From the NCBI GenBank assembly GCA_033398695.1, contig CM065811.1:116855501-116919500 (forward strand): a DNA stretch of 64,000 bases. The letters run 5' to 3'. Below the pieces are notes generated by a model, which was not told the DNA's origin, did not search any database, and saw nothing but the letters and a program-made list of their open reading frames with translations. Position numbers and translations under genes: made by a program. Of this stretch, positions 1 through 64,000 are shown one piece after another (the first letter of the stretch is position 1; each line of letters opens with the position of its first letter). The stretch is from Orobanche coerulescens. Its lineage: Eukaryota > Streptophyta > Magnoliopsida > Lamiales > Orobanchaceae.

Positions 1-64
1 TGCCTGGTGGGTCCTAGTCGGGGATTCACGGCACTGTAATATCCGCCTAGTTTGGGGTGTTACA
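1..64 (+). repeat. Element A 5' LTR, terminal 64 bp
   Basis: It ends GGGGTGTTACA directly before the primer site and matches 12236-12299 of the 3' LTR apart from one T/C difference. Positions 35-64 are the TGTAATATCC...GTGTTACA block that recurs at the end of other Tekay LTRs here. Confidence 0.95.
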
Positions 65-68
65 GAGT

Positions 69-80
69 TGGTATCGGAGC
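69..80 (+). other. Primer binding site, initiator tRNA-Met type (element A)
   Basis: TGGTATCGGAGC lies 4 bp after the LTR end. The plant initiator-Met primer site is TGGTATCAGAGC, so there is one A-to-G mismatch. Confidence 0.9.
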
Positions 81-532
81 GTGGTTTTGAATACTACCCT
101 CCAAGTCATGTCTCATTTTAAATCATCGTCATCGGACTAGTATCATTGGACTTTCGCGTCACGTGTGACCTGTGCAAATGCCGAGCCAATCAGACCAAGA
201 ACTGTAAGATTTCTAACGCCATGGTATAATTTCTGGCAAGAATCATTCATTCATAATTCATCAGTTAACAATCCTCAACCATCATTTTCATTTGACCAGG
301 ATGGTCATGTTAACTTGTTAATCACTCAATTCATTTCATTATTCAGTTGTTGATCAGGAAGATCAAATCGTTAATCATGTTAACTTATTCAAGATAATCA
401 TGTCACGTCAGTTAATCATTCATGTAATCACTGTGTTAGAGAGCGTATGCTCATTTTCATCATCTCATGTCATAATCATAACGTGATATTCATGCGGGAA
501 ATATAATCATCATGTGACTTTCCTACTTCAGT
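81..532 (+). other. Element A untranslated leader
   Basis: AT-rich leader between the primer site and the gag ATG at 533, rich in short TCAT-type words. I find no protein similarity; the short ORF at 165-353 has no recognisable feature. Confidence 0.6.
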
Positions 533-2377
533 ATGGAGAGGGCAAGAAGAGGACGTGGAGGATGAGGCCGTGGAGCGGGCCGAATCCCGAGAGCTCGTGT
601 GAATACACGTGAAAACGCGAGAAATAATGCTAATTCATCGAGCAGCGATGCTGCCACTCACTCTCCTGGACGCGATCATTCTCTATCGGGGAGTCGTACC
701 CGGGACACGGCTCAGTCAGAAGGTGTCCGGGTTGACCCACTCGCTTTTATGCAGGGCATGATGGCCCAAATGACTCAGATGGCACAGCTGATGGAGACGA
801 TGCATAACTCCGTCAATCAAAATCAACAGGCTCCTCCGCCGCCACCTCAGAGGCAAGAGAGGAATGTGAGCAATATCATTGGCGACATCTCTCGCCAGAG
901 GCCACCTACTTTTGAGGGCTCGTCTGAGCCGGCGGATATTATTCATTGGCTCGAGCATTTTGAGAAGTTGTTTGCTATGGTAGAGTGTCCTGAAGGACAC
1001 AAAGTTTCTGTTGCGGCTTACTACCTGGGTAAGAGCGCTCATTCTTGGTGGTTATCGTTGAAACCCACCGAAGGATCATGTACTTGGGCTCAGTTCAAGA
1101 ATCTCATGATGGAGAGGTATTATCCGGCCCCACTCAGAGAGGCCAAGCTGTCAGAATTACTCACCCCCGATCCCTCAGCAGACGAGGATGTTCTCGCCAT
1201 TGCCGAGAAATTTTAGGAACTTCTTCCGTTCGCCTCATCTATCATTCATTCCGAGGCAGATAAGATTAAGTATTTCAGCAAGAAGAGGTCAAAACCCCGT
1301 ATGAGACTACAGTTGCTTAATCATAATTGCACCACGTTGGCTGAATTCATTGAGAAAGCTCTTACCTATGAGCTTACTGCTAAAGAGATTGCTAAGTAGC
1401 AACCTTCGTCTGCTAGCAAGAAATCGAAGAATCGTAATCAGTCTGAAGGCGGTCAGACAACCTTCAAGAAACCCCGTGCGGGCTCGGCTTTTTCTGAGCG
1501 ACCTCCTGTGTCGTCTAAACCCGCGAAATCTCAGTCTCGAGCGGCCAGTTCGGCCATCACTTGTTTTAACTGTGGGGATCTTGGTCATCTCAGTACCAAG
1601 TGTCCGAGACAGACTATCACATGTCATAATTGTGGGATTGCTGGGCATAAGGCCCGTTTTTGCCGTAGGGACTCCAAACCTACTCAGACGTCATCTCAGG
1701 CCCCTAAGCAGTCAGCCGTTCAGAATCAGGCCACTCGATCAGCGTCGTTTAAAATGACAGGAGTGACTAAAGGCGGAGCCTATAGCCAGCAAACGGGAGC
1801 GTCCGGTGCCGGGACTAGCAAGCCCCGGATTTATGAGATGAAGAAGACCGATGATCCAGAGGCCCGGATGATCTCAGGTACACTCGATATTCTATCTCAA
1901 CCTGTGTGTACTCTTTTTGATACTGGTGCATCGCATTCATTCATTTCCGAGTCATGTTTGAGTAGACTACGTCTGGGTAGTGCTACTAGTTGTGAGCCTT
2001 ATGTCATTGGCCTACCTGATGGTAGACGAATTATCGGTAATCGTGAGATTCAGAATTGTCCGATTCAGTTTCATGGTCATGTATGGCCAGCGGACCTAAT
2101 CGTAGTAGATTTGCCGAGGGACGACGTCATCTTGGGTATTGATTGGATGGATCATCATAATGCCATCATTAGTGTCCGTAAGCGTATGATCACTATCATT
2201 TCAGACGATGGGGTTGAATGTGTGTTTCAGGGAGGTAATCCCGGCTGTTCTGGTAAGGTCATTAATTTGATGAAAGCAGTGAGATTACTCAATCAGAGGT
2301 GTGTTGGTTATTGGTGCTATATGACCAAAACCGAGAAATCATCAGTAATGTTGACGGATATTCCGGTAGTGAGGTAA
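533..2377 (+). pseudogene. Element A gag-protease, four in-frame stops
   Basis: The frame opens with ATG at 533 and an Arg/Gly-rich N terminus, like element B. A capsid-like domain (Retrotrans_gag family) lies at about 890-1260. Two CCHC zinc knuckles (C-x2-C-x4-H-x4-C) lie at 1562-1603 and 1622-1663. The aspartic protease motif FDTGAS has its Asp codon at 1919. The product would be the nucleocapsid and the processing protease of the virus-like particle. Stops in the same frame are TGA 563, TAG 1214, TAG 1397 and TAA 2375, with homologous sequence continuing after each. The first three fit single C-to-T changes (CGA or CAG). Gag and pol share this frame, so one polyprotein is expected in the ancestor. 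Confidence 0.9.
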
Positions 2378-3889
2378 TATGCCGATGTTTTTACAGACGA
2401 GTTACCTGGTTTGCCTCCACAAAGGGATGTGGAATTCACGATTGAGTTGGAGCCTGGTAGGTCCCCGATATCGAAGGCACCGTACCGGATGGCCCCGACC
2501 GAAATGCAGGAATTAAAGAACCAACTCGAGGAGTTGTTCGATAAGGGTTATATTCGACCGAGCACCTGTGTTATTTGTCAAGAAGAAGGATGGTTCTTTT
2601 GCTTGTGTATCGATTATCGGGAGTTGAACAGGGTGACAATCAAGAATAAGTATCCCTTACCCCGTATTGATGATCTCTTAGATCAACTTCAGGGAGCTTC
2701 AGTATTTTCCAAGATCGACTTAAGATCTGGATATCATCAGTTGCGGATTCGAGAGTCGGATATCGCGAGGACGGCGTTTCGAACACGCTATGGTCATTAT
2801 GAGTTTGTGGTTATGCCGTTTGGATTGACTAATGCACCTGCGGTATTCATGGAGTTAATGAATCGGGTTTTCATCGACTTTTTGGACCAGTTTGTTGTTG
2901 TCTTCATCGATGACATTTTGATTTATTCTCGTGACCGAGAGGAACACGAGTTTCACCTTCATCAAGTGCTCGACGTGTTGAGACGAGAACAACTTTATGG
3001 GAAGTTTTCCAAATGTGAGTTCTGGATGTCCGAAGTGACGTTTCTCGGACACGTAATTTCTTCAGACGGAGTTCGTGTCGATCCTCAGAAGACGGAGGCT
3101 ATCCGATATTGGTTACCTCCGAAGAATGTTAAGGAAATCCGAAGTTTTCTCGGATTAGCGGGTTATTATCGGCGCTTCGTAGAGGGGTTTGCTAGAATCG
3201 CTCAACCCCTGACGAACCTTTTGCGAAAGGATAAGAAATACACGTGGTCTGACGCGTGTCAGCGGAGTTTTGAGGAACTCAAGAGCCGGTTAATGTCAGC
3301 ACCTGTACTTTCCTTGCCACAGGGGATGGAAGGATTTGTGGTTTATAGTGATGCGTCCGGACAGGGTCTCGGATGTGTGCTCATGCAGAATAGAAAAGTT
3401 ATTGCCTATGCTTCACGGCAATTGAGACCTTACGAGGTTAATTATCCGACCCACGACTTGGAGCTAGCAGCCGTGGTGTTCACTTTGAAGATTTGGCGTC
3501 ATTATCTTTATGGCGTTACCTGTCACATATTCACCGATCATAAGAGTTTAAAGTATATATTTACTCAGAAGGAGTTAAATATGCGTCAGAGACGGTGGTT
3601 GGAACTAATCAATGATTATGATATCGAGATCCTTTACCACCCGGGCAAGGCGAACGTTGTCGTCGACGCCTTGAGTCGTAAGTCCGTTCAGGAGCAGATA
3701 CTTGCTCGTTTAACAGTCCAGAAGGAGCTTCAGCAGGAATTCCTTAGACCCGAGATCGAGGTCTGGCTTCAGCGAGTTCAGGGACAGCTTTGTATGTTAG
3801 AGATTTCATCGTCACTCGAGGAGGCAATCCGAGAGAATCAGAGTTCAGACCCTTCATTGTTGCGCATCCGTGAGGATGTGACTCAGGGG
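2378..3889 (+). pseudogene. Element A reverse transcriptase-RNase H, split from integrase by element D
   Basis: It continues the gag frame. The RT palm is clear (CIDYREL; catalytic FIDD at 2903-2914), followed by the RNase H domain ([20 protein letters not shown], then HPGKANVV). It would copy element RNA to DNA and remove the RNA strand in cytoplasmic particles. The stretch around 2562-2606 is out of frame: compared with element B it lacks about 17 bases after the YIRPS codons and one more base about 40 bases later, 18 in total, so the frame returns. The loss removes the conserved SPWGAP segment. Element D interrupts the ORF at 3890 and homology resumes at 8431. Confidence 0.9.
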
Positions 3890-5040
3890 TGTTGTGTCAA
3901 GATTTAACACCTTCCGACCGGCGATCGCCTCCGAGGCCGAGCGACCGACTTACAGGCCGAGCGACCGAGTCACTGCCGAGCGACCAAGGCAAGCCTGCCG
4001 ATCGGCGACCAGGCGACCGAGCCTTAGCCCAGTGGACATGCTAGACTGGCCAACCGAAGGGCCCAGGGCGAATCCCGGTGCCGAGCGATCGACATCAAGG
4101 CGATCGCCTCTCAGTACTCGGCGACCGACCCTTGGCGATCGACCGTCTCTCGGCACCTGACGACCTACCCATGGCGACCGACCCTTGGCGACCTCCATCC
4201 ACTGGCCGATGACGACCTCCGAAGACCATCCAGGTCGATCACCACCGACGGACATCCAGTCGGCAAAGGCCGAGCCTCAAGACTGGCACCACGTGCAAAG
4301 GCCGAGACAAGATCCGTGAATCCCGGGCCATTGACCAAAGCCTGACAGATTCCCTCCACCAGCCGACAGGCCGCCGAAAGCTTGTCGGTAGGGCCACATG
4401 TTGACTGACTCCGGACACGTGATGGCCCCTTATGGGACCGCCCAGCTGGCGCCAGCCACTGCATTGGACTTTATTCGGACAGCCAGCATCTTCCTTGGAC
4501 TTTAGCCTGACAGCCCAGGAGATCGCCCCATTAAAGTATTGGCCGGCAGACGATCGGAGGAATATTAAAATGGCCGGCAGGCGATCGGCAGCAAAAGGAC
4601 AGGACCCGGCTGTCCCTATATAAGCAAGGCAGCCTGCACTTGTATTTTCGCTGGGCAATCTCACGATTCAAGCACTCAATATAGAAACAATATACAACTC
4701 TTGGCTAACATCCAACTCTTGGCAACAGCTTTCTTTCGGTCTTACTTCTCCCGGCCTTTTCTCCTCGAGCAGATTACCGGCGGGACGAAGAACACCTAGC
4801 TTCGCTCAAGAGCCGGATCAACAGAGTCTTTTTACACTCATTGTATTTAGATTTCTCTAATTAATACTTGTATCCACGAATATTTGTATTAATAACATCT
4901 CGCGAGAGCATTCAAGCCCGGGCCTAACAAACCCGGCAAATCTTGTATTATTTACCTTCTCTCGGAAGTGTTCTCGCATTTTGTTTGTTACTCGATCGTT
5001 CCAGCAATACTATCTCCGGATAATATTTTGGGTAACAACA
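3890..5040 (+). repeat. Element D 5' LTR
   Basis: 1151 bp. The first roughly 300 bp are packed with CGATCG and GCGACCGA words, followed by a TATA box at 4616 and a leader. It aligns with 7291-8430 almost perfectly over the last 850 bp, but poorly over the first 300. Confidence 0.93.
4616..4625 (+). promoter_or_regulatory. TATA box of element D LTR
   Basis: CTATATAAGC, with the dyad-rich U3 upstream. The copy in the 3' LTR is at about 8006. Inferred from motif and position. Confidence 0.7.
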
Positions 5041-5041
5041 A

Positions 5042-6199
5042 TTGGCGCTAGAAGGAGGGCATCAACCCTCGATTTTTTACACCTACCGTCCCGAAGAACA
5101 CTCACTGTTCTCGGGGCAGATATTTGAAGTGACACTCACTGCACTTCAAAAGAAATCCTTCAGAAAACATGTCTTCGCAAGCGTCGAAGAAAGCCGGCCG
5201 CCGGCTGCACTGCCTGTTCCCTGGCCCGAGCCGCAGCCGATGGTGGAAGGCAGCCGCCGCGGTCAAAGACGCTCGATCCCGTCCCGGGACGGCGGACCGA
5301 GCCTCTCGCACGATCAGTTCCGAACCAATGAACAGATCGAAGAGGCCATAGCCGCCCTTCAGGAACGACGGAGTGCTCTCGACGCGCCTCCTGCTGCCGC
5401 CCCCCCGGTCTCTCGCCGGAAGTTCAAGCGGAAGCTTAAGGCACTACTGGCCGAACAAGTGCCAGGAGGCTCTCGCCCGCAAGAAGAGGCGCTCGGCAGC
5501 CGGGGCACGTCCGTCTTCGATCGCCTGGGCAGCGACCCGACCTGGCGACCGGGGCAGTCCGGCCCCAGCTACGAGACGACGGAGTTGGTGTCCGTCACCA
5601 GGAGCTCGGCCTACCCGGCTCCCACGAGGCGATCCAGCCGCCTGGCTCCCGCTCGCAAAATTCCCGAGGTCGGCAGCAGCGGGGTCCGGAGATCGGTACA
5701 CGATCGCCTCGGCCCCCGCTCCCAAAGCCGATCCGCAAGCAGCCGAGCCGCGGCGATCGCCGCAATGCAACGTCGATTGACGACATGAAGGCGCTCCCGC
5801 AATCCGGGCAAGCGCCACGGGACGATCGCCCGCCGAGCGAGCCGCTCGCGATCGACATCGAGCTCGCCCGGTGCGGCACACGATCGCCCCTCCTAAGACA
5901 CCCGTGTACCAAGGGCGATCGGACCCCGTGCACACTGCACAAGTTCAACATCTACATGACCGGTGTGGGGCATCGGACGCGACCAGTGCCGAATGTTCCT
6001 CTCGACACTAGACGACCTCGCCCACCGGTGGTACACCTCATTGCCACCTCGGTCCATAGGCTCCTTTAACGAGTGGCGCACGTCTTCACGGAATACTTCG
6101 CCACCGGGGCCGCTCGGCCAGAAGGTCCCCATCGCATGTGGCGGATCGTGCAAGGAGAACAGGAGTCCGACTCGGACTACATCGGCCAGGTTGACATGA
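5042..6199 (+). pseudogene. Element D gag remnant (Tat/Retand-like)
   Basis: An open stretch of 248 codons (5042-5788) is Pro/Arg/Ser-rich and contains FDRLG-type words twice (VFDRLG, VHDRLG), typical of Tat-lineage gag N termini. A plausible native ATG lies near 5169 in another frame. A second frame (about 5963-6199) carries a capsid-like stretch, FLSTLDDLAHRWYTSLPP, resembling the tryptophan-containing core of Retrotrans_gag. The two are out of frame, so the gene is broken. No zinc knuckle or protease is seen. Confidence 0.6.
5043..5059 (+). other. Primer binding site candidate of element D
   Basis: TGGCGCTAGAAGGAGGG starts 2 bp after the LTR end, the usual place for a tRNA 3'-end complement. 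I cannot name the tRNA with certainty. Confidence 0.65.
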
Positions 6200-7290
6200 T
6201 CATCCTCAACGGCGAGCCCGTAAGCGATGAGACCGCCTCTACGCGGTCCTAAGAGGTTTTCGTGGCTTCGCCTATGTTCAGCATCTCACGAAGACCCTAC
6301 CGACGACCTACGCAGCCTTAGGGCGAGCCGCAGACTTCTGTCTGTGCAAAGGCTTCTTCTTGGCCTAGGAGTAGAACGATCGGCACCCGCGCGACGACCT
6401 CCGGTCTCTCCCAAAGACGATCGCTACTACCCACAGAGCCGGAGGACTCGATCACCGCCTGATCCCATTCTAACATGAGCGACTAGCCGCCCGATCGCCA
6501 ATTTCGACCTACGAATGAAGCGATCGGCCGCCGAGCGACGATCGCGATTTTCCGCCAGATCGCAACATCATCAGCGGCGGTGGACACGATCGCCATCTAT
6601 CCCAAAGATATAACATGACGGACTAAGGCATAAGATCGCCTCCACCGCGCATCATAAAGCCATGGCCCTGGCAGTCGATGGAACCGGCTGCTTCGGTCAT
6701 GCAAGGTCCCTTTCGGCCGAGATCGCCCGCCTTCGTTTAAATACGAGGCCGGCGTAGTCGGAGGGCCCTCCAACATTAATCAGTGGACTCATTCCACAAC
6801 CCCGTCTCAACGTACACCGTCGAGGTCGGCCATCTCCATGGCTGGCCGAGGTGGAAGCAGAGCTAACAAGCCGCGGGCGTGGAGTTGATTCATCCGACGC
6901 TGCCCCGCGCAAGGACTCCTCTAGACCGAGACCGCACGCCTTTCGTTTAAAAACAAGGCGAGGCGCAGCCTAACAGAGGACCCTCATAATAAAGTGAGTC
7001 ACGAGGCACTCATTGTCTTTGTGCACCAAGACACGGTCATGGGGTCGGCCCATCGATCTCCGCGACTGTGCACGATTCCTCAAGCAAGCGAAACCACCAA
7101 GTTTCCGTGGGGGATCGGCCAATGTTGTTTTTTGCAGGTACAAGACCGAAAGATAGCTAAGCCAATCGACCATGATTAAGCCCAAGTCCGAGTCCTAAGT
7201 CGGCTCAGATCGCCCGTCCTCACCCAGACGCGATCACCAGCAAGAACCACCTCGCCCCATGTCTTCAACATAGGAGCAAGTCGGGGCAAT
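6200..7290 (+). other. Element D non-coding interior
   Basis: No recognisable coding domain. It holds two imperfect hairpin modules 208 bp apart: 6729-6749 (GCCTTCGT...ACGAGGC) and 6937-6960 (CGCCTT...AAGGCG), each around a CGTTTAAA core, suggesting an old tandem duplication. The purine-rich tract before the 3' LTR (about 7271-7290) is the likely second-strand primer. Confidence 0.5.
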
Positions 7291-8430
7291 TGTTGTGTCA
7301 AGATTTAACACCTTCCGACCGGCGATCGCCTCCGAGGCCGAGCGACCGACTTACTGTGCCGAGCGGCCGAGTCACCGCGAGCGACCAAGGCAAGCTCGCC
7401 GATCGGCGACTGTGCGACCGAGCCTTAGCCCATGGACATGCTAGATCAAGCAACCGAAGGGCCCAGGCGAATCCGGTGCCGAGCGATCGACATCAAGGCG
7501 ATCGCCTCTCACTCGGCGACCGACTGGCGATCGACCGTCTCTCGGCACTGACGACCTACCCATGGCGACCGACCCTTGGCGACCTCCATCCACTGGCCGA
7601 TGACGACCTCCGAAGACCATCCAGGTCGATCACCACCGACGGACATCCAGTCGGCAAAGGCCGAGCCTCAAGACTGGCACCACGTGCAAAGGCCGAGACA
7701 AGATCCGCGAATCCCGGGCCATTGACCAAAGCCTGACAGATTCCCTCCACCAGCCGACAGGCCGCCGAAAGCTTGTCGGTAGGGCCACATGTTGACTGAC
7801 TCCGGACACGTGATGGCCCCTTATTGGACCGCCCAGCTGGCGCCAGCCACTGCATTGGACTTTATTCGGACAGCCAGCATCTTCCTTGGACTTTAGCCTG
7901 ACAGCCCAGGAGATCGCCCCATTAAAGTATTGGCCGGCAGACGATCGGCGGAATATTAAAATGGCCGGCAGGCGATCAAAGAAAAAGGACAGGACCCGGC
8001 TGTCCCTATATAAGCAAGGCAGCCTGCACTTGTATTTTCGCTGGGCAATCTCACGATTCAAGCACTCAATATAGAAACAATATACAACTCTTGGCTAACA
8101 TCCAACTCTTGGCAACAGCTTTCTTTCGGTCTTACTTCTCCCGGCCTTTTCTCCTCGAGCAGATTACCGGCGGGACGAAGAACACCTAGCTTCGCTCAAG
8201 AGCCGGATCAACAGAGTCTTTTTACACTCATTGTATTTAGATTTCTCTAATTAATACTTGTATCCACGAATATTTGTATTAATAACATCTCGCGAGAGCA
8301 TTCAAGCCCGGGCCTAACAAACCCGGCAAATCTTGTATTATTTACCTTCTCTCGGAAGTGTTCTCGCATTTTGTTTGTTACTCGATCGTTCCAGCAATAC
8401 TATCTCCGGATAATATTTTGGGTAACAACA
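7291..8430 (+). repeat. Element D 3' LTR
   Basis: 1140 bp and the partner of 3890-5040. Most differences from the 5' LTR are small indels or block substitutions clustered in 7350-7560, with near identity afterwards. Confidence 0.93.
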
Positions 8431-9791
8431 AGGGGAAAGCCCCTGGATTTGTGGTCCACGAGGATGGACTTTTGAGGTTTAAGAATCGATTGTGCGTACC
8501 GACGAATGACGAGTTGAAAAACTCGATTTTGATAGAAGCTCATGCTACCCCTTATTCTGTTCATCCGGGGTCTAGCAAGATGTACAAGGACTTGAAACAA
8601 AATTACTGGTGGAGTAATATGAAGCAAGAAGTCGCAGAATTTGTTTCGAGATGCCTAACCTGTCAACAAGTCAAGATTGAACATCAGCGGCCGGCGGGTA
8701 TGCTGAAACCTCTTCCTATTCCCGAATGGAAGTGGGAAGACATTTCTATGGATTTCATCACGAGCTTACCTATGAGTCGTCGTGGCATGAATACGATCTG
8801 GGTGATCGTGGACCGCTTAACTAAATCAGCTCATTTCCTTGAGATCAAGGAGACGTGGGGTCCCGAGAGACTTGCTCAACTGTTCATCAAAGAGATAGTC
8901 AGACTGCACGGTACTCCTAAAAGTATCGTTTCCGATCGTGACGGACGGTTTGTGTCGCATTTTTGGAAATCAGTTCATCGTGCTATGGGAACCCAGCTTA
9001 ATCTCAGTACCGCTTTTCATCCTCAGTCCGACGGACAATCAGAGAGAACCATTCAGACATTAGAGGACATGTTGAGGGCATGCGTCCTCGATTGGAAAGA
9101 CGATTGGGAAGCCCAACTACCATTGATCGAGTTCACGTATAATAATAGTTGGCATGCTTCGATTAAGATGGCACCTTACGAGGCCTTGTATGGTCGTCGT
9201 TGTCGATCTCCGTTGTGTTGGGACGACTTATCAGAATCATTGGGCACCGAGCCCGATATGCTTATAGCCGCCCGTGAGAAGGTAACTTTGATCAGGATTT
9301 GTTTGTTGACCGCTCAGAGTCGACAGAAATCATATGCAGATAACCGTCGTCGACCATTAGAGTTCGAGGCAGGTGACCACGTGTTGGTCAAGGTATCCCC
9401 GAGTCGTTGTATCTTTCGTTTTGGGAAGAGGGGTAAGTTGAGTCCGATATTTATTGGACCGTTTGAGATTTTGGATCGAGTAGGCGAGTTAGCTTACCGA
9501 TTGGCTTTACCTCCGGCGTTGAGCCGAATTCATAATGTGTTTCATGTCTCTCAGTTGCGGAAGTATGTTGCCGACCCGAGTCACATACTTCAGTTCGATG
9601 AAATCGAGATCGCCGACGATCATTCATATGAGGAGCGTCCTATACGAATTTTACAGCGGCGAATCAAACAGTTGAGGAATAAGACGATTCCTTTGGTTAA
9701 AATTCAGTGGTCTAGACACGGAGTCGAAGAGGCTACTTGGGAAACCGAGGATAGTATGCGGGAGAGTTATCCCGAGTTGTTTGACCCTTAG
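8431..9791 (+). pseudogene. Element A integrase with chromodomain-like C terminus
   Basis: It resumes A's pol frame after element D and stays open to the TAG/TAA-type stop at 9789. The order is an H2C2 zinc-binding region (HATPYSVHPG...CLTCQQVK), the catalytic core with Asp codons at 8751 and 8934 and Glu at 9042 (D-x60-D, D-x35-E), then a C-terminal module (VKIQWSRHGVEEATWE) matching the chromodomain-like tail of Tekay chromoviruses. Integrase inserts the cDNA, and the chromodomain of this group is thought to steer insertion to particular chromatin. This part has no stop, so the integrase half is better preserved than gag and RT, but it is cut off from its promoter by element D. Confidence 0.93.
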
Positions 9792-9806
9792 TTTCGGGGA
9801 CGAAAC
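9791..9806 (+). other. Post-pol hairpin of element A
   Basis: GTTTCG-GGGA-CGAAAC, a perfect 6-bp stem right at the pol stop and before the polypurine tract. B (27396-27410) and C (32760-32774, minus) have the same stem with different loops. Confidence 0.8.
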
Positions 9807-9810
9807 TCTT

Positions 9811-9822
9811 TTAAGGGGGGGG
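9811..9822 (+). other. Polypurine tract of element A
   Basis: TTAAGGGGGGGG lies just 5' of the 3' LTR, the primer for plus-strand DNA synthesis. Confidence 0.85.
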
Positions 9823-10053
9823 TGTATGTAATACCCGGTTGTAATTTAGTTATTATCATTCAGTATTTATCATTCAGTAATTGTCATTCAGTAATTTCAC
9901 TCATTAATGATCATTTGTCACTCATATTCAATCATGGTATTCATCATTCAGAGTAATTGTATCGTGTATCAATCGTCAGTCATCACTAATCTAATTGGAG
10001 TTTCGTGCCGTGTTTATCATCGTCGTCATTTTCATTGTGGACTGTGTGTGAGG

Positions 10054-10624
10054 AAGTAGCGCACGCTACGTACTCTTTTTAGCGCACGCTAATTGAGTAT
10101 AGGTAGCGCACGCTACCACTCAGCATTAGCGCACGCTAATGTTACCCTGGCTGCGATCCGGAAGGTACCGACTGCAGGTGAGTTGTTAGTAGCGCACGCT
10201 ACGAGTGGTAAGTAGCGCGCGCTAGTGGGTTGTAGTAGCGCACGCTAATAATTGCTGTAGCGCGCGCTAAGGACGGATCAGGTTGAGTCCAGTGGCTACT
10301 GGACTGCACTGGGTTAATTCATAGCGCACGCTATGAGTTGTTTTTAGCGTACGCAATCGATATTATAGCGCACGCTAAATATTGGTTGTAGCGCACGCTA
10401 CCGAGGTCAGATCAGAGGACAGACGGTTTCTGGATTCCAGTACTGGGCATCAAATAATTCGTTAGCGCACGCTAACTATGGGTATTAACGCACGCTAATA
10501 GTATGGTTGTAGCGCACGCTACAAAAAGGTACGTAGCGCGCGCTACCGATTTCGGACAGTGGGTACTGGAATACCCAAAAATTACCTGTTAGCGCACGCT
10601 ACGCACAAGGGCTAGCGCACGCTA
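10054..10624 (+). repeat. TAGCG-CA-CGCTA dyad array in element A LTR
   Basis: About 18 copies of TAGCGCACGCTA or its variants (CGCG, CGTA centres) lie in 570 bp at irregular spacing, separated by unrelated sequence. Arms TAGCG and CGCTA are complementary. In many copies the outer bases pair as well, giving dyads of up to 18 bp. The array stops a few bases before the TATA box. Confidence 0.95.
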
Positions 10625-10635
10625 ACCTGGAGTGA

Positions 10636-10643
10636 CTATAAAT
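10636..10643 (+). promoter_or_regulatory. TATA box of element A LTR
   Basis: CTATAAAT directly after the dyad array, followed by a pyrimidine-rich leader. Inferred from motif and position. Confidence 0.7.
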
Positions 10644-12299
10644 TGGACAGTGTAGCCCAGATTTCGTCATTTATCTTTCCTTCTCATTTTCTCTTCGGTT
10701 TTGGGCGATTTTGGGCGATTTGGAGAGTACTTTTCGAGGTATAATCATCAATCATCATCTTCAAGCTCACCATTCGGATTAATCATCATTTCATCATCTC
10801 CTTAACATCAAATCAAAGGTATTAATCTCTTGGATCTAGAATTTCGGATTTTTGGGTTTTTCCTTCCGATTTCTTCGTGTAAGCTTGGATTATTGTCGGA
10901 ATACATTAGATATGGATTATCTACCTTGGATAAATGTATTCCTACGGATTTAATGGCTATTTTCGGAATTATTTCAAGAACCCTTAGGGTTGACTTCGGT
11001 TAATTTGGGGATTTTCCGATTATTGTTGTCGTAAACTTGAATTGTGGATTTCTATGAGATTATTGATGTCATTGATAATGTTTTGCTGGTTTGAATCAAT
11101 CTTTTGGAGTTGGTTCGATAATTTGGATTTGGTTTTAACCAACGGGAAGGATATTCTCAACGTTTTCGTTAGAGTTCATCTACGAGTTCGGATATTGTTG
11201 TATCGACGTTTGAGTCGGTTATGATCGTATTTGATTCGTGTATTGATCGGTTGTTGGTAATTATTGTTATTCAAGGTTGTTCGAGCGACCGACATTTCAT
11301 TTAGGACGTTGTTCGTGGAAGGACATTGTCATCGGTATTGTGTAAGTTAACTCTTACTCGGTTAAAAGGATACTCATTCCTTTTGTTGTTTATTGCTCAT
11401 AATCATAATTCATTCATCATAATATTAATCATAATGAGACTTGTAATTGTCGAATAATCATTTCATTCACGAGGAGCGACGGTTCCAAATCATTTCATTG
11501 GGTTATCAATCAAGTCACTATTATTTTCATCTCGGTGAGTCATCTTGGCCTTGTCGAATTATTATTCATTGGTATTCATTGTGGTCATTCTCGTTCATAT
11601 GACCTTATGGGTTCATATTGCGTGGCCGGGTGTGGCTGTGTGGAATTTTTAGTCGGGCACACGATGGTCATGTTTTGGGTTCACCGATACATTGGACCGT
11701 GCACACGGTAACGCTTACCTCCGTGAGACTAATTAGGTACAAGGACGGGTGTGTCCGGTCATTCGTCTTGTACACTTGCACAGAACATTACGGGCGTACT
11801 ATGATACTCCTCTTGGCGTAATTCATAACTAAGGATATTTCATAACTTGGTTTAATCATGATTATGTATTTTCAACCCTTGAGGATTGTTGTTCTGTAGA
11901 CTTGGCCCGTTGGGGATTTTGTTTTCGTGTCACGGCAAGGCAAAGGCACGGAAGAGCATCTTGACGGCGAGGAGTCCTGTGATACTAGTAGGGGCCCCAG
12001 TCATTCCGTTCATTTCATCATATTTCACTATTTGATTATTCCGTCATTTGTATTTTCCGCTGCAAATTCCGTTTGAGATGTTTAATTGTTCAGGGTGGTG
12101 TATTTTATCTCCATATAAAATATACTAGTATTCGGTTTAGTCCTGGTGTGTTGTACTTAAACTCCTCATCGGAGTACTTGGTAATATAATGTGGTTCGGT
12201 ACTACAATTATATTATTTAATTCATCATTTTCATTTGCCTGGTGGGTCCCAGTCGGGGATTCACGGCACTGTAATATCCGCCTAGTTTGGGGTGTTACA

Positions 12300-13452
12300 C
12301 CGTTACCAAATGATTTTCGTAATTCAAAGTTCTTGCAACTCGCTTTAAAATGTTGGTCTTGATGTAGACTGCGATTCGTGTTTCTGAAAGTTCGTTTCAA
12401 CTTGTTTCAAATGTTGGTATCAGGGTTAATTAACAAAGGATATTTGACGAGATCTCCGAGGGTTAATTAATCAGGGGTCTTGAGCAGGAATTGTCAAATG
12501 AGAGGCTGTGCCTTTGATTGTGTTGTGATGATTATTCTGTGCATTGGGTCGAGGACCTCGTGGGATGTTGTAATGATTCGCTCGTGATAGTATTTTATAA
12601 ATTGGGTCGAGGACCCCGAATAACGTTGTAATGGTTTTCTTGCAAATTATTTTCCACATGTTGGGTCGAGGACCCGAGAGCTTTTGAAGTATTTTCTAAA
12701 AGTATTCCCATTTGATTTTCAAAACCCCAAGATGGCATGAGTCAATAATAATGTTTTCAAACTTTCTTATCAAAATACTTTTCCTTTTATAAAAAGGGAT
12801 TTTTCTGACTCCTTGGGCTCGTTTAAAGTTTCATTGGTGTCATGTTCCATACAGAGAATATGACAATGTGATTATCTTTCACCTTGTGTATGTGATGCTA
12901 TTCTATATTGACTATGGGAATGTGTGGTTTGTGTTAAGGCTTCACGACTGTTGAGTTTTGTGTTGTTATTGTTCGTATATCTTGTATATTTTGTACTTGC
13001 ACTAGTAAAATTCCAGTTTGCTAACCCCCGAGTTTTCGAGGGGTGGGTGCCTGTTATGCGCTCAGGTTTTGGCAGCTCGGGAGCAGTCACGGGATTGGCT
13101 TGGAAGGAGATGGAATACGACGATGCTAAACACATAAGAGTCAGAGTCTTTTTCTTTTGTTTCATTTTGGTTGGTATTTCTCTTTCGGTCGAGTATCCAC
13201 CCTTACATGGGTGTAGTTTTCATTCATTAAATTAAGTTGTCATTCCTTTCTAGGTTCAAGTTTATTATTGTCATTGGGAAGTAAATTTAGTTAGTTTCTG
13301 AATTGTTTAATGACCTTGTCGGTCTCCTTTGTAATTAATTTTGACCCCGGTCGGTCAATCATTGAGTAGTCTTTTGGAGTTTAGCCTAGTAGATCCTTGT
13401 GATAAGAGTCTACGGCGTGTGACATTCCCGGTCGTATTCTAGGGGTGTTACA
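12300..13452 (+). repeat. LTR E: 3' part of a Tekay-type LTR interrupted by element A
   Basis: It ends AGGGGTGTTACA at 13452 and then passes abruptly into Athila gag. It shares the Tekay LTR layout: GGTCGAGGACC words at about 12546, 12605 and 12664 (roughly 59-bp spacing), then a GCTAACCCCCGAG...GAGGGGTGGGTG hairpin near 13020, then a degenerate terminal block. LTR J (minus) is the closest relative in the window. The 5' part lies left of element A, outside the window, so solo LTR versus full element cannot be decided. Confidence 0.75.
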
Positions 13453-15020
13453 CAAACCTACCACATCAATCATCTCTTGAAGAAACTTTAAACAATTTCA
13501 TACAATCTACATCACGGCGTTTTGAAATGATAGAAGCGAACTCAATTAAATTAGATATAACAGTAAACGATTAGACACTATGATTGGACAATTGGCAACC
13601 CAAATGGGAGATTTAGCCATAAAAATCGAAAAAGGGAAACTTCCTAGCCAGCCAGAACAAGCTCAAGCCATCACAATACTCATAAGCAGAAGAGAAGTCG
13701 ATAACAAGATAGAACCTCCAAAGATGCTGGATGATAAGGCCAAACCGGTGGTCGAGGATAAAGAAGAATACTATCCTAAAACAATAAACCCTTTTCATAA
13801 ATCTTCCAATCCTTATAAACCACCTAGTCCCTTTCCTAGCAGGTTAAGAAATGAAAAACAAGATAAACAATTCGAGGCTCTTTACCAAATGCTTTCAAAA
13901 GTAAATGTCGATTTACCTCTAATTGATGTTATACAAAATGTTGCTGCCTTTATAAAATTCTTTAAAGATTTATCATCTAAAAAACGAAACTATTTTGAAA
14001 ATGAAAAGGTGATTATCTCATAAATAGCAAGTAGATTCTTTCAAACTCAGATTCCTCATAAAGAAGATGATCCAGGCAGTTTTATAGCAAAAATTACATT
14101 AGGAAATGGTAAAGAAACTTTTAGATTACTTGATCTTGGAGTCGGGATAAATTTAATGCCATGTTCAATTTTTAAACAACTAGAATTTGGAGACATAAAA
14201 CCAACTAGAATGTGCTTACAATTCACAGATAGATCTATCCTATACCCTAAAGGTGTCATTGAAGATATTCTAGTTAAAGTAGGTTGTCTAATAGTACCTG
14301 TTGATTTTGTTGTACTCGAAGTTGGTGAAGTATCTAATAATAATGATAATGAACACACAATTTTATTAGGAAGGCCATTTATGGCTACCACAAACACATT
14401 AATAGATGTGAGAAATGTAAGAGTTACTATGACATTTTTAGGATAAACGGTTACTTTTTCTATAAAAGATATTAATCCCATCCCTACCACCTCTTTTTCT
14501 GAAAATTGCTCTTTTATCGAAGTTATTGATCTTGCCGTCGAGGATATTTTTAGAGAAGAATCATATATTAATGAGAATTATCTTTACGACATGGAAGACG
14601 GTCTTGAAATAGAGGGGGGAGTGGAGTTATTTGCACTCACTGAAGGAAACTTAGAAAATTTTGAACCCATCTTAGAAAAAAATGAACCCCAAAAAATTTT
14701 AGAATTAAAAGAACTTCCTAAACATCTAAAATATGTGTTTCTAGAAGACGGAAACAAAAAGCCAGCCATCATCTATGCTGAAATTTCGGAAGACGAAGAA
14801 GATGAGTTAATCAAAGTTCTGAAACAATTTAAAAATGTCATTGGATGGGGATTAAGTGATATAAAAGGAATTAGTCCTTCAACGTGTATGCATAAAATTA
14901 TCCTAGAAGAAGAATTAAAACTAACGAGAGAAGCACAAAGACGTCTGAATCCTAACATGATGGACGTGGTAAAGAAAGAAATTTTAAAACTTATCTCCGA
15001 GGATATAATCTATCTATTGC
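13453..15020 (+). pseudogene. Element F gag C terminus and protease
   Basis: One frame, broken by stops at 14021 and 14444, reads an Athila gag tail (IGQLATQMGDLAIKIEKGKLPSQ), a conserved spacer, and a protease region (LLDLGVGINLMPCSIFKQL ... LGRPFMAT). The protease core reads DLGVG where Athila proteins usually have DLGAS, so activity is doubtful even apart from the stops. The frame then runs into the RT linker (about 14591-15010). The gag N terminus is missing because LTR E sits there. Confidence 0.85.
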
Positions 15021-16220
15021 AGATAGCGAATGGGTGAGTCCAGTACATGTTGTACCAAAAAAAAGTGGAATTACTGTAGTTGACAATGACAAAGGAGAAA
15101 TTATTCCTACCAGAGTTACTACAGGTTGGCGAATCTGTATTGACTATCACAAACTTAATGCAGCAACCAAAAAAGACCATTTCCCCTACCATTTATTGAT
15201 CAAATGTTAGATAAACTTTCTGGTCATAAATTCTATTGCTTTCTTGATGGTTTATTAGGATACTATTTGCACCTTGGGATTAATCAAAAACAACCTTTAC
15301 TTGTCCATTCAGAACATTTGCTTTTAGGAAAATGCCTTTCGGGCATTGCAATGCACCTGGAACTTTCCAAAGGTGCATGCTTTTTAATTTTTCCGACATG
15401 GTAGAAGATTTTATTGAGGTATTTATGGATGATTTTTCAGTTTTTGGATCATCATTTTCTGATTGCCTCAATAAATTATCTAAAGTCCTACAAAGATGTA
15501 TAGAAAGTAATTTAACCTTAAGCTGGGAAAAAAGCCATTTCATGGTGGTTAGTGGAATTGTCTTAGGACATATAGTCTCTAGTGAAGGAATTAAGGTTGA
15601 TAAAGCTAAAATTGATGTAATTGAAAAATTACCTCCTCCAACCAATATAAAGGTATTAGAAGTTTTCTTGGGCATGCCTATTTTTACAGAAGATTTATAA
15701 AAGATTTTTCAAAAATAAGCCAACCTTTGTGTGAATTACTTACTAAGGATGCCCCTTTTATCTTTGATGAAAGATGTTTAACTGCTTTTAATACCCTGAA
15801 AGAAAAGTTAATATCATCTCCTGTAGTTATTTCACCAGACTGGACCTTACCATTTGAACTAATGTGTGATGCTTCAAACTATGCGGTCGGGGCAGTTCTC
15901 GGTTAAAAAGTTGATAAAGTATATCGTGTACTCTACTATGCTAGTTTTACCCTCAATGAGGCACAAGTAAATTACATGACCACGGAAAAAGAGTTGTTAG
16001 CTATAGTTTTTGCCCTCGACAAATTCCGATCTTATATCGTAGGGTCAAAACTAATAGTGCAGAGTGATCATGCAGCATTAAAATATTTACTAAAAAAGCC
16101 ACAAGCTAAACCAAGACTAATTAGATGGATTTTAATGTTGCAAGAATTTGACGTAGAAATCAAGGATAGAAAAGGGAGCGAAAATGTGGTCGCTGACCAT
16201 TTGTCACGACTCATAATTAA
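15019..16220 (+). pseudogene. Element F reverse transcriptase-RNase H, frameshifted
   Basis: RT homology passes through three frames, with shifts near 15010, 15185, 15290 and 15680. Recognisable pieces are WVSPVHVVPKK, WRICIDY, LDKLSGHKFYCFLDG, MPFGHCNAPGTFQRCM and the catalytic FMDD at 15422-15433. RNase H follows (CDASNYAVGAVLG, then a stop near 15904, [45 protein letters not shown]). FMDD is the usual Athila form of the YxDD box. Confidence 0.88.
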
Positions 16221-17595
16221 CGACGACACTCTTGATTTGCAAAAGTACGATACTATCCCTGAATCATTTCCTCATGAACAACTTTTTCAAATTAATACAA
16301 CTCCTTGGTACGCTGATATTGTGAATTACCTTGCATGTGGAACGTTAAAAAATGGCTTATATTTTCAAGAAAGAAAAAGATTTCTCTTCACTTGTCGAAG
16401 TTATTTTGGGATGATCCCTTCTTATTTAGAATCGGTAAAGATGATATTATAAGACGTTGTATTCCCGAAAGTGAACAAAAAAATGTTTTGACATTTTGTC
16501 ATGAGTATAATTGTGGAGGACATTTTGGAGGTCGTAAAACTGCTTTTAAAATTCTCCAATCAGGAATGTATTGGCCTTCACTTTCAAAGATGCACACTAA
16601 TTTTATATTTCATGTGAACGATGTCAACGAACAGGAAATATTTGAATAATAAATGAAATGCCTTTGACAAATAATTTAGTTATCGAAATTTTTGACGTAT
16701 GGGGAATCGACTTCATGGGGCCATTTCCTAAGTCATTTAATTTTGAGTACATCCTGGCTGAAGTTGATTATGTGTCAAAATTGGTAGAATCTATTGCAAC
16801 ACGAACTAATGATGCTCAAACAGTTCTAAAATTTGTGCAAGAAAATATTTTAAATCGTTTTGGCTTTCCGAGAGCAATCATTAGTGATGGGGGATCCCAT
16901 TTTTGTAACAAGCTTTTTGAAAAACTGATGAAAAAGTACCATATTAATCATAAAATAGCTACTCCTTACCATCCCCAAACATCAGGACAAGTGGAAACGA
17001 GTAATAAGCAGATTAAAAACGGTCTTAGGAATAGCTAAGTTGTACAACCTTCAAGGAAAGATTGGTCTGCTAAGTTGAATGACGCATTATGGGCTTATTG
17101 TACTATTTATAAAACGGTCTTAGGAATGAGTCCTTTCCGTCTTGTTTACGGTAAAGCATGTCACTTACCTGTCAAAATAGAACATAAAGCCTACTGGGCA
17201 ATAAAAAGTGTCAATTTTGACTTAATGAGAGCAGGAGAAGAAAGAAAGCTTCACCTCTCCGAACTCGATGAGATCCGAAATGAGGCATATGAAAATGCAA
17301 AAATATATAAAGAAAAAGTCAAACGACTATATGGTAGAAAGATCATCGATAAAAACTTAAAGTCTGGAATACAAGTTCTATTATTCAATTCTCACGATTA
17401 TTTCCGGGAAAATTGAGATCTCGTTGGAGCGGTCCATTCACAATCCTAGAAACATATCCTTATGGGGTTGTAAAGCTGTTAAATCCCATAACGAATGAAT
17501 CATTTCAGGTAAATGGTCACCGTGTTAAACCATATTATGAAGGATCACATCAAGAACAAGTAATTGAAAGTATAACTTTCTTTGAAAAACTTTAA
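16221..17595 (+). pseudogene. Element F integrase
   Basis: The N-terminal zinc region is damaged: H...C pieces at 16495-16620 end in two adjacent stops, and cysteines of the HHCC finger are changed. The catalytic core at 16658-17038 is open and keeps Asp codons at 16709 and 16886 and Glu at 16994 (D-x58-D, D-x35-E). A stop at 17036 separates it from the next block ([28 protein letters not shown]), a conserved Athila segment. The end (FTILETYPYGVVKL...) needs one more frameshift near 17413. No chromodomain, as expected for Athila. Confidence 0.88.
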
Positions 17596-17641
17596 ATCAA
17601 AATCACACTAACGTCAAGCTAACGACGTTAAACAAACGCTT

Positions 17642-17659
17642 CTTGGGAGGCTATCCAAG
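17642..17659 (+). other. Athila post-integrase hairpin (element F)
   Basis: CTTGGG-AGGCTA-TCCAAG. H1 (46813-46830) and H2 (59496-59513) carry CTCGGG-AGGCAA-CCCGAG in the corresponding place. One stem pair changes on both sides (T-A to C-G), which supports a selected RNA stem. Confidence 0.75.
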
Positions 17660-17719
17660 CTTTATTTTATTTTGTTGTGTGATTTTATTTTTGCATAATT
17701 TAAATAGAATACTTTGTAA

Positions 17720-17733
17720 GCTTCTTTTTACAG
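17720..17733 (+). other. Splice-acceptor-like site before the extra genes of element F
   Basis: A pyrimidine-rich run ending in ACAG (AG at 17732-17733), about 75 bp after the hairpin. H1 and H2 have an acceptor-like CTGTGCAG at the matching place. It could give a spliced subgenomic mRNA for the downstream genes. Inferred from motif and position. Confidence 0.45.
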
Positions 17734-17913
17734 GGCATGACAAGGAAACAAGACAATCAAGACACATGAACATGATTGTCAACCAGATAAGATAAGATCA
17801 TATTATGTCCTTTTCAAGAAAGAAACTTACTTAGGAAGAACTTGATTTTGCTACTTTTCAATTACCTCTTGTGTGTGTGAATTTTATATTTCTTTTAAAA
17901 ATACCCCAAAAAG

Positions 17914-18294
17914 ATGGAAAAAGCCTTAAAAAATATTGAAAAACAATTTCCTTTTCTCAGCAAAAATGCAATCTTAAGAATTTATAGAGATCGAGCCGAG
18001 CGAATGCGATTATTCATGTTGTATGACATCCCACATGACATTCGCTTTACTATTGAAGCCAAAGTAAGAATAGCCGGAGAATCATTCGAGCCACCCACTA
18101 GATTCTTACCAGGGTTTGGTAAAAGTTCATATGCCAAGAAACGACGAGCCAAGAAAATGTATGTTTGTTATAAATGTGCCAGGTGGACTTGTGATCAAAA
18201 TTGTCGTTCTCTTGGAATTCCTTCCACAAAAAGACAAGTTAAAATTGAGTTCATAAAGGATGAGCTGAGTAAGGAGAAATCGAATGATATTTAA
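17914..18294 (+). CDS. Basic Cys-rich protein, carlavirus-type nucleic-acid-binding-like
   Basis: 126 codons without a stop, directly downstream of a heavily broken pol. Three regions are visible. An Arg-rich, possibly helical N-terminal half covers residues 1-60. A basic cluster KKRRAKK lies at residues 75-81. Four cysteines follow at 85, 88, 93 and 97 (C-x2-C-x4-C-x3-C), then a short tail with IEFIKDEL. The order of SYAKKRRA-type basic run, paired cysteines, second cysteine pair, then a Gly-Ile-containing tail is that of the small nucleic-acid-binding silencing-suppressor proteins of carlaviruses and allexiviruses (Carla_C4 family). I infer possible descent from such a gene. The match is by pattern only, and an unrelated retroelement zinc protein remains possible. 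It occupies the position that env-like or accessory ORFs take in Athila elements. No transmembrane segment or signal peptide is seen. Confidence 0.5.
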   Translation: MEKALKNIEKQFPFLSKNAILRIYRDRAERMRLFMLYDIPHDIRFTIEAKVRIAGESFEPPTRFLPGFGKSSYAKKRRAKKMYVCYKCARWTCDQNCRSLGIPSTKRQVKIEFIKDELSKEKSNDI

Positions 18295-18306
18295 TTATCT
18301 CTTTAA

Positions 18307-18536
18307 ATGCATCCTAGTGGACTAGTATATCATGAGATTCTCTGTCTATGGAAGAAATTCAAATCCGAATATGAACAACGTCTTGGGAATCTGACGGTAA
18401 AATACCCTGTTTGCCAATTTGTAAAATTGGATGGGAAGCATATCCCCGACTCATAGAAGGCGTTCAAGCTGTTTCTGGATGTAAAACCAGAGGAAGATGT
18501 GAGCCACAATCACAACTACTGTACATACATGTGTGA
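18307..18536 (+). pseudogene. Small broken Cys-rich reading frame after the zinc protein
   Basis: ATG at 18307 opens 49 codons ending at TAG 18454. An overlapping frame from about 18387 to TGA 18534 reads WESDGKIPCLPICKIGWEAY and then a GCKTRGRC stretch. Joined by one indel near 18385 they would form one protein of roughly 75 residues, with cysteines in pairs. I do not recognise it. It lies between the zinc protein and LOG in the same orientation, so it may be a third accessory gene or simply a remnant. Confidence 0.35.
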
Positions 18537-18676
18537 GTATTTTTATTTTTGTCGTTTTATTAGATTTTCATAATAAAAAGTGATACGCAATAAATGCATT
18601 CATTATTCTATTGAGTAGTTGAAGCGCAATTAACGCAGTCACAGATTTGATAAATCTTTTTGCTTTATTTTGCATT

Positions 18677-18684
18677 TATAAATA
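18677..18684 (+). promoter_or_regulatory. TATA-like box before the LOG pseudogene
   Basis: TATAAATA lies 84 bp before the LOG ATG and is followed by a pyrimidine-rich leader (about 18700-18767), the layout of a plant polymerase II promoter. It suggests LOG was transcribed separately, or that a captured promoter came with it. Inference only. Confidence 0.45.
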
Positions 18685-18767
18685 AACACTGCATTTGTTT
18701 CTTTTCTGCATCTCCCAAACTTGCAATTCTCTCCTTTTCACTCTAAAATAATTTTTCTTTTCAAAAA

Positions 18768-19426
18768 ATGGAGTCATCAGCATCATCTTCCACAAAAAGA
18801 TTTAACTCCATCTGCATTTTTGGCGGAGCTAGTCATGGGAATGAGGCTTGCTTTACTGAAGCAGCCCATAACTTGGGTCGTACCCTAGGAGAAAAATGCA
18901 TTCACGTAGTTTACGGAGGAGGAAGTCTATGATTAATGAGACGCGCTGTTGCTTCTGCCTATATGGAAGGAGTAAAAGTGATGGGAATCATCCCAAAACC
19001 TCTGGCTGAAAGTAAAATCACCGGGGCAACCATTGGAGATGAGTTTAGAGCTGTGAATATGCAATACCACATAACTCACATGATAAATAATGCCGACGCC
19101 TTTATCACCCTTCCAGGTGGTTTTGGCACTCTTGAAGAACTATTTCATGTGGTTACTAGAGCCCAAGTAAATATTCATAAAAAACCATACGGTCTGCTAA
19201 ATGTCAATGGTTTCTTTGATGGTTTACTATTTTTCATCAACTACTCTTTTGAAAAAGGTTTATTTCTGAGCGTGCTAAACGAATCATAGTCGTTGCAACA
19301 ACACCAGAAGAGCTGATCAAAAAACTGATTGAATTTGTTCCTGAACCAGATCAAGCTCTAGCTAATATTATTTGGATGGAAGATTTCAATAGGGTCGGGA
19401 TAGTTTGGTGTTTTGAAAAAAAATGA
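18768..19426 (+). pseudogene. LOG: LOG-type cytokinin riboside monophosphate phosphoribohydrolase, intronless pseudogene
   Basis: Full-length homology (about 219 codons; family members are about 210-230). LOG enzymes release active cytokinin bases from riboside 5'-monophosphates in the cytosol. Visible motifs are CIFGGASHGNE near the N terminus, VVYGGGSL around residue 54, MGIIPKPL, and the signature LPGGFGTLEELF starting near residue 115. Two lesions are seen: TGA at 18930 directly after YGGGSL, where Gly is usual, and a one-base shift near 19258, after which KRIIVVATTPEELIKKLIEF continues in another frame to TGA 19424. Plant LOG genes normally have several introns; none is present, so this copy passed through RNA. 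It sits inside element F downstream of the Cys-rich ORF. Confidence 0.85.
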
Positions 19427-19632
19427 GGAACCGAAGTTCAAAATTTGTTATGTAATTCGGGTTCGATTCCTGACTTTTTTTCTCCAGGAACTGAATTTGT
19501 AAGAACCGGAGTAATTTTACCAAAAAACCGAAAAAAACCGAACTGAAATTTACAGTTCAAAATTTTAGTAAATAACCGAAAAACCCGAAATTTTTCCTGT
19601 TACTTCAGTTAATTTGATTATGTTGATATGAT
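19427..19632 (+). other. AT-rich tail of element F before LTR G
   Basis: No coding signal. It contains repeated AACCGAA words (about 19430-19590) and a pair of AGTTCAAAAT words. I see no clear polypurine tract or LTR start here. Confidence 0.5.
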
Positions 19633-19894
19633 TGTAATATCCGGAATTTCTACTACTATTGTCTAAGGTTATTTTATCCGAGTTATGTTGTACATCGTAG
19701 AATCTGTACAGTATGGATAAAATAAATGAAGGACTGAGACATCTGTATTTATATAATTATAGATATCGTGTATCAGAAGTATCGTATGAGAATATTATTA
19801 GATTCAGTATATGTATTCAGTATGTGTGTATGTGCTTTCGGTATGTCGAGACAGGCAGGAACAGTTGGAAATGCCTGAGTATAGAGCCCTTAAT

Positions 19895-20115
19895 GCACGC
19901 TAAGCTTAAGGACTTACGTACGCTAAGTTGCTAGTGTTACGTACGTTAAGGCTAAGGCATTACGTACGTAACAAGAGGAATCAGACATATGGTCGGCATG
20001 TGGGGCCCTGTGTCGGTAGCTTTCGGCGGAGAACGTGCACGGGTGAGTCAATGCTGAGTTAGCGTACGCGACGATGAGTGTATAACGTACGCTAACTGGA
20101 CATTTACTGTAGCAA
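19895..20115 (+). repeat. ACGTACG dyad array in LTR G, first part
   Basis: Copies such as TTACGTACGCTAAG, TTACGTACGTTAAG, TTACGTACGTAA and TAACGTACGCTAA. TTACGTACGTAA is a perfect 12-bp palindrome. The array continues on the other side of element B at 29815-29960. Confidence 0.9.
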
Positions 20116-20285
20116 GTCAACGTACATATTATGTGTAATATCCAGATTTATTACTGTGTATTTTACCTGTATTCGAACCCTGTATTATTCGGAATTGTGA
20201 TCTTGATGATTGGAGTATGATATTTCTTACATTGATATCTTTGTACATAAGTATAACAACATGCAAAATTTCTCATGCAAACTGG

Positions 20286-20490
20286 TGATAGCGCACGCTA
20301 AGAATGTAGCTTAACGCGCGCTATCGAGCTACTACTAGCGCACGCTACGTATGTAGGAGTTGCGTGCGGTAAGTACTCAATTATTGAGCTGGGCGACTAG
20401 CACATGCGCCAGCCGGGACATGGGTCCGGATAAGATTCCCACGGACGAACCTGGATAGTTTTGAAGTCAACTCTTATTAGCGTGCGCTAA
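20286..20490 (+). repeat. Dyad array 1 of element B 5' LTR
   Basis: About five copies of TAGCGCACGCTA, TTAACGCGCGCTA, TTAGCGTGCGCTAA and degenerate forms upstream of the TATA box. The 3' LTR has one additional copy. Confidence 0.9.
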
Positions 20491-20509
20491 TCTGCTTTGT
20501 GCAGAAAGT

Positions 20510-20517
20510 TTATATAT
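20510..20517 (+). promoter_or_regulatory. TATA box of element B LTR
   Basis: A TTATATATGG run 25-30 bp after the last dyad of array 1, followed by a pyrimidine-rich leader. Inferred. Confidence 0.65.
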
Positions 20518-21340
20518 GGGCCAGCACTCCATTTTTTTCCCATTTCCTTCGTCTATACTTCATTCTTGAGAGACCAGAGAGCAAGAATTTCCCTTCTAAC
20601 ACACTTAGAAAACATCTTCTCGATCCTTGAATATTGGATATTACTTGTGAGTGATCATTGAAGTGGAGTAGCACCTTGGAGTGGCATACAACCAACCGGA
20701 GTCGGATTCTACCTTACGGTTCAGTGATTTTCGTCATATTAAGGTATGTTCAACCTATCTCCAGACTTAGAGTTGGATTCTAAAGAATTAGATGATCATG
20801 TTAACGAGATATTGATTTTCATTAGTGAATTATTCAACATGCATCATGTTTGGAATATAGAGATGGTTATGCCTCAAGTACCTTGATTATGAACATCATG
20901 ATTCGAATCTTATTACAATGAACAAGTAGAGGAAGTTTCTATCATTGGTAATCCAAATCTAGTAGATGACTTCATAGCAATCATGGACTTGACTTTAACA
21001 TCATTATTGTTAGATGAATCTAAGGGATTGATCATGGAAGGATTTATCTAGTATAGATGGAATGTTAAACAACTTCAGTATGATAATCTTGATTGATATA
21101 AAGGTGTCGATATCAACCGTTAAGCCTTTTGAATTGTCGTATGAAGATTTGTAGTCGAAATGGAATATGGTTTTATAATAGTATACATATTCTTTAATCC
21201 GAAGTTGTTGTTATCCGTAAGATCATTCATAATCGTATGAACATGATATTCATGGAGGTAACATGAATTATCACGGAAGATTTCATTGTTTTGATCATGA
21301 TGAGAATAGTCTTCTGCCCAGTAGTGAACTGCCATGCACA

Positions 21341-21562
21341 GTTAGCGCACGCTAAGCTATGTAAATTAACGTGCGCTATGGAGCATCAGTTAATGTACGC
21401 TACGTTTGGTACGTAACGTACGCTAGGCCATCAGACGAGTCAGTCAGCTGATCAGTGAAGTACTGACCATGCATAGTTAGCGTACGCTATGCTTTGTTGT
21501 TTGCGTGCGCTATCGAGCAGACTTAACGCACGCTACACAAAGTACTTAGCGTGCGCTAAGAA
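21341..21562 (+). repeat. Dyad array 2 of element B 5' LTR
   Basis: About eight dyads with GCGC, GTAC and GTGC centres, 0.8 kb downstream of the TATA box, so probably inside the transcript. Array 2 is present in both LTRs of B. I did not see a matching second array in A. Confidence 0.88.
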
Positions 21563-22121
21563 GTTCAGACAGATTACATTTTATGAGCTTTTGGCCATAA
21601 ATCGAATTGTTAGACATTCGTACGACGTGAGATAAATTCTATATTATTTCTTTTGTTAAGGTTCGAGCTTGTTACATGATTGATTAAGGGGGGGCGATCT
21701 TCAAGTGTTCGTTGTGTGGAAGTATTGTTCTTGTCTTCGAATCGAGGCAAGTACCTTATTTTTTTTACGTATTGATGTTATACATATTGTCATGCATGTA
21801 TGTCGTTGTTGTATGTCCACATCGTGTTGGTCCGACGGGATCATCGGGGGATCTATGCTAGCGTGTGCTCGATCATCGGATGGGTTTTTCCACCACGGGT
21901 TGGTCTGACGGGATCATCGTGGGTTCTAGATAGTGAACGCTGGATCGTCGGAATTACCATGTGTATGTTATGATATCATGTTGTGATTATCATTTGTGTA
22001 TGTTATGTACGAGTTTCTCACAGGAGAAGATTCGTTTGACATTTTATCATTTACGTTATTGTTATTCTGCGTGTGGCGTTGGATAATATGTTGTGGTACT
22101 TGTACTAGCATCGTTGTGCTA

Positions 22122-22135
22122 ACCCCTTCGGGGGT
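22122..22135 (+). other. UUCG-loop hairpin in element B LTR
   Basis: ACCCC-TTCG-GGGGT, a perfect stem with the very stable UUCG loop. The 3' LTR copy is at 29445-29458. C carries it at 37948-37961 (minus), while E and J carry altered versions. Confidence 0.75.
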
Positions 22136-22496
22136 GAACATTTTGTTTATGTTCAGGATCCAGGAGAACAGGAAAACAACCACTGGAGCTGCATGACGAC
22201 GAGGGTGCAGAGTGATGTTTCGGCCGGGTTCATTTGTCTGTTGTTTATTGGTTATTTCAATAAGTACTCGAGTACGAAGTCATTTATGATGAATTTGAAT
22301 TTGGTGATGTATTATTAAGTTTCTGTTGAACAAATTGTATTTTCAGTATTTGGTCAGAACTGTTGTATCTTAATTCCGTTATTTCCATTCGTTAGTACCT
22401 TTTAATGTTTGTTCAATTCTTCAGCCTTGTAAATCCTTATGTAAAGGATTTACGGCGCTGTAATATTCCTGAATATATCGGGGGTGTTACAGAATA

Positions 22497-22508
22497 TGGT
22501 ATCAGAGC
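22497..22508 (+). other. Primer binding site, initiator tRNA-Met (element B)
   Basis: TGGTATCAGAGC, a perfect initiator-Met primer site, 5 bp after the LTR. Confidence 0.93.
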
Positions 22509-22726
22509 TAAGATTATGGATATCTTGGCCATTGGGTTAAAATAGGGGTCATTTACGTCTTTTGAGGTAACCGGCCGTGAATGACATCACTGCATTGCCT
22601 ACGTCTTCATGCGAACGGTGGTTGTAAGTTCCTAAACTCTATCTCGTTCTTTACATGTTGTGTCTCTTTATACTCGAATATTAGAACGATGTTGTTTCCT
22701 GTATATTGAGTATTTATGCTTACAGT

Positions 22727-25492
22727 ATGTTGAGAGGCGGACGTGGACGTGGTCGCGGTCGTGGACGCGGACGAAGAAATGCTGAAAGGGAAGCGTCGCC
22801 TTCTAATTAGGCCAGTCATAGCTCAGGCGAGCTGCAACAATCTATTAATAACGAACCAGAACCTGCTGTACCAGAGATCCTTCGTCAAGTGGTGAACTAG
22901 ATGACTCAGTTCGCCCAAGTCGTGGACCGGATGCAAGTGGCGGTGGGACTACAGCAGGGAGAGAGACAACAAGGGATCCCAGACATGGGGAATCGAGGTG
23001 ACCGGTGGATGCAAGAGGTGGCGAAGATGCAACCACCCAAATTCGACGGTATTTATGAGACTCCCACCTGGGATCATTGGTTGAAGGAACTGGAGAAAAT
23101 CTTTGCCGGAATTAACTGCCCAGACGACCGGAGAGCCTCTATCGCTCAATACTTTCTGATAGGGGAAGCGTCCGAATGGTGGGAAGCCATCCGGCCTGTA
23201 GACCATGATGCTGATTGGACAAAGTTTAAATTGATGATGGAAGCTCAGTACTGCCCTCGTCCTGTGAGAGAAGCTAAGGTTCGGGAGTTTTTCTCCGCTC
23301 AGCCTTCGGATGTGCCAGTATCCCAGGCAATTAAGACGTTTAACCAGCAGCTGGCATTTGTTCGACATCTGTTCAAAACAGATGCAGAAATGATGATCCA
23401 TTTTGATATAAGGATAAAACCAGAAATCCAGAGATACATGTCCGGTTTTGAATATACCACACTCCGTCAATACCAGGATAAGGCGTTGGCGTATGAGATC
23501 AAGGAAGCAGCTATGGAAAAATTTTCGGAATCCAAGAAGCAGAAAATATCTGGCACTTTTATAGAGCACAAGAGCAGCAGGCCCCGCAAGGCCCAGTCAC
23601 CTTTTCACTCTTTCAAGAAACCTCCGCACCCAGTTAGGAGCGGAAAGAACTTTAGAGCAACATCAACCATGACTGATGTTACCAGGAAATGCTTTAACTG
23701 CGCCCAGACAGGGCACTATCGACGGAATTGCCCCCTACCTGTCGTGACTTGTTTTGATTGTGGTCGAGAGGGACATCGTGCGGTGTTCTGTAAAGAAGCT
23801 GCAAAGTCTTTTAGAGCCCGTACACCACAGCCAGTCCAGAAGGAAGCCAGTATCCAACAGACGCAGCAAAGTGTTGAAATGCCTCAGAATTTTGGCTGCG
23901 GACGAGGCAGAGGACAATGGGACCGAAAGGGGACATCGAGTGCCGGATCTGTTCCCCCGCGTTTGTACGAGATGAGGAGGACAGACGATCAGGATGCTGC
24001 TGTCGCATCAGGTACTGTCCAGATCCTTTCCCAGCCAGTTAGCATTTTGTTTGATACAGGAGCTACACATTCTTTTATATCCTTGTCTTGTGTAAATCGT
24101 TTGAATATTTCTGGTTTTCATGCTTGTGAACCTTATGTTGTTGGTTTACCGAGTGGAGAGAGGATTGTCGGGAATTTAGAAACTAGAGATTTTCCTGTAA
24201 CATTTGGAGGCAGAGAGTGGCTCTCAAATCTGATTGTAATAGAAATGCAAGGGGACGACCTGATACTCGGAGACGATTGGATTAATCAATATGGATCAAT
24301 TGTAAACTACCGAAGGAGGAATATCTCGCTGATCGCTGACGATGGTTCCGAAATACTGTTTGAGGGGTGGAAACTGGGAAGCTCAGGAAAGTTGATCAAG
24401 GCGATAAAAGCTGTCAAATTGTTGAAACAAGGTCATCTGGATCGGTGTTATGCAATGAAGAAAGAAGACGAAATTACGGAACTTTCATCCATTCCTGTTG
24501 TGAACGAATTTCCATATGTATTTCCTGACGAGTTACCTAGACTACCTCCACAAAGGGATGTAGAATTTACCATTGAGCTGGAACCAGGAGCTACACCAAT
24601 TTCTAAGGCATCGTATCGTATGGCACCCACTGAGATGTACGAACTGAAAAAGCAGCTGGAGGAGTTACTGGACAAAGGCTATATTCAGCCAAGTGTTTCG
24701 CCCTGGGGAGCGCCAGTACTTTTTGTCCGAAAGAAGGATGGATCGCTTCGACTGTGTATTGACTATCGAGAGCTGAACAAGATGATGATTAAGAACAAGT
24801 ATCAGTTGCCACGGATTGATGATCTGTTTGACCAGTTGCAAGGGGCAACAGTATTTTCTAAAATCGATTTGAGATCAGGGTATCATCAGTTGAGGATTAA
24901 GGAATCTGATGTTCTGAAATCAGCGTTCAGAACTCGCTACGAACATTATGAGTTTGTAGTGATGCCGTTTGGTCTAACTAATGCACCTGCTGTATTCATG
25001 CAATTGATGAACCGAGTGTTCATCAAATATTTGGATAAATTTGTGGTCGTGTTCATTGATGACATTCTAGTGTATTCTAAGAGCCCGGAAGAGCATGCTC
25101 AACATTTGCGGATTGTATTGGTACTTTTGAGAAATGAGGAATTATACGCCAAACTCTCTAAGTGTGAATTTTGGCTGAAGGAAGTAATGTTCCTCGGCCA
25201 TGTGGTATCAGCTAAAGGAGTCCGAGTTGACCCTCAGAAAATCGAAGCAATTATGGATTGGAAACCTCCAAAGAACGTGAAAGAAGTCCGAAGCTTCTTA
25301 GGACTTGCTGGGTATTATCGTCGATTCGTGGAAGGGTTTTCTAAAATTTCCCGCCCACTTAATCGACTCCTGCAGAAAACTCAAAAGTTTGAGTGGAACG
25401 AGTCATGTCAGACTAGTTTTGATGAATTAAAGAAGAGATTGACGACGGCACCGATTCTATCACTTCCACAGGAAGGCCCTGGGGATTTATAG
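22727..25492 (+). pseudogene. Element B gag-protease-RT
   Basis: ATG at 22727 starts an Arg/Gly repeat N terminus (GRGRGRGRGR). TAG stops lie at 22808 and 22898 in the same frame; after 22901 the frame is open for 863 codons. Counting from 22901, the capsid domain is at about residues 45-165, CCHC knuckles start at Cys264 and Cys284, the protease DTGA is at 385-388, and the RT has LCIDYREL and catalytic FIDD at 718-721. It ends at 25490 by frameshift, just before the RNase H DAS motif. It is better preserved than the same region of A or C, and the conserved SPWGAP segment missing from A is present here. Confidence 0.93.
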
Positions 25493-27395
25493 TTCTGATG
25501 ATGCTTCGAACCAAGGACTCGGGTGCGTATTGATGCAGAATGACAAGGTGATCGCTTATGCGTCGCGACAGCTGAAACCTTATGAAGTGAATTACCCAAC
25601 ACATGATTTGGAGCTAGCAGCAGTAGTTTTTGCTTTGAAGATCTGGAGGCATTATCTGTACGGGACTCACTATCAGATCTTTACGGATCACAAGAGTATC
25701 AAATATATATTCAGTCAGAAAGAATTGAACATGCGGCAAACAAGATGGTTAGAACTGATTAAGGACTATGACTTGGAGATTTTGTATCATCCAGGCAAAG
25801 CGAATGTAGTGGCCGATGAACTCAGCCGCAAGCCTATTTCTATTCAGATGCTGGAGACTCTGACCTCCCAACTTAGCCTTCAACGAGAGATGATTCGAGA
25901 AGGAATTGAAGTGTGGTTACAAAGAGTCCAAGGACAACTGTGTGTGATGGAAATAACTTCATCATTACCCGAAGAAATCAAATCTAGACAGGCAGATGAT
26001 CCTCTGATGATTCGGTTACGTGATGAAGTGATCAAAGGAAAGGCCCCCGGAATCATAATTCATGATGATGGAGTTTTGAGATTCCAGAACCGACTCTGCG
26101 TTCCTGATGTCGATGTTCTGAAGCAGACGATTATGAAAGAAGCTCACAGTTCGCCCTATTCTATCCACCCAGGCACCAGTAAGATGTATAAGGACTTGAA
26201 GCAGAATTTCTGGTGGGGCAACATGAAGAAATATGTAGCGGACTATGTTTCGAAATGCTTAACTTGTCAGCAGGTTAAGATCGAGCATCAACGGCCTACC
26301 GGAATGTTAAAGCCACTCCCTATTCCTGAATGGAAGTGGGAGGACATATCGATGGACTTTATCACTAGTATGCCGAGAACCAGGACAGGAATGAACATGA
26401 TTTGGGTGATAGTTGATCGTTTAACCAAATCAGCTCATTTTCTAGGCATTAAGGATACGTGGGGACTAGAGAGGTTGGCACGAGTATTTATTTCGGAGAT
26501 AGTTCGATTGCATGGTACGCCGAAAACCATTGTTTCTGATCGAGACGGCCGTTTTGTGTCTCACTTTTGGAAAGCAGTTCATAAGGCCTTGGGGACCGAA
26601 TTGAACTTCAGCACAGCTTATCACCCGCAGACTGACGGACAATCCGAGAGGACTATTCAAACGATGGAAGACATGATAAGGGCTTGTGCCTTAGATTGGT
26701 CAAACGATTGGGAAATTCATCTACCGTTGATTGAATTTACCTACAACAATAGTTGGCATGCTTCCATTAAGATGGCACCATTTGAGGCATTATACGGGAG
26801 GAGATGTAGATCACCCCTATGTTGGGATGATTCATCAGACTTAATCGGGACAGAACCAGAGTTGATCGTACAGACTCGAGAGAAGATAGCCTTGATTCGT
26901 GAAAGGTTGTTGATCGCCCAGAGTCGCCATAAATCTTACGCAGACGTACGCTGTCGCCCTTTGGAATTCAGTACGGGAGACCACGTACTTTTAAAGGTTT
27001 CTCCTACTCGGGGAATCTTTCGTTTCGGAAGGAAAGGAAAGCTGAGTCCGAGATATATCGGACCATTTGAGATCCTTGAGAGAGTTGGAGAGTTGGCATA
27101 CAGATTGGCATTGCCGCCGTCATTGTGCCATGTTCATAACGTGTTCCACATATCCCAGTTACGGAGATATAAACCAGATCCTAGTCATGTCATTGATTTT
27201 GGCGAGATCGAAGTCGCTCAAGATGGGACGTTTGAAGAAAGACCGGTCAAGATACTCGAGAGTCGAGTTAAGTAGTTGAGAAACAAACCCATCGTTTTGG
27301 TCAAAGTTCAATGGTCACGCCATGGAGTGGAAGAAGCCACATGGGAAACGGAAGATGGAATGAAGTCCAGATATCCCGAGTTATTTTCGTCTTGA
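25493..27395 (+). pseudogene. Element B RNase H-integrase-chromodomain
   Basis: The frame differs from the upstream ORF; the shift lies between about 25475 and 25505. It reads [23 protein letters not shown] and [15 protein letters not shown] (RNase H), then an integrase zinc region ([10 protein letters not shown]...CLTCQQVK) and the catalytic triad. Counting from 25530 the triad is Asp276, Asp337 and Glu373 (D-x60-D, D-x35-E). A TAG at 27273, where A and C have CAG (Gln), cuts off the chromodomain-like end (VKVQWSRHGVEEATWE), which continues to TGA at 27393. Confidence 0.93.
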
Positions 27396-27410
27396 GTTTC
27401 GGGACGAAAC
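27396..27410 (+). other. Post-pol hairpin of element B
   Basis: GTTTCG-GGA-CGAAAC immediately after the pol stop. Same stem as A and C. Confidence 0.8.
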
Positions 27411-27417
27411 TCCTTTT

Positions 27418-27430
27418 TAGTAGGAGAGTA
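27418..27430 (+). other. Polypurine tract of element B
   Basis: TAGTAGGAGAGTA immediately before the 3' LTR. Less G-rich than that of A. Confidence 0.7.
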
Positions 27431-29814
27431 TGTAATATCCTGATTTATTACTGTGTATTTTACCTGTATTCGAACCCTGTATTATTCGGAATTGTGATCT
27501 TGATGATTGGAGTATGATATTTCTTACATTGATATCTTTGTACATAAGTATAACAACATACAAAATTTCTCATGCAAACTCGTGATAGCGCACGCTAAGA
27601 ATGTAGCTTAACGCGCGCTATCGAGCTACTACTAGTGCATGCTACGTATGTAGGAGTTGCGTGCGCTAAGTACTCAATTATTGAGCTGGGCGGCTAGCAC
27701 ATGCGCCAGCCGGGACATGGGTCCGGATAAGATTCCCGTGGACGAACCTGGACAGTTTTGAAGTCAACTCTTATTAGCGTGCGCTAAGGAATGCTTAGTA
27801 GCGTGCACTAATCTGCTTTGTGCAGAAAATTTATATATGGGCCAGCACTCCATTTTTATTCCCATTTCCTTCGTCTATACTTCATTCTTGAGAGACCAGA
27901 GAGCAAGAATTTCCCTTCTAACACACTTAGAAAACATCTTCTCGATCCTTGAATATTGGATATTACTTGTGAGTGATCATTGAAGTGGAGTAGCACCTTG
28001 GAGTGGCATACAACCAACCGGAGTCGGATTCTACCTTACGGTTCAGTTATTTTCGTCATATTAAGGTATGTTCAACCTATCTCCAGACTTAGAGTTGGAT
28101 TCTAAAGAATTAGATGATCATGTTATCGAGATATTGATTTTCATTAGTGTAATTATTCAACATGCATCATGTTTGGAATATAGAGATGGTTATGCCTCAA
28201 GTACCTTGATTATGAACATCATGATTCGAATCTTATTACAATGAACAAGTAGAGGTAGCTTCTATCATTGGTAATCCAAATATAGTAGATGACTTCATAG
28301 CAATCATGGACTTGACTTTAACATCATTATTGTTAGATGAATCTAAGGGATTGATCATGGAAGGATTTATCTAGTATAGATGGAATGTTAAACAACTTCA
28401 GTATGATAATTTTGATTGATATAAAGGTGTCGATATCAACCGTTAAGCCTTTCGAATTGTCGTATGAATATTTGTAGTCGAAATGGAATATGGTTTTATA
28501 ATAGTATACATATTCTTGAATCCGAAGTTGTTGTTATCCATAAGATCCTTCATAATCGTATGAACATGATATTCATGGAGGTAACATGAATTATCACGGA
28601 AGATTTCATTGTTTTGATCATGATTGGAACAGTCTTCTGCCCAGTAGTGAACTGCCATGCACAGTTAGCGCACGCTAAGCTATGTAAATTAACGTGCGCT
28701 ATCGAGCATCAGTTAACGTACGCTGCGTTTGGTAAGTAACGTACGCTAGGCCATCAGACGAGTCAGTCAGCTGATCAGTGAAGTACTGACCATGCATAGT
28801 TAGCATACGCTATGCTTTGTTGTTTGCGTGCGCTATCGAGCAGACTTAACGCACACTACACAGAGTACTTAGCGTGCGCTAAGAAGTTCAGACAGATTAC
28901 ATTTTATGAGCTTTTGGCCATAAATCGAATTGTTAGACATTCGTACGACGTGAGATAAATTCTATATTATTTCTTTTGTTAAGGTTCGAGCTTGTTACGT
29001 GATTGATTAAGGGGGGGCGACCTTCAAGTGTTCGTTGTGTGGAAGTATTGTTCTTGTCTTCGAATCGAGGCAAGTACCTTATTTGTTTTACGTATTGATG
29101 TTATACATATTGTCATGCATGTATGTCGTTGTTGTATGTCCACCTCGTGTTGGTCCGACGGGATCATCGGGGGATCTATGCTAGCGTGCGCTGGATCATC
29201 GGATGGGTTTTTCCACCACGGGTTGGTCTGACGGGATCATCGTGGGTTCTAGGCAGTGAACGCTGGATCGTCGGAATTACCATGTGTATGTTATGATATC
29301 ATGTTGTGATTATCAGTTGTGTATGTTATGTACGAGTTTCTCGCAGGAGAAGACTCGTTTGACATTTTATCATTTATGTTATTGTTATTCTGCGTGTGGC
29401 GTTGGATAATATGTTGTGGTACTTGTACTAGCATCGTTGTGCTAACCCCTTCGGGGGTGAACATTTTGTTTATGTTCAGGATCCAGGAGAACGGGAAAAC
29501 AACCACTGGAGCTGCATGACGACGAGGGTGCAGAGTGATGTTTCGGCCGGGTTCATTTATCTGTTGTTTATTGGTTATTTCAATAAGTACTCGAGTGCGA
29601 AGTCATTTATGATGAATTTGAATTTGGTGATGTATTATTAAGTTTCTGTTGAACAAATTGTATTTTCAGTATTTGGTCAGAACTGTTGTATCTTAATTCC
29701 GTTATTTCCATTCGTTAGTACCTTTTAATGTTTGTTCAATTCTTCAGCCTTGTAAATCCTTATGTAAAGGATTTACGGCGCTGTAATATTCCTGAATATA
29801 TCGGGGGTGTTACA
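27431..29814 (+). repeat. Element B 3' LTR
   Basis: 2384 bp. It is longer than the 5' LTR mainly because of a 24-bp segment near 27787 carrying an additional dyad. Dyad arrays are at about 27583-27810 and 28664-28882. CG-to-TG or CA differences from the 5' LTR fall inside several dyads. Confidence 0.95.
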
Positions 29815-30387
29815 TTATGTACGTTATGGGGGAAACATTACGTACGTAAGCGAGTGAACGAATCAAGTCAGTGAGCTCTGGACTGATATTACGTACGCTA
29901 CGAAGGACACTTAGCGTACGTTAGGTAGCATTACGTACATTAATGCTGCTGGATAATGTATGTAATGAGGAATGCAGTTTATAAAATGAAGTTCGTTCTT
30001 TCATTTCTTCACGAGAGAAAAACCATTCCTTCCTCCGAAATTCATCCCCATGAGTGTGTTAGTGAGAATAAACCTCTTCCAACTTGATTAAAAGCTTGAA
30101 AGCATGGATTAGAGGCTTGGATGTGAAGATATCAATGATTCTTGAAGGGTTTGATTGTGTTATCCATGTTCTTGAGGTATGTTGATGAACTCTACACCTT
30201 GAATTCGGATTTTGATGTTATTGTTGATAAACAATTCGTATGAAGATGATTATGATGTCGTTGTTGCGGTTCTTGAGGTTATATGAACTATATGTTGAAG
30301 GATATGATGGTTTATGTCTTGATTATGTTGGTTATGATTATAGAATCATAGTGTTCTTGGTAGAATTGTTTCGATTCATGATGTTAG
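29815..30387 (+). repeat. LTR G, middle part with array end and TATA box
   Basis: It begins with the TTATG duplication and then ACGTACG dyads to about 29960. A TATA-like TTTATAAAATG follows at 29978-29988, then a transcribed-leader-like AT-rich stretch. It ends with GTTAG (30383-30387), the duplication made by element C. Confidence 0.85.
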
Positions 30388-32739
30388 TGTAACACCCCGA
30401 TATATTCGAAATAATTACAGCGCCGTAAATCCTTTATATAAGAATTTACAAGGCTAATTTGAGAAATACGGAAAATAATAATAATACCAAAGTACCAGTA
30501 AGGTTATAATTCAAAACCAGTTCCACAATGAGTCCATTATTACAAGCATTCCAAACACCAACAAAATACGCATACTCGAGTACTGAAAAATAACTGGAAA
30601 ATAAGACAACATCAAATTACATCACTACGCCACTTCATCATCATGTCGGTACTGTGGTTGCTTCCCCGCTCCTCGGCTACCTAAACATCACAACAAATGT
30701 CCACCCCCAAGGGGTTAGAAAAATGATGCTAGTACAAGTATCATAATATATAAATCGGATATGCAACAACAATGCATCATAAATTATATAAACGGACTTC
30801 CGCCACCGGAATCCAACGATGCGAATCCACGTGATTCCATCAACATAACAAAGGGTAATCCAACGATCCAGCGCCCTCAGTATAGATCCCCATGATGATC
30901 CAATCGGACCAATGCATGGTGGAAAAGCCGTCCAACGATCTAGCGCCCTCGGCATAGATCCCCATGATGATCCCGCCGGACAACGCATAGTGGACATCTG
31001 ATCCAGCGCCCTCAGCATAGATCACGTGATCTCACAGGATCAACACAACATACACAAACACAACTATGCATACACATAGGCAAAATCGATATATCAATCA
31101 ACATGAACATAAAATCAATCAATAATGATATTATGACAATTCAACTGGAATGGCCTCATGTTTAACAACATGAATAACAATATGTATAATCAAAATCCTC
31201 AATATTAAACCAATATTCAAAAATACGATACTTGACTTAGAAATGGCGACAAGGATTGCTACTACGAAAAAAATATTCAACGAGCTGGAAGAACTCTCAC
31301 TCGATCAATCCACCAAAACCCGAACCTTCAGCGAACAATACCATTGATATAACTAACGGTTCCGGATAATCGTTCTAAATATCATATGAACATCAAAAGG
31401 GCATGTTATTCCCAATCATACAAGCTTACTAATCTGCCCTATACCATTTCGGTTTGAATCAACATTAGGATACTAACCGGACAAAAGCTCATAGTATTCC
31501 ATCTAAGATCAAATGCATCATACGGTCGGATTCTTCAATATACCACAAGATAATTCTTCTTACAAGGATTCTAATCATACTCTCCATTAATCCAAGGCAA
31601 CAATATATCGGAAATACCCCGTAGAACACCATAAGAACTTATTTACTAGGTTCACTTGATTATCATCTTCTTCTTCAAGGAAATAACCCTAAGTTCAATC
31701 CATTAAATTTCCCCATACGCATTATTTCATCATGTAATGCGTAAGAACTTTATAATCTCAATAAACTTGCCATAATCAGGTTCGTAGCCTCATGATACTA
31801 CATTTAAGAGCCCAAACACTACAAGGTTCGATTAATATTCTAAACAACGAAGAAGAACCGGAACACAACCGAAATTATTCTTCTAACTATATGATGTTCG
31901 ACTCCTCAAGACAATAACTGAATAGGTGAACTTAAAGCAGGTCCAAAACATCACTAAGAACATGTTATACCAGTTGGTGAAGGATCACATACCTCTATAG
32001 TGACGAACAACGAAGAACTTGAAGAAACTCAACACCATAGGCTTGAACACTGATCCACAAGGGCCTATGATCCTCAAAATCGAGCTATGATGATGATATG
32101 AGGGGTATATGGTGTTGGACAATCTTCAGAACACGAAAAATCGGCCAAAGGAAGGATGACAAATGAAATGGGGTTGAGGTGTATAAATAGAATTCTATTC
32201 ATTACGTACGTTAAACACCCAACATTACGTACGTAACAACCTTAGCATACGCTATGCTTCGAAGATTAGCGTACGTTAATGTCTGGCGAGAGCTCACTGA
32301 CCTGTTCCTGGTGTTGTCTTACGTACGTTAGCATACAGGATTTACATATGTAATATCAACAACCTTAGCGTACGTTAACAGTCCCCCTTAGCATACGTTA
32401 AGTCTATTAACTTGCTTAACTGGAAAGCCGTCCAGGTTCACGCGAGCATCACACGAATCTTCCCTGACCCCCACCCGCCGGCCCTTGTCGGATCTCGAGT
32501 TGACGAGCTTACGTACATTAAGCTCAACAGCTAACGTACGTAATATTACATTCATAGCATACGCTAAGATCATCATCGAGCGTACGTTACACGTGCAGAA
32601 ATTATGCATGCATGCATGGAAAAATACAAAGATGTAGGGATAGGAATAAGGGAAACCAATCATCGATTAATACATCACAAAATAGAATCCTACAAGATCG
32701 AATACAGGATAATTATACATCAAGTATCCGGGCATTACA
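30388..32739 (-). repeat. Element C 3' LTR
   Basis: 2352 bp. Read on the minus strand it runs TGTAATGCCCGG to GGGGTGTTACA. It holds a dyad array at 32195-32590, a TATA-like box at 32181-32190 (minus), GATCATCATGGGGATC-type repeats at about 30845-31030, and a hairpin near 30705-30722. Confidence 0.94.
32195..32590 (-). repeat. ACGTACG dyad array in element C 3' LTR
   Basis: About 12 dyads (TTACGTACGTAA, TTAGCGTACGTTAA, TAGCATACGCTA and relatives) directly upstream, on the minus strand, of the TATA-like box. The copy in the 5' LTR is at 39437-39840. Confidence 0.9.
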
Positions 32740-32741
32740 TA

Positions 32742-33853
32742 CTACCCCTCTAAAAAGAAGTTTCGGCCCGAAACATAAAACGAAAACAATTCCAGGTATC
32801 TCGACCTCATACTATCTTCCATCTCCCAAGTTGCTTCTTCGACTCCATGTCGATACCACTGAACTTTAACCAAGTAGATCGATTTATTCCTCAAATTCTT
32901 GACTCGACTTTCAAATATCTTGGTTAGCTTTTCTTTGAACGAGCCATCATTAGCCACTTCAATCTCGCCAAAATTGATGATATGACTAGGACCCAGTACA
33001 TATTTCCACAATTGGGATATGTGGAATACATTATGAACGTGACTCAGTGATGTCAGTAAGGCCAACCTGTACGCCAACTCCCCAACTCTCTCGAGGATTT
33101 CAAATGGTCCGATATATCTCGGACTCAGCTTTCCTTTCCTCCCAAAGCGGAAGATTCCCCGAGTAGGAGAAACCTTCAATAGTACATGGTCCCCATTCTC
33201 AAACTCCAACGGGCGACGGCGCACATCTGCATAAGACTTTTGTCGACTCTGGGTAGTTAACAGTCTTTCGCGAATTAGGGCTACCTTCTCTTGGGTTTGA
33301 ACTATCAACTCAGGTTCCGTCCCGATCAAGTCAGAAGAGTCATCCCAACACAGGGGTGATCTGCATTTTCTTCCGTACAACGCTTCAAATGGTTCCATCT
33401 TAATAGAAGTATGCCAACTATTGTTGTAGGTGAATTCAATCAATGGAAAATGAACCTCCCAATCGGTTAACCAATCTAAGGCACAAGCTCTAAGCATATC
33501 CTCTACTATCTGTATAGTCCTTTCGGACTGACCGTCCGTCTGAGGATGATAGGTCGTGCCAAAGTTCAGCTCGGTTCCCAAGGACTTGTGAATTGCCTTC
33601 CAAAAATGCAACATGAAGCGACCATCTCGATCCGAAATCATGGTTTCAGCGTTCCATGCAATTGGACTATCTCCGTAATAAACACTCGTCCTAATTTCTC
33701 GGGTCCCCAAGTGTCTTTAATACCCAAAAAATGAGCCGACTTGGTTATTCGATCAACTATAACCCAAATCATGTTCATTCCCGTCTTGGTCCTAGGCATA
33801 TTGGTGATGAAGTCCTCCCACTTCCACTCAGGAATCGGAAGTGGCTTTAACAT
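32742..33853 (-). pseudogene. Element C integrase core and chromodomain
   Basis: The core is split by a frameshift near 33670-33700. At the first catalytic Asp the sequence reads KWED-FIT, where A and B have [11 protein letters not shown]: a 12-base in-frame loss across the active-site Asp region. The second Asp (SDRDGRF) and the Glu (GQSERT) are readable. The C terminus has VKVQWYRHGVEEATWE and runs past the usual stop. The zinc-binding half lies upstream at 33854-34000 with further frame loss. Confidence 0.88.
32760..32774 (-). other. Post-pol hairpin of element C
   Basis: On the minus strand GTTTCG-GGC-CGAAAC. The pol stop has been lost, so the reading frame runs through the hairpin to 32742. 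Confidence 0.75.
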
Positions 33854-33951
33854 CCTGGCATGCCGCTGATGTTAAATCTTAACCCGGTGACAGGTTAAAC
33901 ATTTCGAAACATATTCTGCTACGTTCTTCTTCATATTTCCCACCAGAAATT

Positions 33952-34785
33952 TTATTTTAGGTCCTTATACATCTTACTGGTGCCCGGGAGAATAGAATAG
34001 GGCGCGCTGTAAGCTTCCTTCAAGATTGTCTGTCTTAAAACATCATCATCGAGTACGCAAAATCGACTCTGAAATCTCAGAACTCCATCGTCATGTATCA
34101 CGAATTCTGGGGCCTTCCCTTTGTTTACTTCGTCACATAATCGAATAATCAGATAATCATCCAACTGCTTAGATTTGATTTCTTCGACCAACGACGAAGT
34201 TAGTTCCATCACACACAGTTGCCCTTGGACTCCTTGTGACCATATTTCGATTCCTTCACGAATCAGTTCTCGTTGAATGCTGGTTTCGGACGTAAGCGCT
34301 TCCAACACTCGAAGAGAAACAGGTTTGCGGCTCAGTGCATCAGCTACCATATTTGCTTTGCCTGGATGATAGAGGATTTCCAAGTCGTAATCCTTGAGCA
34401 ATTCCAGCCATCTTCTCTGCCTCATGTTTGAATCCTTCTGACTGAAAATATACTTGAGGCTCTTATGATCTGTAAAGATCTGACAATGAGTGTCGTACAA
34501 ATAATGTCGCCAAATCCTCAAGGCAAAGACTACAGCTGCGAACTCCAAATCATGAGTCGGGTAATTTGCTTCGTATGGTTTCAACTGTCGAGAGGCGTAG
34601 GCAATCGCCCTATCCTTTTGCATCAACACGCATCCCAGACCCTGATTTGATGCATCGCTGTATACCATGAATCCCTCGGTTCCATCTGGTAATGCTAGTA
34701 TAGGCGCTGTTGTCAGTCTTCTCTTAAGTTCATCAAAGCTAGACTGGCGTTTCTCATTCCACACGAATTTCTGAGTCTTCTGCAA
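33952..34785 (-). pseudogene. Element C RNase H and integrase N terminus
   Basis: An open stretch of 277 codons: [40 protein letters not shown], then the linker to integrase ending at MYKDLK. The stop after it falls in the zinc-binding region. Confidence 0.9.
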
Positions 34786-35520
34786 CAGCTGAATAAGCGG
34801 GCGAGCAATTTTGGAAAATCTTTCTACAAAATGGCGATAATATCCAGCAAGTCCTAAGAAACTTCAGACTTCCTTCACGTTATTAGGAGATTCCCATTCC
34901 AAGATTGCTTCGACTTTCTTCGGGTCTACCTGAACTCCGTCAGATGATATCACATGCCCAAGGAAGGTTACTTCCTTAAGCCAGAACTCGCATTTCGAAT
35001 GTTTCACAAAAAGATGTTCATTCCTCAAAGTACTCAAAACGATATGCTCCTCTGGGTCTTTCGAATAGATCAAGATGTCAACAATGAAAACGACCGCGAA
35101 CTTATCTAAGTATTCTGAGGATACCCGATTCATTAATTGCATAAATATCGTAGGAGCATTGGTAAGTCCGAATGGCATCACCACAAATTCATAGTGCCCG
35201 TACCAGGATCTGAAAGCAGATTTCGGTATATCTGATTCCTTAATTCTCAATTGATGGTATCCTGATCTCAAGTCGATCTTCAAGAATACCCTTGCCCCCT
35301 GTAGTTGGTCAAAAAAGTCGTCGATCCATGGTATTGGATACTTGTTCTTAATCGTCACCTTGTTTAGCTCCCTATAATCGATACACAATCGGAGGGATCC
35401 ATCTTTCTTCCAGACAAAGAGAACGGGTTCTCCCCAAGGAGAAACGCTAGGTTGAATGTAACCCTTCTGCAATAATTCCTCAAGCTGTTTCTTTAGTTCA
35501 TACATCTTGATTGGCGCCAT
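34786..35520 (-). pseudogene. Element C reverse transcriptase, catalytic Asp lost
   Basis: It covers [28 protein letters not shown] and the catalytic box, which reads FIVD instead of FIDD (Val codon at 35080-35082, minus). The first catalytic aspartate is therefore missing, independent of other damage. A few codons are missing after EEH compared with B. A stop at 34864 interrupts [10 protein letters not shown]. Confidence 0.9.
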
Positions 35521-37388
35521 ACGGTATGGTGCTCTGGAAATAGGTGTGGCTCCTGGCTCTAATTCGATATTGAACTATACTTCTCTCCGCGGAGGTAACC
35601 CAGGTAGTTCATAAGGGAATACGTCTGAGAATTCATTTACCACTGGAATATATGCGAGCTTTAATCATTCTTCTTTCTTCATGGCATAACACCACAATCC
35701 GTAACAAACCTGCTTTAGTAATTTCACTGCTTTCCTGGCTTTGATCAATTTTCCCGAGCTTCCCGGTCTCCATCCTTTGAATAAATGTTCAGATCCATCA
35801 TCAGCAATGATAGAAACAACTCTCCTTCGGTAATTCAAAATAGCCCCATAACGGTTGAGCCAATCGTCTCCGAGAATTAGATCATCACCATGGATGTCGA
35901 CCACAATAATATTAGATGGCCGATCTCTCCCTCCTATAGACACTGGAAAATCTCTAGTTTCTAGGGTTCCCACAATTCTCTTTCCACTCGGTAATCCCAT
36001 AACATAAGGCTCATAATCATATAAACACGAGATTTTCAAACGATTAACATAGTTCAATGATATGAAAGAATGTGTAGCTCCTGAATCGAATAAGACACTA
36101 ACTGGTTGCAAAAGGATCTGAATTATACCTGACTACCTGACGCAACAGCAGTATTCTCATCGTCTGACCTCCTCATCTCGTAAAGGTGCGGAGGAACATA
36201 CCCAGCACTGGATTCCTCTCTTTTCCCAACATTCTGCTGCTGGATACCACTTTGCTGTGTCTGATTCACATGTGTCTCTTTTGGAACCAGTGCAGGAGTG
36301 CGAGTACCAATAGATCTAGTCACATTTCCGCAAAAATTCGTACGATGGCCTTCCTGTCCGCACTCGAAACAGGTCACAGAAGGTGCATAGCAATCACGCC
36401 AGACATGCCCTGCTTTACCACAGTTATAACACTTCTTCGTTGTGTCTGAAACTGTTGATGCTGTCCGGAACTTCTTTCCACCCCGGGAAGGATGTGGAGG
36501 TATCCTAGATGAACGAAATGAAGACTGGACCTTGCGGGGCCCACCACTCTTTTTCTCCGAGAAGTTGCCAGACACTTTCTGCTTCTTTGCCTCCGTCGAT
36601 TTCTCCACCGCTGCCTCTTTCATGTCGTAGGCTAATGATTTGTCCTGATACTGTCGCAAGGTAGTACATTCGAATCCGGACATATATTGCTGAATCTCGG
36701 GTTTCATCCGTATGTCGAAATAGAAAATCTTCTCTGCTTCGGTCCTGACCAAGTGTCGCACACAAGTCAGCTGATGATTAAAAGTCTTAATTATGTCTAT
36801 CACAGATGCTTCCGAACTCTGTGGGGAGAAAAACTCTCAGATTCTAGCCTCTCTAACTGGACGAGGACAATACTGTGCTTCCATCATTAATCTGAATTCC
36901 GTCCAGTCAGCATTATGATCCTCAGGTCGAATAGCCTCCCACCAGTCGAAAGCCTCCCCAGTCAGAAAATACTGGGCGATCGGAAGTTTTCGGTCATCGG
37001 GACAGTTGATCCCTGCAAATATCTTTTCTAACTCCTTCAGCTAGTGATCCCAAGTAGTCATCTCAGCAGAACCGTCAAATTTTGGTGGGTGCAATTTGAC
37101 CACCTCCGTAAGCCACTTGTCTCCCCGATTATCCTCGTTGCGTTGCTAGCCCATCGCTGTCTACATGCGGTCAACCACCTGAACAAACTGGGTCATCTGA
37201 GCGACCACCTGTTGGAGCACCCCCGGCATGTTAGGATTTGCGTTATCATTCGCTGATCCCTGTTGTCCTTCAGAATGAGAATCGGTTCAACTAGCCGATA
37301 ATTCTGGAGTAGACACTGAGTCCTCCTGTCTCGCATTTCCACGTCCACGTCCACGACCGCGTCCGCATCCACGACCTCCCCTCAACAT
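35521..37388 (-). pseudogene. Element C gag-protease
   Basis: ATG (minus) at 37386-37388 starts an Arg/Gly-rich N terminus as in B. Stops interrupt the gag repeatedly up to 36804. The open part 36123-36803 contains two CCHC knuckles (CYNCGKAGHVWRDC, CFECGQEGHRTNFC). The protease region (35665-36111) reads LFDSGATHSF. Further shifts separate protease and RT. Confidence 0.88.
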
Positions 37389-37615
37389 ACTATAAATTCA
37401 AATACTCAATATCCAGGGTAAAATATTCTAAAATAAAGTCCGTCAATATTCACAAAACGGAAATTAAATAAAACGGTAGTATAAGAGATTAGGAGACTTA
37501 CAACCACGGTCCACATGACGACGCTGGCTGAACAGTGATGTTACAAATGACTCATAAATCAAATAACATAAAAATACCCAACTAAACCCGACTGCCAAGA
37601 TATCCATGAATCTTA

Positions 37616-37627
37616 GCTCTGATACCA
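37616..37627 (-). other. Primer binding site, initiator tRNA-Met (element C)
   Basis: TGGTATCAGAGC on the minus strand, 5 bp from the LTR edge. Confidence 0.92.
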
Positions 37628-37632
37628 TATTC

Positions 37633-39988
37633 TGTAACACCCCAATATATTCGGAATAATTACAGCACCGTAAATTCTTTATGTAAGAATTTACAAGGCT
37701 AATTTGAGAAATACGGAAAATAATAATAATACCAAAGTACCATTAAGGTTATAATTCTAAACCTGTTCCACAATGAGTCCATTATTACAAGCATTCCAAA
37801 CACCAACAAAATACGCGTACTCGAGTACTGAAAAACAACTGGAAAATAAGACGACATCAAATTACATCACTACGCCACTTCATCATCATGTCGTAACTGT
37901 GGTTGCTTCCCCGCTCCTCGGCTACCTGAACATCAAAACAAATGTCCACCCCCGAAGGGGTTAGCAAAATGATGCTAGTACAAGTATCATAATATATAAA
38001 TCGGATATGTAACAACAATGCATCATAAATTACATAAACGGACTTCCGCCACCGGAATCCAACGATGCGAATCCACGTGATTCTATCAACATAACAAAGG
38101 GTAATCCAACGATCTAGCGCCCTCAGTATAGATCCCTATGATGATCCCGTCAGACCAACGCATGGTCGAAAACCCATCCAACGATCCAGCGCCCTTAGCA
38201 TAGATCCCCATGATGATCCCGTCGGACCAACGTATAGTGGACATCCGATCCAGCCCCCTCAGCATAGATCACATGATCTCACAGGAACAACACAACATAC
38301 ACAAACACAACTATGCATACACATAGGCAAAATCGATATGTCCATCAACATGAACATAAAATCAATCAATAACGATATTATGACAATTCAACTGGAATAA
38401 CCTCATGTTCAACAACATGAATAACAGTATGTATAAAATCCTCAATATTAAAACCAATATTTAAAAATACGATACTTGTCTTAGAAATGGCGACAAGGAT
38501 TGCTACTATGAAAAAAATCTTCAACCAGCTCGAAGAACTCTCACTCGATCAATCTACCAAAACCCGAACCTTCAACGAACAATAACATCGGTATAATTAA
38601 CGGTTCCGGATAATCGTTCTAAACATCATATGAACATCAAAAGGGCACGTTATTCCCAATCATACAAGCTTACTAATCTCCCTTATACCATTTCGGTTTG
38701 AATCAACATTAGGATACTAACCGGACAAAAGCTCATAGTATTCCATCTAAGATCAAATGCATCCTACGGTTGGATTCTTCAATATACCACAAGATAATTC
38801 TTCTTACAAGGATTCTTATCATATTCTCCATTAATTAAAGGCAACAAGATATCGTAAATACCCCGTAGAACACCATAAGAACTTATTTACTAGGTTCACT
38901 TGATTATCATCTTCTTCTTCAAGGAAATAACCCTAAGTTCAATCCATTAAATTTCCCCATACGCATTATTTCATCATGTAATATGTAAGAACTTGATAAT
39001 CTCAATAAACTTGCCATAATCATGTTCGTAGGCTCGTGATACTACGTTTAAGAGCCCAAACACTACAAGGTTCGATTAATATTCTAAACAACGAAGAAGA
39101 ACCGGAACATAACCGAAATTATTCTTCTAACAACATGATGTTCGACTCCTCAAGACAATAACTGAATAGGTGAACTTAAAGAAGGTCCAAAACATCACTA
39201 AGAACATGTTATACCAGTTGGTGAAGGATCACATACCTCTATATAGTGACGAACATCGAAGAACTTGAAGAAACTCAACACTGTAGGCTTGAACACCAAT
39301 CCACAAGGGTCTATGATCTTCAAAATCGAGCTAGGATGATGATATGAGGGGTATATGGTGTTGGACAATCTCCAGAACACGAAAAATCGGCCAAAGGAAG
39401 GATGAGAAATGAAATGGGGTTGAGGTATATAAATAGAATTCTATTTGTTGCGTACGCTAAACACCCAACATTACGTACGTAACAACCTTAGCGTATGCTA
39501 TGCTTCGAAGGTTAGCGTACGTTAACGTCTGGCCAGAGATCACTGACCTGTTACTGGTGTTGTCTTACGTACGTTAGCATACAGGTTTTACGTACGTAAT
39601 ATCAACAACCTTAGCGTACGTTAACAATCCCCCTTAGCATATGTTAAGTCCGTTGACTTGCTTAGCTGGAAAGCCGTCCAGGTTCATGTGAGCATCACAC
39701 GAATCTTCCCTGGCCCCCACCTGCCGACCCTTGTCGTATCTCGAGTTGACTGAGCCTACGTACGTTAAGCTCAACAGCTAACGTAAGTAATATTGCATTC
39801 TTAGTGTACGCTAAGATCATCATCTAGCATATGTTACCACATGCAGAAATTATGCATGCATGCATGGAAAAAATACAAAGATGTAGGGATACGAATACGG
39901 GAAACCAATCATTGATTAATACGTCACAAAATCGAATCTTACAAGATCGAATACAGGATAATTATACATTAAGTATCCAGGCATTACA
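37633..39988 (-). repeat. Element C 5' LTR
   Basis: 2356 bp and the partner of 30388-32739. Contains the UUCG hairpin (37948-37961) and a dyad array at 39437-39840 next to a TATA-like box near 39427. Confidence 0.94.
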
Positions 39989-42365
39989 GTTAGGAGGATC
40001 ATATATTGGTAAATATGATAATATACACCTTGAATTATGAATGAGGATTGTTTAGATGTTACAGGATGTCGAATTACGTTGTTTTGATGGCTATGAACAA
40101 GATTTCGAATCATTTAGTGTTCTTGAGGAACTCCTTGATGAATTTAACATAGCAAGACGATCATAGGTGGAATTATCGGTATCTTTTGATATGAAGATCG
40201 AATGTTCGTTGATTGTAGTGGTAGAATTTGTATGTTCTTGATGAAATACGAATCATGATATCAATATGGAATCTGGAAAGATTGTGATTGATCACCGAAT
40301 ATGATTTCCTTTACATTCGTATCCATAATCGTATTTTGGTCATGAATTCGTAATTGTTTGAGATGGATTGTTCGGACTTATGTTTAATCGAGATATTATG
40401 AAATCGTTGAGTTTGTCGATTGGTTATATTGATTAGTAATTATCTGATATCGGTTAATATGATGGATATGAATTCGTAAAATGGTTTGAGTATATTACCT
40501 TGTTTTATATATGATTGAGGTATCATTGACCCGTTGAGTTTGATTGACTATGTCGGTTTTTTATTGTTATCGGATCATTGCTATTTCATTACTTCCATAG
40601 GTTGAGATTATTTGATCGGTGATTATATCCGTATGTTGCGGTCGTGTTCGAGTATGTTCGTGAATTGCATGGGTTAGGGCCGAGGAACTTGTAGATGACA
40701 GCAATGAGATTGGTAGCGGCTTCATCATCGTCGTATTGGTATCGAGGCAAGTTTATTACTTGCACATTTTATAATATTTAATGAATGGTTTCAGTTTCAT
40801 TCGTTTATAATTCATATAGCAATGTTTATAATCATAATCACAGGAGATTTGAGATTATAAATCTTATTCGAGTTTCGGGAATCTAAATCATAATGTATAT
40901 GATTTACTTTTGTTATTGGTATACTTGTATATCGAGGATATATTGTGATAAAGACGAAGATATGAATTATCTGCAATCCGTGATACTTTGGACCGTCGAG
41001 TTTTTAGGATAATGGTTCGTGATGATTTAGACATTGAGATCGCTCTCGAAGGACTCGGGGCAAGTACTCTAATCATTTTTATCATTTGTGTCGATCATGT
41101 CGTGATACATTCGTGTATCGTTGTTGTCATGCATTTGTGCATTGTTGTTGTCATGTATTGTGTACTGATATTTTGTGCAGTTGTGCATTATTTTCATATG
41201 TCCACCTGGTGTTGGTCCGACGGGATCATCGGGGGATCTATGCTAGCGTGCGCTGGATCATCGGACGGGTTTTCCACCTCGGGTTGGTCTGACGGGATCA
41301 TCGGGGATCTAGGTAGTGAACGCTGGATCATCGGATTGCCATGTATTGTTGTTGAGCATATGTATATTATGGGTTTGCCATAAGTATACATTGTCGTTAT
41401 TGTTGTAATCATATTGACGTTGTCATATGAGTATGCATTTGTAGGTCTTGTGCTAGGACCATGTCCATATGTTGTGTTGATCTGATCTCGGATTAGACTG
41501 ACATGATTGTCATGGTATTTCGTATCTTGAGGTATGTTCCGTATTTCCTTGGTACTTGTCTTTGATGGATAATCGATTATCATATTGGAATTGTCGATGT
41601 TACCTGATGGATTGAATTGGCCAGAGTTGGTATAATTTCCGTATCGTGAGTTATGATAATGTTTTGAGAACCTTGGGTATGGTTGATATACCGTACATAT
41701 ATTTCGGTATTATCTTAACGTGTTGTTAAGGATACGAATCATAGATTTCCGTAAAGTTACGATGGTAAGATTACATTGATCGTATTCTTACTTAGTATTT
41801 CCATTGATATGTAATTATTGACGTGATGTGATGGTTATCATTGTTGGATATTATGGTTGACCCCGTCGTGGGCTTTCTTTTTATGTTCTTGGATTATCAA
41901 TCTTGTAGCGGTCGTGAAGAGATGAGCTTCCCGGAGGATAGTGGCTAGGGCATGTAATTGTGTATTGAGTTTCCTGTTCAATTGTTGTATTCCGCTGCTA
42001 GAGTATTTTTAATTGTTTGTCTTTTCCGCTGAGTGAGTAGTTTTAAATGGCCTTTTGGTATCTGGTAACTTAGGTTACTTTGGCAACCATTTTCTAAACT
42101 ACTTTGTCGGTATGTGTAAGCGATAGCTTAACGTATGTTTTTAACTGTTGAGTTCTGGCATTTCAGGCCTTGTCCTATGAAATGAGATTTTACGACAGTT
42201 TTGATAAAAAAGTTTTAAAAAGTCTTCGAAAATTTTAAATAGATAATACCATCGTTAGCCTCTTGGGTATTTATAAATGTTTGCGAAAATTTCCTCCAGC
42301 CTTGTGGGTTCCATCTCGGGGCCCACGACACTGTAATATTCCTGGATGGCTCTGGGGGTATTACA
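39989..42365 (+). repeat. LTR G, 3' part
   Basis: Continues LTR G after element C: an AT-rich leader-like stretch, then two GACGGGATCATCGGGG repeats (about 41215-41335) matching those of B, then the terminal block TGTAATATTCC...GGTATTACA (42332-42365). No coding signal. Confidence 0.85.
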
Positions 42366-42370
42366 ATGAT

Positions 42371-42680
42371 TACCTTTCTTTTTCTTTTTTAAGAGAAATG
42401 GTGCGAAAACGAGTATTACAAATGAATAAGATGAGGTGAGAGTCGACGTAAGTGGCCTTACAACACGCCCTGCACTTACGACGACATATTTAGGCGAGAA
42501 AACAGACACAAGACGAGTATTATCATGGTGCTCGATCTCGGCCGTGTCATATGACACGGCCCATGTCACACTCTTCCGGAAAATGCCGAAGGCACTGCCC
42601 TCCGAACTCGGACATTTCATCCGACACGGCCCGTGCCGCACTGTCCCGGACAAGCAAAAGTCACTGTCGGCCGAACCCGA
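42371..42680 (+). other. LTR-like host sequence left of H1 with GACACGG dyads
   Basis: Follows the ATGAT duplication of LTR G. From about 42538 it contains GACACGGCC/GGCCGTGTC words, including a GGCCGTGTC-atat-GACACGGCC inverted pair, and ends with CCCGA, the H1 target duplication. It continues at 51871 beyond H1. Probably U3 of an LTR, plausibly that of element F, but the LTR borders are not visible. Confidence 0.55.
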
Positions 42681-42845
42681 TGTTAGGCGTATTTTTATAC
42701 GCTTATTTAGCATTATTTAGTATTAGTTTGGCGAGTAAAATTGCATAAATGAGCTTTTAATGTCTTATTCTCGCATGTTTGACAGAAGATTGGAGTCTGG
42801 AAGCTAAAACGAGGCGAAACGGGCGAAAACGGCGAATTTTGGCCG

Positions 42846-43026
42846 TGGGCCGCGGCACAAGGCAAGTGGGCCGCGGCACAGGAAGAGGACCAGCGGGCAC
42901 CAGAGTAGACTGTACTCTGTGCCGCGGCACAGTCCAGGTGAGCCGCGGCCCATACGTAACACCCAGCGCCCAGGTTTTAAATTACACGCCATGTGCCACG
43001 GCACAGATTAAGTGAGCCGCGGCACA
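42846..43026 (+). repeat. GCCGCGGCAC dyad array in H1 5' LTR
   Basis: Six copies, including the 16-bp palindrome CTGTGCCGCGGCACAG, ending about 95 bp before the TATA box. The 3' LTR copy is at about 50706-50886. The apparent ORF 42779-43015 arises from these repeats and is not supported as a gene. Confidence 0.93.
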
Positions 43027-43120
43027 CAAGGCGGTTTTGGTGTGCTCCGCGCGGATTTGGGCCGTTTTGAAGCCAGTTCTCGACCTACTCACACGGACGC
43101 GATTTGGAGACTGTTGAGAG

Positions 43121-43130
43121 CTATAAATAA
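43121..43130 (+). promoter_or_regulatory. TATA box of H1 LTR
   Basis: CTATAAATAA, identical in the 3' LTR (50981-50990). H2 has CTATAAATAG at 55849. Confidence 0.75.
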
Positions 43131-44013
43131 GGGTTTAAGACCCTAATTAATCATCTTGGAAATCTTGGAATCTTGGGAGGCTTGGAAAAACGAGGATCAC
43201 AGAAGATTATCGCAGAAGAGAGATCAAGTGCAGAGGGCGGAAGCCAGAAGAACGGAGGGATCCGAGCTCTTCATCTGCGTTTGATTTTCATGCTTTTAAT
43301 TATTAATTCTGTATTTTCATTATTTAGCATGTCAGGCTAAAACCCTAATCTAGGATTTTGATGAAACCTTTGTTTTGACGGATTTGCTTGAGATTATCTC
43401 TTTAATTCCCTTTTTGTTGAGTTTTCCCAATTGTGTTTAATGCTTTCAATTATCTGTCCAATAGTTGTATTGTTTTAATCATTCAATTCGAATCGGGAGA
43501 GGAGAATTGGTGAGGAACTATTGGTGAGGACCATTTTATCTTGTGAGATAGGAATATACTCATAGGAACTACGTGGCCTTTTGGAGATTTTAAGCTTTTT
43601 GCCTATTGACGAATCAATTCACCTAGGGATAGAGTGCGTTATTTGCCTTTAGAAAAATCTATTGACCTCGGGAGAGGCGGTAGAGTATATTAGCAATCTT
43701 CGCCTTCAATAAATTGGGAAAATCATTAACTTCAGATAATCGAGAGTAAATTCGGATAAACCGAGGTGGATTCAGAATCCTAGACTTATTCATCATTTGA
43801 TTCTCTTTCTTCAATCTATCGTTTTACTGTCTAGTCATTTATTAATTCTTTTAGTAATTAATTGCAAAACCAAAGTTCGATTGTTCAAATAAAACTAGAA
43901 TACATAAAAATCGGTAGTTAGTGATTCAGTCCTCGTGGGAACGATACTCACTCATCACTTTATTACTTGTATACGATAACGTGCACTTGCGTTAAGGAAA
44001 AATCGCAACAAGT

Positions 44014-44034
44014 TTTTGGCGCCGTTGCCGGGGA
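44014..44034 (+). other. Primer binding site, tRNA-Asp type (H1)
   Basis: TGGCGCCGTTGCCGGGGA lies a few bases after the LTR and matches the complement of the plant tRNA-Asp 3' end, usual for Athila elements. H2 has the same at about 56741. Confidence 0.88.
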
Positions 44035-44161
44035 CTGAAATTTTTGCTAATATCGATTTCAGTATTTCTAGTCTTAGTTTGAACATTTTTATTTACTTAT
44101 TTTCGTATATTTAATTTTATTTATTTATTTGTTTGTCCTTTAAGGATCTTTCGCGTAGTGC

Positions 44162-46771
44162 ATGAGAAGATTCGGTAACGAAGGCCTACTACCTTTGGAT
44201 ACCGAACTCGAGCGCACTTTTCGAAGGAACAAGAAGGAGAAACGAGAGTTACAGACGACAGTGACCATGGCCGAAAATATCGAAATTCAAGGAGGAAATA
44301 ATATTGTGCAACAAGCTCAACCGGAAATGGCACTTCGAGACTATGCTATGCCGCAAATTAACGCAAACTTTTCGGGGATTCGGCGTCCCACCATTCAGGC
44401 GAACAACTTCGAAATCAAGCCTGCAATTATTCAGATGGTACAATCTAACCAGTTTTGTGGATTGCCGAATGATGACCCCAACGCACATATTGCTTCTTTT
44501 CTCGAGATTTGTGACACGTTCAAGAACAATGGTGTCACCGACGATGCTATCCGATTACGGCTTTTTCCTTTCTCTTTGAGGGATAAAGCGAAATTTTGGC
44601 TGAATTCCTTACCGCCGGGCTCAATCACGACATGGGCAGAGTTAGCGCAAGCCTTCCTTGCTAAATTCTTCCCACCTTCTAAGACGGCGAGACTGAGAAA
44701 CGAGATCACTACTTTTGGTCAGTATGACATGGAATCGCTCCACGAGGCATGGGAGCAATACAAAGATTTGTTACGTAGATGCCCACATCACGGCCTTCCG
44801 GACTGGCTTCAGATCCAGACGTTCTACAATGGTTTGAGTGCTTCCACACGCACTCTCGTGGATGCAGCCGCCGGTGGAGCTTTGATGGGAAAGACGATGG
44901 CTGAAGCACACTCGTTGTTGGAAGCTATGGCCGCTAATGCTTATCAATGGCCATCTGAACGAATGACGCCGAAGCGTGTTATGGAAATTTCGAGCAATGA
45001 CCTGATATCTACATTGTCAGCTCAAGTCGCCGCCTTGACTCAACAACTTCAGGAATTTTCACATGCTCCTTCCCCCGTCACCCTTGAGTCTTGTAATTGG
45101 TGTAATGGATCCCATCCCAGCGCGGAGTGTCAAGTCAGAAACCCATTCGGGCAGCCCCAAATTGAACAAGCTCAGTTCGTAGGAAACGGAAACCGGCAAA
45201 ATAATCCGTACTCCAACACGTATAATCCGGGGTGGCGTAATCATCCCAACTTCTCGTGGAGAAACGGACAGAACTCGAACTAGCCTCCGTTCACTCAAAA
45301 CCAACAGCAGCCTCCTCCCGTTCCAAAAGTTTCTCTCGAGGAAGCAATTGTGAAATTGGCAGCGAATACGAATCAATTCATGACTCGTACTGAAGCAACA
45401 TTGCAAAATCATTCCGCCTCCATTCGCAAATTGGAAGTTCAACTGGGCCAGATTTCTAACGTGTTGACAGTCCGCCCGGAGGGAGCATTGCCAAGTACGA
45501 CCGAGACCAATCCTAGAGAAAGTCTAAATGCGATCAGTTTGAGAAGCGGGAAGGAGGTGTGTGACCAGCCCGAGAGGAGTGAAAAGAGAAGTGAAATTGA
45601 GGAAAAGAAAAATTTAGCGACGGAGGAATCACAAGATTGGAGACCCTCGATAACGTTTCCGGACAACCCGAAGGCATATGTGCCACCCGTCCCGTTTTCG
45701 CAGAGATTGCAACAGAAAAAGGCGGACAAGCAATTCTCTAAGTTCCTCGACGTGTTCAAGAAGCTTCATATTAACATCCCATTTTCCGATGCGTTGGAGC
45801 AAATGCCGAGCTACGTTAAATTCATGAAGGAGATCTTGTCAAAGAAAAGAAAACTCGACGAGTTTGAGACAGTCGCCTTAACAGAGAAGTGCAGCGCGAT
45901 TCTTCAAAAGAAGCTTCCACCAAAATTGAAAGATCCGAGAAGTTTCAACATACCGTGCACCATGGGGAATCTCTCCTTTAATAAGGCATTGTGCGATCTC
46001 GGTGCTAGTATTAACCTCATACCTCTGTCTATTTTCAAGAAGCTGGGAATTGGAGAAGCAAAGCCGACGACGGTCTCCTTGCAATTAGCGGATCGATCTA
46101 TTAAGTATCCGAGGGGAGTGATTGAGGATGTGTTAGTAAAAGTGGATAAATTTATCTTTCTAGGGGATTTTATTGTTTTCGACATGGAGGAAGATCAAGA
46201 TATCCCGATTATCTTGGGACGACCATTTTTAGCGACCGACCGAACTCTTATAGACGTGGAAAAAGGGGAATTAACTATGAGGGTTCAAGATGAGCATGTC
46301 ACGTTCCAAGTGTTCAAATCTTTTCCATGTCCGGGAGGTGTTGATAAAAGCTCACAAATTGAAAGCGTAGATGCCGTTGCAAAAGAAAAACACCAAAAAC
46401 ATCGTCGGTCAAAAAATTTAGATTCCGTTTCAGATGGTCCAACTTTTAAGAAAGATGTAGAACGAGTAGCATTTCTCGAGCATGTGAACATGCAATCATC
46501 GCCATCTGACCAGCCACAATCGGAAAAGTCTGCTGCTATCATAAAGTCGTTCGTGAAAGAGGGAAATAAGCCGGAAGTCAAACGGATGTCTAGTCATGAG
46601 AAAAACGGGTGTTTCGGGAAGTTGTTCTCGTCAAAACCTTTCCGCAACCAACATTGGGTGTCCGAACCGAAAATCGAATCGTTAATGACCGATGGTCAAA
46701 ATTTTAAAAACCATATTAACGGTTCGATGAACGGGGCGGAGACCAAATGGAGTTTGCGAAAAGCGAACTAA
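44162..46771 (+). CDS. H1 gag-protease, one internal TAG
   Basis: 870 codons in one frame from ATG 44162 to TAA 46769, interrupted only by TAG at 45281, where H2 has CAG. The capsid domain (Retrotrans_gag: DKAKFWLNSLPPGSITTWAEL) is at about residues 135-240. An unusual zinc knuckle C-x2-C-x3-H-x4-C (CNWCNGSHPSAEC) starts at Cys311. An Asn/Gln-rich stretch follows, then an Athila protease with DLGAS (Asp612) and ILGRPFLAT. It packages RNA into particles and processes its own polyprotein. Without RT or integrase it needs an autonomous partner. The TAG could be a recent mutation; if read through, the protein would be full length. Confidence 0.92.
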
Positions 46772-46812
46772 TTTTTAAATAGGTCCGGCTGAAGACTATA
46801 AACTTAGCGCTT

Positions 46813-46830
46813 CTCGGGAGGCAACCCGAG
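46813..46830 (+). other. Post-gag hairpin of H1
   Basis: CTCGGG-AGGCAA-CCCGAG, the perfect counterpart of the element F hairpin at 17642, here directly after the protease because pol is absent. Confidence 0.8.
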
Positions 46831-46985
46831 TTCGTAGTTGTAGATTTTTGCGTTTCTTTATTTTTCTTGCGTTCTTGATTTTTATTTTTCTTCATTTTTG
46901 TGCTTCAATTCGCTTCTGCCTCTCGCTTTTAACGTGATCTTCTCAAAATTCTGTGCAGGAAAGTCCCAGGGGAGAAACTGAAGCC

Positions 46986-47215
46986 TGAGCCGCGGCACAA
47001 GGATTGTGGGCCGCGGCACACACAAATCGAAGGAGAGAGCTTAACTTTCTGTACTATGTGCCGCGGCACAACCTTACTGAGCCGCGGCACACTTGATGGT
47101 TGAGCCGCGGCACGTTGCTTCTGTGCCGCGGCACACAAAGATGCTCCAGATATGCCCAGGCCGACTGTACTCTGTGCCGCGGCTCACTTGAGCTGTGCCG
47201 CGGCACACCATGCGG
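46986..47215 (+). repeat. GCCGCGGCAC dyad array between gag-protease and ORF2 of H1
   Basis: Eight copies, alternating TGAGCCGCGGCAC and TGTGCCGCGGCAC forms, in the putative exon between the acceptor-like AG at 46957 and the donor at 47372. The same core forms the U3 array 4 kb upstream. H2 has eight copies at 59692-59900. Confidence 0.92.
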
Positions 47216-47372
47216 AATTTGAACAGCCCAGGTACCTTATAACCCGCATTCGGCCGGCCACCCCAGGTACACTTCCCTTTTCTTCCCTTCCCTTCCCTTG
47301 CGCGCGATCGGCCGACATCCTCCTCCCTTCTTCTTCTTGCAATTTTCTTGCACTTTTCACAATCCAAGCAAG

Positions 47373-47901
47373 GTATGTCCAAATCTCTAATCTCAAATTG
47401 TTCTATGAATTTAAATGTGAAGTTGTGTTAGGCATTTGATGGTTGAATATGTTTATTTCCTTCAAAAGTTCTATGATGGTTAAGTGGAGGACATGATGGT
47501 TTTGATCGTTTTCATGATTATTTTGGATTACGAATGAATTGAATATGTCGTTTTTGATGGTGAATGATTCGTGTTTTTGTTCTTGGAGATTTAATCGAGC
47601 TATTGCCATACTTGTTCTTCAAGTGAACTCTTGCCCTTTAAGTGTTTGATGAAATGTCTAAATGAAAAATTTTCTTTGTTAAGGCAATATTTTGAATCTA
47701 TGTGCAACGTATTCATTCTGGAATTACAGCAACCCCAACCCGTACGTCTATTTTAAACGTTATGGTTCAATTTCATTTTTCTCTCACGGATGTGCTATCT
47801 CGTTAAAATTCTGATTTACGGCTGGATATCCTTAGTCGAGTGATGATTATTCTCGTTATTGTTTGAGTAAGTAAACTCCAGTGTTTAAATTTTTTTTTCA
47901 G
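47373..47901 (+). other. Putative intron before ORF2 of H1
   Basis: Donor AAG|GTATGT at 47372/47373 and acceptor TTTTTTTTCAG| at 47901, 8 bp before the ORF2 ATG. H2 has the same donor and acceptor (60062-60586, 525 bp). The body is AT-rich, as in plant introns. This suggests ORF2 is made from a spliced mRNA. Confidence 0.7.
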
Positions 47902-47909
47902 GACTCACT

Positions 47910-49269
47910 ATGGCTATGACTAAAAAGCTGAGCAAGAGGGCCAGGACTCAGTCATCCCCCACTCGAGGGGAAACCTCTCGTAGTCGCGCCGAGTCGGAGG
48001 GGCACCAGTTTTCTGACCCGGAGATCCACAAAATCTTCAACGAGAAGATTCGGCCGCGACCTCTTATCCCGGAGAGGGGATTTACTCCACCCCCCCAAGA
48101 CGGGGAACTGCTTACCATGATAGATGAGATGGGGTGGGCCCGTTTTGCTGCACCCCCCGAGCCAGTGGTGATCTCGATAGTGCAGGAGTTCTATGCCAGC
48201 GCGTTATTGAAGCATATCCGGGCAGGCCAGATGTTGCAGCAGTCAGACACTCGAACTCAGGTCGATGTCCGAGGTATTACGGTTGATTATTCCACAGCTG
48301 CTATTCGGAGGTTATTTGGGCTTCCGGTGGTAGATGAGACGGCTTATGACCGAGTTATGGCTAGCCTCACGAAGGAGGCTCTGCTCGAGACTATTACGCA
48401 GCCCGACTCCAACTGGGAGCGGCGCGCACCGGGTTCTTCCACTTTCCACTTCAAGAGCTCACGCCTCAATCGGCTCGGGCGTGCCTGACTATATTTTATT
48501 TGCGCTCGTATAGACCCCACATCTCAGATCCGCACTGTTTTTCTCTCCCGCGCCCGGACACTATATGCTATCACATCGGGCTGCGATTCGATGTGGCCCC
48601 TCTCTTGGTCCGATCTATATTCCAGTGCATTCAGGGAGGGGCCAAGACAGGGTTGAAGCACCCCTCTCTTATCTGCACTCTGTGCCGGCAGTCGGGGCTG
48701 ACGTGGTCAGACGATGAGCCGATGCTAGCTCCCCAGGCCCCGATCGACCACCGCATCATCTCACATTTTGACCAGTGGGGAGGAGCGCCGGCGCACGCTC
48801 AGGGGAGAGGATTTCTACTGGATGAGGCCCACGAGGGGTCCCCCGAGCCTCTTTTGCTGACACAGGGGCAGGCAGATGCCGGCCCGCCGCCCGACAGAGA
48901 GAGATTGCAGGCGATGTTCAACGGGCTGAGGGAGGATATGAGAAGAGAGAGAGAGGAGACGAGGAGAGAGAGAGAGAGGATATGAGAGAGGATATGAGGA
49001 GATAGAGGGAGAGTATTCTGGCTGCCATGAGAGAGGAGCAGCGGACGGAGAGGGAGAGCTTCATTACTGCCGTTAGGGGTGAGATGCGAGAGCAAGCCCG
49101 CCGGGCCAACCGATGAGAGGCGAGGCGTCTAGCAGCGAGGGATGCCTACCACCAGGAGCACCTAGATGCATGGACAGTCCATATCATGCACCCAGACGGG
49201 CCATTTATTGCACCTGCTCGGCCAGCCACACCACCCTCCTCACCGGATGATGCCGGCACCAGCTCGTGA
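47910..49269 (+). pseudogene. H1 ORF2, plant-transposon-type protein, broken
   Basis: ATG 47910. The first 192 codons are open and resemble the 'putative plant transposon protein' domain found in Athila-type and other plant elements (FAAPPEPVVISIVQEFYASAL, VDVRGITVDYSTAAIRRLFGLP). Lesions relative to H2 are TGA at 48486 (TGG in H2), a one-base loss near 48570, and stops within the coiled coil near 48984 and 49113. The frame carrying SIFQCIQGGAKTGLKHP...CRQSGLTW is intact at 48500-48985. The C terminus is a charged RE/ER-rich coiled coil encoded by GA repeats and ends GTSS at 49269. Function unknown; it holds the env-like position but shows no membrane segment. Confidence 0.75.
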
Positions 49270-50540
49270 GAGGACTGGAGGGGAGTACTTGACCTTCTTA
49301 TTCTATTGCATATTATATTTTGTCCATTGAGGTCAATGTACGTCCTAAGTTTGGGGGGTTTACTTTCTGTCGCTACATTTATTGCTGTACTTATTTCGTT
49401 GCACTTTTTGTTATTTCTAGTTATCTTTTTGTCGATAGCCTTGCTTGTCATGATTTTACCTTATTCGTGAATTTTTCGTGCTTCTATTTGTGCAATACTG
49501 ATGTTACGACACTGTTTTTCTCTCTTAAGAAACGGTCGAGTTTTAGTCGAGTTGTAGTCAGTGATTTCTGTTTCTGCTAAGTCGTCATTTAGGTCCGAAA
49601 TTTTTTTCTCGTGATTGTAGAGGTCTTGGCAGATAAGAGAGGATACATACGTGTTTTAAAATCACCGTTGATACGTTTGGTTACATTTTTCGGTTAGCCA
49701 GTCGTCCAGTTACATAAGTCGTGTTGGCGCTTAGATTGAGTTTAGAGTCGGTCAGTTTTTCCCAAAAGTCGAGTTATTCTATGATGGGAAGTCTAGTAAC
49801 CGGGGGTATTCACGTGTCCCGTTGTTTACTCTCGCGTAAAAAGACGACCCTGATTAGACTAGTGATTTAAAAATTTCGCATACGCCAATGATAGGGAGCC
49901 TAGTAACCGGGAGTATTCGCGTGAACCGTTGTTTACTCTCGCGTAAAACAACGACCTTGATTCGGACATGCGGGAATAGCTTTGCGAGTTGTTTCTCTGC
50001 TGTGGAGGGGAACTTAGTAACTAGAAGCATCCATGTGCCCCATGAGTGTCTTTTACGTCAAACGGTTTCCCAATACATGAGAATGGAAGTGCCACCCTAG
50101 GATTATCCCGATGAAACATCCCGAGATCCGAACCTAGTGGTCAACTCGAATCAATTTCTTGAGCATATATATAAGGGAATACTGTCCGAGGGTTATCTTT
50201 TTATGAAACTCGTGAAAATTTTGCCATTAGACTGTGGAACGGGACGAACTAGCTTGTTTATTTTAACCTTTCATATTGACGGTCGATTAGATTCACATTT
50301 GTTAATCTTTGAGCTGGATTTTCTTCATGAACGAGTGATTAGGACTGAACGTGGTTACTTTGCGGAATCAGTGTTCTGAGTGTAGCTCGCTATGACGATA
50401 CTCGTATTATTCAGAGAGAAATTTCAGGATAGTATTGATTAGGTTGAGCACTATGAGTTGCACGATTATTCACGACATTCTTTTGTTGAAATTAATTCTT
50501 TTTGCTTGAGGACAAGCAAAGGCTTAAGTTTGGGGATATT
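49270..50540 (+). other. H1 long 3' region
   Basis: No coding signal. A first purine tract TAAGTTTGGGGGG lies at 49346-49358. A degenerate repeat of about 107 bp (CTAGTAACCGGG...TTTACTCTCGCGTAAAA) starts near 49781, 49888 and 50003. The hairpin TTTGCTTGAGGACAAGCAAA lies at 50501-50520 and the final polypurine tract at 50524-50536. H2 keeps all of these. Confidence 0.75.
50501..50536 (+). other. Hairpin plus polypurine tract of H1
   Basis: A perfect 8-bp stem with AGGA loop, directly followed by TAAGTTTGGGGA before the 3' LTR. The same pair is in H2 at 63186-63220. Confidence 0.85.
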
Positions 50541-51870
50541 TGTTAGGCGTATTTTTATACGCTTATTTAGCATTATTTAGTGTTAGTTTGGCGTGTAAAA
50601 TTGCATAAATGAGCTTTTAATGTCTTATTCTCGCATGTTTGACAGAAGATTGGAGTCTGGAAGCTAAAACGAGGCGAAACGGGCGAAAACGACGAATTTT
50701 GGCCGTGGGCCGCGGCACAAGGCAAGTGGGCTGCGGCACAGGAAGAGGACCAGCGGGCACCAGAGTAGACTGTACTCTGTGCCGCGGCACAGTCCAGGTG
50801 AGCCGCGGCCCAGACGTAATACCCAGCGCCCAGGTTTTAAATTACACGCCATGTGCCGCGGCACAGATTAAGTGAGCCGCGGCACACAAGGCGGTTTTGG
50901 TGTGCTCCGCGCGGATTTGGGCCGTTTTGAAGCCAGTTCTCGACCTACTCACACGGACGCGATTTAGAAACTGTTGAGAGCTATAAATAAGGGTTTAAGA
51001 CCCTAATTAATCATCTTGGAAATCTTGGAATCTTGGGAGGCTTGGAAAAAGGAGGATCACAGAAGATTATCGCAGAAGAGAGATCAAGTGCAGAGGACGG
51101 AAGCCAGAAGAACGTAGGGATCCGAGCTCTTCATCTGCGTTTGATTTTCATGCTTTTAATTATTAATTTTGTATTTTCATTATTTAGCATGTCAAGCTAA
51201 AACCCTAATCTAGGATTTTGATGAAACCTTTGTTTTGACGGATTTGCTTGAGATTATCTCTTTAATTCCCTTTTTGTTGACTTTTCCCAATTGTGTTTAA
51301 TGCTTTCAATTATCTGGCCAATAGTTGTATTGTTTTAATCATTCAATTCGAATCGGGAGAGGAGAATTGGTGAGGAACTATTGGTGAGGACCGTTTTATC
51401 TTGTGAGATAGGAATATACTCATAGGAACTACGTGGCCTTTTGGAGATTTTAAGCTTTTTGCATATTGACGAATCAATTCACCTAGGGATAGAGTGCGTT
51501 ATTCGCCTTTAGAAAAATCTATTGACCTCGGGAGAGGCGGTAGAGTATATTAGCAATCTTCGCCTTCAATAAATTGGGAAAATCATTAACTTCAGATAAT
51601 CGAGAGTAAATTCGGATAAACCGAGGTGGATTCAGAATCCTAGACTTATTCATCATTTGATTCTCTTTCTTCAAGCTATCGTTTTACTGTCTAGTCTTTT
51701 ATTAATTCTTTTAGTAATTAATTGCAAAACCAAAGTTCGATTGTTCAAATAAAACTAGAATACATAATAATCGGTAGTTAGTGATTCAGTCCTCGTGGGA
51801 ACGATACTCACTCATCACTTTATTAATTGTATACGATAGCGTGCACTTGCGTTAAGGAAAAATCGCAACA
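50541..51870 (+). repeat. H1 3' LTR
   Basis: 1330 bp with no indel relative to the 5' LTR and about 24 substitutions. One of them repairs or breaks a dyad (GCCACGGCAC in the 5' LTR, GCCGCGGCAC here), and another is CCGCGG to CTGCGG. Confidence 0.96.
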
Positions 51871-52440
51871 CCCGACCATGTCAGGTGACACGGCCGTGTC
51901 AAACTCTTTCGGATAGTCATATCTCACTGGTCGTCCAACCCGACCGTGTCAGGCCACACGGTCGAGTCCTACTCGTCCAGAAATGCCAGAACGCCTGCCC
52001 AGGCAACCCGGATGTGTTCCAGGACACGGTCGAGTCCTACTCGACCAAGATTCCGTCCGCACATGCGCCGCGACCATGTCAAGCGACACGGCCCGTGTCC
52101 AACCGGCAGTTTTCTTTCTTTTTATACACTTTTGTGTTTTGTTTGTCTTTTCTTTTCTTTCTTTACTCATTTTAGGAATTGTCTTTCCCCTAAATTGTGA
52201 TTTTGTGTTCCCCTTTGTATTTTATTTTGATTTGTTTTGATTATTCAAAGATTTTGTAATCTTTGAATTGTTTTCTTTAATTATGGTAGGGAGACTTGGG
52301 TTTTTCTATAAGTAGGCTTGAATAATCTTGTAAGAGGGATTGAATGTTTAAATAAGAATACACTTTGTATCTCTATCCTTGTTGAATGATTTTCATCAAA
52401 CTCTTGATTTTTATTCGACGCGTTTTTTAGTATTAATCCG
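51871..52440 (+). other. LTR-like host sequence right of H1 with GACACGGCCGTGTC dyads
   Basis: Continues 42680 after the CCCGA duplication. It contains GACACGGCCGTGTC (51889-51902), GACCGTGTCAGGCCACACGGTCG and further ACACGG/CCGTGT words to about 52100. A pyrimidine-rich run and a TATA-like CTATAAGTAGG (52306-52316) follow. The layout matches U3-TATA-leader of an LTR. I could not fix the end of this LTR. Confidence 0.6.
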
Positions 52441-53245
52441 ATCGATTCTCAATAGGTCTTGAGAAGAAATCACCTTATCGAATTATAGGTCTAATTCGAC
52501 AAACTTTTGTTCTTGATCGTTCGAGTCTTCTTGATCGATATTATTATCCTATTCGATATTACATTCATATTCATACATTCGAGTTATCATATTCACAAAA
52601 TAAGACTTTCGCTATGATATAATTCCGTACCTATACAATTTCCAACCGATACATATTCACTTTCCGAGCGAATTCGTATCAAGAAAAGAACAATTAACTC
52701 AAAAAGAAAATTCTCATACGACATGAGCAAAGTTTATTAGGAGAAATTGGGAGAAAGAAAGGTAATCATAAACTCGATTGTGTTTAGTTGCCAACTTCAA
52801 ATTTAGTCAAATAACGAACTTTTCAAAAGTTCCAGAAATCCAATAGCCACATAGTACTATTTATCCAGAAACCAAACAATCAAACTTTCAAAAGTTCAAC
52901 TTCAAACTTTTAAACATTCAACAATTCATCAAAGTCCAAGAATATGTTACATATAGATAGTCCAAGACTCCAAGCCAAAGTACAAAAAATCTAAAAAAGT
53001 AGCAAACTTGAAACTTAAAAGTCTCAAATTTTGAGGCACGACTTCAAATAAGTTGAGAAGTTGAATCTAGTCTTTCATAATTTTAAGCCTTCAAGCATTC
53101 CATTCCTTCACGCCTACACCAACAAAAGGAACAAATAGTGATTAGCAAAATCTTTTACAACTGTTAATAATTAACGAGTCATCTAAATATAAAAAGACAA
53201 CACCAAGAAGGGCTGCCTACAACCATACCTGAATTCACTCAACGT
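52441..53245. other. Unassigned AT-rich stretch
   Basis: No long ORF, no domain, no repeat structure that I can name. It may be U5 and leader of the preceding LTR, or old unrelated sequence. Ends where LTR J begins. Confidence 0.4.
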
Positions 53246-55409
53246 TGTAACACCCTCAATCCGCTCAGGGATATTACACGCCGTAGAACCTTTCCTCAAG
53301 GATCTACCAGGCTGGTACATTAAACAACTCGACAATGCTTTTAAGGCTAAAAAGACTCAATAGACCCATTTGGCCTTTCAATAAAAACATACAACTCGAT
53401 TACATTACTTGCCCACGCAGGGGTCGAATACAACACACTCCCGTACAACGGGGAAATAATGCTGCAGCGGAAATAAAATACAACTAAACCAATACAACAT
53501 CAAACGGGTCCTCGTGTGATTAGTATCGTTCATCTTTCATCATCCTTCATGCCGACCCTGTGCTATGCTCCAAAACCTGAATGCAATACAAACACCCACC
53601 CCCCGAATACTCGGGGGTTAGCAAAACTCTACTGTTTTGCTAGTGCAAGTACAAGTGCAAAAATACGAGTCATACAATTCACATTCCACGAATAACAATA
53701 ACCCGGAATCCTCAAAGATCCAAACAAAACGAAAAGTACTTCTCGAGGCAGGAGTTTGAGAAAACATTTCAAAATCGAAAGATCACAAATTAATGGAAAT
53801 AATCTATAAAACGGTTTAGAATGCCATCGAGAGTTTTAATAGAAAACAATTTAGGATTATCAAATCCTACTTTCCAAAACCCAAAAGACGAAAGGGGTCA
53901 CCGCCGCAAAGGTTTACTTTCCGTAAAATGACCTTTACAAAACCGTTGGGATTTTAGTCCCAAATCCGTAAAATGACCTTTACCAAACCATTGGGATTTT
54001 AGCCCCAATCTCATCAACTCACAATACACGAGAACTACAACAAGGTTCCTCTTCCAACATCAAAATCCACAATTAAAGGATTTAACACAAACAACAAAAT
54101 ACTCTAGTGCCATCCTAGCCAAGTAAGCCAAACGAACAACTTACCTCTTACACACTTAGTCGATGCATGAAATCATGAAAACCGTTCAAAATCACTCATT
54201 TCCGGAAATGCCATAATCAAATCACATTTGTAAAATGCACCACAATTAACCGTCGATCCACGTCTCTGTGGACCCCTACCGAGACCCCGTCGGATCTAAC
54301 CCGTAGTGGTTAAAAGCAAGCTCGTCGATCCACGTCTCTCTGGACCCCTACCGAGACCCCGTCGGATCTAACCCGTAGTGAGCATACACACACACACGTT
54401 ACTCATGCAATACTAATATGCTAAGAATGTAAGTTCATCAAGAATACTTACTAGAGATGGCCACTTATCCGACACCATTATCAAACTCTTCAAAACACAA
54501 TAACAAGATTAAACACGGAATACACGATTCCATACTTTAAACAACAGGGGTATCATCAAAGCCTTCAATGTTCAAAATAATCAAATCATAATCAATTCCC
54601 AAAACACACCGTTCACAAAACACACGTGTTTTAAAAGAAAGCCTTTAACGAGGCCAAACCGAAATCTTTTGAAACTTCCTTTCAAACAACCAAACAAACA
54701 CACCAATACGATCACCGATCATCATATCCACAAAATAAGAAATGTATGAGCAAGGTACTTGCCTCGAATAAGAACAACGCGGGGAATCGACCCAAGTAGG
54801 TTGGCACGAACCGACTACGAACCCGCCGACTCCACCGAAAGCCAACTCGCGATAATAAACTACGAAGGACAATAACAACAATGAAAATGAATTCCATAGC
54901 ACGACTTAAAGCCGTTGAATTCAAAGAACGAATGATGAAAGTTCAAGTGTTTCCCCCAAAACGGCCAAGAATACGATTCGTCCCGACAAAACACGAAAAT
55001 GGAATTCTAAGTTGAAATATGGATATACAATCCATAGAATATGTTTAACAACATCATTTAACCACAATCGATCCATCAAAAACGGATGAAAAACGAGATC
55101 GAGAACAAATCCCCCAAAAAGTCGATTTGAAGGAAATCAAGAAATATACTTCGATTCGACGAAGAACAATGGATTAAATGATGTTAAACACAAGAATACT
55201 ACCAATATTAATCATAACCATCATGAATTAATCAACAATACGGAACGAATCGGACAAAAACGCAAAAACCCCAAAATTCAAGAAACTAGGGTTCTAAGAA
55301 AGATTACCTTGATTCGCTGGATCAAAGGACGATATAGGATGATTGATTGATGTTATGAACTCAAGAACTTCGTGGATTTGTTGTTAAACAACATAGCTTC
55401 GTCACCTCC
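53246..55409 (-). repeat. LTR J: Tekay-type LTR, minus strand, interrupted by H2
   Basis: On the minus strand it ends TGTAATATCCCTGA...GAGGGTGTTACA (53246-53278), the Tekay terminal block. It shares with LTR E the hairpin region (CCCCCGA-GTAT-TCGGGGG near 53610-53632) and the CTAGCAAAAC wording before it. A tandem duplication of about 58 bp (54251-54308, 54323-54380) carries CGATCCACGTCTCT...GACCCCGTCGGATC. Its U3 lies beyond H2, outside the window. No coding signal; ORFs such as 54645-54902 have no recognisable domain. Confidence 0.75.
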
Positions 55410-56734
55410 TGTTAGGCGTATTTTTATACGCTTATTTATCATTATTTTGTATTATTTTGGAGAGTGAATTTGATAAAATGAGCCTTTAACGCCTTAATTT
55501 TGTATGTTTGTCAGGAAATTGAAGTCCGGAAGCTAAAACGAGGCAAAACGGGTGAAAACGGCATATTTTGGCTATGAGCCGCGGCACAAGGAAGCAGGGC
55601 CGCGGCACAGGAAGACACCCAGCCGAGTGCAGAGTAAACTGTACTCTGTGCCGCGGCACAGCCCAGGTGAGCCGCGTCACAGAAGAAATTAAGGACGCCC
55701 AGGCATCCAGCTGAAGGCTCTGTGCCGCGGCACAGATTTAGTGCTCCGCGGCACACTTGGCGGTTTTTGTTTGTCCGCGCGGATTTGGGCCGTTTCGAAG
55801 CCAGTTTTCGACCGACTGATACGGACGCGTTTTGGATGATGTGCTGAGCTATAAATAGGGTTTAAGACCCTAATTAATTATCTTTGGATCTTTTATCTTT
55901 TGGAGATTAAGCTTGGAGACGGCAGAAGAAGAGGGAAGCAGAAGACTTCAAGGGCAGAAGGTGGAAGCCGAAGGACGGAGGAATCCGAGCTTCATCTGCG
56001 ATTGATTTTTATGCTTTCATTCATTTATTTTGTATTTTCAATTATTAGTATGTCAGGCTAAAGCCCTAATCTAGGGTTTTGATGAAACCTATGTTTTGAC
56101 GAATTGCTTGAGATTATCCAATTAGTTACCTTTTTGTTGAGTTTTCCCAATTGTGTTTAATGCTTGCAATTATCTGGCCAATAGTTGTCTTGATTTAATC
56201 ATTCAATTCGAATCGGGAGAGGAAAATTGGTGAGGAACTATTGGTGAGGACCGTTTTATTCTGTGAGATAGGAATATACTCATAGGAACTACGTGGCCTT
56301 TTGGAGATTTTATGCTTTTCTCCTATTGACGAATTAATTCACCTAGGGATAGAGTGCGTTATTCGCCTTTAGACAAATCTATTGACCTCGGGATAGGCGG
56401 TAGAATATATTAGCAATCTCTGCCTTCAATAAATTGGGAAAATTATTTATTACGGATAATCGAGAGTAAATTCGGATAAACCGAGGTGGATTCAGAATCC
56501 TAGACTTATTGATCATTTGATTTCCCTTTATTCAGGCTATCGTTTTCTACTGTTTAGTCTTTTAGTAATTCTTTTAGTTATTAATTGCAAAACCCAAATT
56601 CGATTGTTCAAATAAAACTGGAATACATAAAGATCGGTAGTTAGAGATTCATTCCTCGTGGGAACGATACTCTACTTATCACTTTATTACTTGTAAACGA
56701 TAACGTGCACTTGCGTGTAAGAAATATCGCAACA
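55410..56734 (+). repeat. H2 5' LTR
   Basis: Starts TGTTAG and GCGTAT-TTTT-ATACGC like H1. It has six GCCGCGGCAC-type dyads (about 55576-55757) and a TATA box at 55849. Confidence 0.95.
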
Positions 56735-56878
56735 AGTTTTTGGCGCCGTTGCCGGGGACTGAAATTTTCTAATATCGATTTAAGTATTTCTAGTCTTAAT
56801 TTGAACGTTTTATTTTTATTTTTGTGTATTTAATTTCGTTTTTTTTGTTTTTTTCTTTCAGGACCTTTCGTGTAGTGC

Positions 56879-59452
56879 ATGAGAAAACTCGGTAACGAAG
56901 GCCTACTACCTTTGGATACCGAGCTCGAGCGCACTCTTCGAAAGAACAAGAAGGAGAAAAGAGATTTGCAGACGACGGTCAAAATGGCCGAAAATATCGA
57001 AATCCAAGGAGGAGATAACCATGTGCGGCAAGTTCAACCGGAACTAGCTCTTCGAGACTATGCCATGCCGCAGATCAACGCAAACTTTTCGGGAATTCGG
57101 CGTCCCACGATCCAAGCCAATAATTTTGAGATCAAGCCTGCGATCATTCAGATGGTGCAGGCGAGCCAATTCTGTGGATTGCCGAATGACGACCCAAACG
57201 CTCATATTTCTTCTTTCCTTGAGATTTGTGACACTTTCAAGACTAATGGTGTCACCGACGATGCCATCCGATTGAGGCTTTTCCCTTTCTCTTTGAGGGA
57301 TAAAGCGAAATTCTGGTTAAATTCCTTACCGCTGGGGTCGATTACAACATGGGCAGAGTTAGCGCAAGCCTTCCTTGCCAAATTCTTCCCACCTTCTAAG
57401 ACGGCGAGGTTGAGAAACGAGATAACCACCTTTGGTCAATATGACATGGAATCGCTCCACGAGGCATGGGAGCGATATAAAGATTTGTTACGAAGATGCC
57501 CTCATCACGGCCTTCCTGATTGGCTTCAGATTCAGACGTTCTACAATAGTTTAAGTGCTTCTACACGCACTCTCGTAGATGCGGCCGCCGGTGGGGCCTT
57601 AATGGGAAAGACTATGGCCGAGGCACACTCGCTGTTGGAAGCTATGGCCGCAAATGGATATCAATGGCCATCGGAAAGATTGACGCCGAAGCGAGTTATG
57701 GAAGTTTCAAGCAATGATCCGATTTCCACATTGTCTGCTCAAGTCGCCGCCTTGATTCAGCAGCTCCAAGCATTTTCGCACGCACCTTCCCCCGTTACCA
57801 TTGAGACATGCAATTGGTGTAACGGATCTCACCCGAGCGCGGAGTGTCAAGTTGGAAACCCGTTCGAGCAACATCAGATGGAGCAGGCTCAATTCGTGGG
57901 AAATGGAAATCGGCAGAATAACCCGTACTCCAACACTTATAATCCGGGGTGGCGTAGTCATCACAACTTTTCGTGGAGAAACGGGCAGAACTCAAACCAG
58001 CCCCCGTTCGCTCAGAACCAACAGCAGCCCCCTCCCGCTCCAAAAGTTTCTCTCGAGGAAGCACTTGCAAAATTGGCGGCGAATACGAGTCAATTCATGA
58101 CCCGTACTGAAGCGACATTGCAAAATCATTCCGCTTCCATTCGAAACTTGGAGGTCCAGCTGGGCCAAATTGCTAATGTGTTGACTGCCCGCCCGGAAGG
58201 AGCATTGCCAAGTACAACAAAGACAAATCCTAGAGAGAGTCTAAACGCAATCAGCTTGAGAAGCGGGAAAGAGGTGTTGAACCAGCCCGAGCGGTGTGAA
58301 AAGAAGAATGAAGTTGAGGAAAAGAATAATTTAGACACAGAGGAGACACAAGATTGGAGACCTTCGATAACGTTGCCGGATAACCCAAAGGCACATGTAC
58401 CCCCCGTCCCGTTTCCGCAGAGACTACAGCAGAAAAAGGCGGACAAACAATTTTCTAAGTTCCTTGACGTGTTCAAAAAGCTTCACATTAACATTCCGTT
58501 TGCCGACGCATTGGAACAAATGCCGAGCTACGCTAAATTCATGAAAGAGATATTATCGAAGAAAAGAAAACTCGAGGAATTTGAAACTGTCGCCTTGGCG
58601 GAGGAATGCAGCGCAATTCTTCAAAAGAAGCTCCCACCAAAATTGAAAGATCCGGGAAGCTTCAACATACCGTGCACCATGGGGAATCTTTCTTTTGATA
58701 AGGCACTGTGCGATCTTGGTGCTAGTATTAACCTCATGCCTCTGTCGATTTTTAAAAAGTTGGACATTGGGGAAGCCAAACCGACGACGGTCTCCTTGCA
58801 ATTAGCGGATCGTTCGATTAAGTATCCGAGGGGAGTGATTGAGGATGTTTTGGTAAAGGTGGATAAATTTATCTTTCGAGCGGACTTTATCGTTCTTGAC
58901 ATGGAGGAAGACGAAGATATCCCGATTATCTTGGGACGACCATTTTTAGCGACGGGCCGAACCCTTATAGACGTGGAAAAAGGGGAGTTACCTCTGAGGG
59001 TCCAAGACAAGCAAGTTACTTTTCAAGTATTCAAATCGTTCCCATATCCCGGAAGTGTTGATAAAAGGCCACAAATTGAAAGTGTAGATGCCGTTGAAAG
59101 AGGAAAGCACCGAAAACATCGTCGGTTGGAAAATTCAGATTCTGTGGCAGATGGTCCAATTTTTAAGAAGGATGTAGAAAGAGTAGCGTTTCTCGAGCAT
59201 GCGGACAAATCTGCTGCAGTCTTGAGTGCATTTTTGAATGAGGGAAACAAGTCAGAATTCAAACGGATATCCAATCATGAGAAAAACGGGTTTTTCGGGA
59301 AGTTGTTCACGTCGAAACCTTTCCGCAAACAACATTTGAGGCCCGAACCGAAAGTCGAATAGTTAACGACCAATGGTCATAATTTTGAAAACCATATAAA
59401 CGGTTCGATGAACGGGGTGGAAACCAAATGGAGTTTGCAAAAAGCGAACTAA
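56879..59452 (+). CDS. H2 gag-protease
   Basis: Open for 827 codons from ATG 56879 to TAG at 59360. The homologous frame continues to TAA 59450 as in H1, where the TAG codon is TCG (Ser), so only a short C-terminal tail is lost. Capsid domain, CNWCNGSHPSAEC knuckle, Gln/Pro-rich stretch and protease (DLGAS, Asp612; ILGRPFLAT) are intact. This is the best preserved gag-protease in the window and could plausibly make a working product. Confidence 0.93.
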
Positions 59453-59495
59453 TGTTTTCCAATAGGTCCGGCTGAAGACTATAAACTTAGCGCCT

Positions 59496-59513
59496 CTCGG
59501 GAGGCAACCCGAG
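59496..59513 (+). other. Post-gag hairpin of H2
   Basis: CTCGGG-AGGCAA-CCCGAG, identical to H1. Confidence 0.8.
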
Positions 59514-59691
59514 TTCTTAGTTGTAGATTTTTTTGCGTTTCTTTATTTTTCTTGCGTTCTTGATTTTTATTTTTCTTCATTTTTGTGCTTCAATTCGCTT
59601 CTGCCTCTCGCTTTTAACGTGATCTTCTCAAAATTCTGTGCAGGAAAGTCCCAGGGGAGAAACTGAAGCCTGAGCCGCGGCACAAGTATTG

Positions 59692-59900
59692 TAAGCCGCG
59701 GCACACATAAATCGAAGGAGATGAGCTAAACCCACTGTACCTTGTGCCGCGGCACGGCATAAATGAGCCACGGCACACTTGAGCACTGAGCCGCGACACA
59801 CGAAATCTGTGCCGCGGCACACGACAAAACGAACGAACAGCCGAGAAGGAATTGTACCCGGTGCCGCGGCTCACTTGAGCTGTGCCGCGGCACACCATGT
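59692..59900 (+). repeat. GCCGCGGCAC dyad array between gag-protease and ORF2 of H2
   Basis: Eight copies as in H1, some with single changes (GCCACGGCAC, GCCGCGACAC, GCCGCGGCTC). The last two copies are the most similar to H1. Confidence 0.92.
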
Positions 59901-60061
59901 GGAATTCGAAAGGCCCAGGTAGCTTATAACACGCATTCGGCCGGCATTTCCAGGTACACCTTCTTGCCTTCCCTTTCCCTCCCCAGCGCGCGAATCGGCC
60001 GAAGCACTCTTCAATTTTTTTCTTGCGATTTCTTCTTGCACTCTTCACAAAACCAATCAAG

Positions 60062-60586
60062 GTATGTTCCAATATCTAATCTCTACTTGTTTATGAATTT
60101 AAATTTGAAGTCGTTTATGCTTTGGATGGATTGAACTTGTTTATTTTCCTTCAAAATTTCTAGGATGGTTTAGGGGATAACATAGTAGTTTTAATCGAAT
60201 TTTCATTGTTAGTTTGGAATATGAATGAGTTGAGTGTGTTGTTTTGATGATAAATGAATTGTGTTTCTGTTCTTGGGGGTTGAATCGAGCTATAGCCATG
60301 TTTATTCTTCAAGTAAAGTCGTGCCCTTAAGGTGTTTGATAAATTGTCTAAGTGAAAAATTTTCTTTGTTAAAGCAATCTTTTGAATCTTTGTGCAACGT
60401 GTTCGTTCTGAATTTACAGCAAGCCCAACCCTTACATCCAGTTTAAACGTTTAAGTCCAATTTCATTCTTCTCTCACGAATATGCTATTTTGCTAAATTC
60501 TGGATTTCTGGCTGGACATCTTTAGCCGAGTGTAGATCATTGTTATTATTGGTTGCGTAAATAAACCCTGGTGTTTTATTTTTCAG
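60062..60586 (+). other. Putative intron before ORF2 of H2
   Basis: Donor CAAG|GTATGT and acceptor TTATTTTTCAG| conserved with H1; 525 bp against 529 bp. The upstream in-frame ATG at 60571 lies inside this intron, so 60595 is the likelier start. Confidence 0.7.
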
Positions 60587-60594
60587 GACTGACT

Positions 60595-61948
60595 ATGGCG
60601 AGGACAAAGAAGCTGAGCAAGAGAGCTAGGACCCAGTCATCCCCCACTGGAGGGGAGACCTCTCGTAGTCGGGCCGAGTCAGAGGGGCACCAGTTTTCGG
60701 ACCCTGAAATTCACAAGATCTTCAATGAGAAGATTCGGCCACGACCGCTTATTCCGGAGAGGGGATTTACTCCAGCCCCTCAGGACGGGGAATTGCTGAC
60801 CATGATTGATGAGATGGGGTGGGCCAGATTTGCTGCACCCCCCGAGCCAGCGGTTATCTCGATTGTGCAGGAGTTCTACGCCAGTGCACTACTGAAGCAC
60901 ATTCGGGCAGGCCATACGTTGCCATCATTAGAGTCTCGGACTCAGGTTGATGTCCGAGGTGTGACAGTTGATTTCTCCACTACTGCTATTCGGAGGTTGT
61001 TTGGGCTTCCGGTGGTAGATGAGTCGGCCTATGACCGAGTGATGACTAGCCTCACGAAGGAGGCCCTGCTCGAGACTATTGCACAGCCCGATTCCGACTG
61101 GGAGCAGCGCGCACAGGGTTCTTCCACTTTCCACTTCAAGAGCTCACGCCTCAGCCGGCTCCGGCGTGCCTGGCTTTATTTTATCTGCGCACGCATTGAC
61201 CCCACCTCCCAGATCCGGACTGTCTTTCTCTCCCGCGCCCGGACACTTTATGCTATCACTTCCGGGCTGCATTTCGATGTGGCCCCCATCCTGGTCCGAT
61301 CTATCTTCCAGTGTATCCAGGGGGGGCCAAGACGGGATTGAAGCACCCCTCTCTCATCTGTGCTTTGTGCCGGCAGTCGGGGCTGACGTGGTCAGACGAC
61401 GAGCCGATGCTTGCCCCCCAGGCCCCGATCGACCACCGCATCATATCACACTTTGACCAGTGGGGAGGAGCGCCGGCGCACGCTCGGGGGAGAGGATTTC
61501 TGCTAGAGGAGGCCCACGAGGGATCCCCCGAGCCTCTTTTGCTGACACATGGAGATGCCGGCCCGCCGCCCGACAGAGAGAGGTTGCAGGAGATGTTTGA
61601 TGGGCTGAGGGAGGATCTGAGGAGAGAGAGAGAGGAGCTGAGAGAGGAGACGAGGAGAGAGAGAGAGATGAAATGAGGAGAGAGAGGGAGAGTTTGTTGG
61701 CTGCCATACGAGAGGAGCAGCGGACGGAGTGAGAGAGCGTTATTGCTGCCGTCAGAGCTGAGATGCGAGAGCAGGCCCGCCGGGCCAACCGACGAGAGGC
61801 GAGGCGTCTGGCAGCGAGGGACGCTTATCATCAGGAGCACCTTGCCGCATGGACGGCCCATATCATGCATCCCGACGGGCCATTTATTGCTCCAGCCCGG
61901 CCATCCACACCACCTTCCTCACCGGATGATGCCGGCACCAGCTCGTGA
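60595..61948 (+). pseudogene. H2 ORF2, plant-transposon-type protein, one frameshift
   Basis: ATG 60595. Open through the plant-transposon-like domain and further than H1 (the WLYFICARIDPTSQIRTVFL segment is intact, with TGG where H1 has TGA). One base is missing in the G run near 61322, shifting frame at QCIQGG; the continuation is open at 61324-61676 (TGLKHPSLICALCRQSGLTW). Further stops fall in the ER/RE coiled coil near 61674 and 61730. The end GTSS (61948) matches H1. H1 and H2 are broken at different places, so the family ancestor had an intact gene. Confidence 0.78.
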
Positions 61949-63225
61949 GAGGACTGGAGGGGAGTACTTGACCTTTTACTTTTATTGCATATCATATTTT
62001 GTCCATTGAGGTCAATGTACGTCCTAAGTTTGGGGGGGGCTCTACTTTCAGTTGCTACATTCTTTGCTGTACTTTATTTTGTTGCACTTTTCATTACTTT
62101 GCGTTATTTTTTTTCGATAGCCTTGCTTGTCTTAATTTTTCTCTATTCGTGAATTTTTTTCGTGCTTCTATTTGTGTAATACTGATGTTACGACACTGTT
62201 TTTCTCTCTGAAGAAACGGTCGAGTTTTATTCGAGTTGTAGTCAGTAATTTCTGTTTCTGCTTAGTATTCATTTAGGTCCGAAATTTTTTCGTGATTGTA
62301 GAGGTCTTGGCAGATAAGAGAGGATACATACTTGTTTTAAATCACCGTTGATACGTTTGGTTACATTTTTCGGTTAGTTAGTCGTCCAGTTACATTAGTC
62401 GTGTTGGCACTTAGATTGAGTTTAGAGTCGGTCAGTTTTTCCGAAAAGTTGAGATAATGTTGTTCTATGAAGGGAAGTCTAGTAACCGGGGGCATTCGCA
62501 TGACCCGTTGTTTACTCTCGCGTAAAACGACGACCCTGATCAGACTAGTGATTTAGATATTTCACATGTGCCAATGATAGAGAGCCTAGTAACCGGGGGT
62601 ATTCGCGTGACTCGTTGTTTACTCTCGCGTAAAAAGGCGACCTTGATTCGGACATGCGGAAATTATATATTCGAGTTGTTTCTCCGCTGTAGACGGGAAC
62701 TTGGTAACTAAAAGCATCCATGTGCCCCATGAGTGTCTTTTACGTCAAATGGTTTCCAAATACATGAGAATGGAAGCTCCACCCTAGGATTATCCCAATG
62801 AAACATCCCGAGATCCTAACCTAGTGGTCAACTCGAATCAAATTCTTGAGCAAATATATAAGGGAATACTGTCCGAGGATTATTTTTATGAAACTCGTGA
62901 AAATTTTGCCATTAGACTGAGGAACGGGGCGAACTAGAATGTTTATTTTAACCTTTCATATTGACGGTCAATTTGATTCACGTTTTGTTAATCTTTGAGC
63001 TGGATTTTCTTCATGAACGAGTGATTAGGACTTAACTTGATTACTTTGCGGAATCATTATTCTGAGTGCAGCTCGCTATTATGACACTCGTATTATTTAG
63101 AGAGAATTATAGGATAGTATTGATTAGGTTGAACACTACGAGTCGCACGATGATTCACGACATTCTTTTATTGAATTTAATTCTTTTTGCTTGAGGACAA
63201 GCAAAGGCTTAAGTTTGGGGGTATT
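61949..63225 (+). other. H2 long 3' region
   Basis: Keeps the first purine tract (62025-62039), the repeats near 62465-62760, the hairpin TTTGCTTGAGGACAAGCAAA (63186-63205) and the final tract TAAGTTTGGGGG before the LTR. No coding signal. Confidence 0.75.
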
Positions 63226-64000
63226 TGTTAGGCGTATTTTTATACGCTTATTTATCATTATTTTGTATTATTTTGGAGAGTGAATTTGATAAAATGAGCC
63301 TTTAACGCCTTAATTTTGTATGTTTGTCAGGAAATTGAAGTCCGGAAGCTAAAACGAGGCGAAACGGGCGAAAACGGCATATTTTGGCTATGAGCCGCGG
63401 CACAAGGAAGCAGGGCCGCGGCACAGGAAGACACCCAGCCGAGCGCAGAGTAAACTGTACTCTGTGCCGCGGCACAGCCCAGGTGAGCCGCGGCACAGAA
63501 GAAATTAAGGACGCCCAGGCATCCAGCTGAAGGCTCTGTGCCGCGGCACAGATTTAGTGCGCCGCGGCTTTGCTTGCGGTTTTGTTTGTCCGCGGATTTG
63601 GCCGCTTTGGCTTGATTTTCGGCCACCGACTGATACGGACGCGTTTTGGAGGATGTGTTGAGCTATAAATATGGTTTAATACCCTAATTAATTATCTTTG
63701 GATCTTTTATCTTGTGGAGCTTAAGCTTGGAGACGGCAGAAGAAGAGGGAAGTAGAAGACTTCAAGGGCAGAAGGCGGAAGCCGAAGGACGGAGGAATCC
63801 GAGCTTCATCTGCGTTTGATTTTTATGCTTTCATTCATTTATTTTGTATTTTCAATTATTAGTATGTCAGGCTAAAGCCCTAATCTAGGGTTTTGATGAA
63901 ACCTATGTTTTGACGAATTGCTTGAGATTATCCAATTAATTACCTTTTTGTTGAGTTTTCCCAATTGTGTTTAATGCTTGCAATTATCTGGCCAATAGTT
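63226..64000 (+). repeat. H2 3' LTR, truncated by window end
   Basis: First 775 bp. Nearly identical to the 5' LTR except for a dense cluster of differences at about 63558-63625, where the last dyad and the following bases are changed. Confidence 0.94.

Follow-up and report, generated by a model that had tools for sequence, protein, structure and literature searches.

Do LTR retrotransposons of different lineages share one promoter architecture, and what could maintain it? The question is raised by a 64,000-nt stretch of the Orobanche coerulescens genome (GenBank CM065811.1, positions 116,855,501–116,919,500; the window, i.e. all of the DNA analysed), in which a sequence-only reading had described arrays of short GC-rich dyads upstream of the TATA box in every one of several unrelated LTR lineages (elements A, B, C, D, F, G, H1 and H2). 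Dyads were counted as 12-mers with at least five of six complementary pairs and at least four G/C, and compared with dinucleotide shuffles (200 per stretch; 40 where the stretch exceeded 2.5 kb); TATA-like boxes were picked by eye.

LTR arrays (5′ and 3′ LTRs are abbreviated as in B5 and B3):
3915..4190, + strand: D U3, repeated GGCGACCGAC and some CGATCG dyads
10056..10625, + strand: A 3′ LTR U3 array, 18 dyads TAGCG-NN-CGCTA
10637..10642, + strand: A TATA-like box (by eye), 18.5 bp past the last dyad centre
19890..20133, + strand: solo LTR G U3 array, left part, split by the B insertion
29815..29965, + strand: solo LTR G U3 array, right part; TATA-like box ~29980
20288..20490, + strand: B 5′ LTR U3 array, 5 dyads; TATA-like box at 20511
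27585–27811: B3 counterpart of the B 5′ U3 array; TATA-like box at 27832
21342..21559, + strand: second B array, inside the LTR, 8 dyads; B3 counterpart 28665–28882
32201..32590, − strand: C 3′ LTR U3 array, 13 dyad-like sites with runs at 23–24 bp; TATA-like box 32176–32185
39447..39836, − strand: C 5′ LTR U3 array, 12 dyad-like sites
42847..43025, + strand: H1 5′ LTR U3 array, 6 dyads; TATA-like box ~43122; 3′ LTR counterpart 50707–50885
55576..55754, + strand: H2 5′ LTR U3 array, gaps as in H1; TATA-like box 55850; 3′ LTR counterpart 63392–63570
51876..52091, + strand: LTR F array, CGGYCG-type dyad pairs; TATA-like box ~52123

Dyad content and lineages of the LTRs

Across the 13 U3 stretches 112 dyads were found versus 30.0 expected, and across eight stretches, taking one LTR per element, 70 versus 18.7 (both hand sums). 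The observed count was reached by none of 200 shuffles in A (19 dyads versus 3.9 expected), B5 (7 versus 1.5), C3 (12 versus 1.9), C5 (17 versus 2.1) and one H1 U3 (7 versus 1.9), by 2/200 in the other H1 U3 (6 versus 1.9), by 1/200 and 5/200 in those of H2 (6 versus 1.8 and 6 versus 2.0), by 1/200 in F (7 versus 1.8) and by 5/200 in B3 (5 versus 1.5). G is borderline (6 versus 2.4; 12/200), though its pitch is clear, and D is weak (D5, 6 versus 3.5, 23/200; D3, 8 versus 3.8, 7/200). Eight LTR stretches downstream of the TATA-like box, with B5 taken without its second array, hold 26 dyads versus 26.1 expected, the highest being B5 (8 versus 4.3; 16/200) and D5 (3 versus 1.1; 18/200); seven internal or other stretches, with H taken without its internal arrays, hold 102 versus 118.8. 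The enrichment of GC-rich dyads 5′ of the TATA-like box in A, B, C, G, H1, H2 and F we regard as mostly real. The proposed architecture stands for A, B, C, H1, H2 and F, less firmly for G and weakly for D, and the contrast between rich U3s and flat downstream and interior sequence is broken by the further arrays within the B LTR and the interiors of H1 and H2. Every consensus core contains CpG, as had been stated, and CpG observed/expected is above 1 in 12 of the 13 U3 stretches; the ratio is also high after the TATA-like box in A (1.19) and G (1.21), and is 0.85 in the H1 internal array.

‘Unrelated’ holds in part. A and B encode RVP_2, RT, RNase H, integrase zinc-binding and SH3_Tf2-1 domains, the Ty3/gypsy order, with a sub-threshold chromodomain match in A only, and the word GGTATCAGAGC, which we take to be the tRNA-Met primer site, adjoins the LTRs of B and C. 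The name Tekay for these elements comes from the sequence-only reading, and solo LTR G (pieces 19640–20133, 29815–30387 and 39989–42365; target site duplication ATGAT, by eye) was grouped with them by LTR similarity and core. The H elements carry Retrotrans_gag, presumably of Ty3/gypsy type, Asp_protease_2 and a primer-site word, TGGCGCCGTTGCCGGGGA, which we take to be Athila-like. No RT turned up in the H1 and H2 interiors, either by tblastn with 120 proteins (found via the RT of A) or by Pfam for the tested ORFs; the best tblastn matches reach E 0.003 in H1 (30%, within its gag region) and E 0.020 in H2. By gag, pol and primer site, an assignment that covers the Tekay-type elements and H, these two are separate lineages; the four Tekay-type LTRs count as at most one.

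The cores that had been described were recovered: 18 copies in A (about 18 of TAGCG-CA-CGCTA had been noted), GTGC, GTAC and CGCG centres in B, ACGTACGT types in C and G, and six GTGCCGCGGCAC-type sites per LTR in H1 and H2 (core CCGCGG), scoring 9–10 of 10. The F palindrome was likewise confirmed, as CGGYCG-type dyads. However, a single degenerate word, TWRCG-NN-CGYWA, is common to A, B, C and G, and the claim of different cores in B, C and G was overstated. In D the CGATCG-centred words are represented by some dyads, but the excess is weak and the commonest repeated word is the asymmetric GGCGACCGAC, at irregular gaps. Inverted 8-mer pairs in the two D U3s exceed shuffles (55 versus 14.5 and 51 versus 14.4), as do direct pairs (93 versus 8.2 and 55 versus 7.3).

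Pitch, linkers and position

A feature missed in the first reading is that the dyads are set at a fixed pitch: runs at 22–24 bp, often of four, in A, B, C and G, pairs at 21 bp in H and pairs at 18 bp in F. Gaps of 22–24 bp make up 12/17 in A, 3/4 in B5, 6/7 in the second B array, 8/12 in C3, 7/11 in C5 and 7/12 in G, in each array more than random placement gives (P 0.0002–0.0004); for the 20–22 bp gaps of H, P is 0.0016–0.0042, H1 and H2 being related and not independent. A has clusters of 4, 4, 4, 4 and 2 dyads at 21–24 bp, with 56–74 bp from cluster to cluster; the LTR array of H has gaps of 21, 51, 21, 53 and 21 bp in all four LTRs; and the pairs of F, with its left remainder in 42535–42680, recur every 62–69 bp. 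The pitches of 18, 21 and 23 bp have no common helical phase.

The sequence between sites is arbitrary in A, B, C and G. Linker identity is at chance in all five arrays tested (A, B5, second B array, C3 and G), against 0.72–0.95 for the cores; in A, linkers are at 0.38 versus 0.36 when shuffled and cores at 0.95, bearing out the remark that copies are parted by unrelated sequence. A tandem-repeat scan (TRF) reported a 23–24 bp period among the dyad arrays in A only. B5 is short of exactly one 24-bp unit present in B3.

In A, B, C3 and G (G by hand) some 18–28 bp separate the last dyad centre from the TATA-like box that follows, unlike in F, where the array ends ~50 bp before it, and in H, where the distance is ~102 bp. 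The second B array consists of two fours at 23–24 bp with 64 bp between them (6 dyads versus 1.9 expected). It lies ~830 bp downstream of the presumed TATA box, a counterpoint to reading such arrays as enhancers.

Internal arrays and dyad conservation in the H elements

Internal features of H1 and H2:
46987..47206, + strand: H1 internal array, 8 dyads; gaps 21, 50, 21, 23, 21, 51, 21
47237..47242, + strand: H1 TTATAA, 37.5 bp past the last internal dyad centre
47373..47901, + strand: H1 putative leader intron 5′ of ORF2, AAG/GTATGT ... T9-CAG (by eye)
47889..48488, + strand: H1 ORF2, ATG at 47910, frame end at 48488
59672..59893, + strand: H2 internal array, 8 dyads; gaps 21, 51, 21, 23, 21, 52, 21
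60565..61341, + strand: H2 ORF2

Both H elements have a second array 5′ of ORF2 (dyads versus expected: H1, 9 versus 1.8; H2, 6 versus 1.4), and the array, TTATAA and the spacing between them are kept in both, as is a 5′ splice-like AAGGTATGT. ORF2 matches Transposase_32 (PF20167; H1, E 2e-11 and 44.6 bits, cut-off 45; H2, E 1.6e-23) and nothing else in Pfam at E 0.05; the H2 frame has one protein-database homologue, from Orobanche minor (53%).

H1 and H2 were the sole pair compared for selection, and dyads were marked by consensus match in either copy, which biases the counts somewhat toward protection. Within the U3 array 6/72 dyad positions changed versus 38–43/118 others in the four pairings of H1 with H2 LTRs (P 1.3e-5 to 1.5e-4), and against the whole U3 the figures are 6/72 versus 81–95 of 377–381 (P 0.0011–0.0089). 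In the internal array 4/96 dyad positions changed versus 42/132 others (P 7.7e-8). Selection for self-complementary sites, as proposed, is supported by these counts, within the H family. The further proposal, of a motif changing faster than the sequence around it, was too strong: H shows the reverse, and A, B, C and G have a degenerate word in common. When the 5′ and 3′ LTRs of a single insertion are compared, with few changes in all, the dyads show no protection (2/72 versus 5/293 and 4/72 versus 7/291). After insertion 25/113 dyad CpGs and 57/305 other CpGs changed, compared with 2–3% of other positions, i.e. dyad CpGs decay about as fast as other LTR CpGs. In two related elements of other plants, the LTR parts scanned (L019; L020 with L021) have no significant excess of GC-rich dyads.

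Candidate function of the arrays

The arrays are probably (we would put it at roughly 0.6) promoter-proximal enhancers, i.e. rows of sites for dimeric sequence-specific proteins. The dimeric binder already suggested by the sequence-only reading fits best with fixed pitch, random linkers and an array ending before the TATA-like box, and the sites resemble those of enhancers in being better conserved than linkers (H only) and constrained in spacing. Dimers would occupy the dyads and touch neighbouring dimers, and such contacts, presumably cooperative, may be why the pitch is near-constant across arbitrary linkers; with the sites occupied, the LTR would be transcribed more strongly. Against this reading stand the position of the second B array, the wider distance to the TATA-like box in H and F, the lack of a common helical phase among the pitches, and the other-plant LTR parts without a significant dyad excess. 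In H, the internal array with its own TATA-like box could drive a spliced ORF2 mRNA, a second promoter suggested by the splice-like signals and the ORF downstream of TTATAA. The binders are most likely host transcription factors, and lineage-specific cores would mean that the binding proteins, or their preferences, differ. It is possible, if doubtful, that the lineages converged on one grammar: dimer sites clustered by twos or fours, at a pitch fixed for each lineage (18, 21 or 23 bp), often with ~50–64 bp between clusters, as a movable module in the LTR and before a second gene. If so, this would point to one class of oligomerising host, or element-encoded, proteins that was exploited repeatedly.

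Element-encoded proteins figure also in an unlikely alternative, in which a protein of the element or of a relative (in H perhaps ORF2) binds the arrays and strips DNA methylation as VANC does. VANC belongs to the VANDALs, which are DNA transposons. There the binder is encoded by the element, as shown by ChIP-seq and EMSA, and its targets, like the arrays here, are short repeats in non-coding DNA that differ between related elements (PMC5735166, PMC10398659). The CpG-rich dyads conserved between H1 and H2, and the presence of H arrays both in the LTR and ahead of ORF2, would suit such a platform; but ORF2 matches only Transposase_32, B interior ORFs of at least 150 aa are gag-pol pieces plus one antisense frame, the dyad CpGs decay after insertion like any others, and the motifs quoted for VANC (YAGTATTAY, AGTTGTCC and AGTTGTAC; PMC5735166) are not palindromes. 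Methylation enters differently if the host reads the arrays to start silencing and the elements are unable to lose them. The CpG ratios above 1 and the high CpG change, as if methylated, agree with this, but a purely harmful site should vanish and not be conserved unless it had a second, useful role, which makes the idea very improbable.

A role in RNA, with array hairpins in genomic or antisense transcripts serving packaging, dimerisation or small-RNA production, is quite improbable. On either strand, each of the ten dyad arrays has a more stable predicted fold than any of its 60 shuffles (z −3.3 to −11.3), which holds for none of four post-TATA controls, yet folding is expected of any palindrome array. 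Outer flank pairs just outside the A core covary weakly at three offsets (P 0.017, 0.0055 and 0.04), and core pairs covary when pooled over families (offsets 1, 3 and 7; Fisher P 0.016 for R/Y), a pooling that mixes different consensus sequences; within none of the four families do the core arms covary at P 0.05. Moreover, the CA centre of 14/18 A dyads breaks sense-strand pairing, hairpins need no fixed pitch with random linkers, and the internal H array lies outside the U3 end of the RNA; the RNA–RNA contacts raised earlier are not favoured. Maize Sirevirus palindrome clusters were reportedly described as small-RNA hot spots by Bousios et al. in 2016. According to two papers, small RNAs concentrate on these clusters, which likewise have strong predicted folding and lie in the LTR cis-region, in other lineages and with other cores (PMC10760457, PMC5311732). 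Equally improbable is a functionless by-product of mutation, with slippage copying or deleting units and template switching perfecting palindromes. The 24-bp unit missing from B5 indicates that whole-unit changes occur, and the TRF period in A also speaks for it, but the cores are alike across linkers no more similar than chance, H1 and H2 differ less in their dyads than around them, and the position before the TATA-like box is left unexplained.

The closest precedent to the enhancer reading is the RM boxes of Sireviruses (Ty1/copia), many dyad-symmetric palindromes in the 5′ half of the LTR, forming CpG islands shortly upstream of a TATA box, with extra copies before an interior env gene; the authors proposed an internal promoter there, which they could not identify conclusively (PMC2829016). 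Palindromes 5′ of the TATA-like box are shared by A, B, C, H1, H2 and F (G borderline, D weak). RM was called Sirevirus-specific among the Ty1/copia elements compared there. A and B have a Ty3/gypsy pol order, and the CGG-CCG order of the Sirevirus core is absent from TWRCG-NN-CGYWA and CCGCGG; F alone has it (CGGCCG), and Sirevirus Tnd-1 itself does not (PMC2829016). The main text of that paper contains no statement that we found on distances between RM copies. Judged from sequence, what appears new is the occurrence in non-copia lineages, the pitch and the candidate internal promoter: with a conserved TTATAA after the internal array, H offers a concrete candidate for the kind that the Sirevirus authors could not pin down in env-bearing elements (PMC2829016).

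Plant LTR control regions are hard to study, evolving too fast to align; a grammar of dyad, fixed pitch, cluster size and TATA could be searched alignment-free in any genome and would mark the promoters of families that use it. Lambda-type operators of temperate phages also place dimer sites ~23–24 bp apart, cooperatively bound beside a promoter, a likeness of mechanism only, with no homology. In an IMG/VR scan that itself demanded a spacing of 21–25 bp, four unannotated contigs (L034–L037) each had a pair of TAGCGNNCGCTA 23–25 bp apart.

Elements of the window and their contents

The window, in one genome, is plant DNA made up mostly of nested LTR retrotransposons, as judged by self-comparison, Pfam scans and reading of ends. 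The elements are referred to below by letter, with 5 or 3 marking the 5′ or 3′ LTR; A, B, C and G are taken as Tekay-type, the name Tekay coming from the sequence-only reading.

Elements in the window.
D: LTRs 3890–5041 and 7291–8431
A: chromovirus-type element split by D; 3′ LTR 9827–12299
B: plus strand; LTRs 20134–22491 and 27431–29814
C: minus strand; LTRs 37633–39988 and 30388–32739
G: solo LTR with target duplication ATGAT, into which B and C are inserted
F: LTR, host of H1
H1: LTRs 42681–44010 and 50541–51870; inserted in F
H2: LTR 55410–56734; other LTR from 63226, truncated by the window end

H1 and H2 are ~86% alike over 8.7 kb by self-comparison, and both interiors (44011–50540 and 56735–63225, respectively) contain gag and protease together with ORF2, an orf matching Transposase_32 (E 1.6e-23 in H2; 2e-11 in H1, slightly below cut-off). 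RT was not recognised on examination of either interior, and for this reason H looks non-autonomous. The best among the matches listed for H1 gag is from Orobanche hederae (79%), while a search limited to similar-length proteins sharing short words returned a single homologue of H2 ORF2, from Orobanche minor (53%); by these matches the host may be close to the broomrapes. Two orfs from the interior of D gave no Pfam domains. Remnants of further Ty3/gypsy-type RT and RNase H lie at 15025–16210, and 18769–19430 looks by eye like a disrupted LOG-type gene (cytokinin-activating).

Five nested insertions are present (D in A, B and C in G, H1 in F, H2 in another LTR), and in two of these cases the insertion site is inside the host LTR's own dyad array, that of G for B (20133/29815) and that of F for H1 (42680/51871). 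A weak preference for palindromes at insertion, with LTRs not common targets, is described in PMC6911290. A ~150-bp block after the TATA-like box is 91–93% alike between B and G (21812–21962, 29135–29285 and 41197–41344), beyond which self-comparison lists no further similarity between these LTRs; in C, related words occur at this position in a 72-bp tandem repeat.

Dyad enrichment, core word and pitch

Dyads (12-mers with at least 5/6 complementary pairs and at least 4 G/C), counted against dinucleotide shuffles, are concentrated in U3, as the sequence-only reading had proposed: in 11 of 13 U3 stretches no more than 7 of 200 shuffles matched the excess, the figures for the remaining two being 12/200 (G) and 23/200 (D5). 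Controls showed no excess, whether taken from LTRs after the TATA (eight stretches) or from interiors and elsewhere (seven); the lowest value was 16/200, for the post-TATA part of B5. The same reading had placed the arrays upstream of the TATA box, which holds for the U3 excess, but arrays are also found outside U3, in the B LTR (21330–21580; 6 dyads vs 1.9 expected) and in the interiors of H1 (9 vs 1.8) and H2 (6 vs 1.4), with 0/200 shuffles reaching each count; the limits of these stretches were chosen with the arrays already known, which makes the counts descriptive and not tests. In D the excess is weak (7/200 in D3, besides the D5 value), U3 is full of a repeated asymmetric word, GGCGACCGAC, and inverted words likewise exceed shuffles; D was rejected as a full member of the set.

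The dyads of A, B, C and G match a single degenerate word, TWRCG-NN-CGYWA, and the supposedly different cores of these related LTRs are thus variants of one word. At a fixed core-scan threshold the central two bases are CA in 14/18 copies in A and TA in 10/10 (C3) and 7/8 (G), with B mixed, and the families also vary at the R/Y position; at this threshold 48 more sites occur beyond the arrays in 60,009 bp of the plus strand. By eye, a further type of dyad (CCAGTACTGG, GTCCAGT...ACTGGAC) occurs in the spacers between clusters in A (10150–10590).

Spacing between dyad starts is regular. Gaps of 22–24 bp, a range picked after the gaps had been seen, account for 12/17 in A, 3/4 in B5, 6/7 in the second array inside the B LTR, 8/12 in C3, 7/11 in C5 and 7/12 in G, against 0.2–1.4 expected from random placement (P 0.0002–0.0004), and runs are frequently of four (4,4,4,4,2 in A; 4,4 in the second B array). 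Gaps in all four H LTRs are 21,51,21,53,21, and in the two H internal arrays 21,50(51),21,23,21,51(52),21 (regularity P 0.0016–0.0042). F has dyad pairs 18 bp apart with 44–51 bp between pairs, except for one 70-bp step at the left end. Cores are 72–95% alike in A, B5, the second B array, C3 and G, with linker identity at the shuffled level (P 0.10–0.33); given the regular pitch, it is therefore the length of the spacing that is kept and not its letters. A single helical-phase rule across families was rejected because pitches differ between them. Internal and LTR arrays of H are partially similar and may, from their sequences, share descent; since H1 and H2 also do, the H arrays are not four independent cases, and the independent cases are A-B-C-G, H and perhaps F.

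Conservation, folding and candidate promoter context

Between H1 and H2, dyads are conserved relative to their surroundings. In the U3 array 6/72 dyad positions differ vs 38–43/118 others (P 1.3e-5 to 1.5e-4, four LTR comparisons), and over the whole U3 6/72 vs 81–95/377–381 (P 0.0011–0.0089); in the internal array the figures are 4/96 vs 42/132 (P 7.7e-8), and over the entire aligned internal stretch 4/96 vs 62/262 (P 5.3e-6). The LTR pair of a single insertion should start out identical, and within such pairs no such protection was seen, although numbers are small (H1, 2/72 vs 5/293; H2, 4/72 vs 7/291). Post-insertion changes in B, C, H1, H2 (part) and D, with sites in D marked by its asymmetric word, affect 25/113 CpGs at marked sites vs 57/305 others (P 0.49) and 17/507 vs 160/6604 non-CpG positions (P 0.18). 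The simplest account of these comparisons would be that dyads matter during element activity and decay afterwards. One 24-bp unit of B3 is missing from B5, and whole-unit changes therefore occur too.

Cooperative binding of a dimeric protein is the function we favour for the arrays (probability about 0.6). As to a role in RNA, each of the ten dyad arrays folds, on either strand, to a lower energy than any of 60 shuffles. For D this holds only for the antisense strand, and it does not hold for the controls taken after the TATA in A, B5, C3 and H1 (four of four). Such folding would be seen with any palindrome array, and is not in itself evidence of an RNA role. Arm covariation was assessed at 10 offsets in four families (40 tests), plus pooled. 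Within the four families core arms did not reach P 0.05, and the only offsets below that value are 6–8 in A (10056–10625), just outside the core, where covariation is weak. Pooling gives an excess at offsets 1, 3 and 7, which was not used as evidence of RNA pairing because the consensus differs between the families pooled.

Measured to TATA-like boxes that are candidates selected by eye, the last dyad centre lies about 18–28 bp upstream in A (18.5), B (27.5), C3 (22.5) and G (~20.5, by hand), 49.5 bp in F and 101.5–102.5 bp in the H LTRs. In both H interiors TTATAA is found 37.5 bp past the last internal dyad centre, followed by a splice-donor-like AAGGTATGT; H1 has a T9-CAG acceptor-like signal immediately before the ORF2 ATG, and H2 a T-run with CAG at ~60580.

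Likenesses to known systems and outside loci

In Sireviruses (Ty1/copia) the LTRs contain repeated palindromes that form CpG islands upstream of TATA, with further copies before env, and an internal promoter there is a supported hypothesis whose identification was not conclusive (PMC2829016). The window arrays show this layout of repeated motifs; their lineages and cores are different. F, despite its CGGCCG core, was not called a Sirevirus because its coding part was not found. A term search of the text of PMC2829016 found no statement on inter-copy spacing, and no report of a fixed pitch in such palindrome arrays was met in the literature searched, which does not prove absence. Such palindromes are reported to be linked to small RNAs in maize (PMC10760457, PMC5311732), and VANC/VANDAL is another plant system using short repeated motifs (PMC5735166).

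Encoded relatives were not found in scans of viral contigs. Pattern scans of these contigs gave L001–L017 and L034–L037; internal repeats in 7/17 of the former (68–80% identity, ~100–430 bp) were not taken for LTR pairs, and the 17 loci were set aside, unannotated, as chance matches. A genome-contig scan gave 16 loci, of which L018–L022 (58–62% identity), in assemblies of Streptomyces, Mycobacterium, Geminicoccus, Solirubrobacter and Robertmurraya, are likely plant chromovirus-like pieces contaminating bacterial assemblies. Judged by eye, long stretches of L020 and L021 are nearly identical, although the assemblies are of two different species; the two loci look like one family.

The palindrome scan covered L018–L026 and L032, with LTR parts of L019, L020 and L021 as the sole outside test set. 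No significant excess of GC-rich dyads was found in these elements (L019; L020 with L021): 4 vs 1.7 expected in the L019 U3, its end set by eye (19/200 shuffles), 0 vs 1.2 downstream of it (200/200), 5 vs 2.6 in the L020 3′ stretch, which includes ~100 bp of coding end and has its TATA unset (23/200), 3 vs 1.9 in the L020 5′ LTR part (60/200) and 6 vs 3.7 in that of L021 (32/200). For dyads of any composition, the L020 3′ stretch has 38 vs 16.5 (0/200) and the 5′ part 9 vs 4.7 (10/200), with 64/200 shuffles reaching the observed count in the L019 U3 and 32/200 in L021.

Phage operator pairs have a spacing akin to the pitch of the window arrays, a similarity that is an analogy only. In the pattern scan, an A-type word pair at 21–25 bp spacing was identified in four IMG/VR contigs (L034–L037), with two TAGCGNNCGCTA sites 23–25 bp apart in L034 (7127–7162) and L035–L037. 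By eye, the TAGCGNNCGCTA sites of L034 are set between and next to promoter-like hexamers, an arrangement resembling an operator pair.
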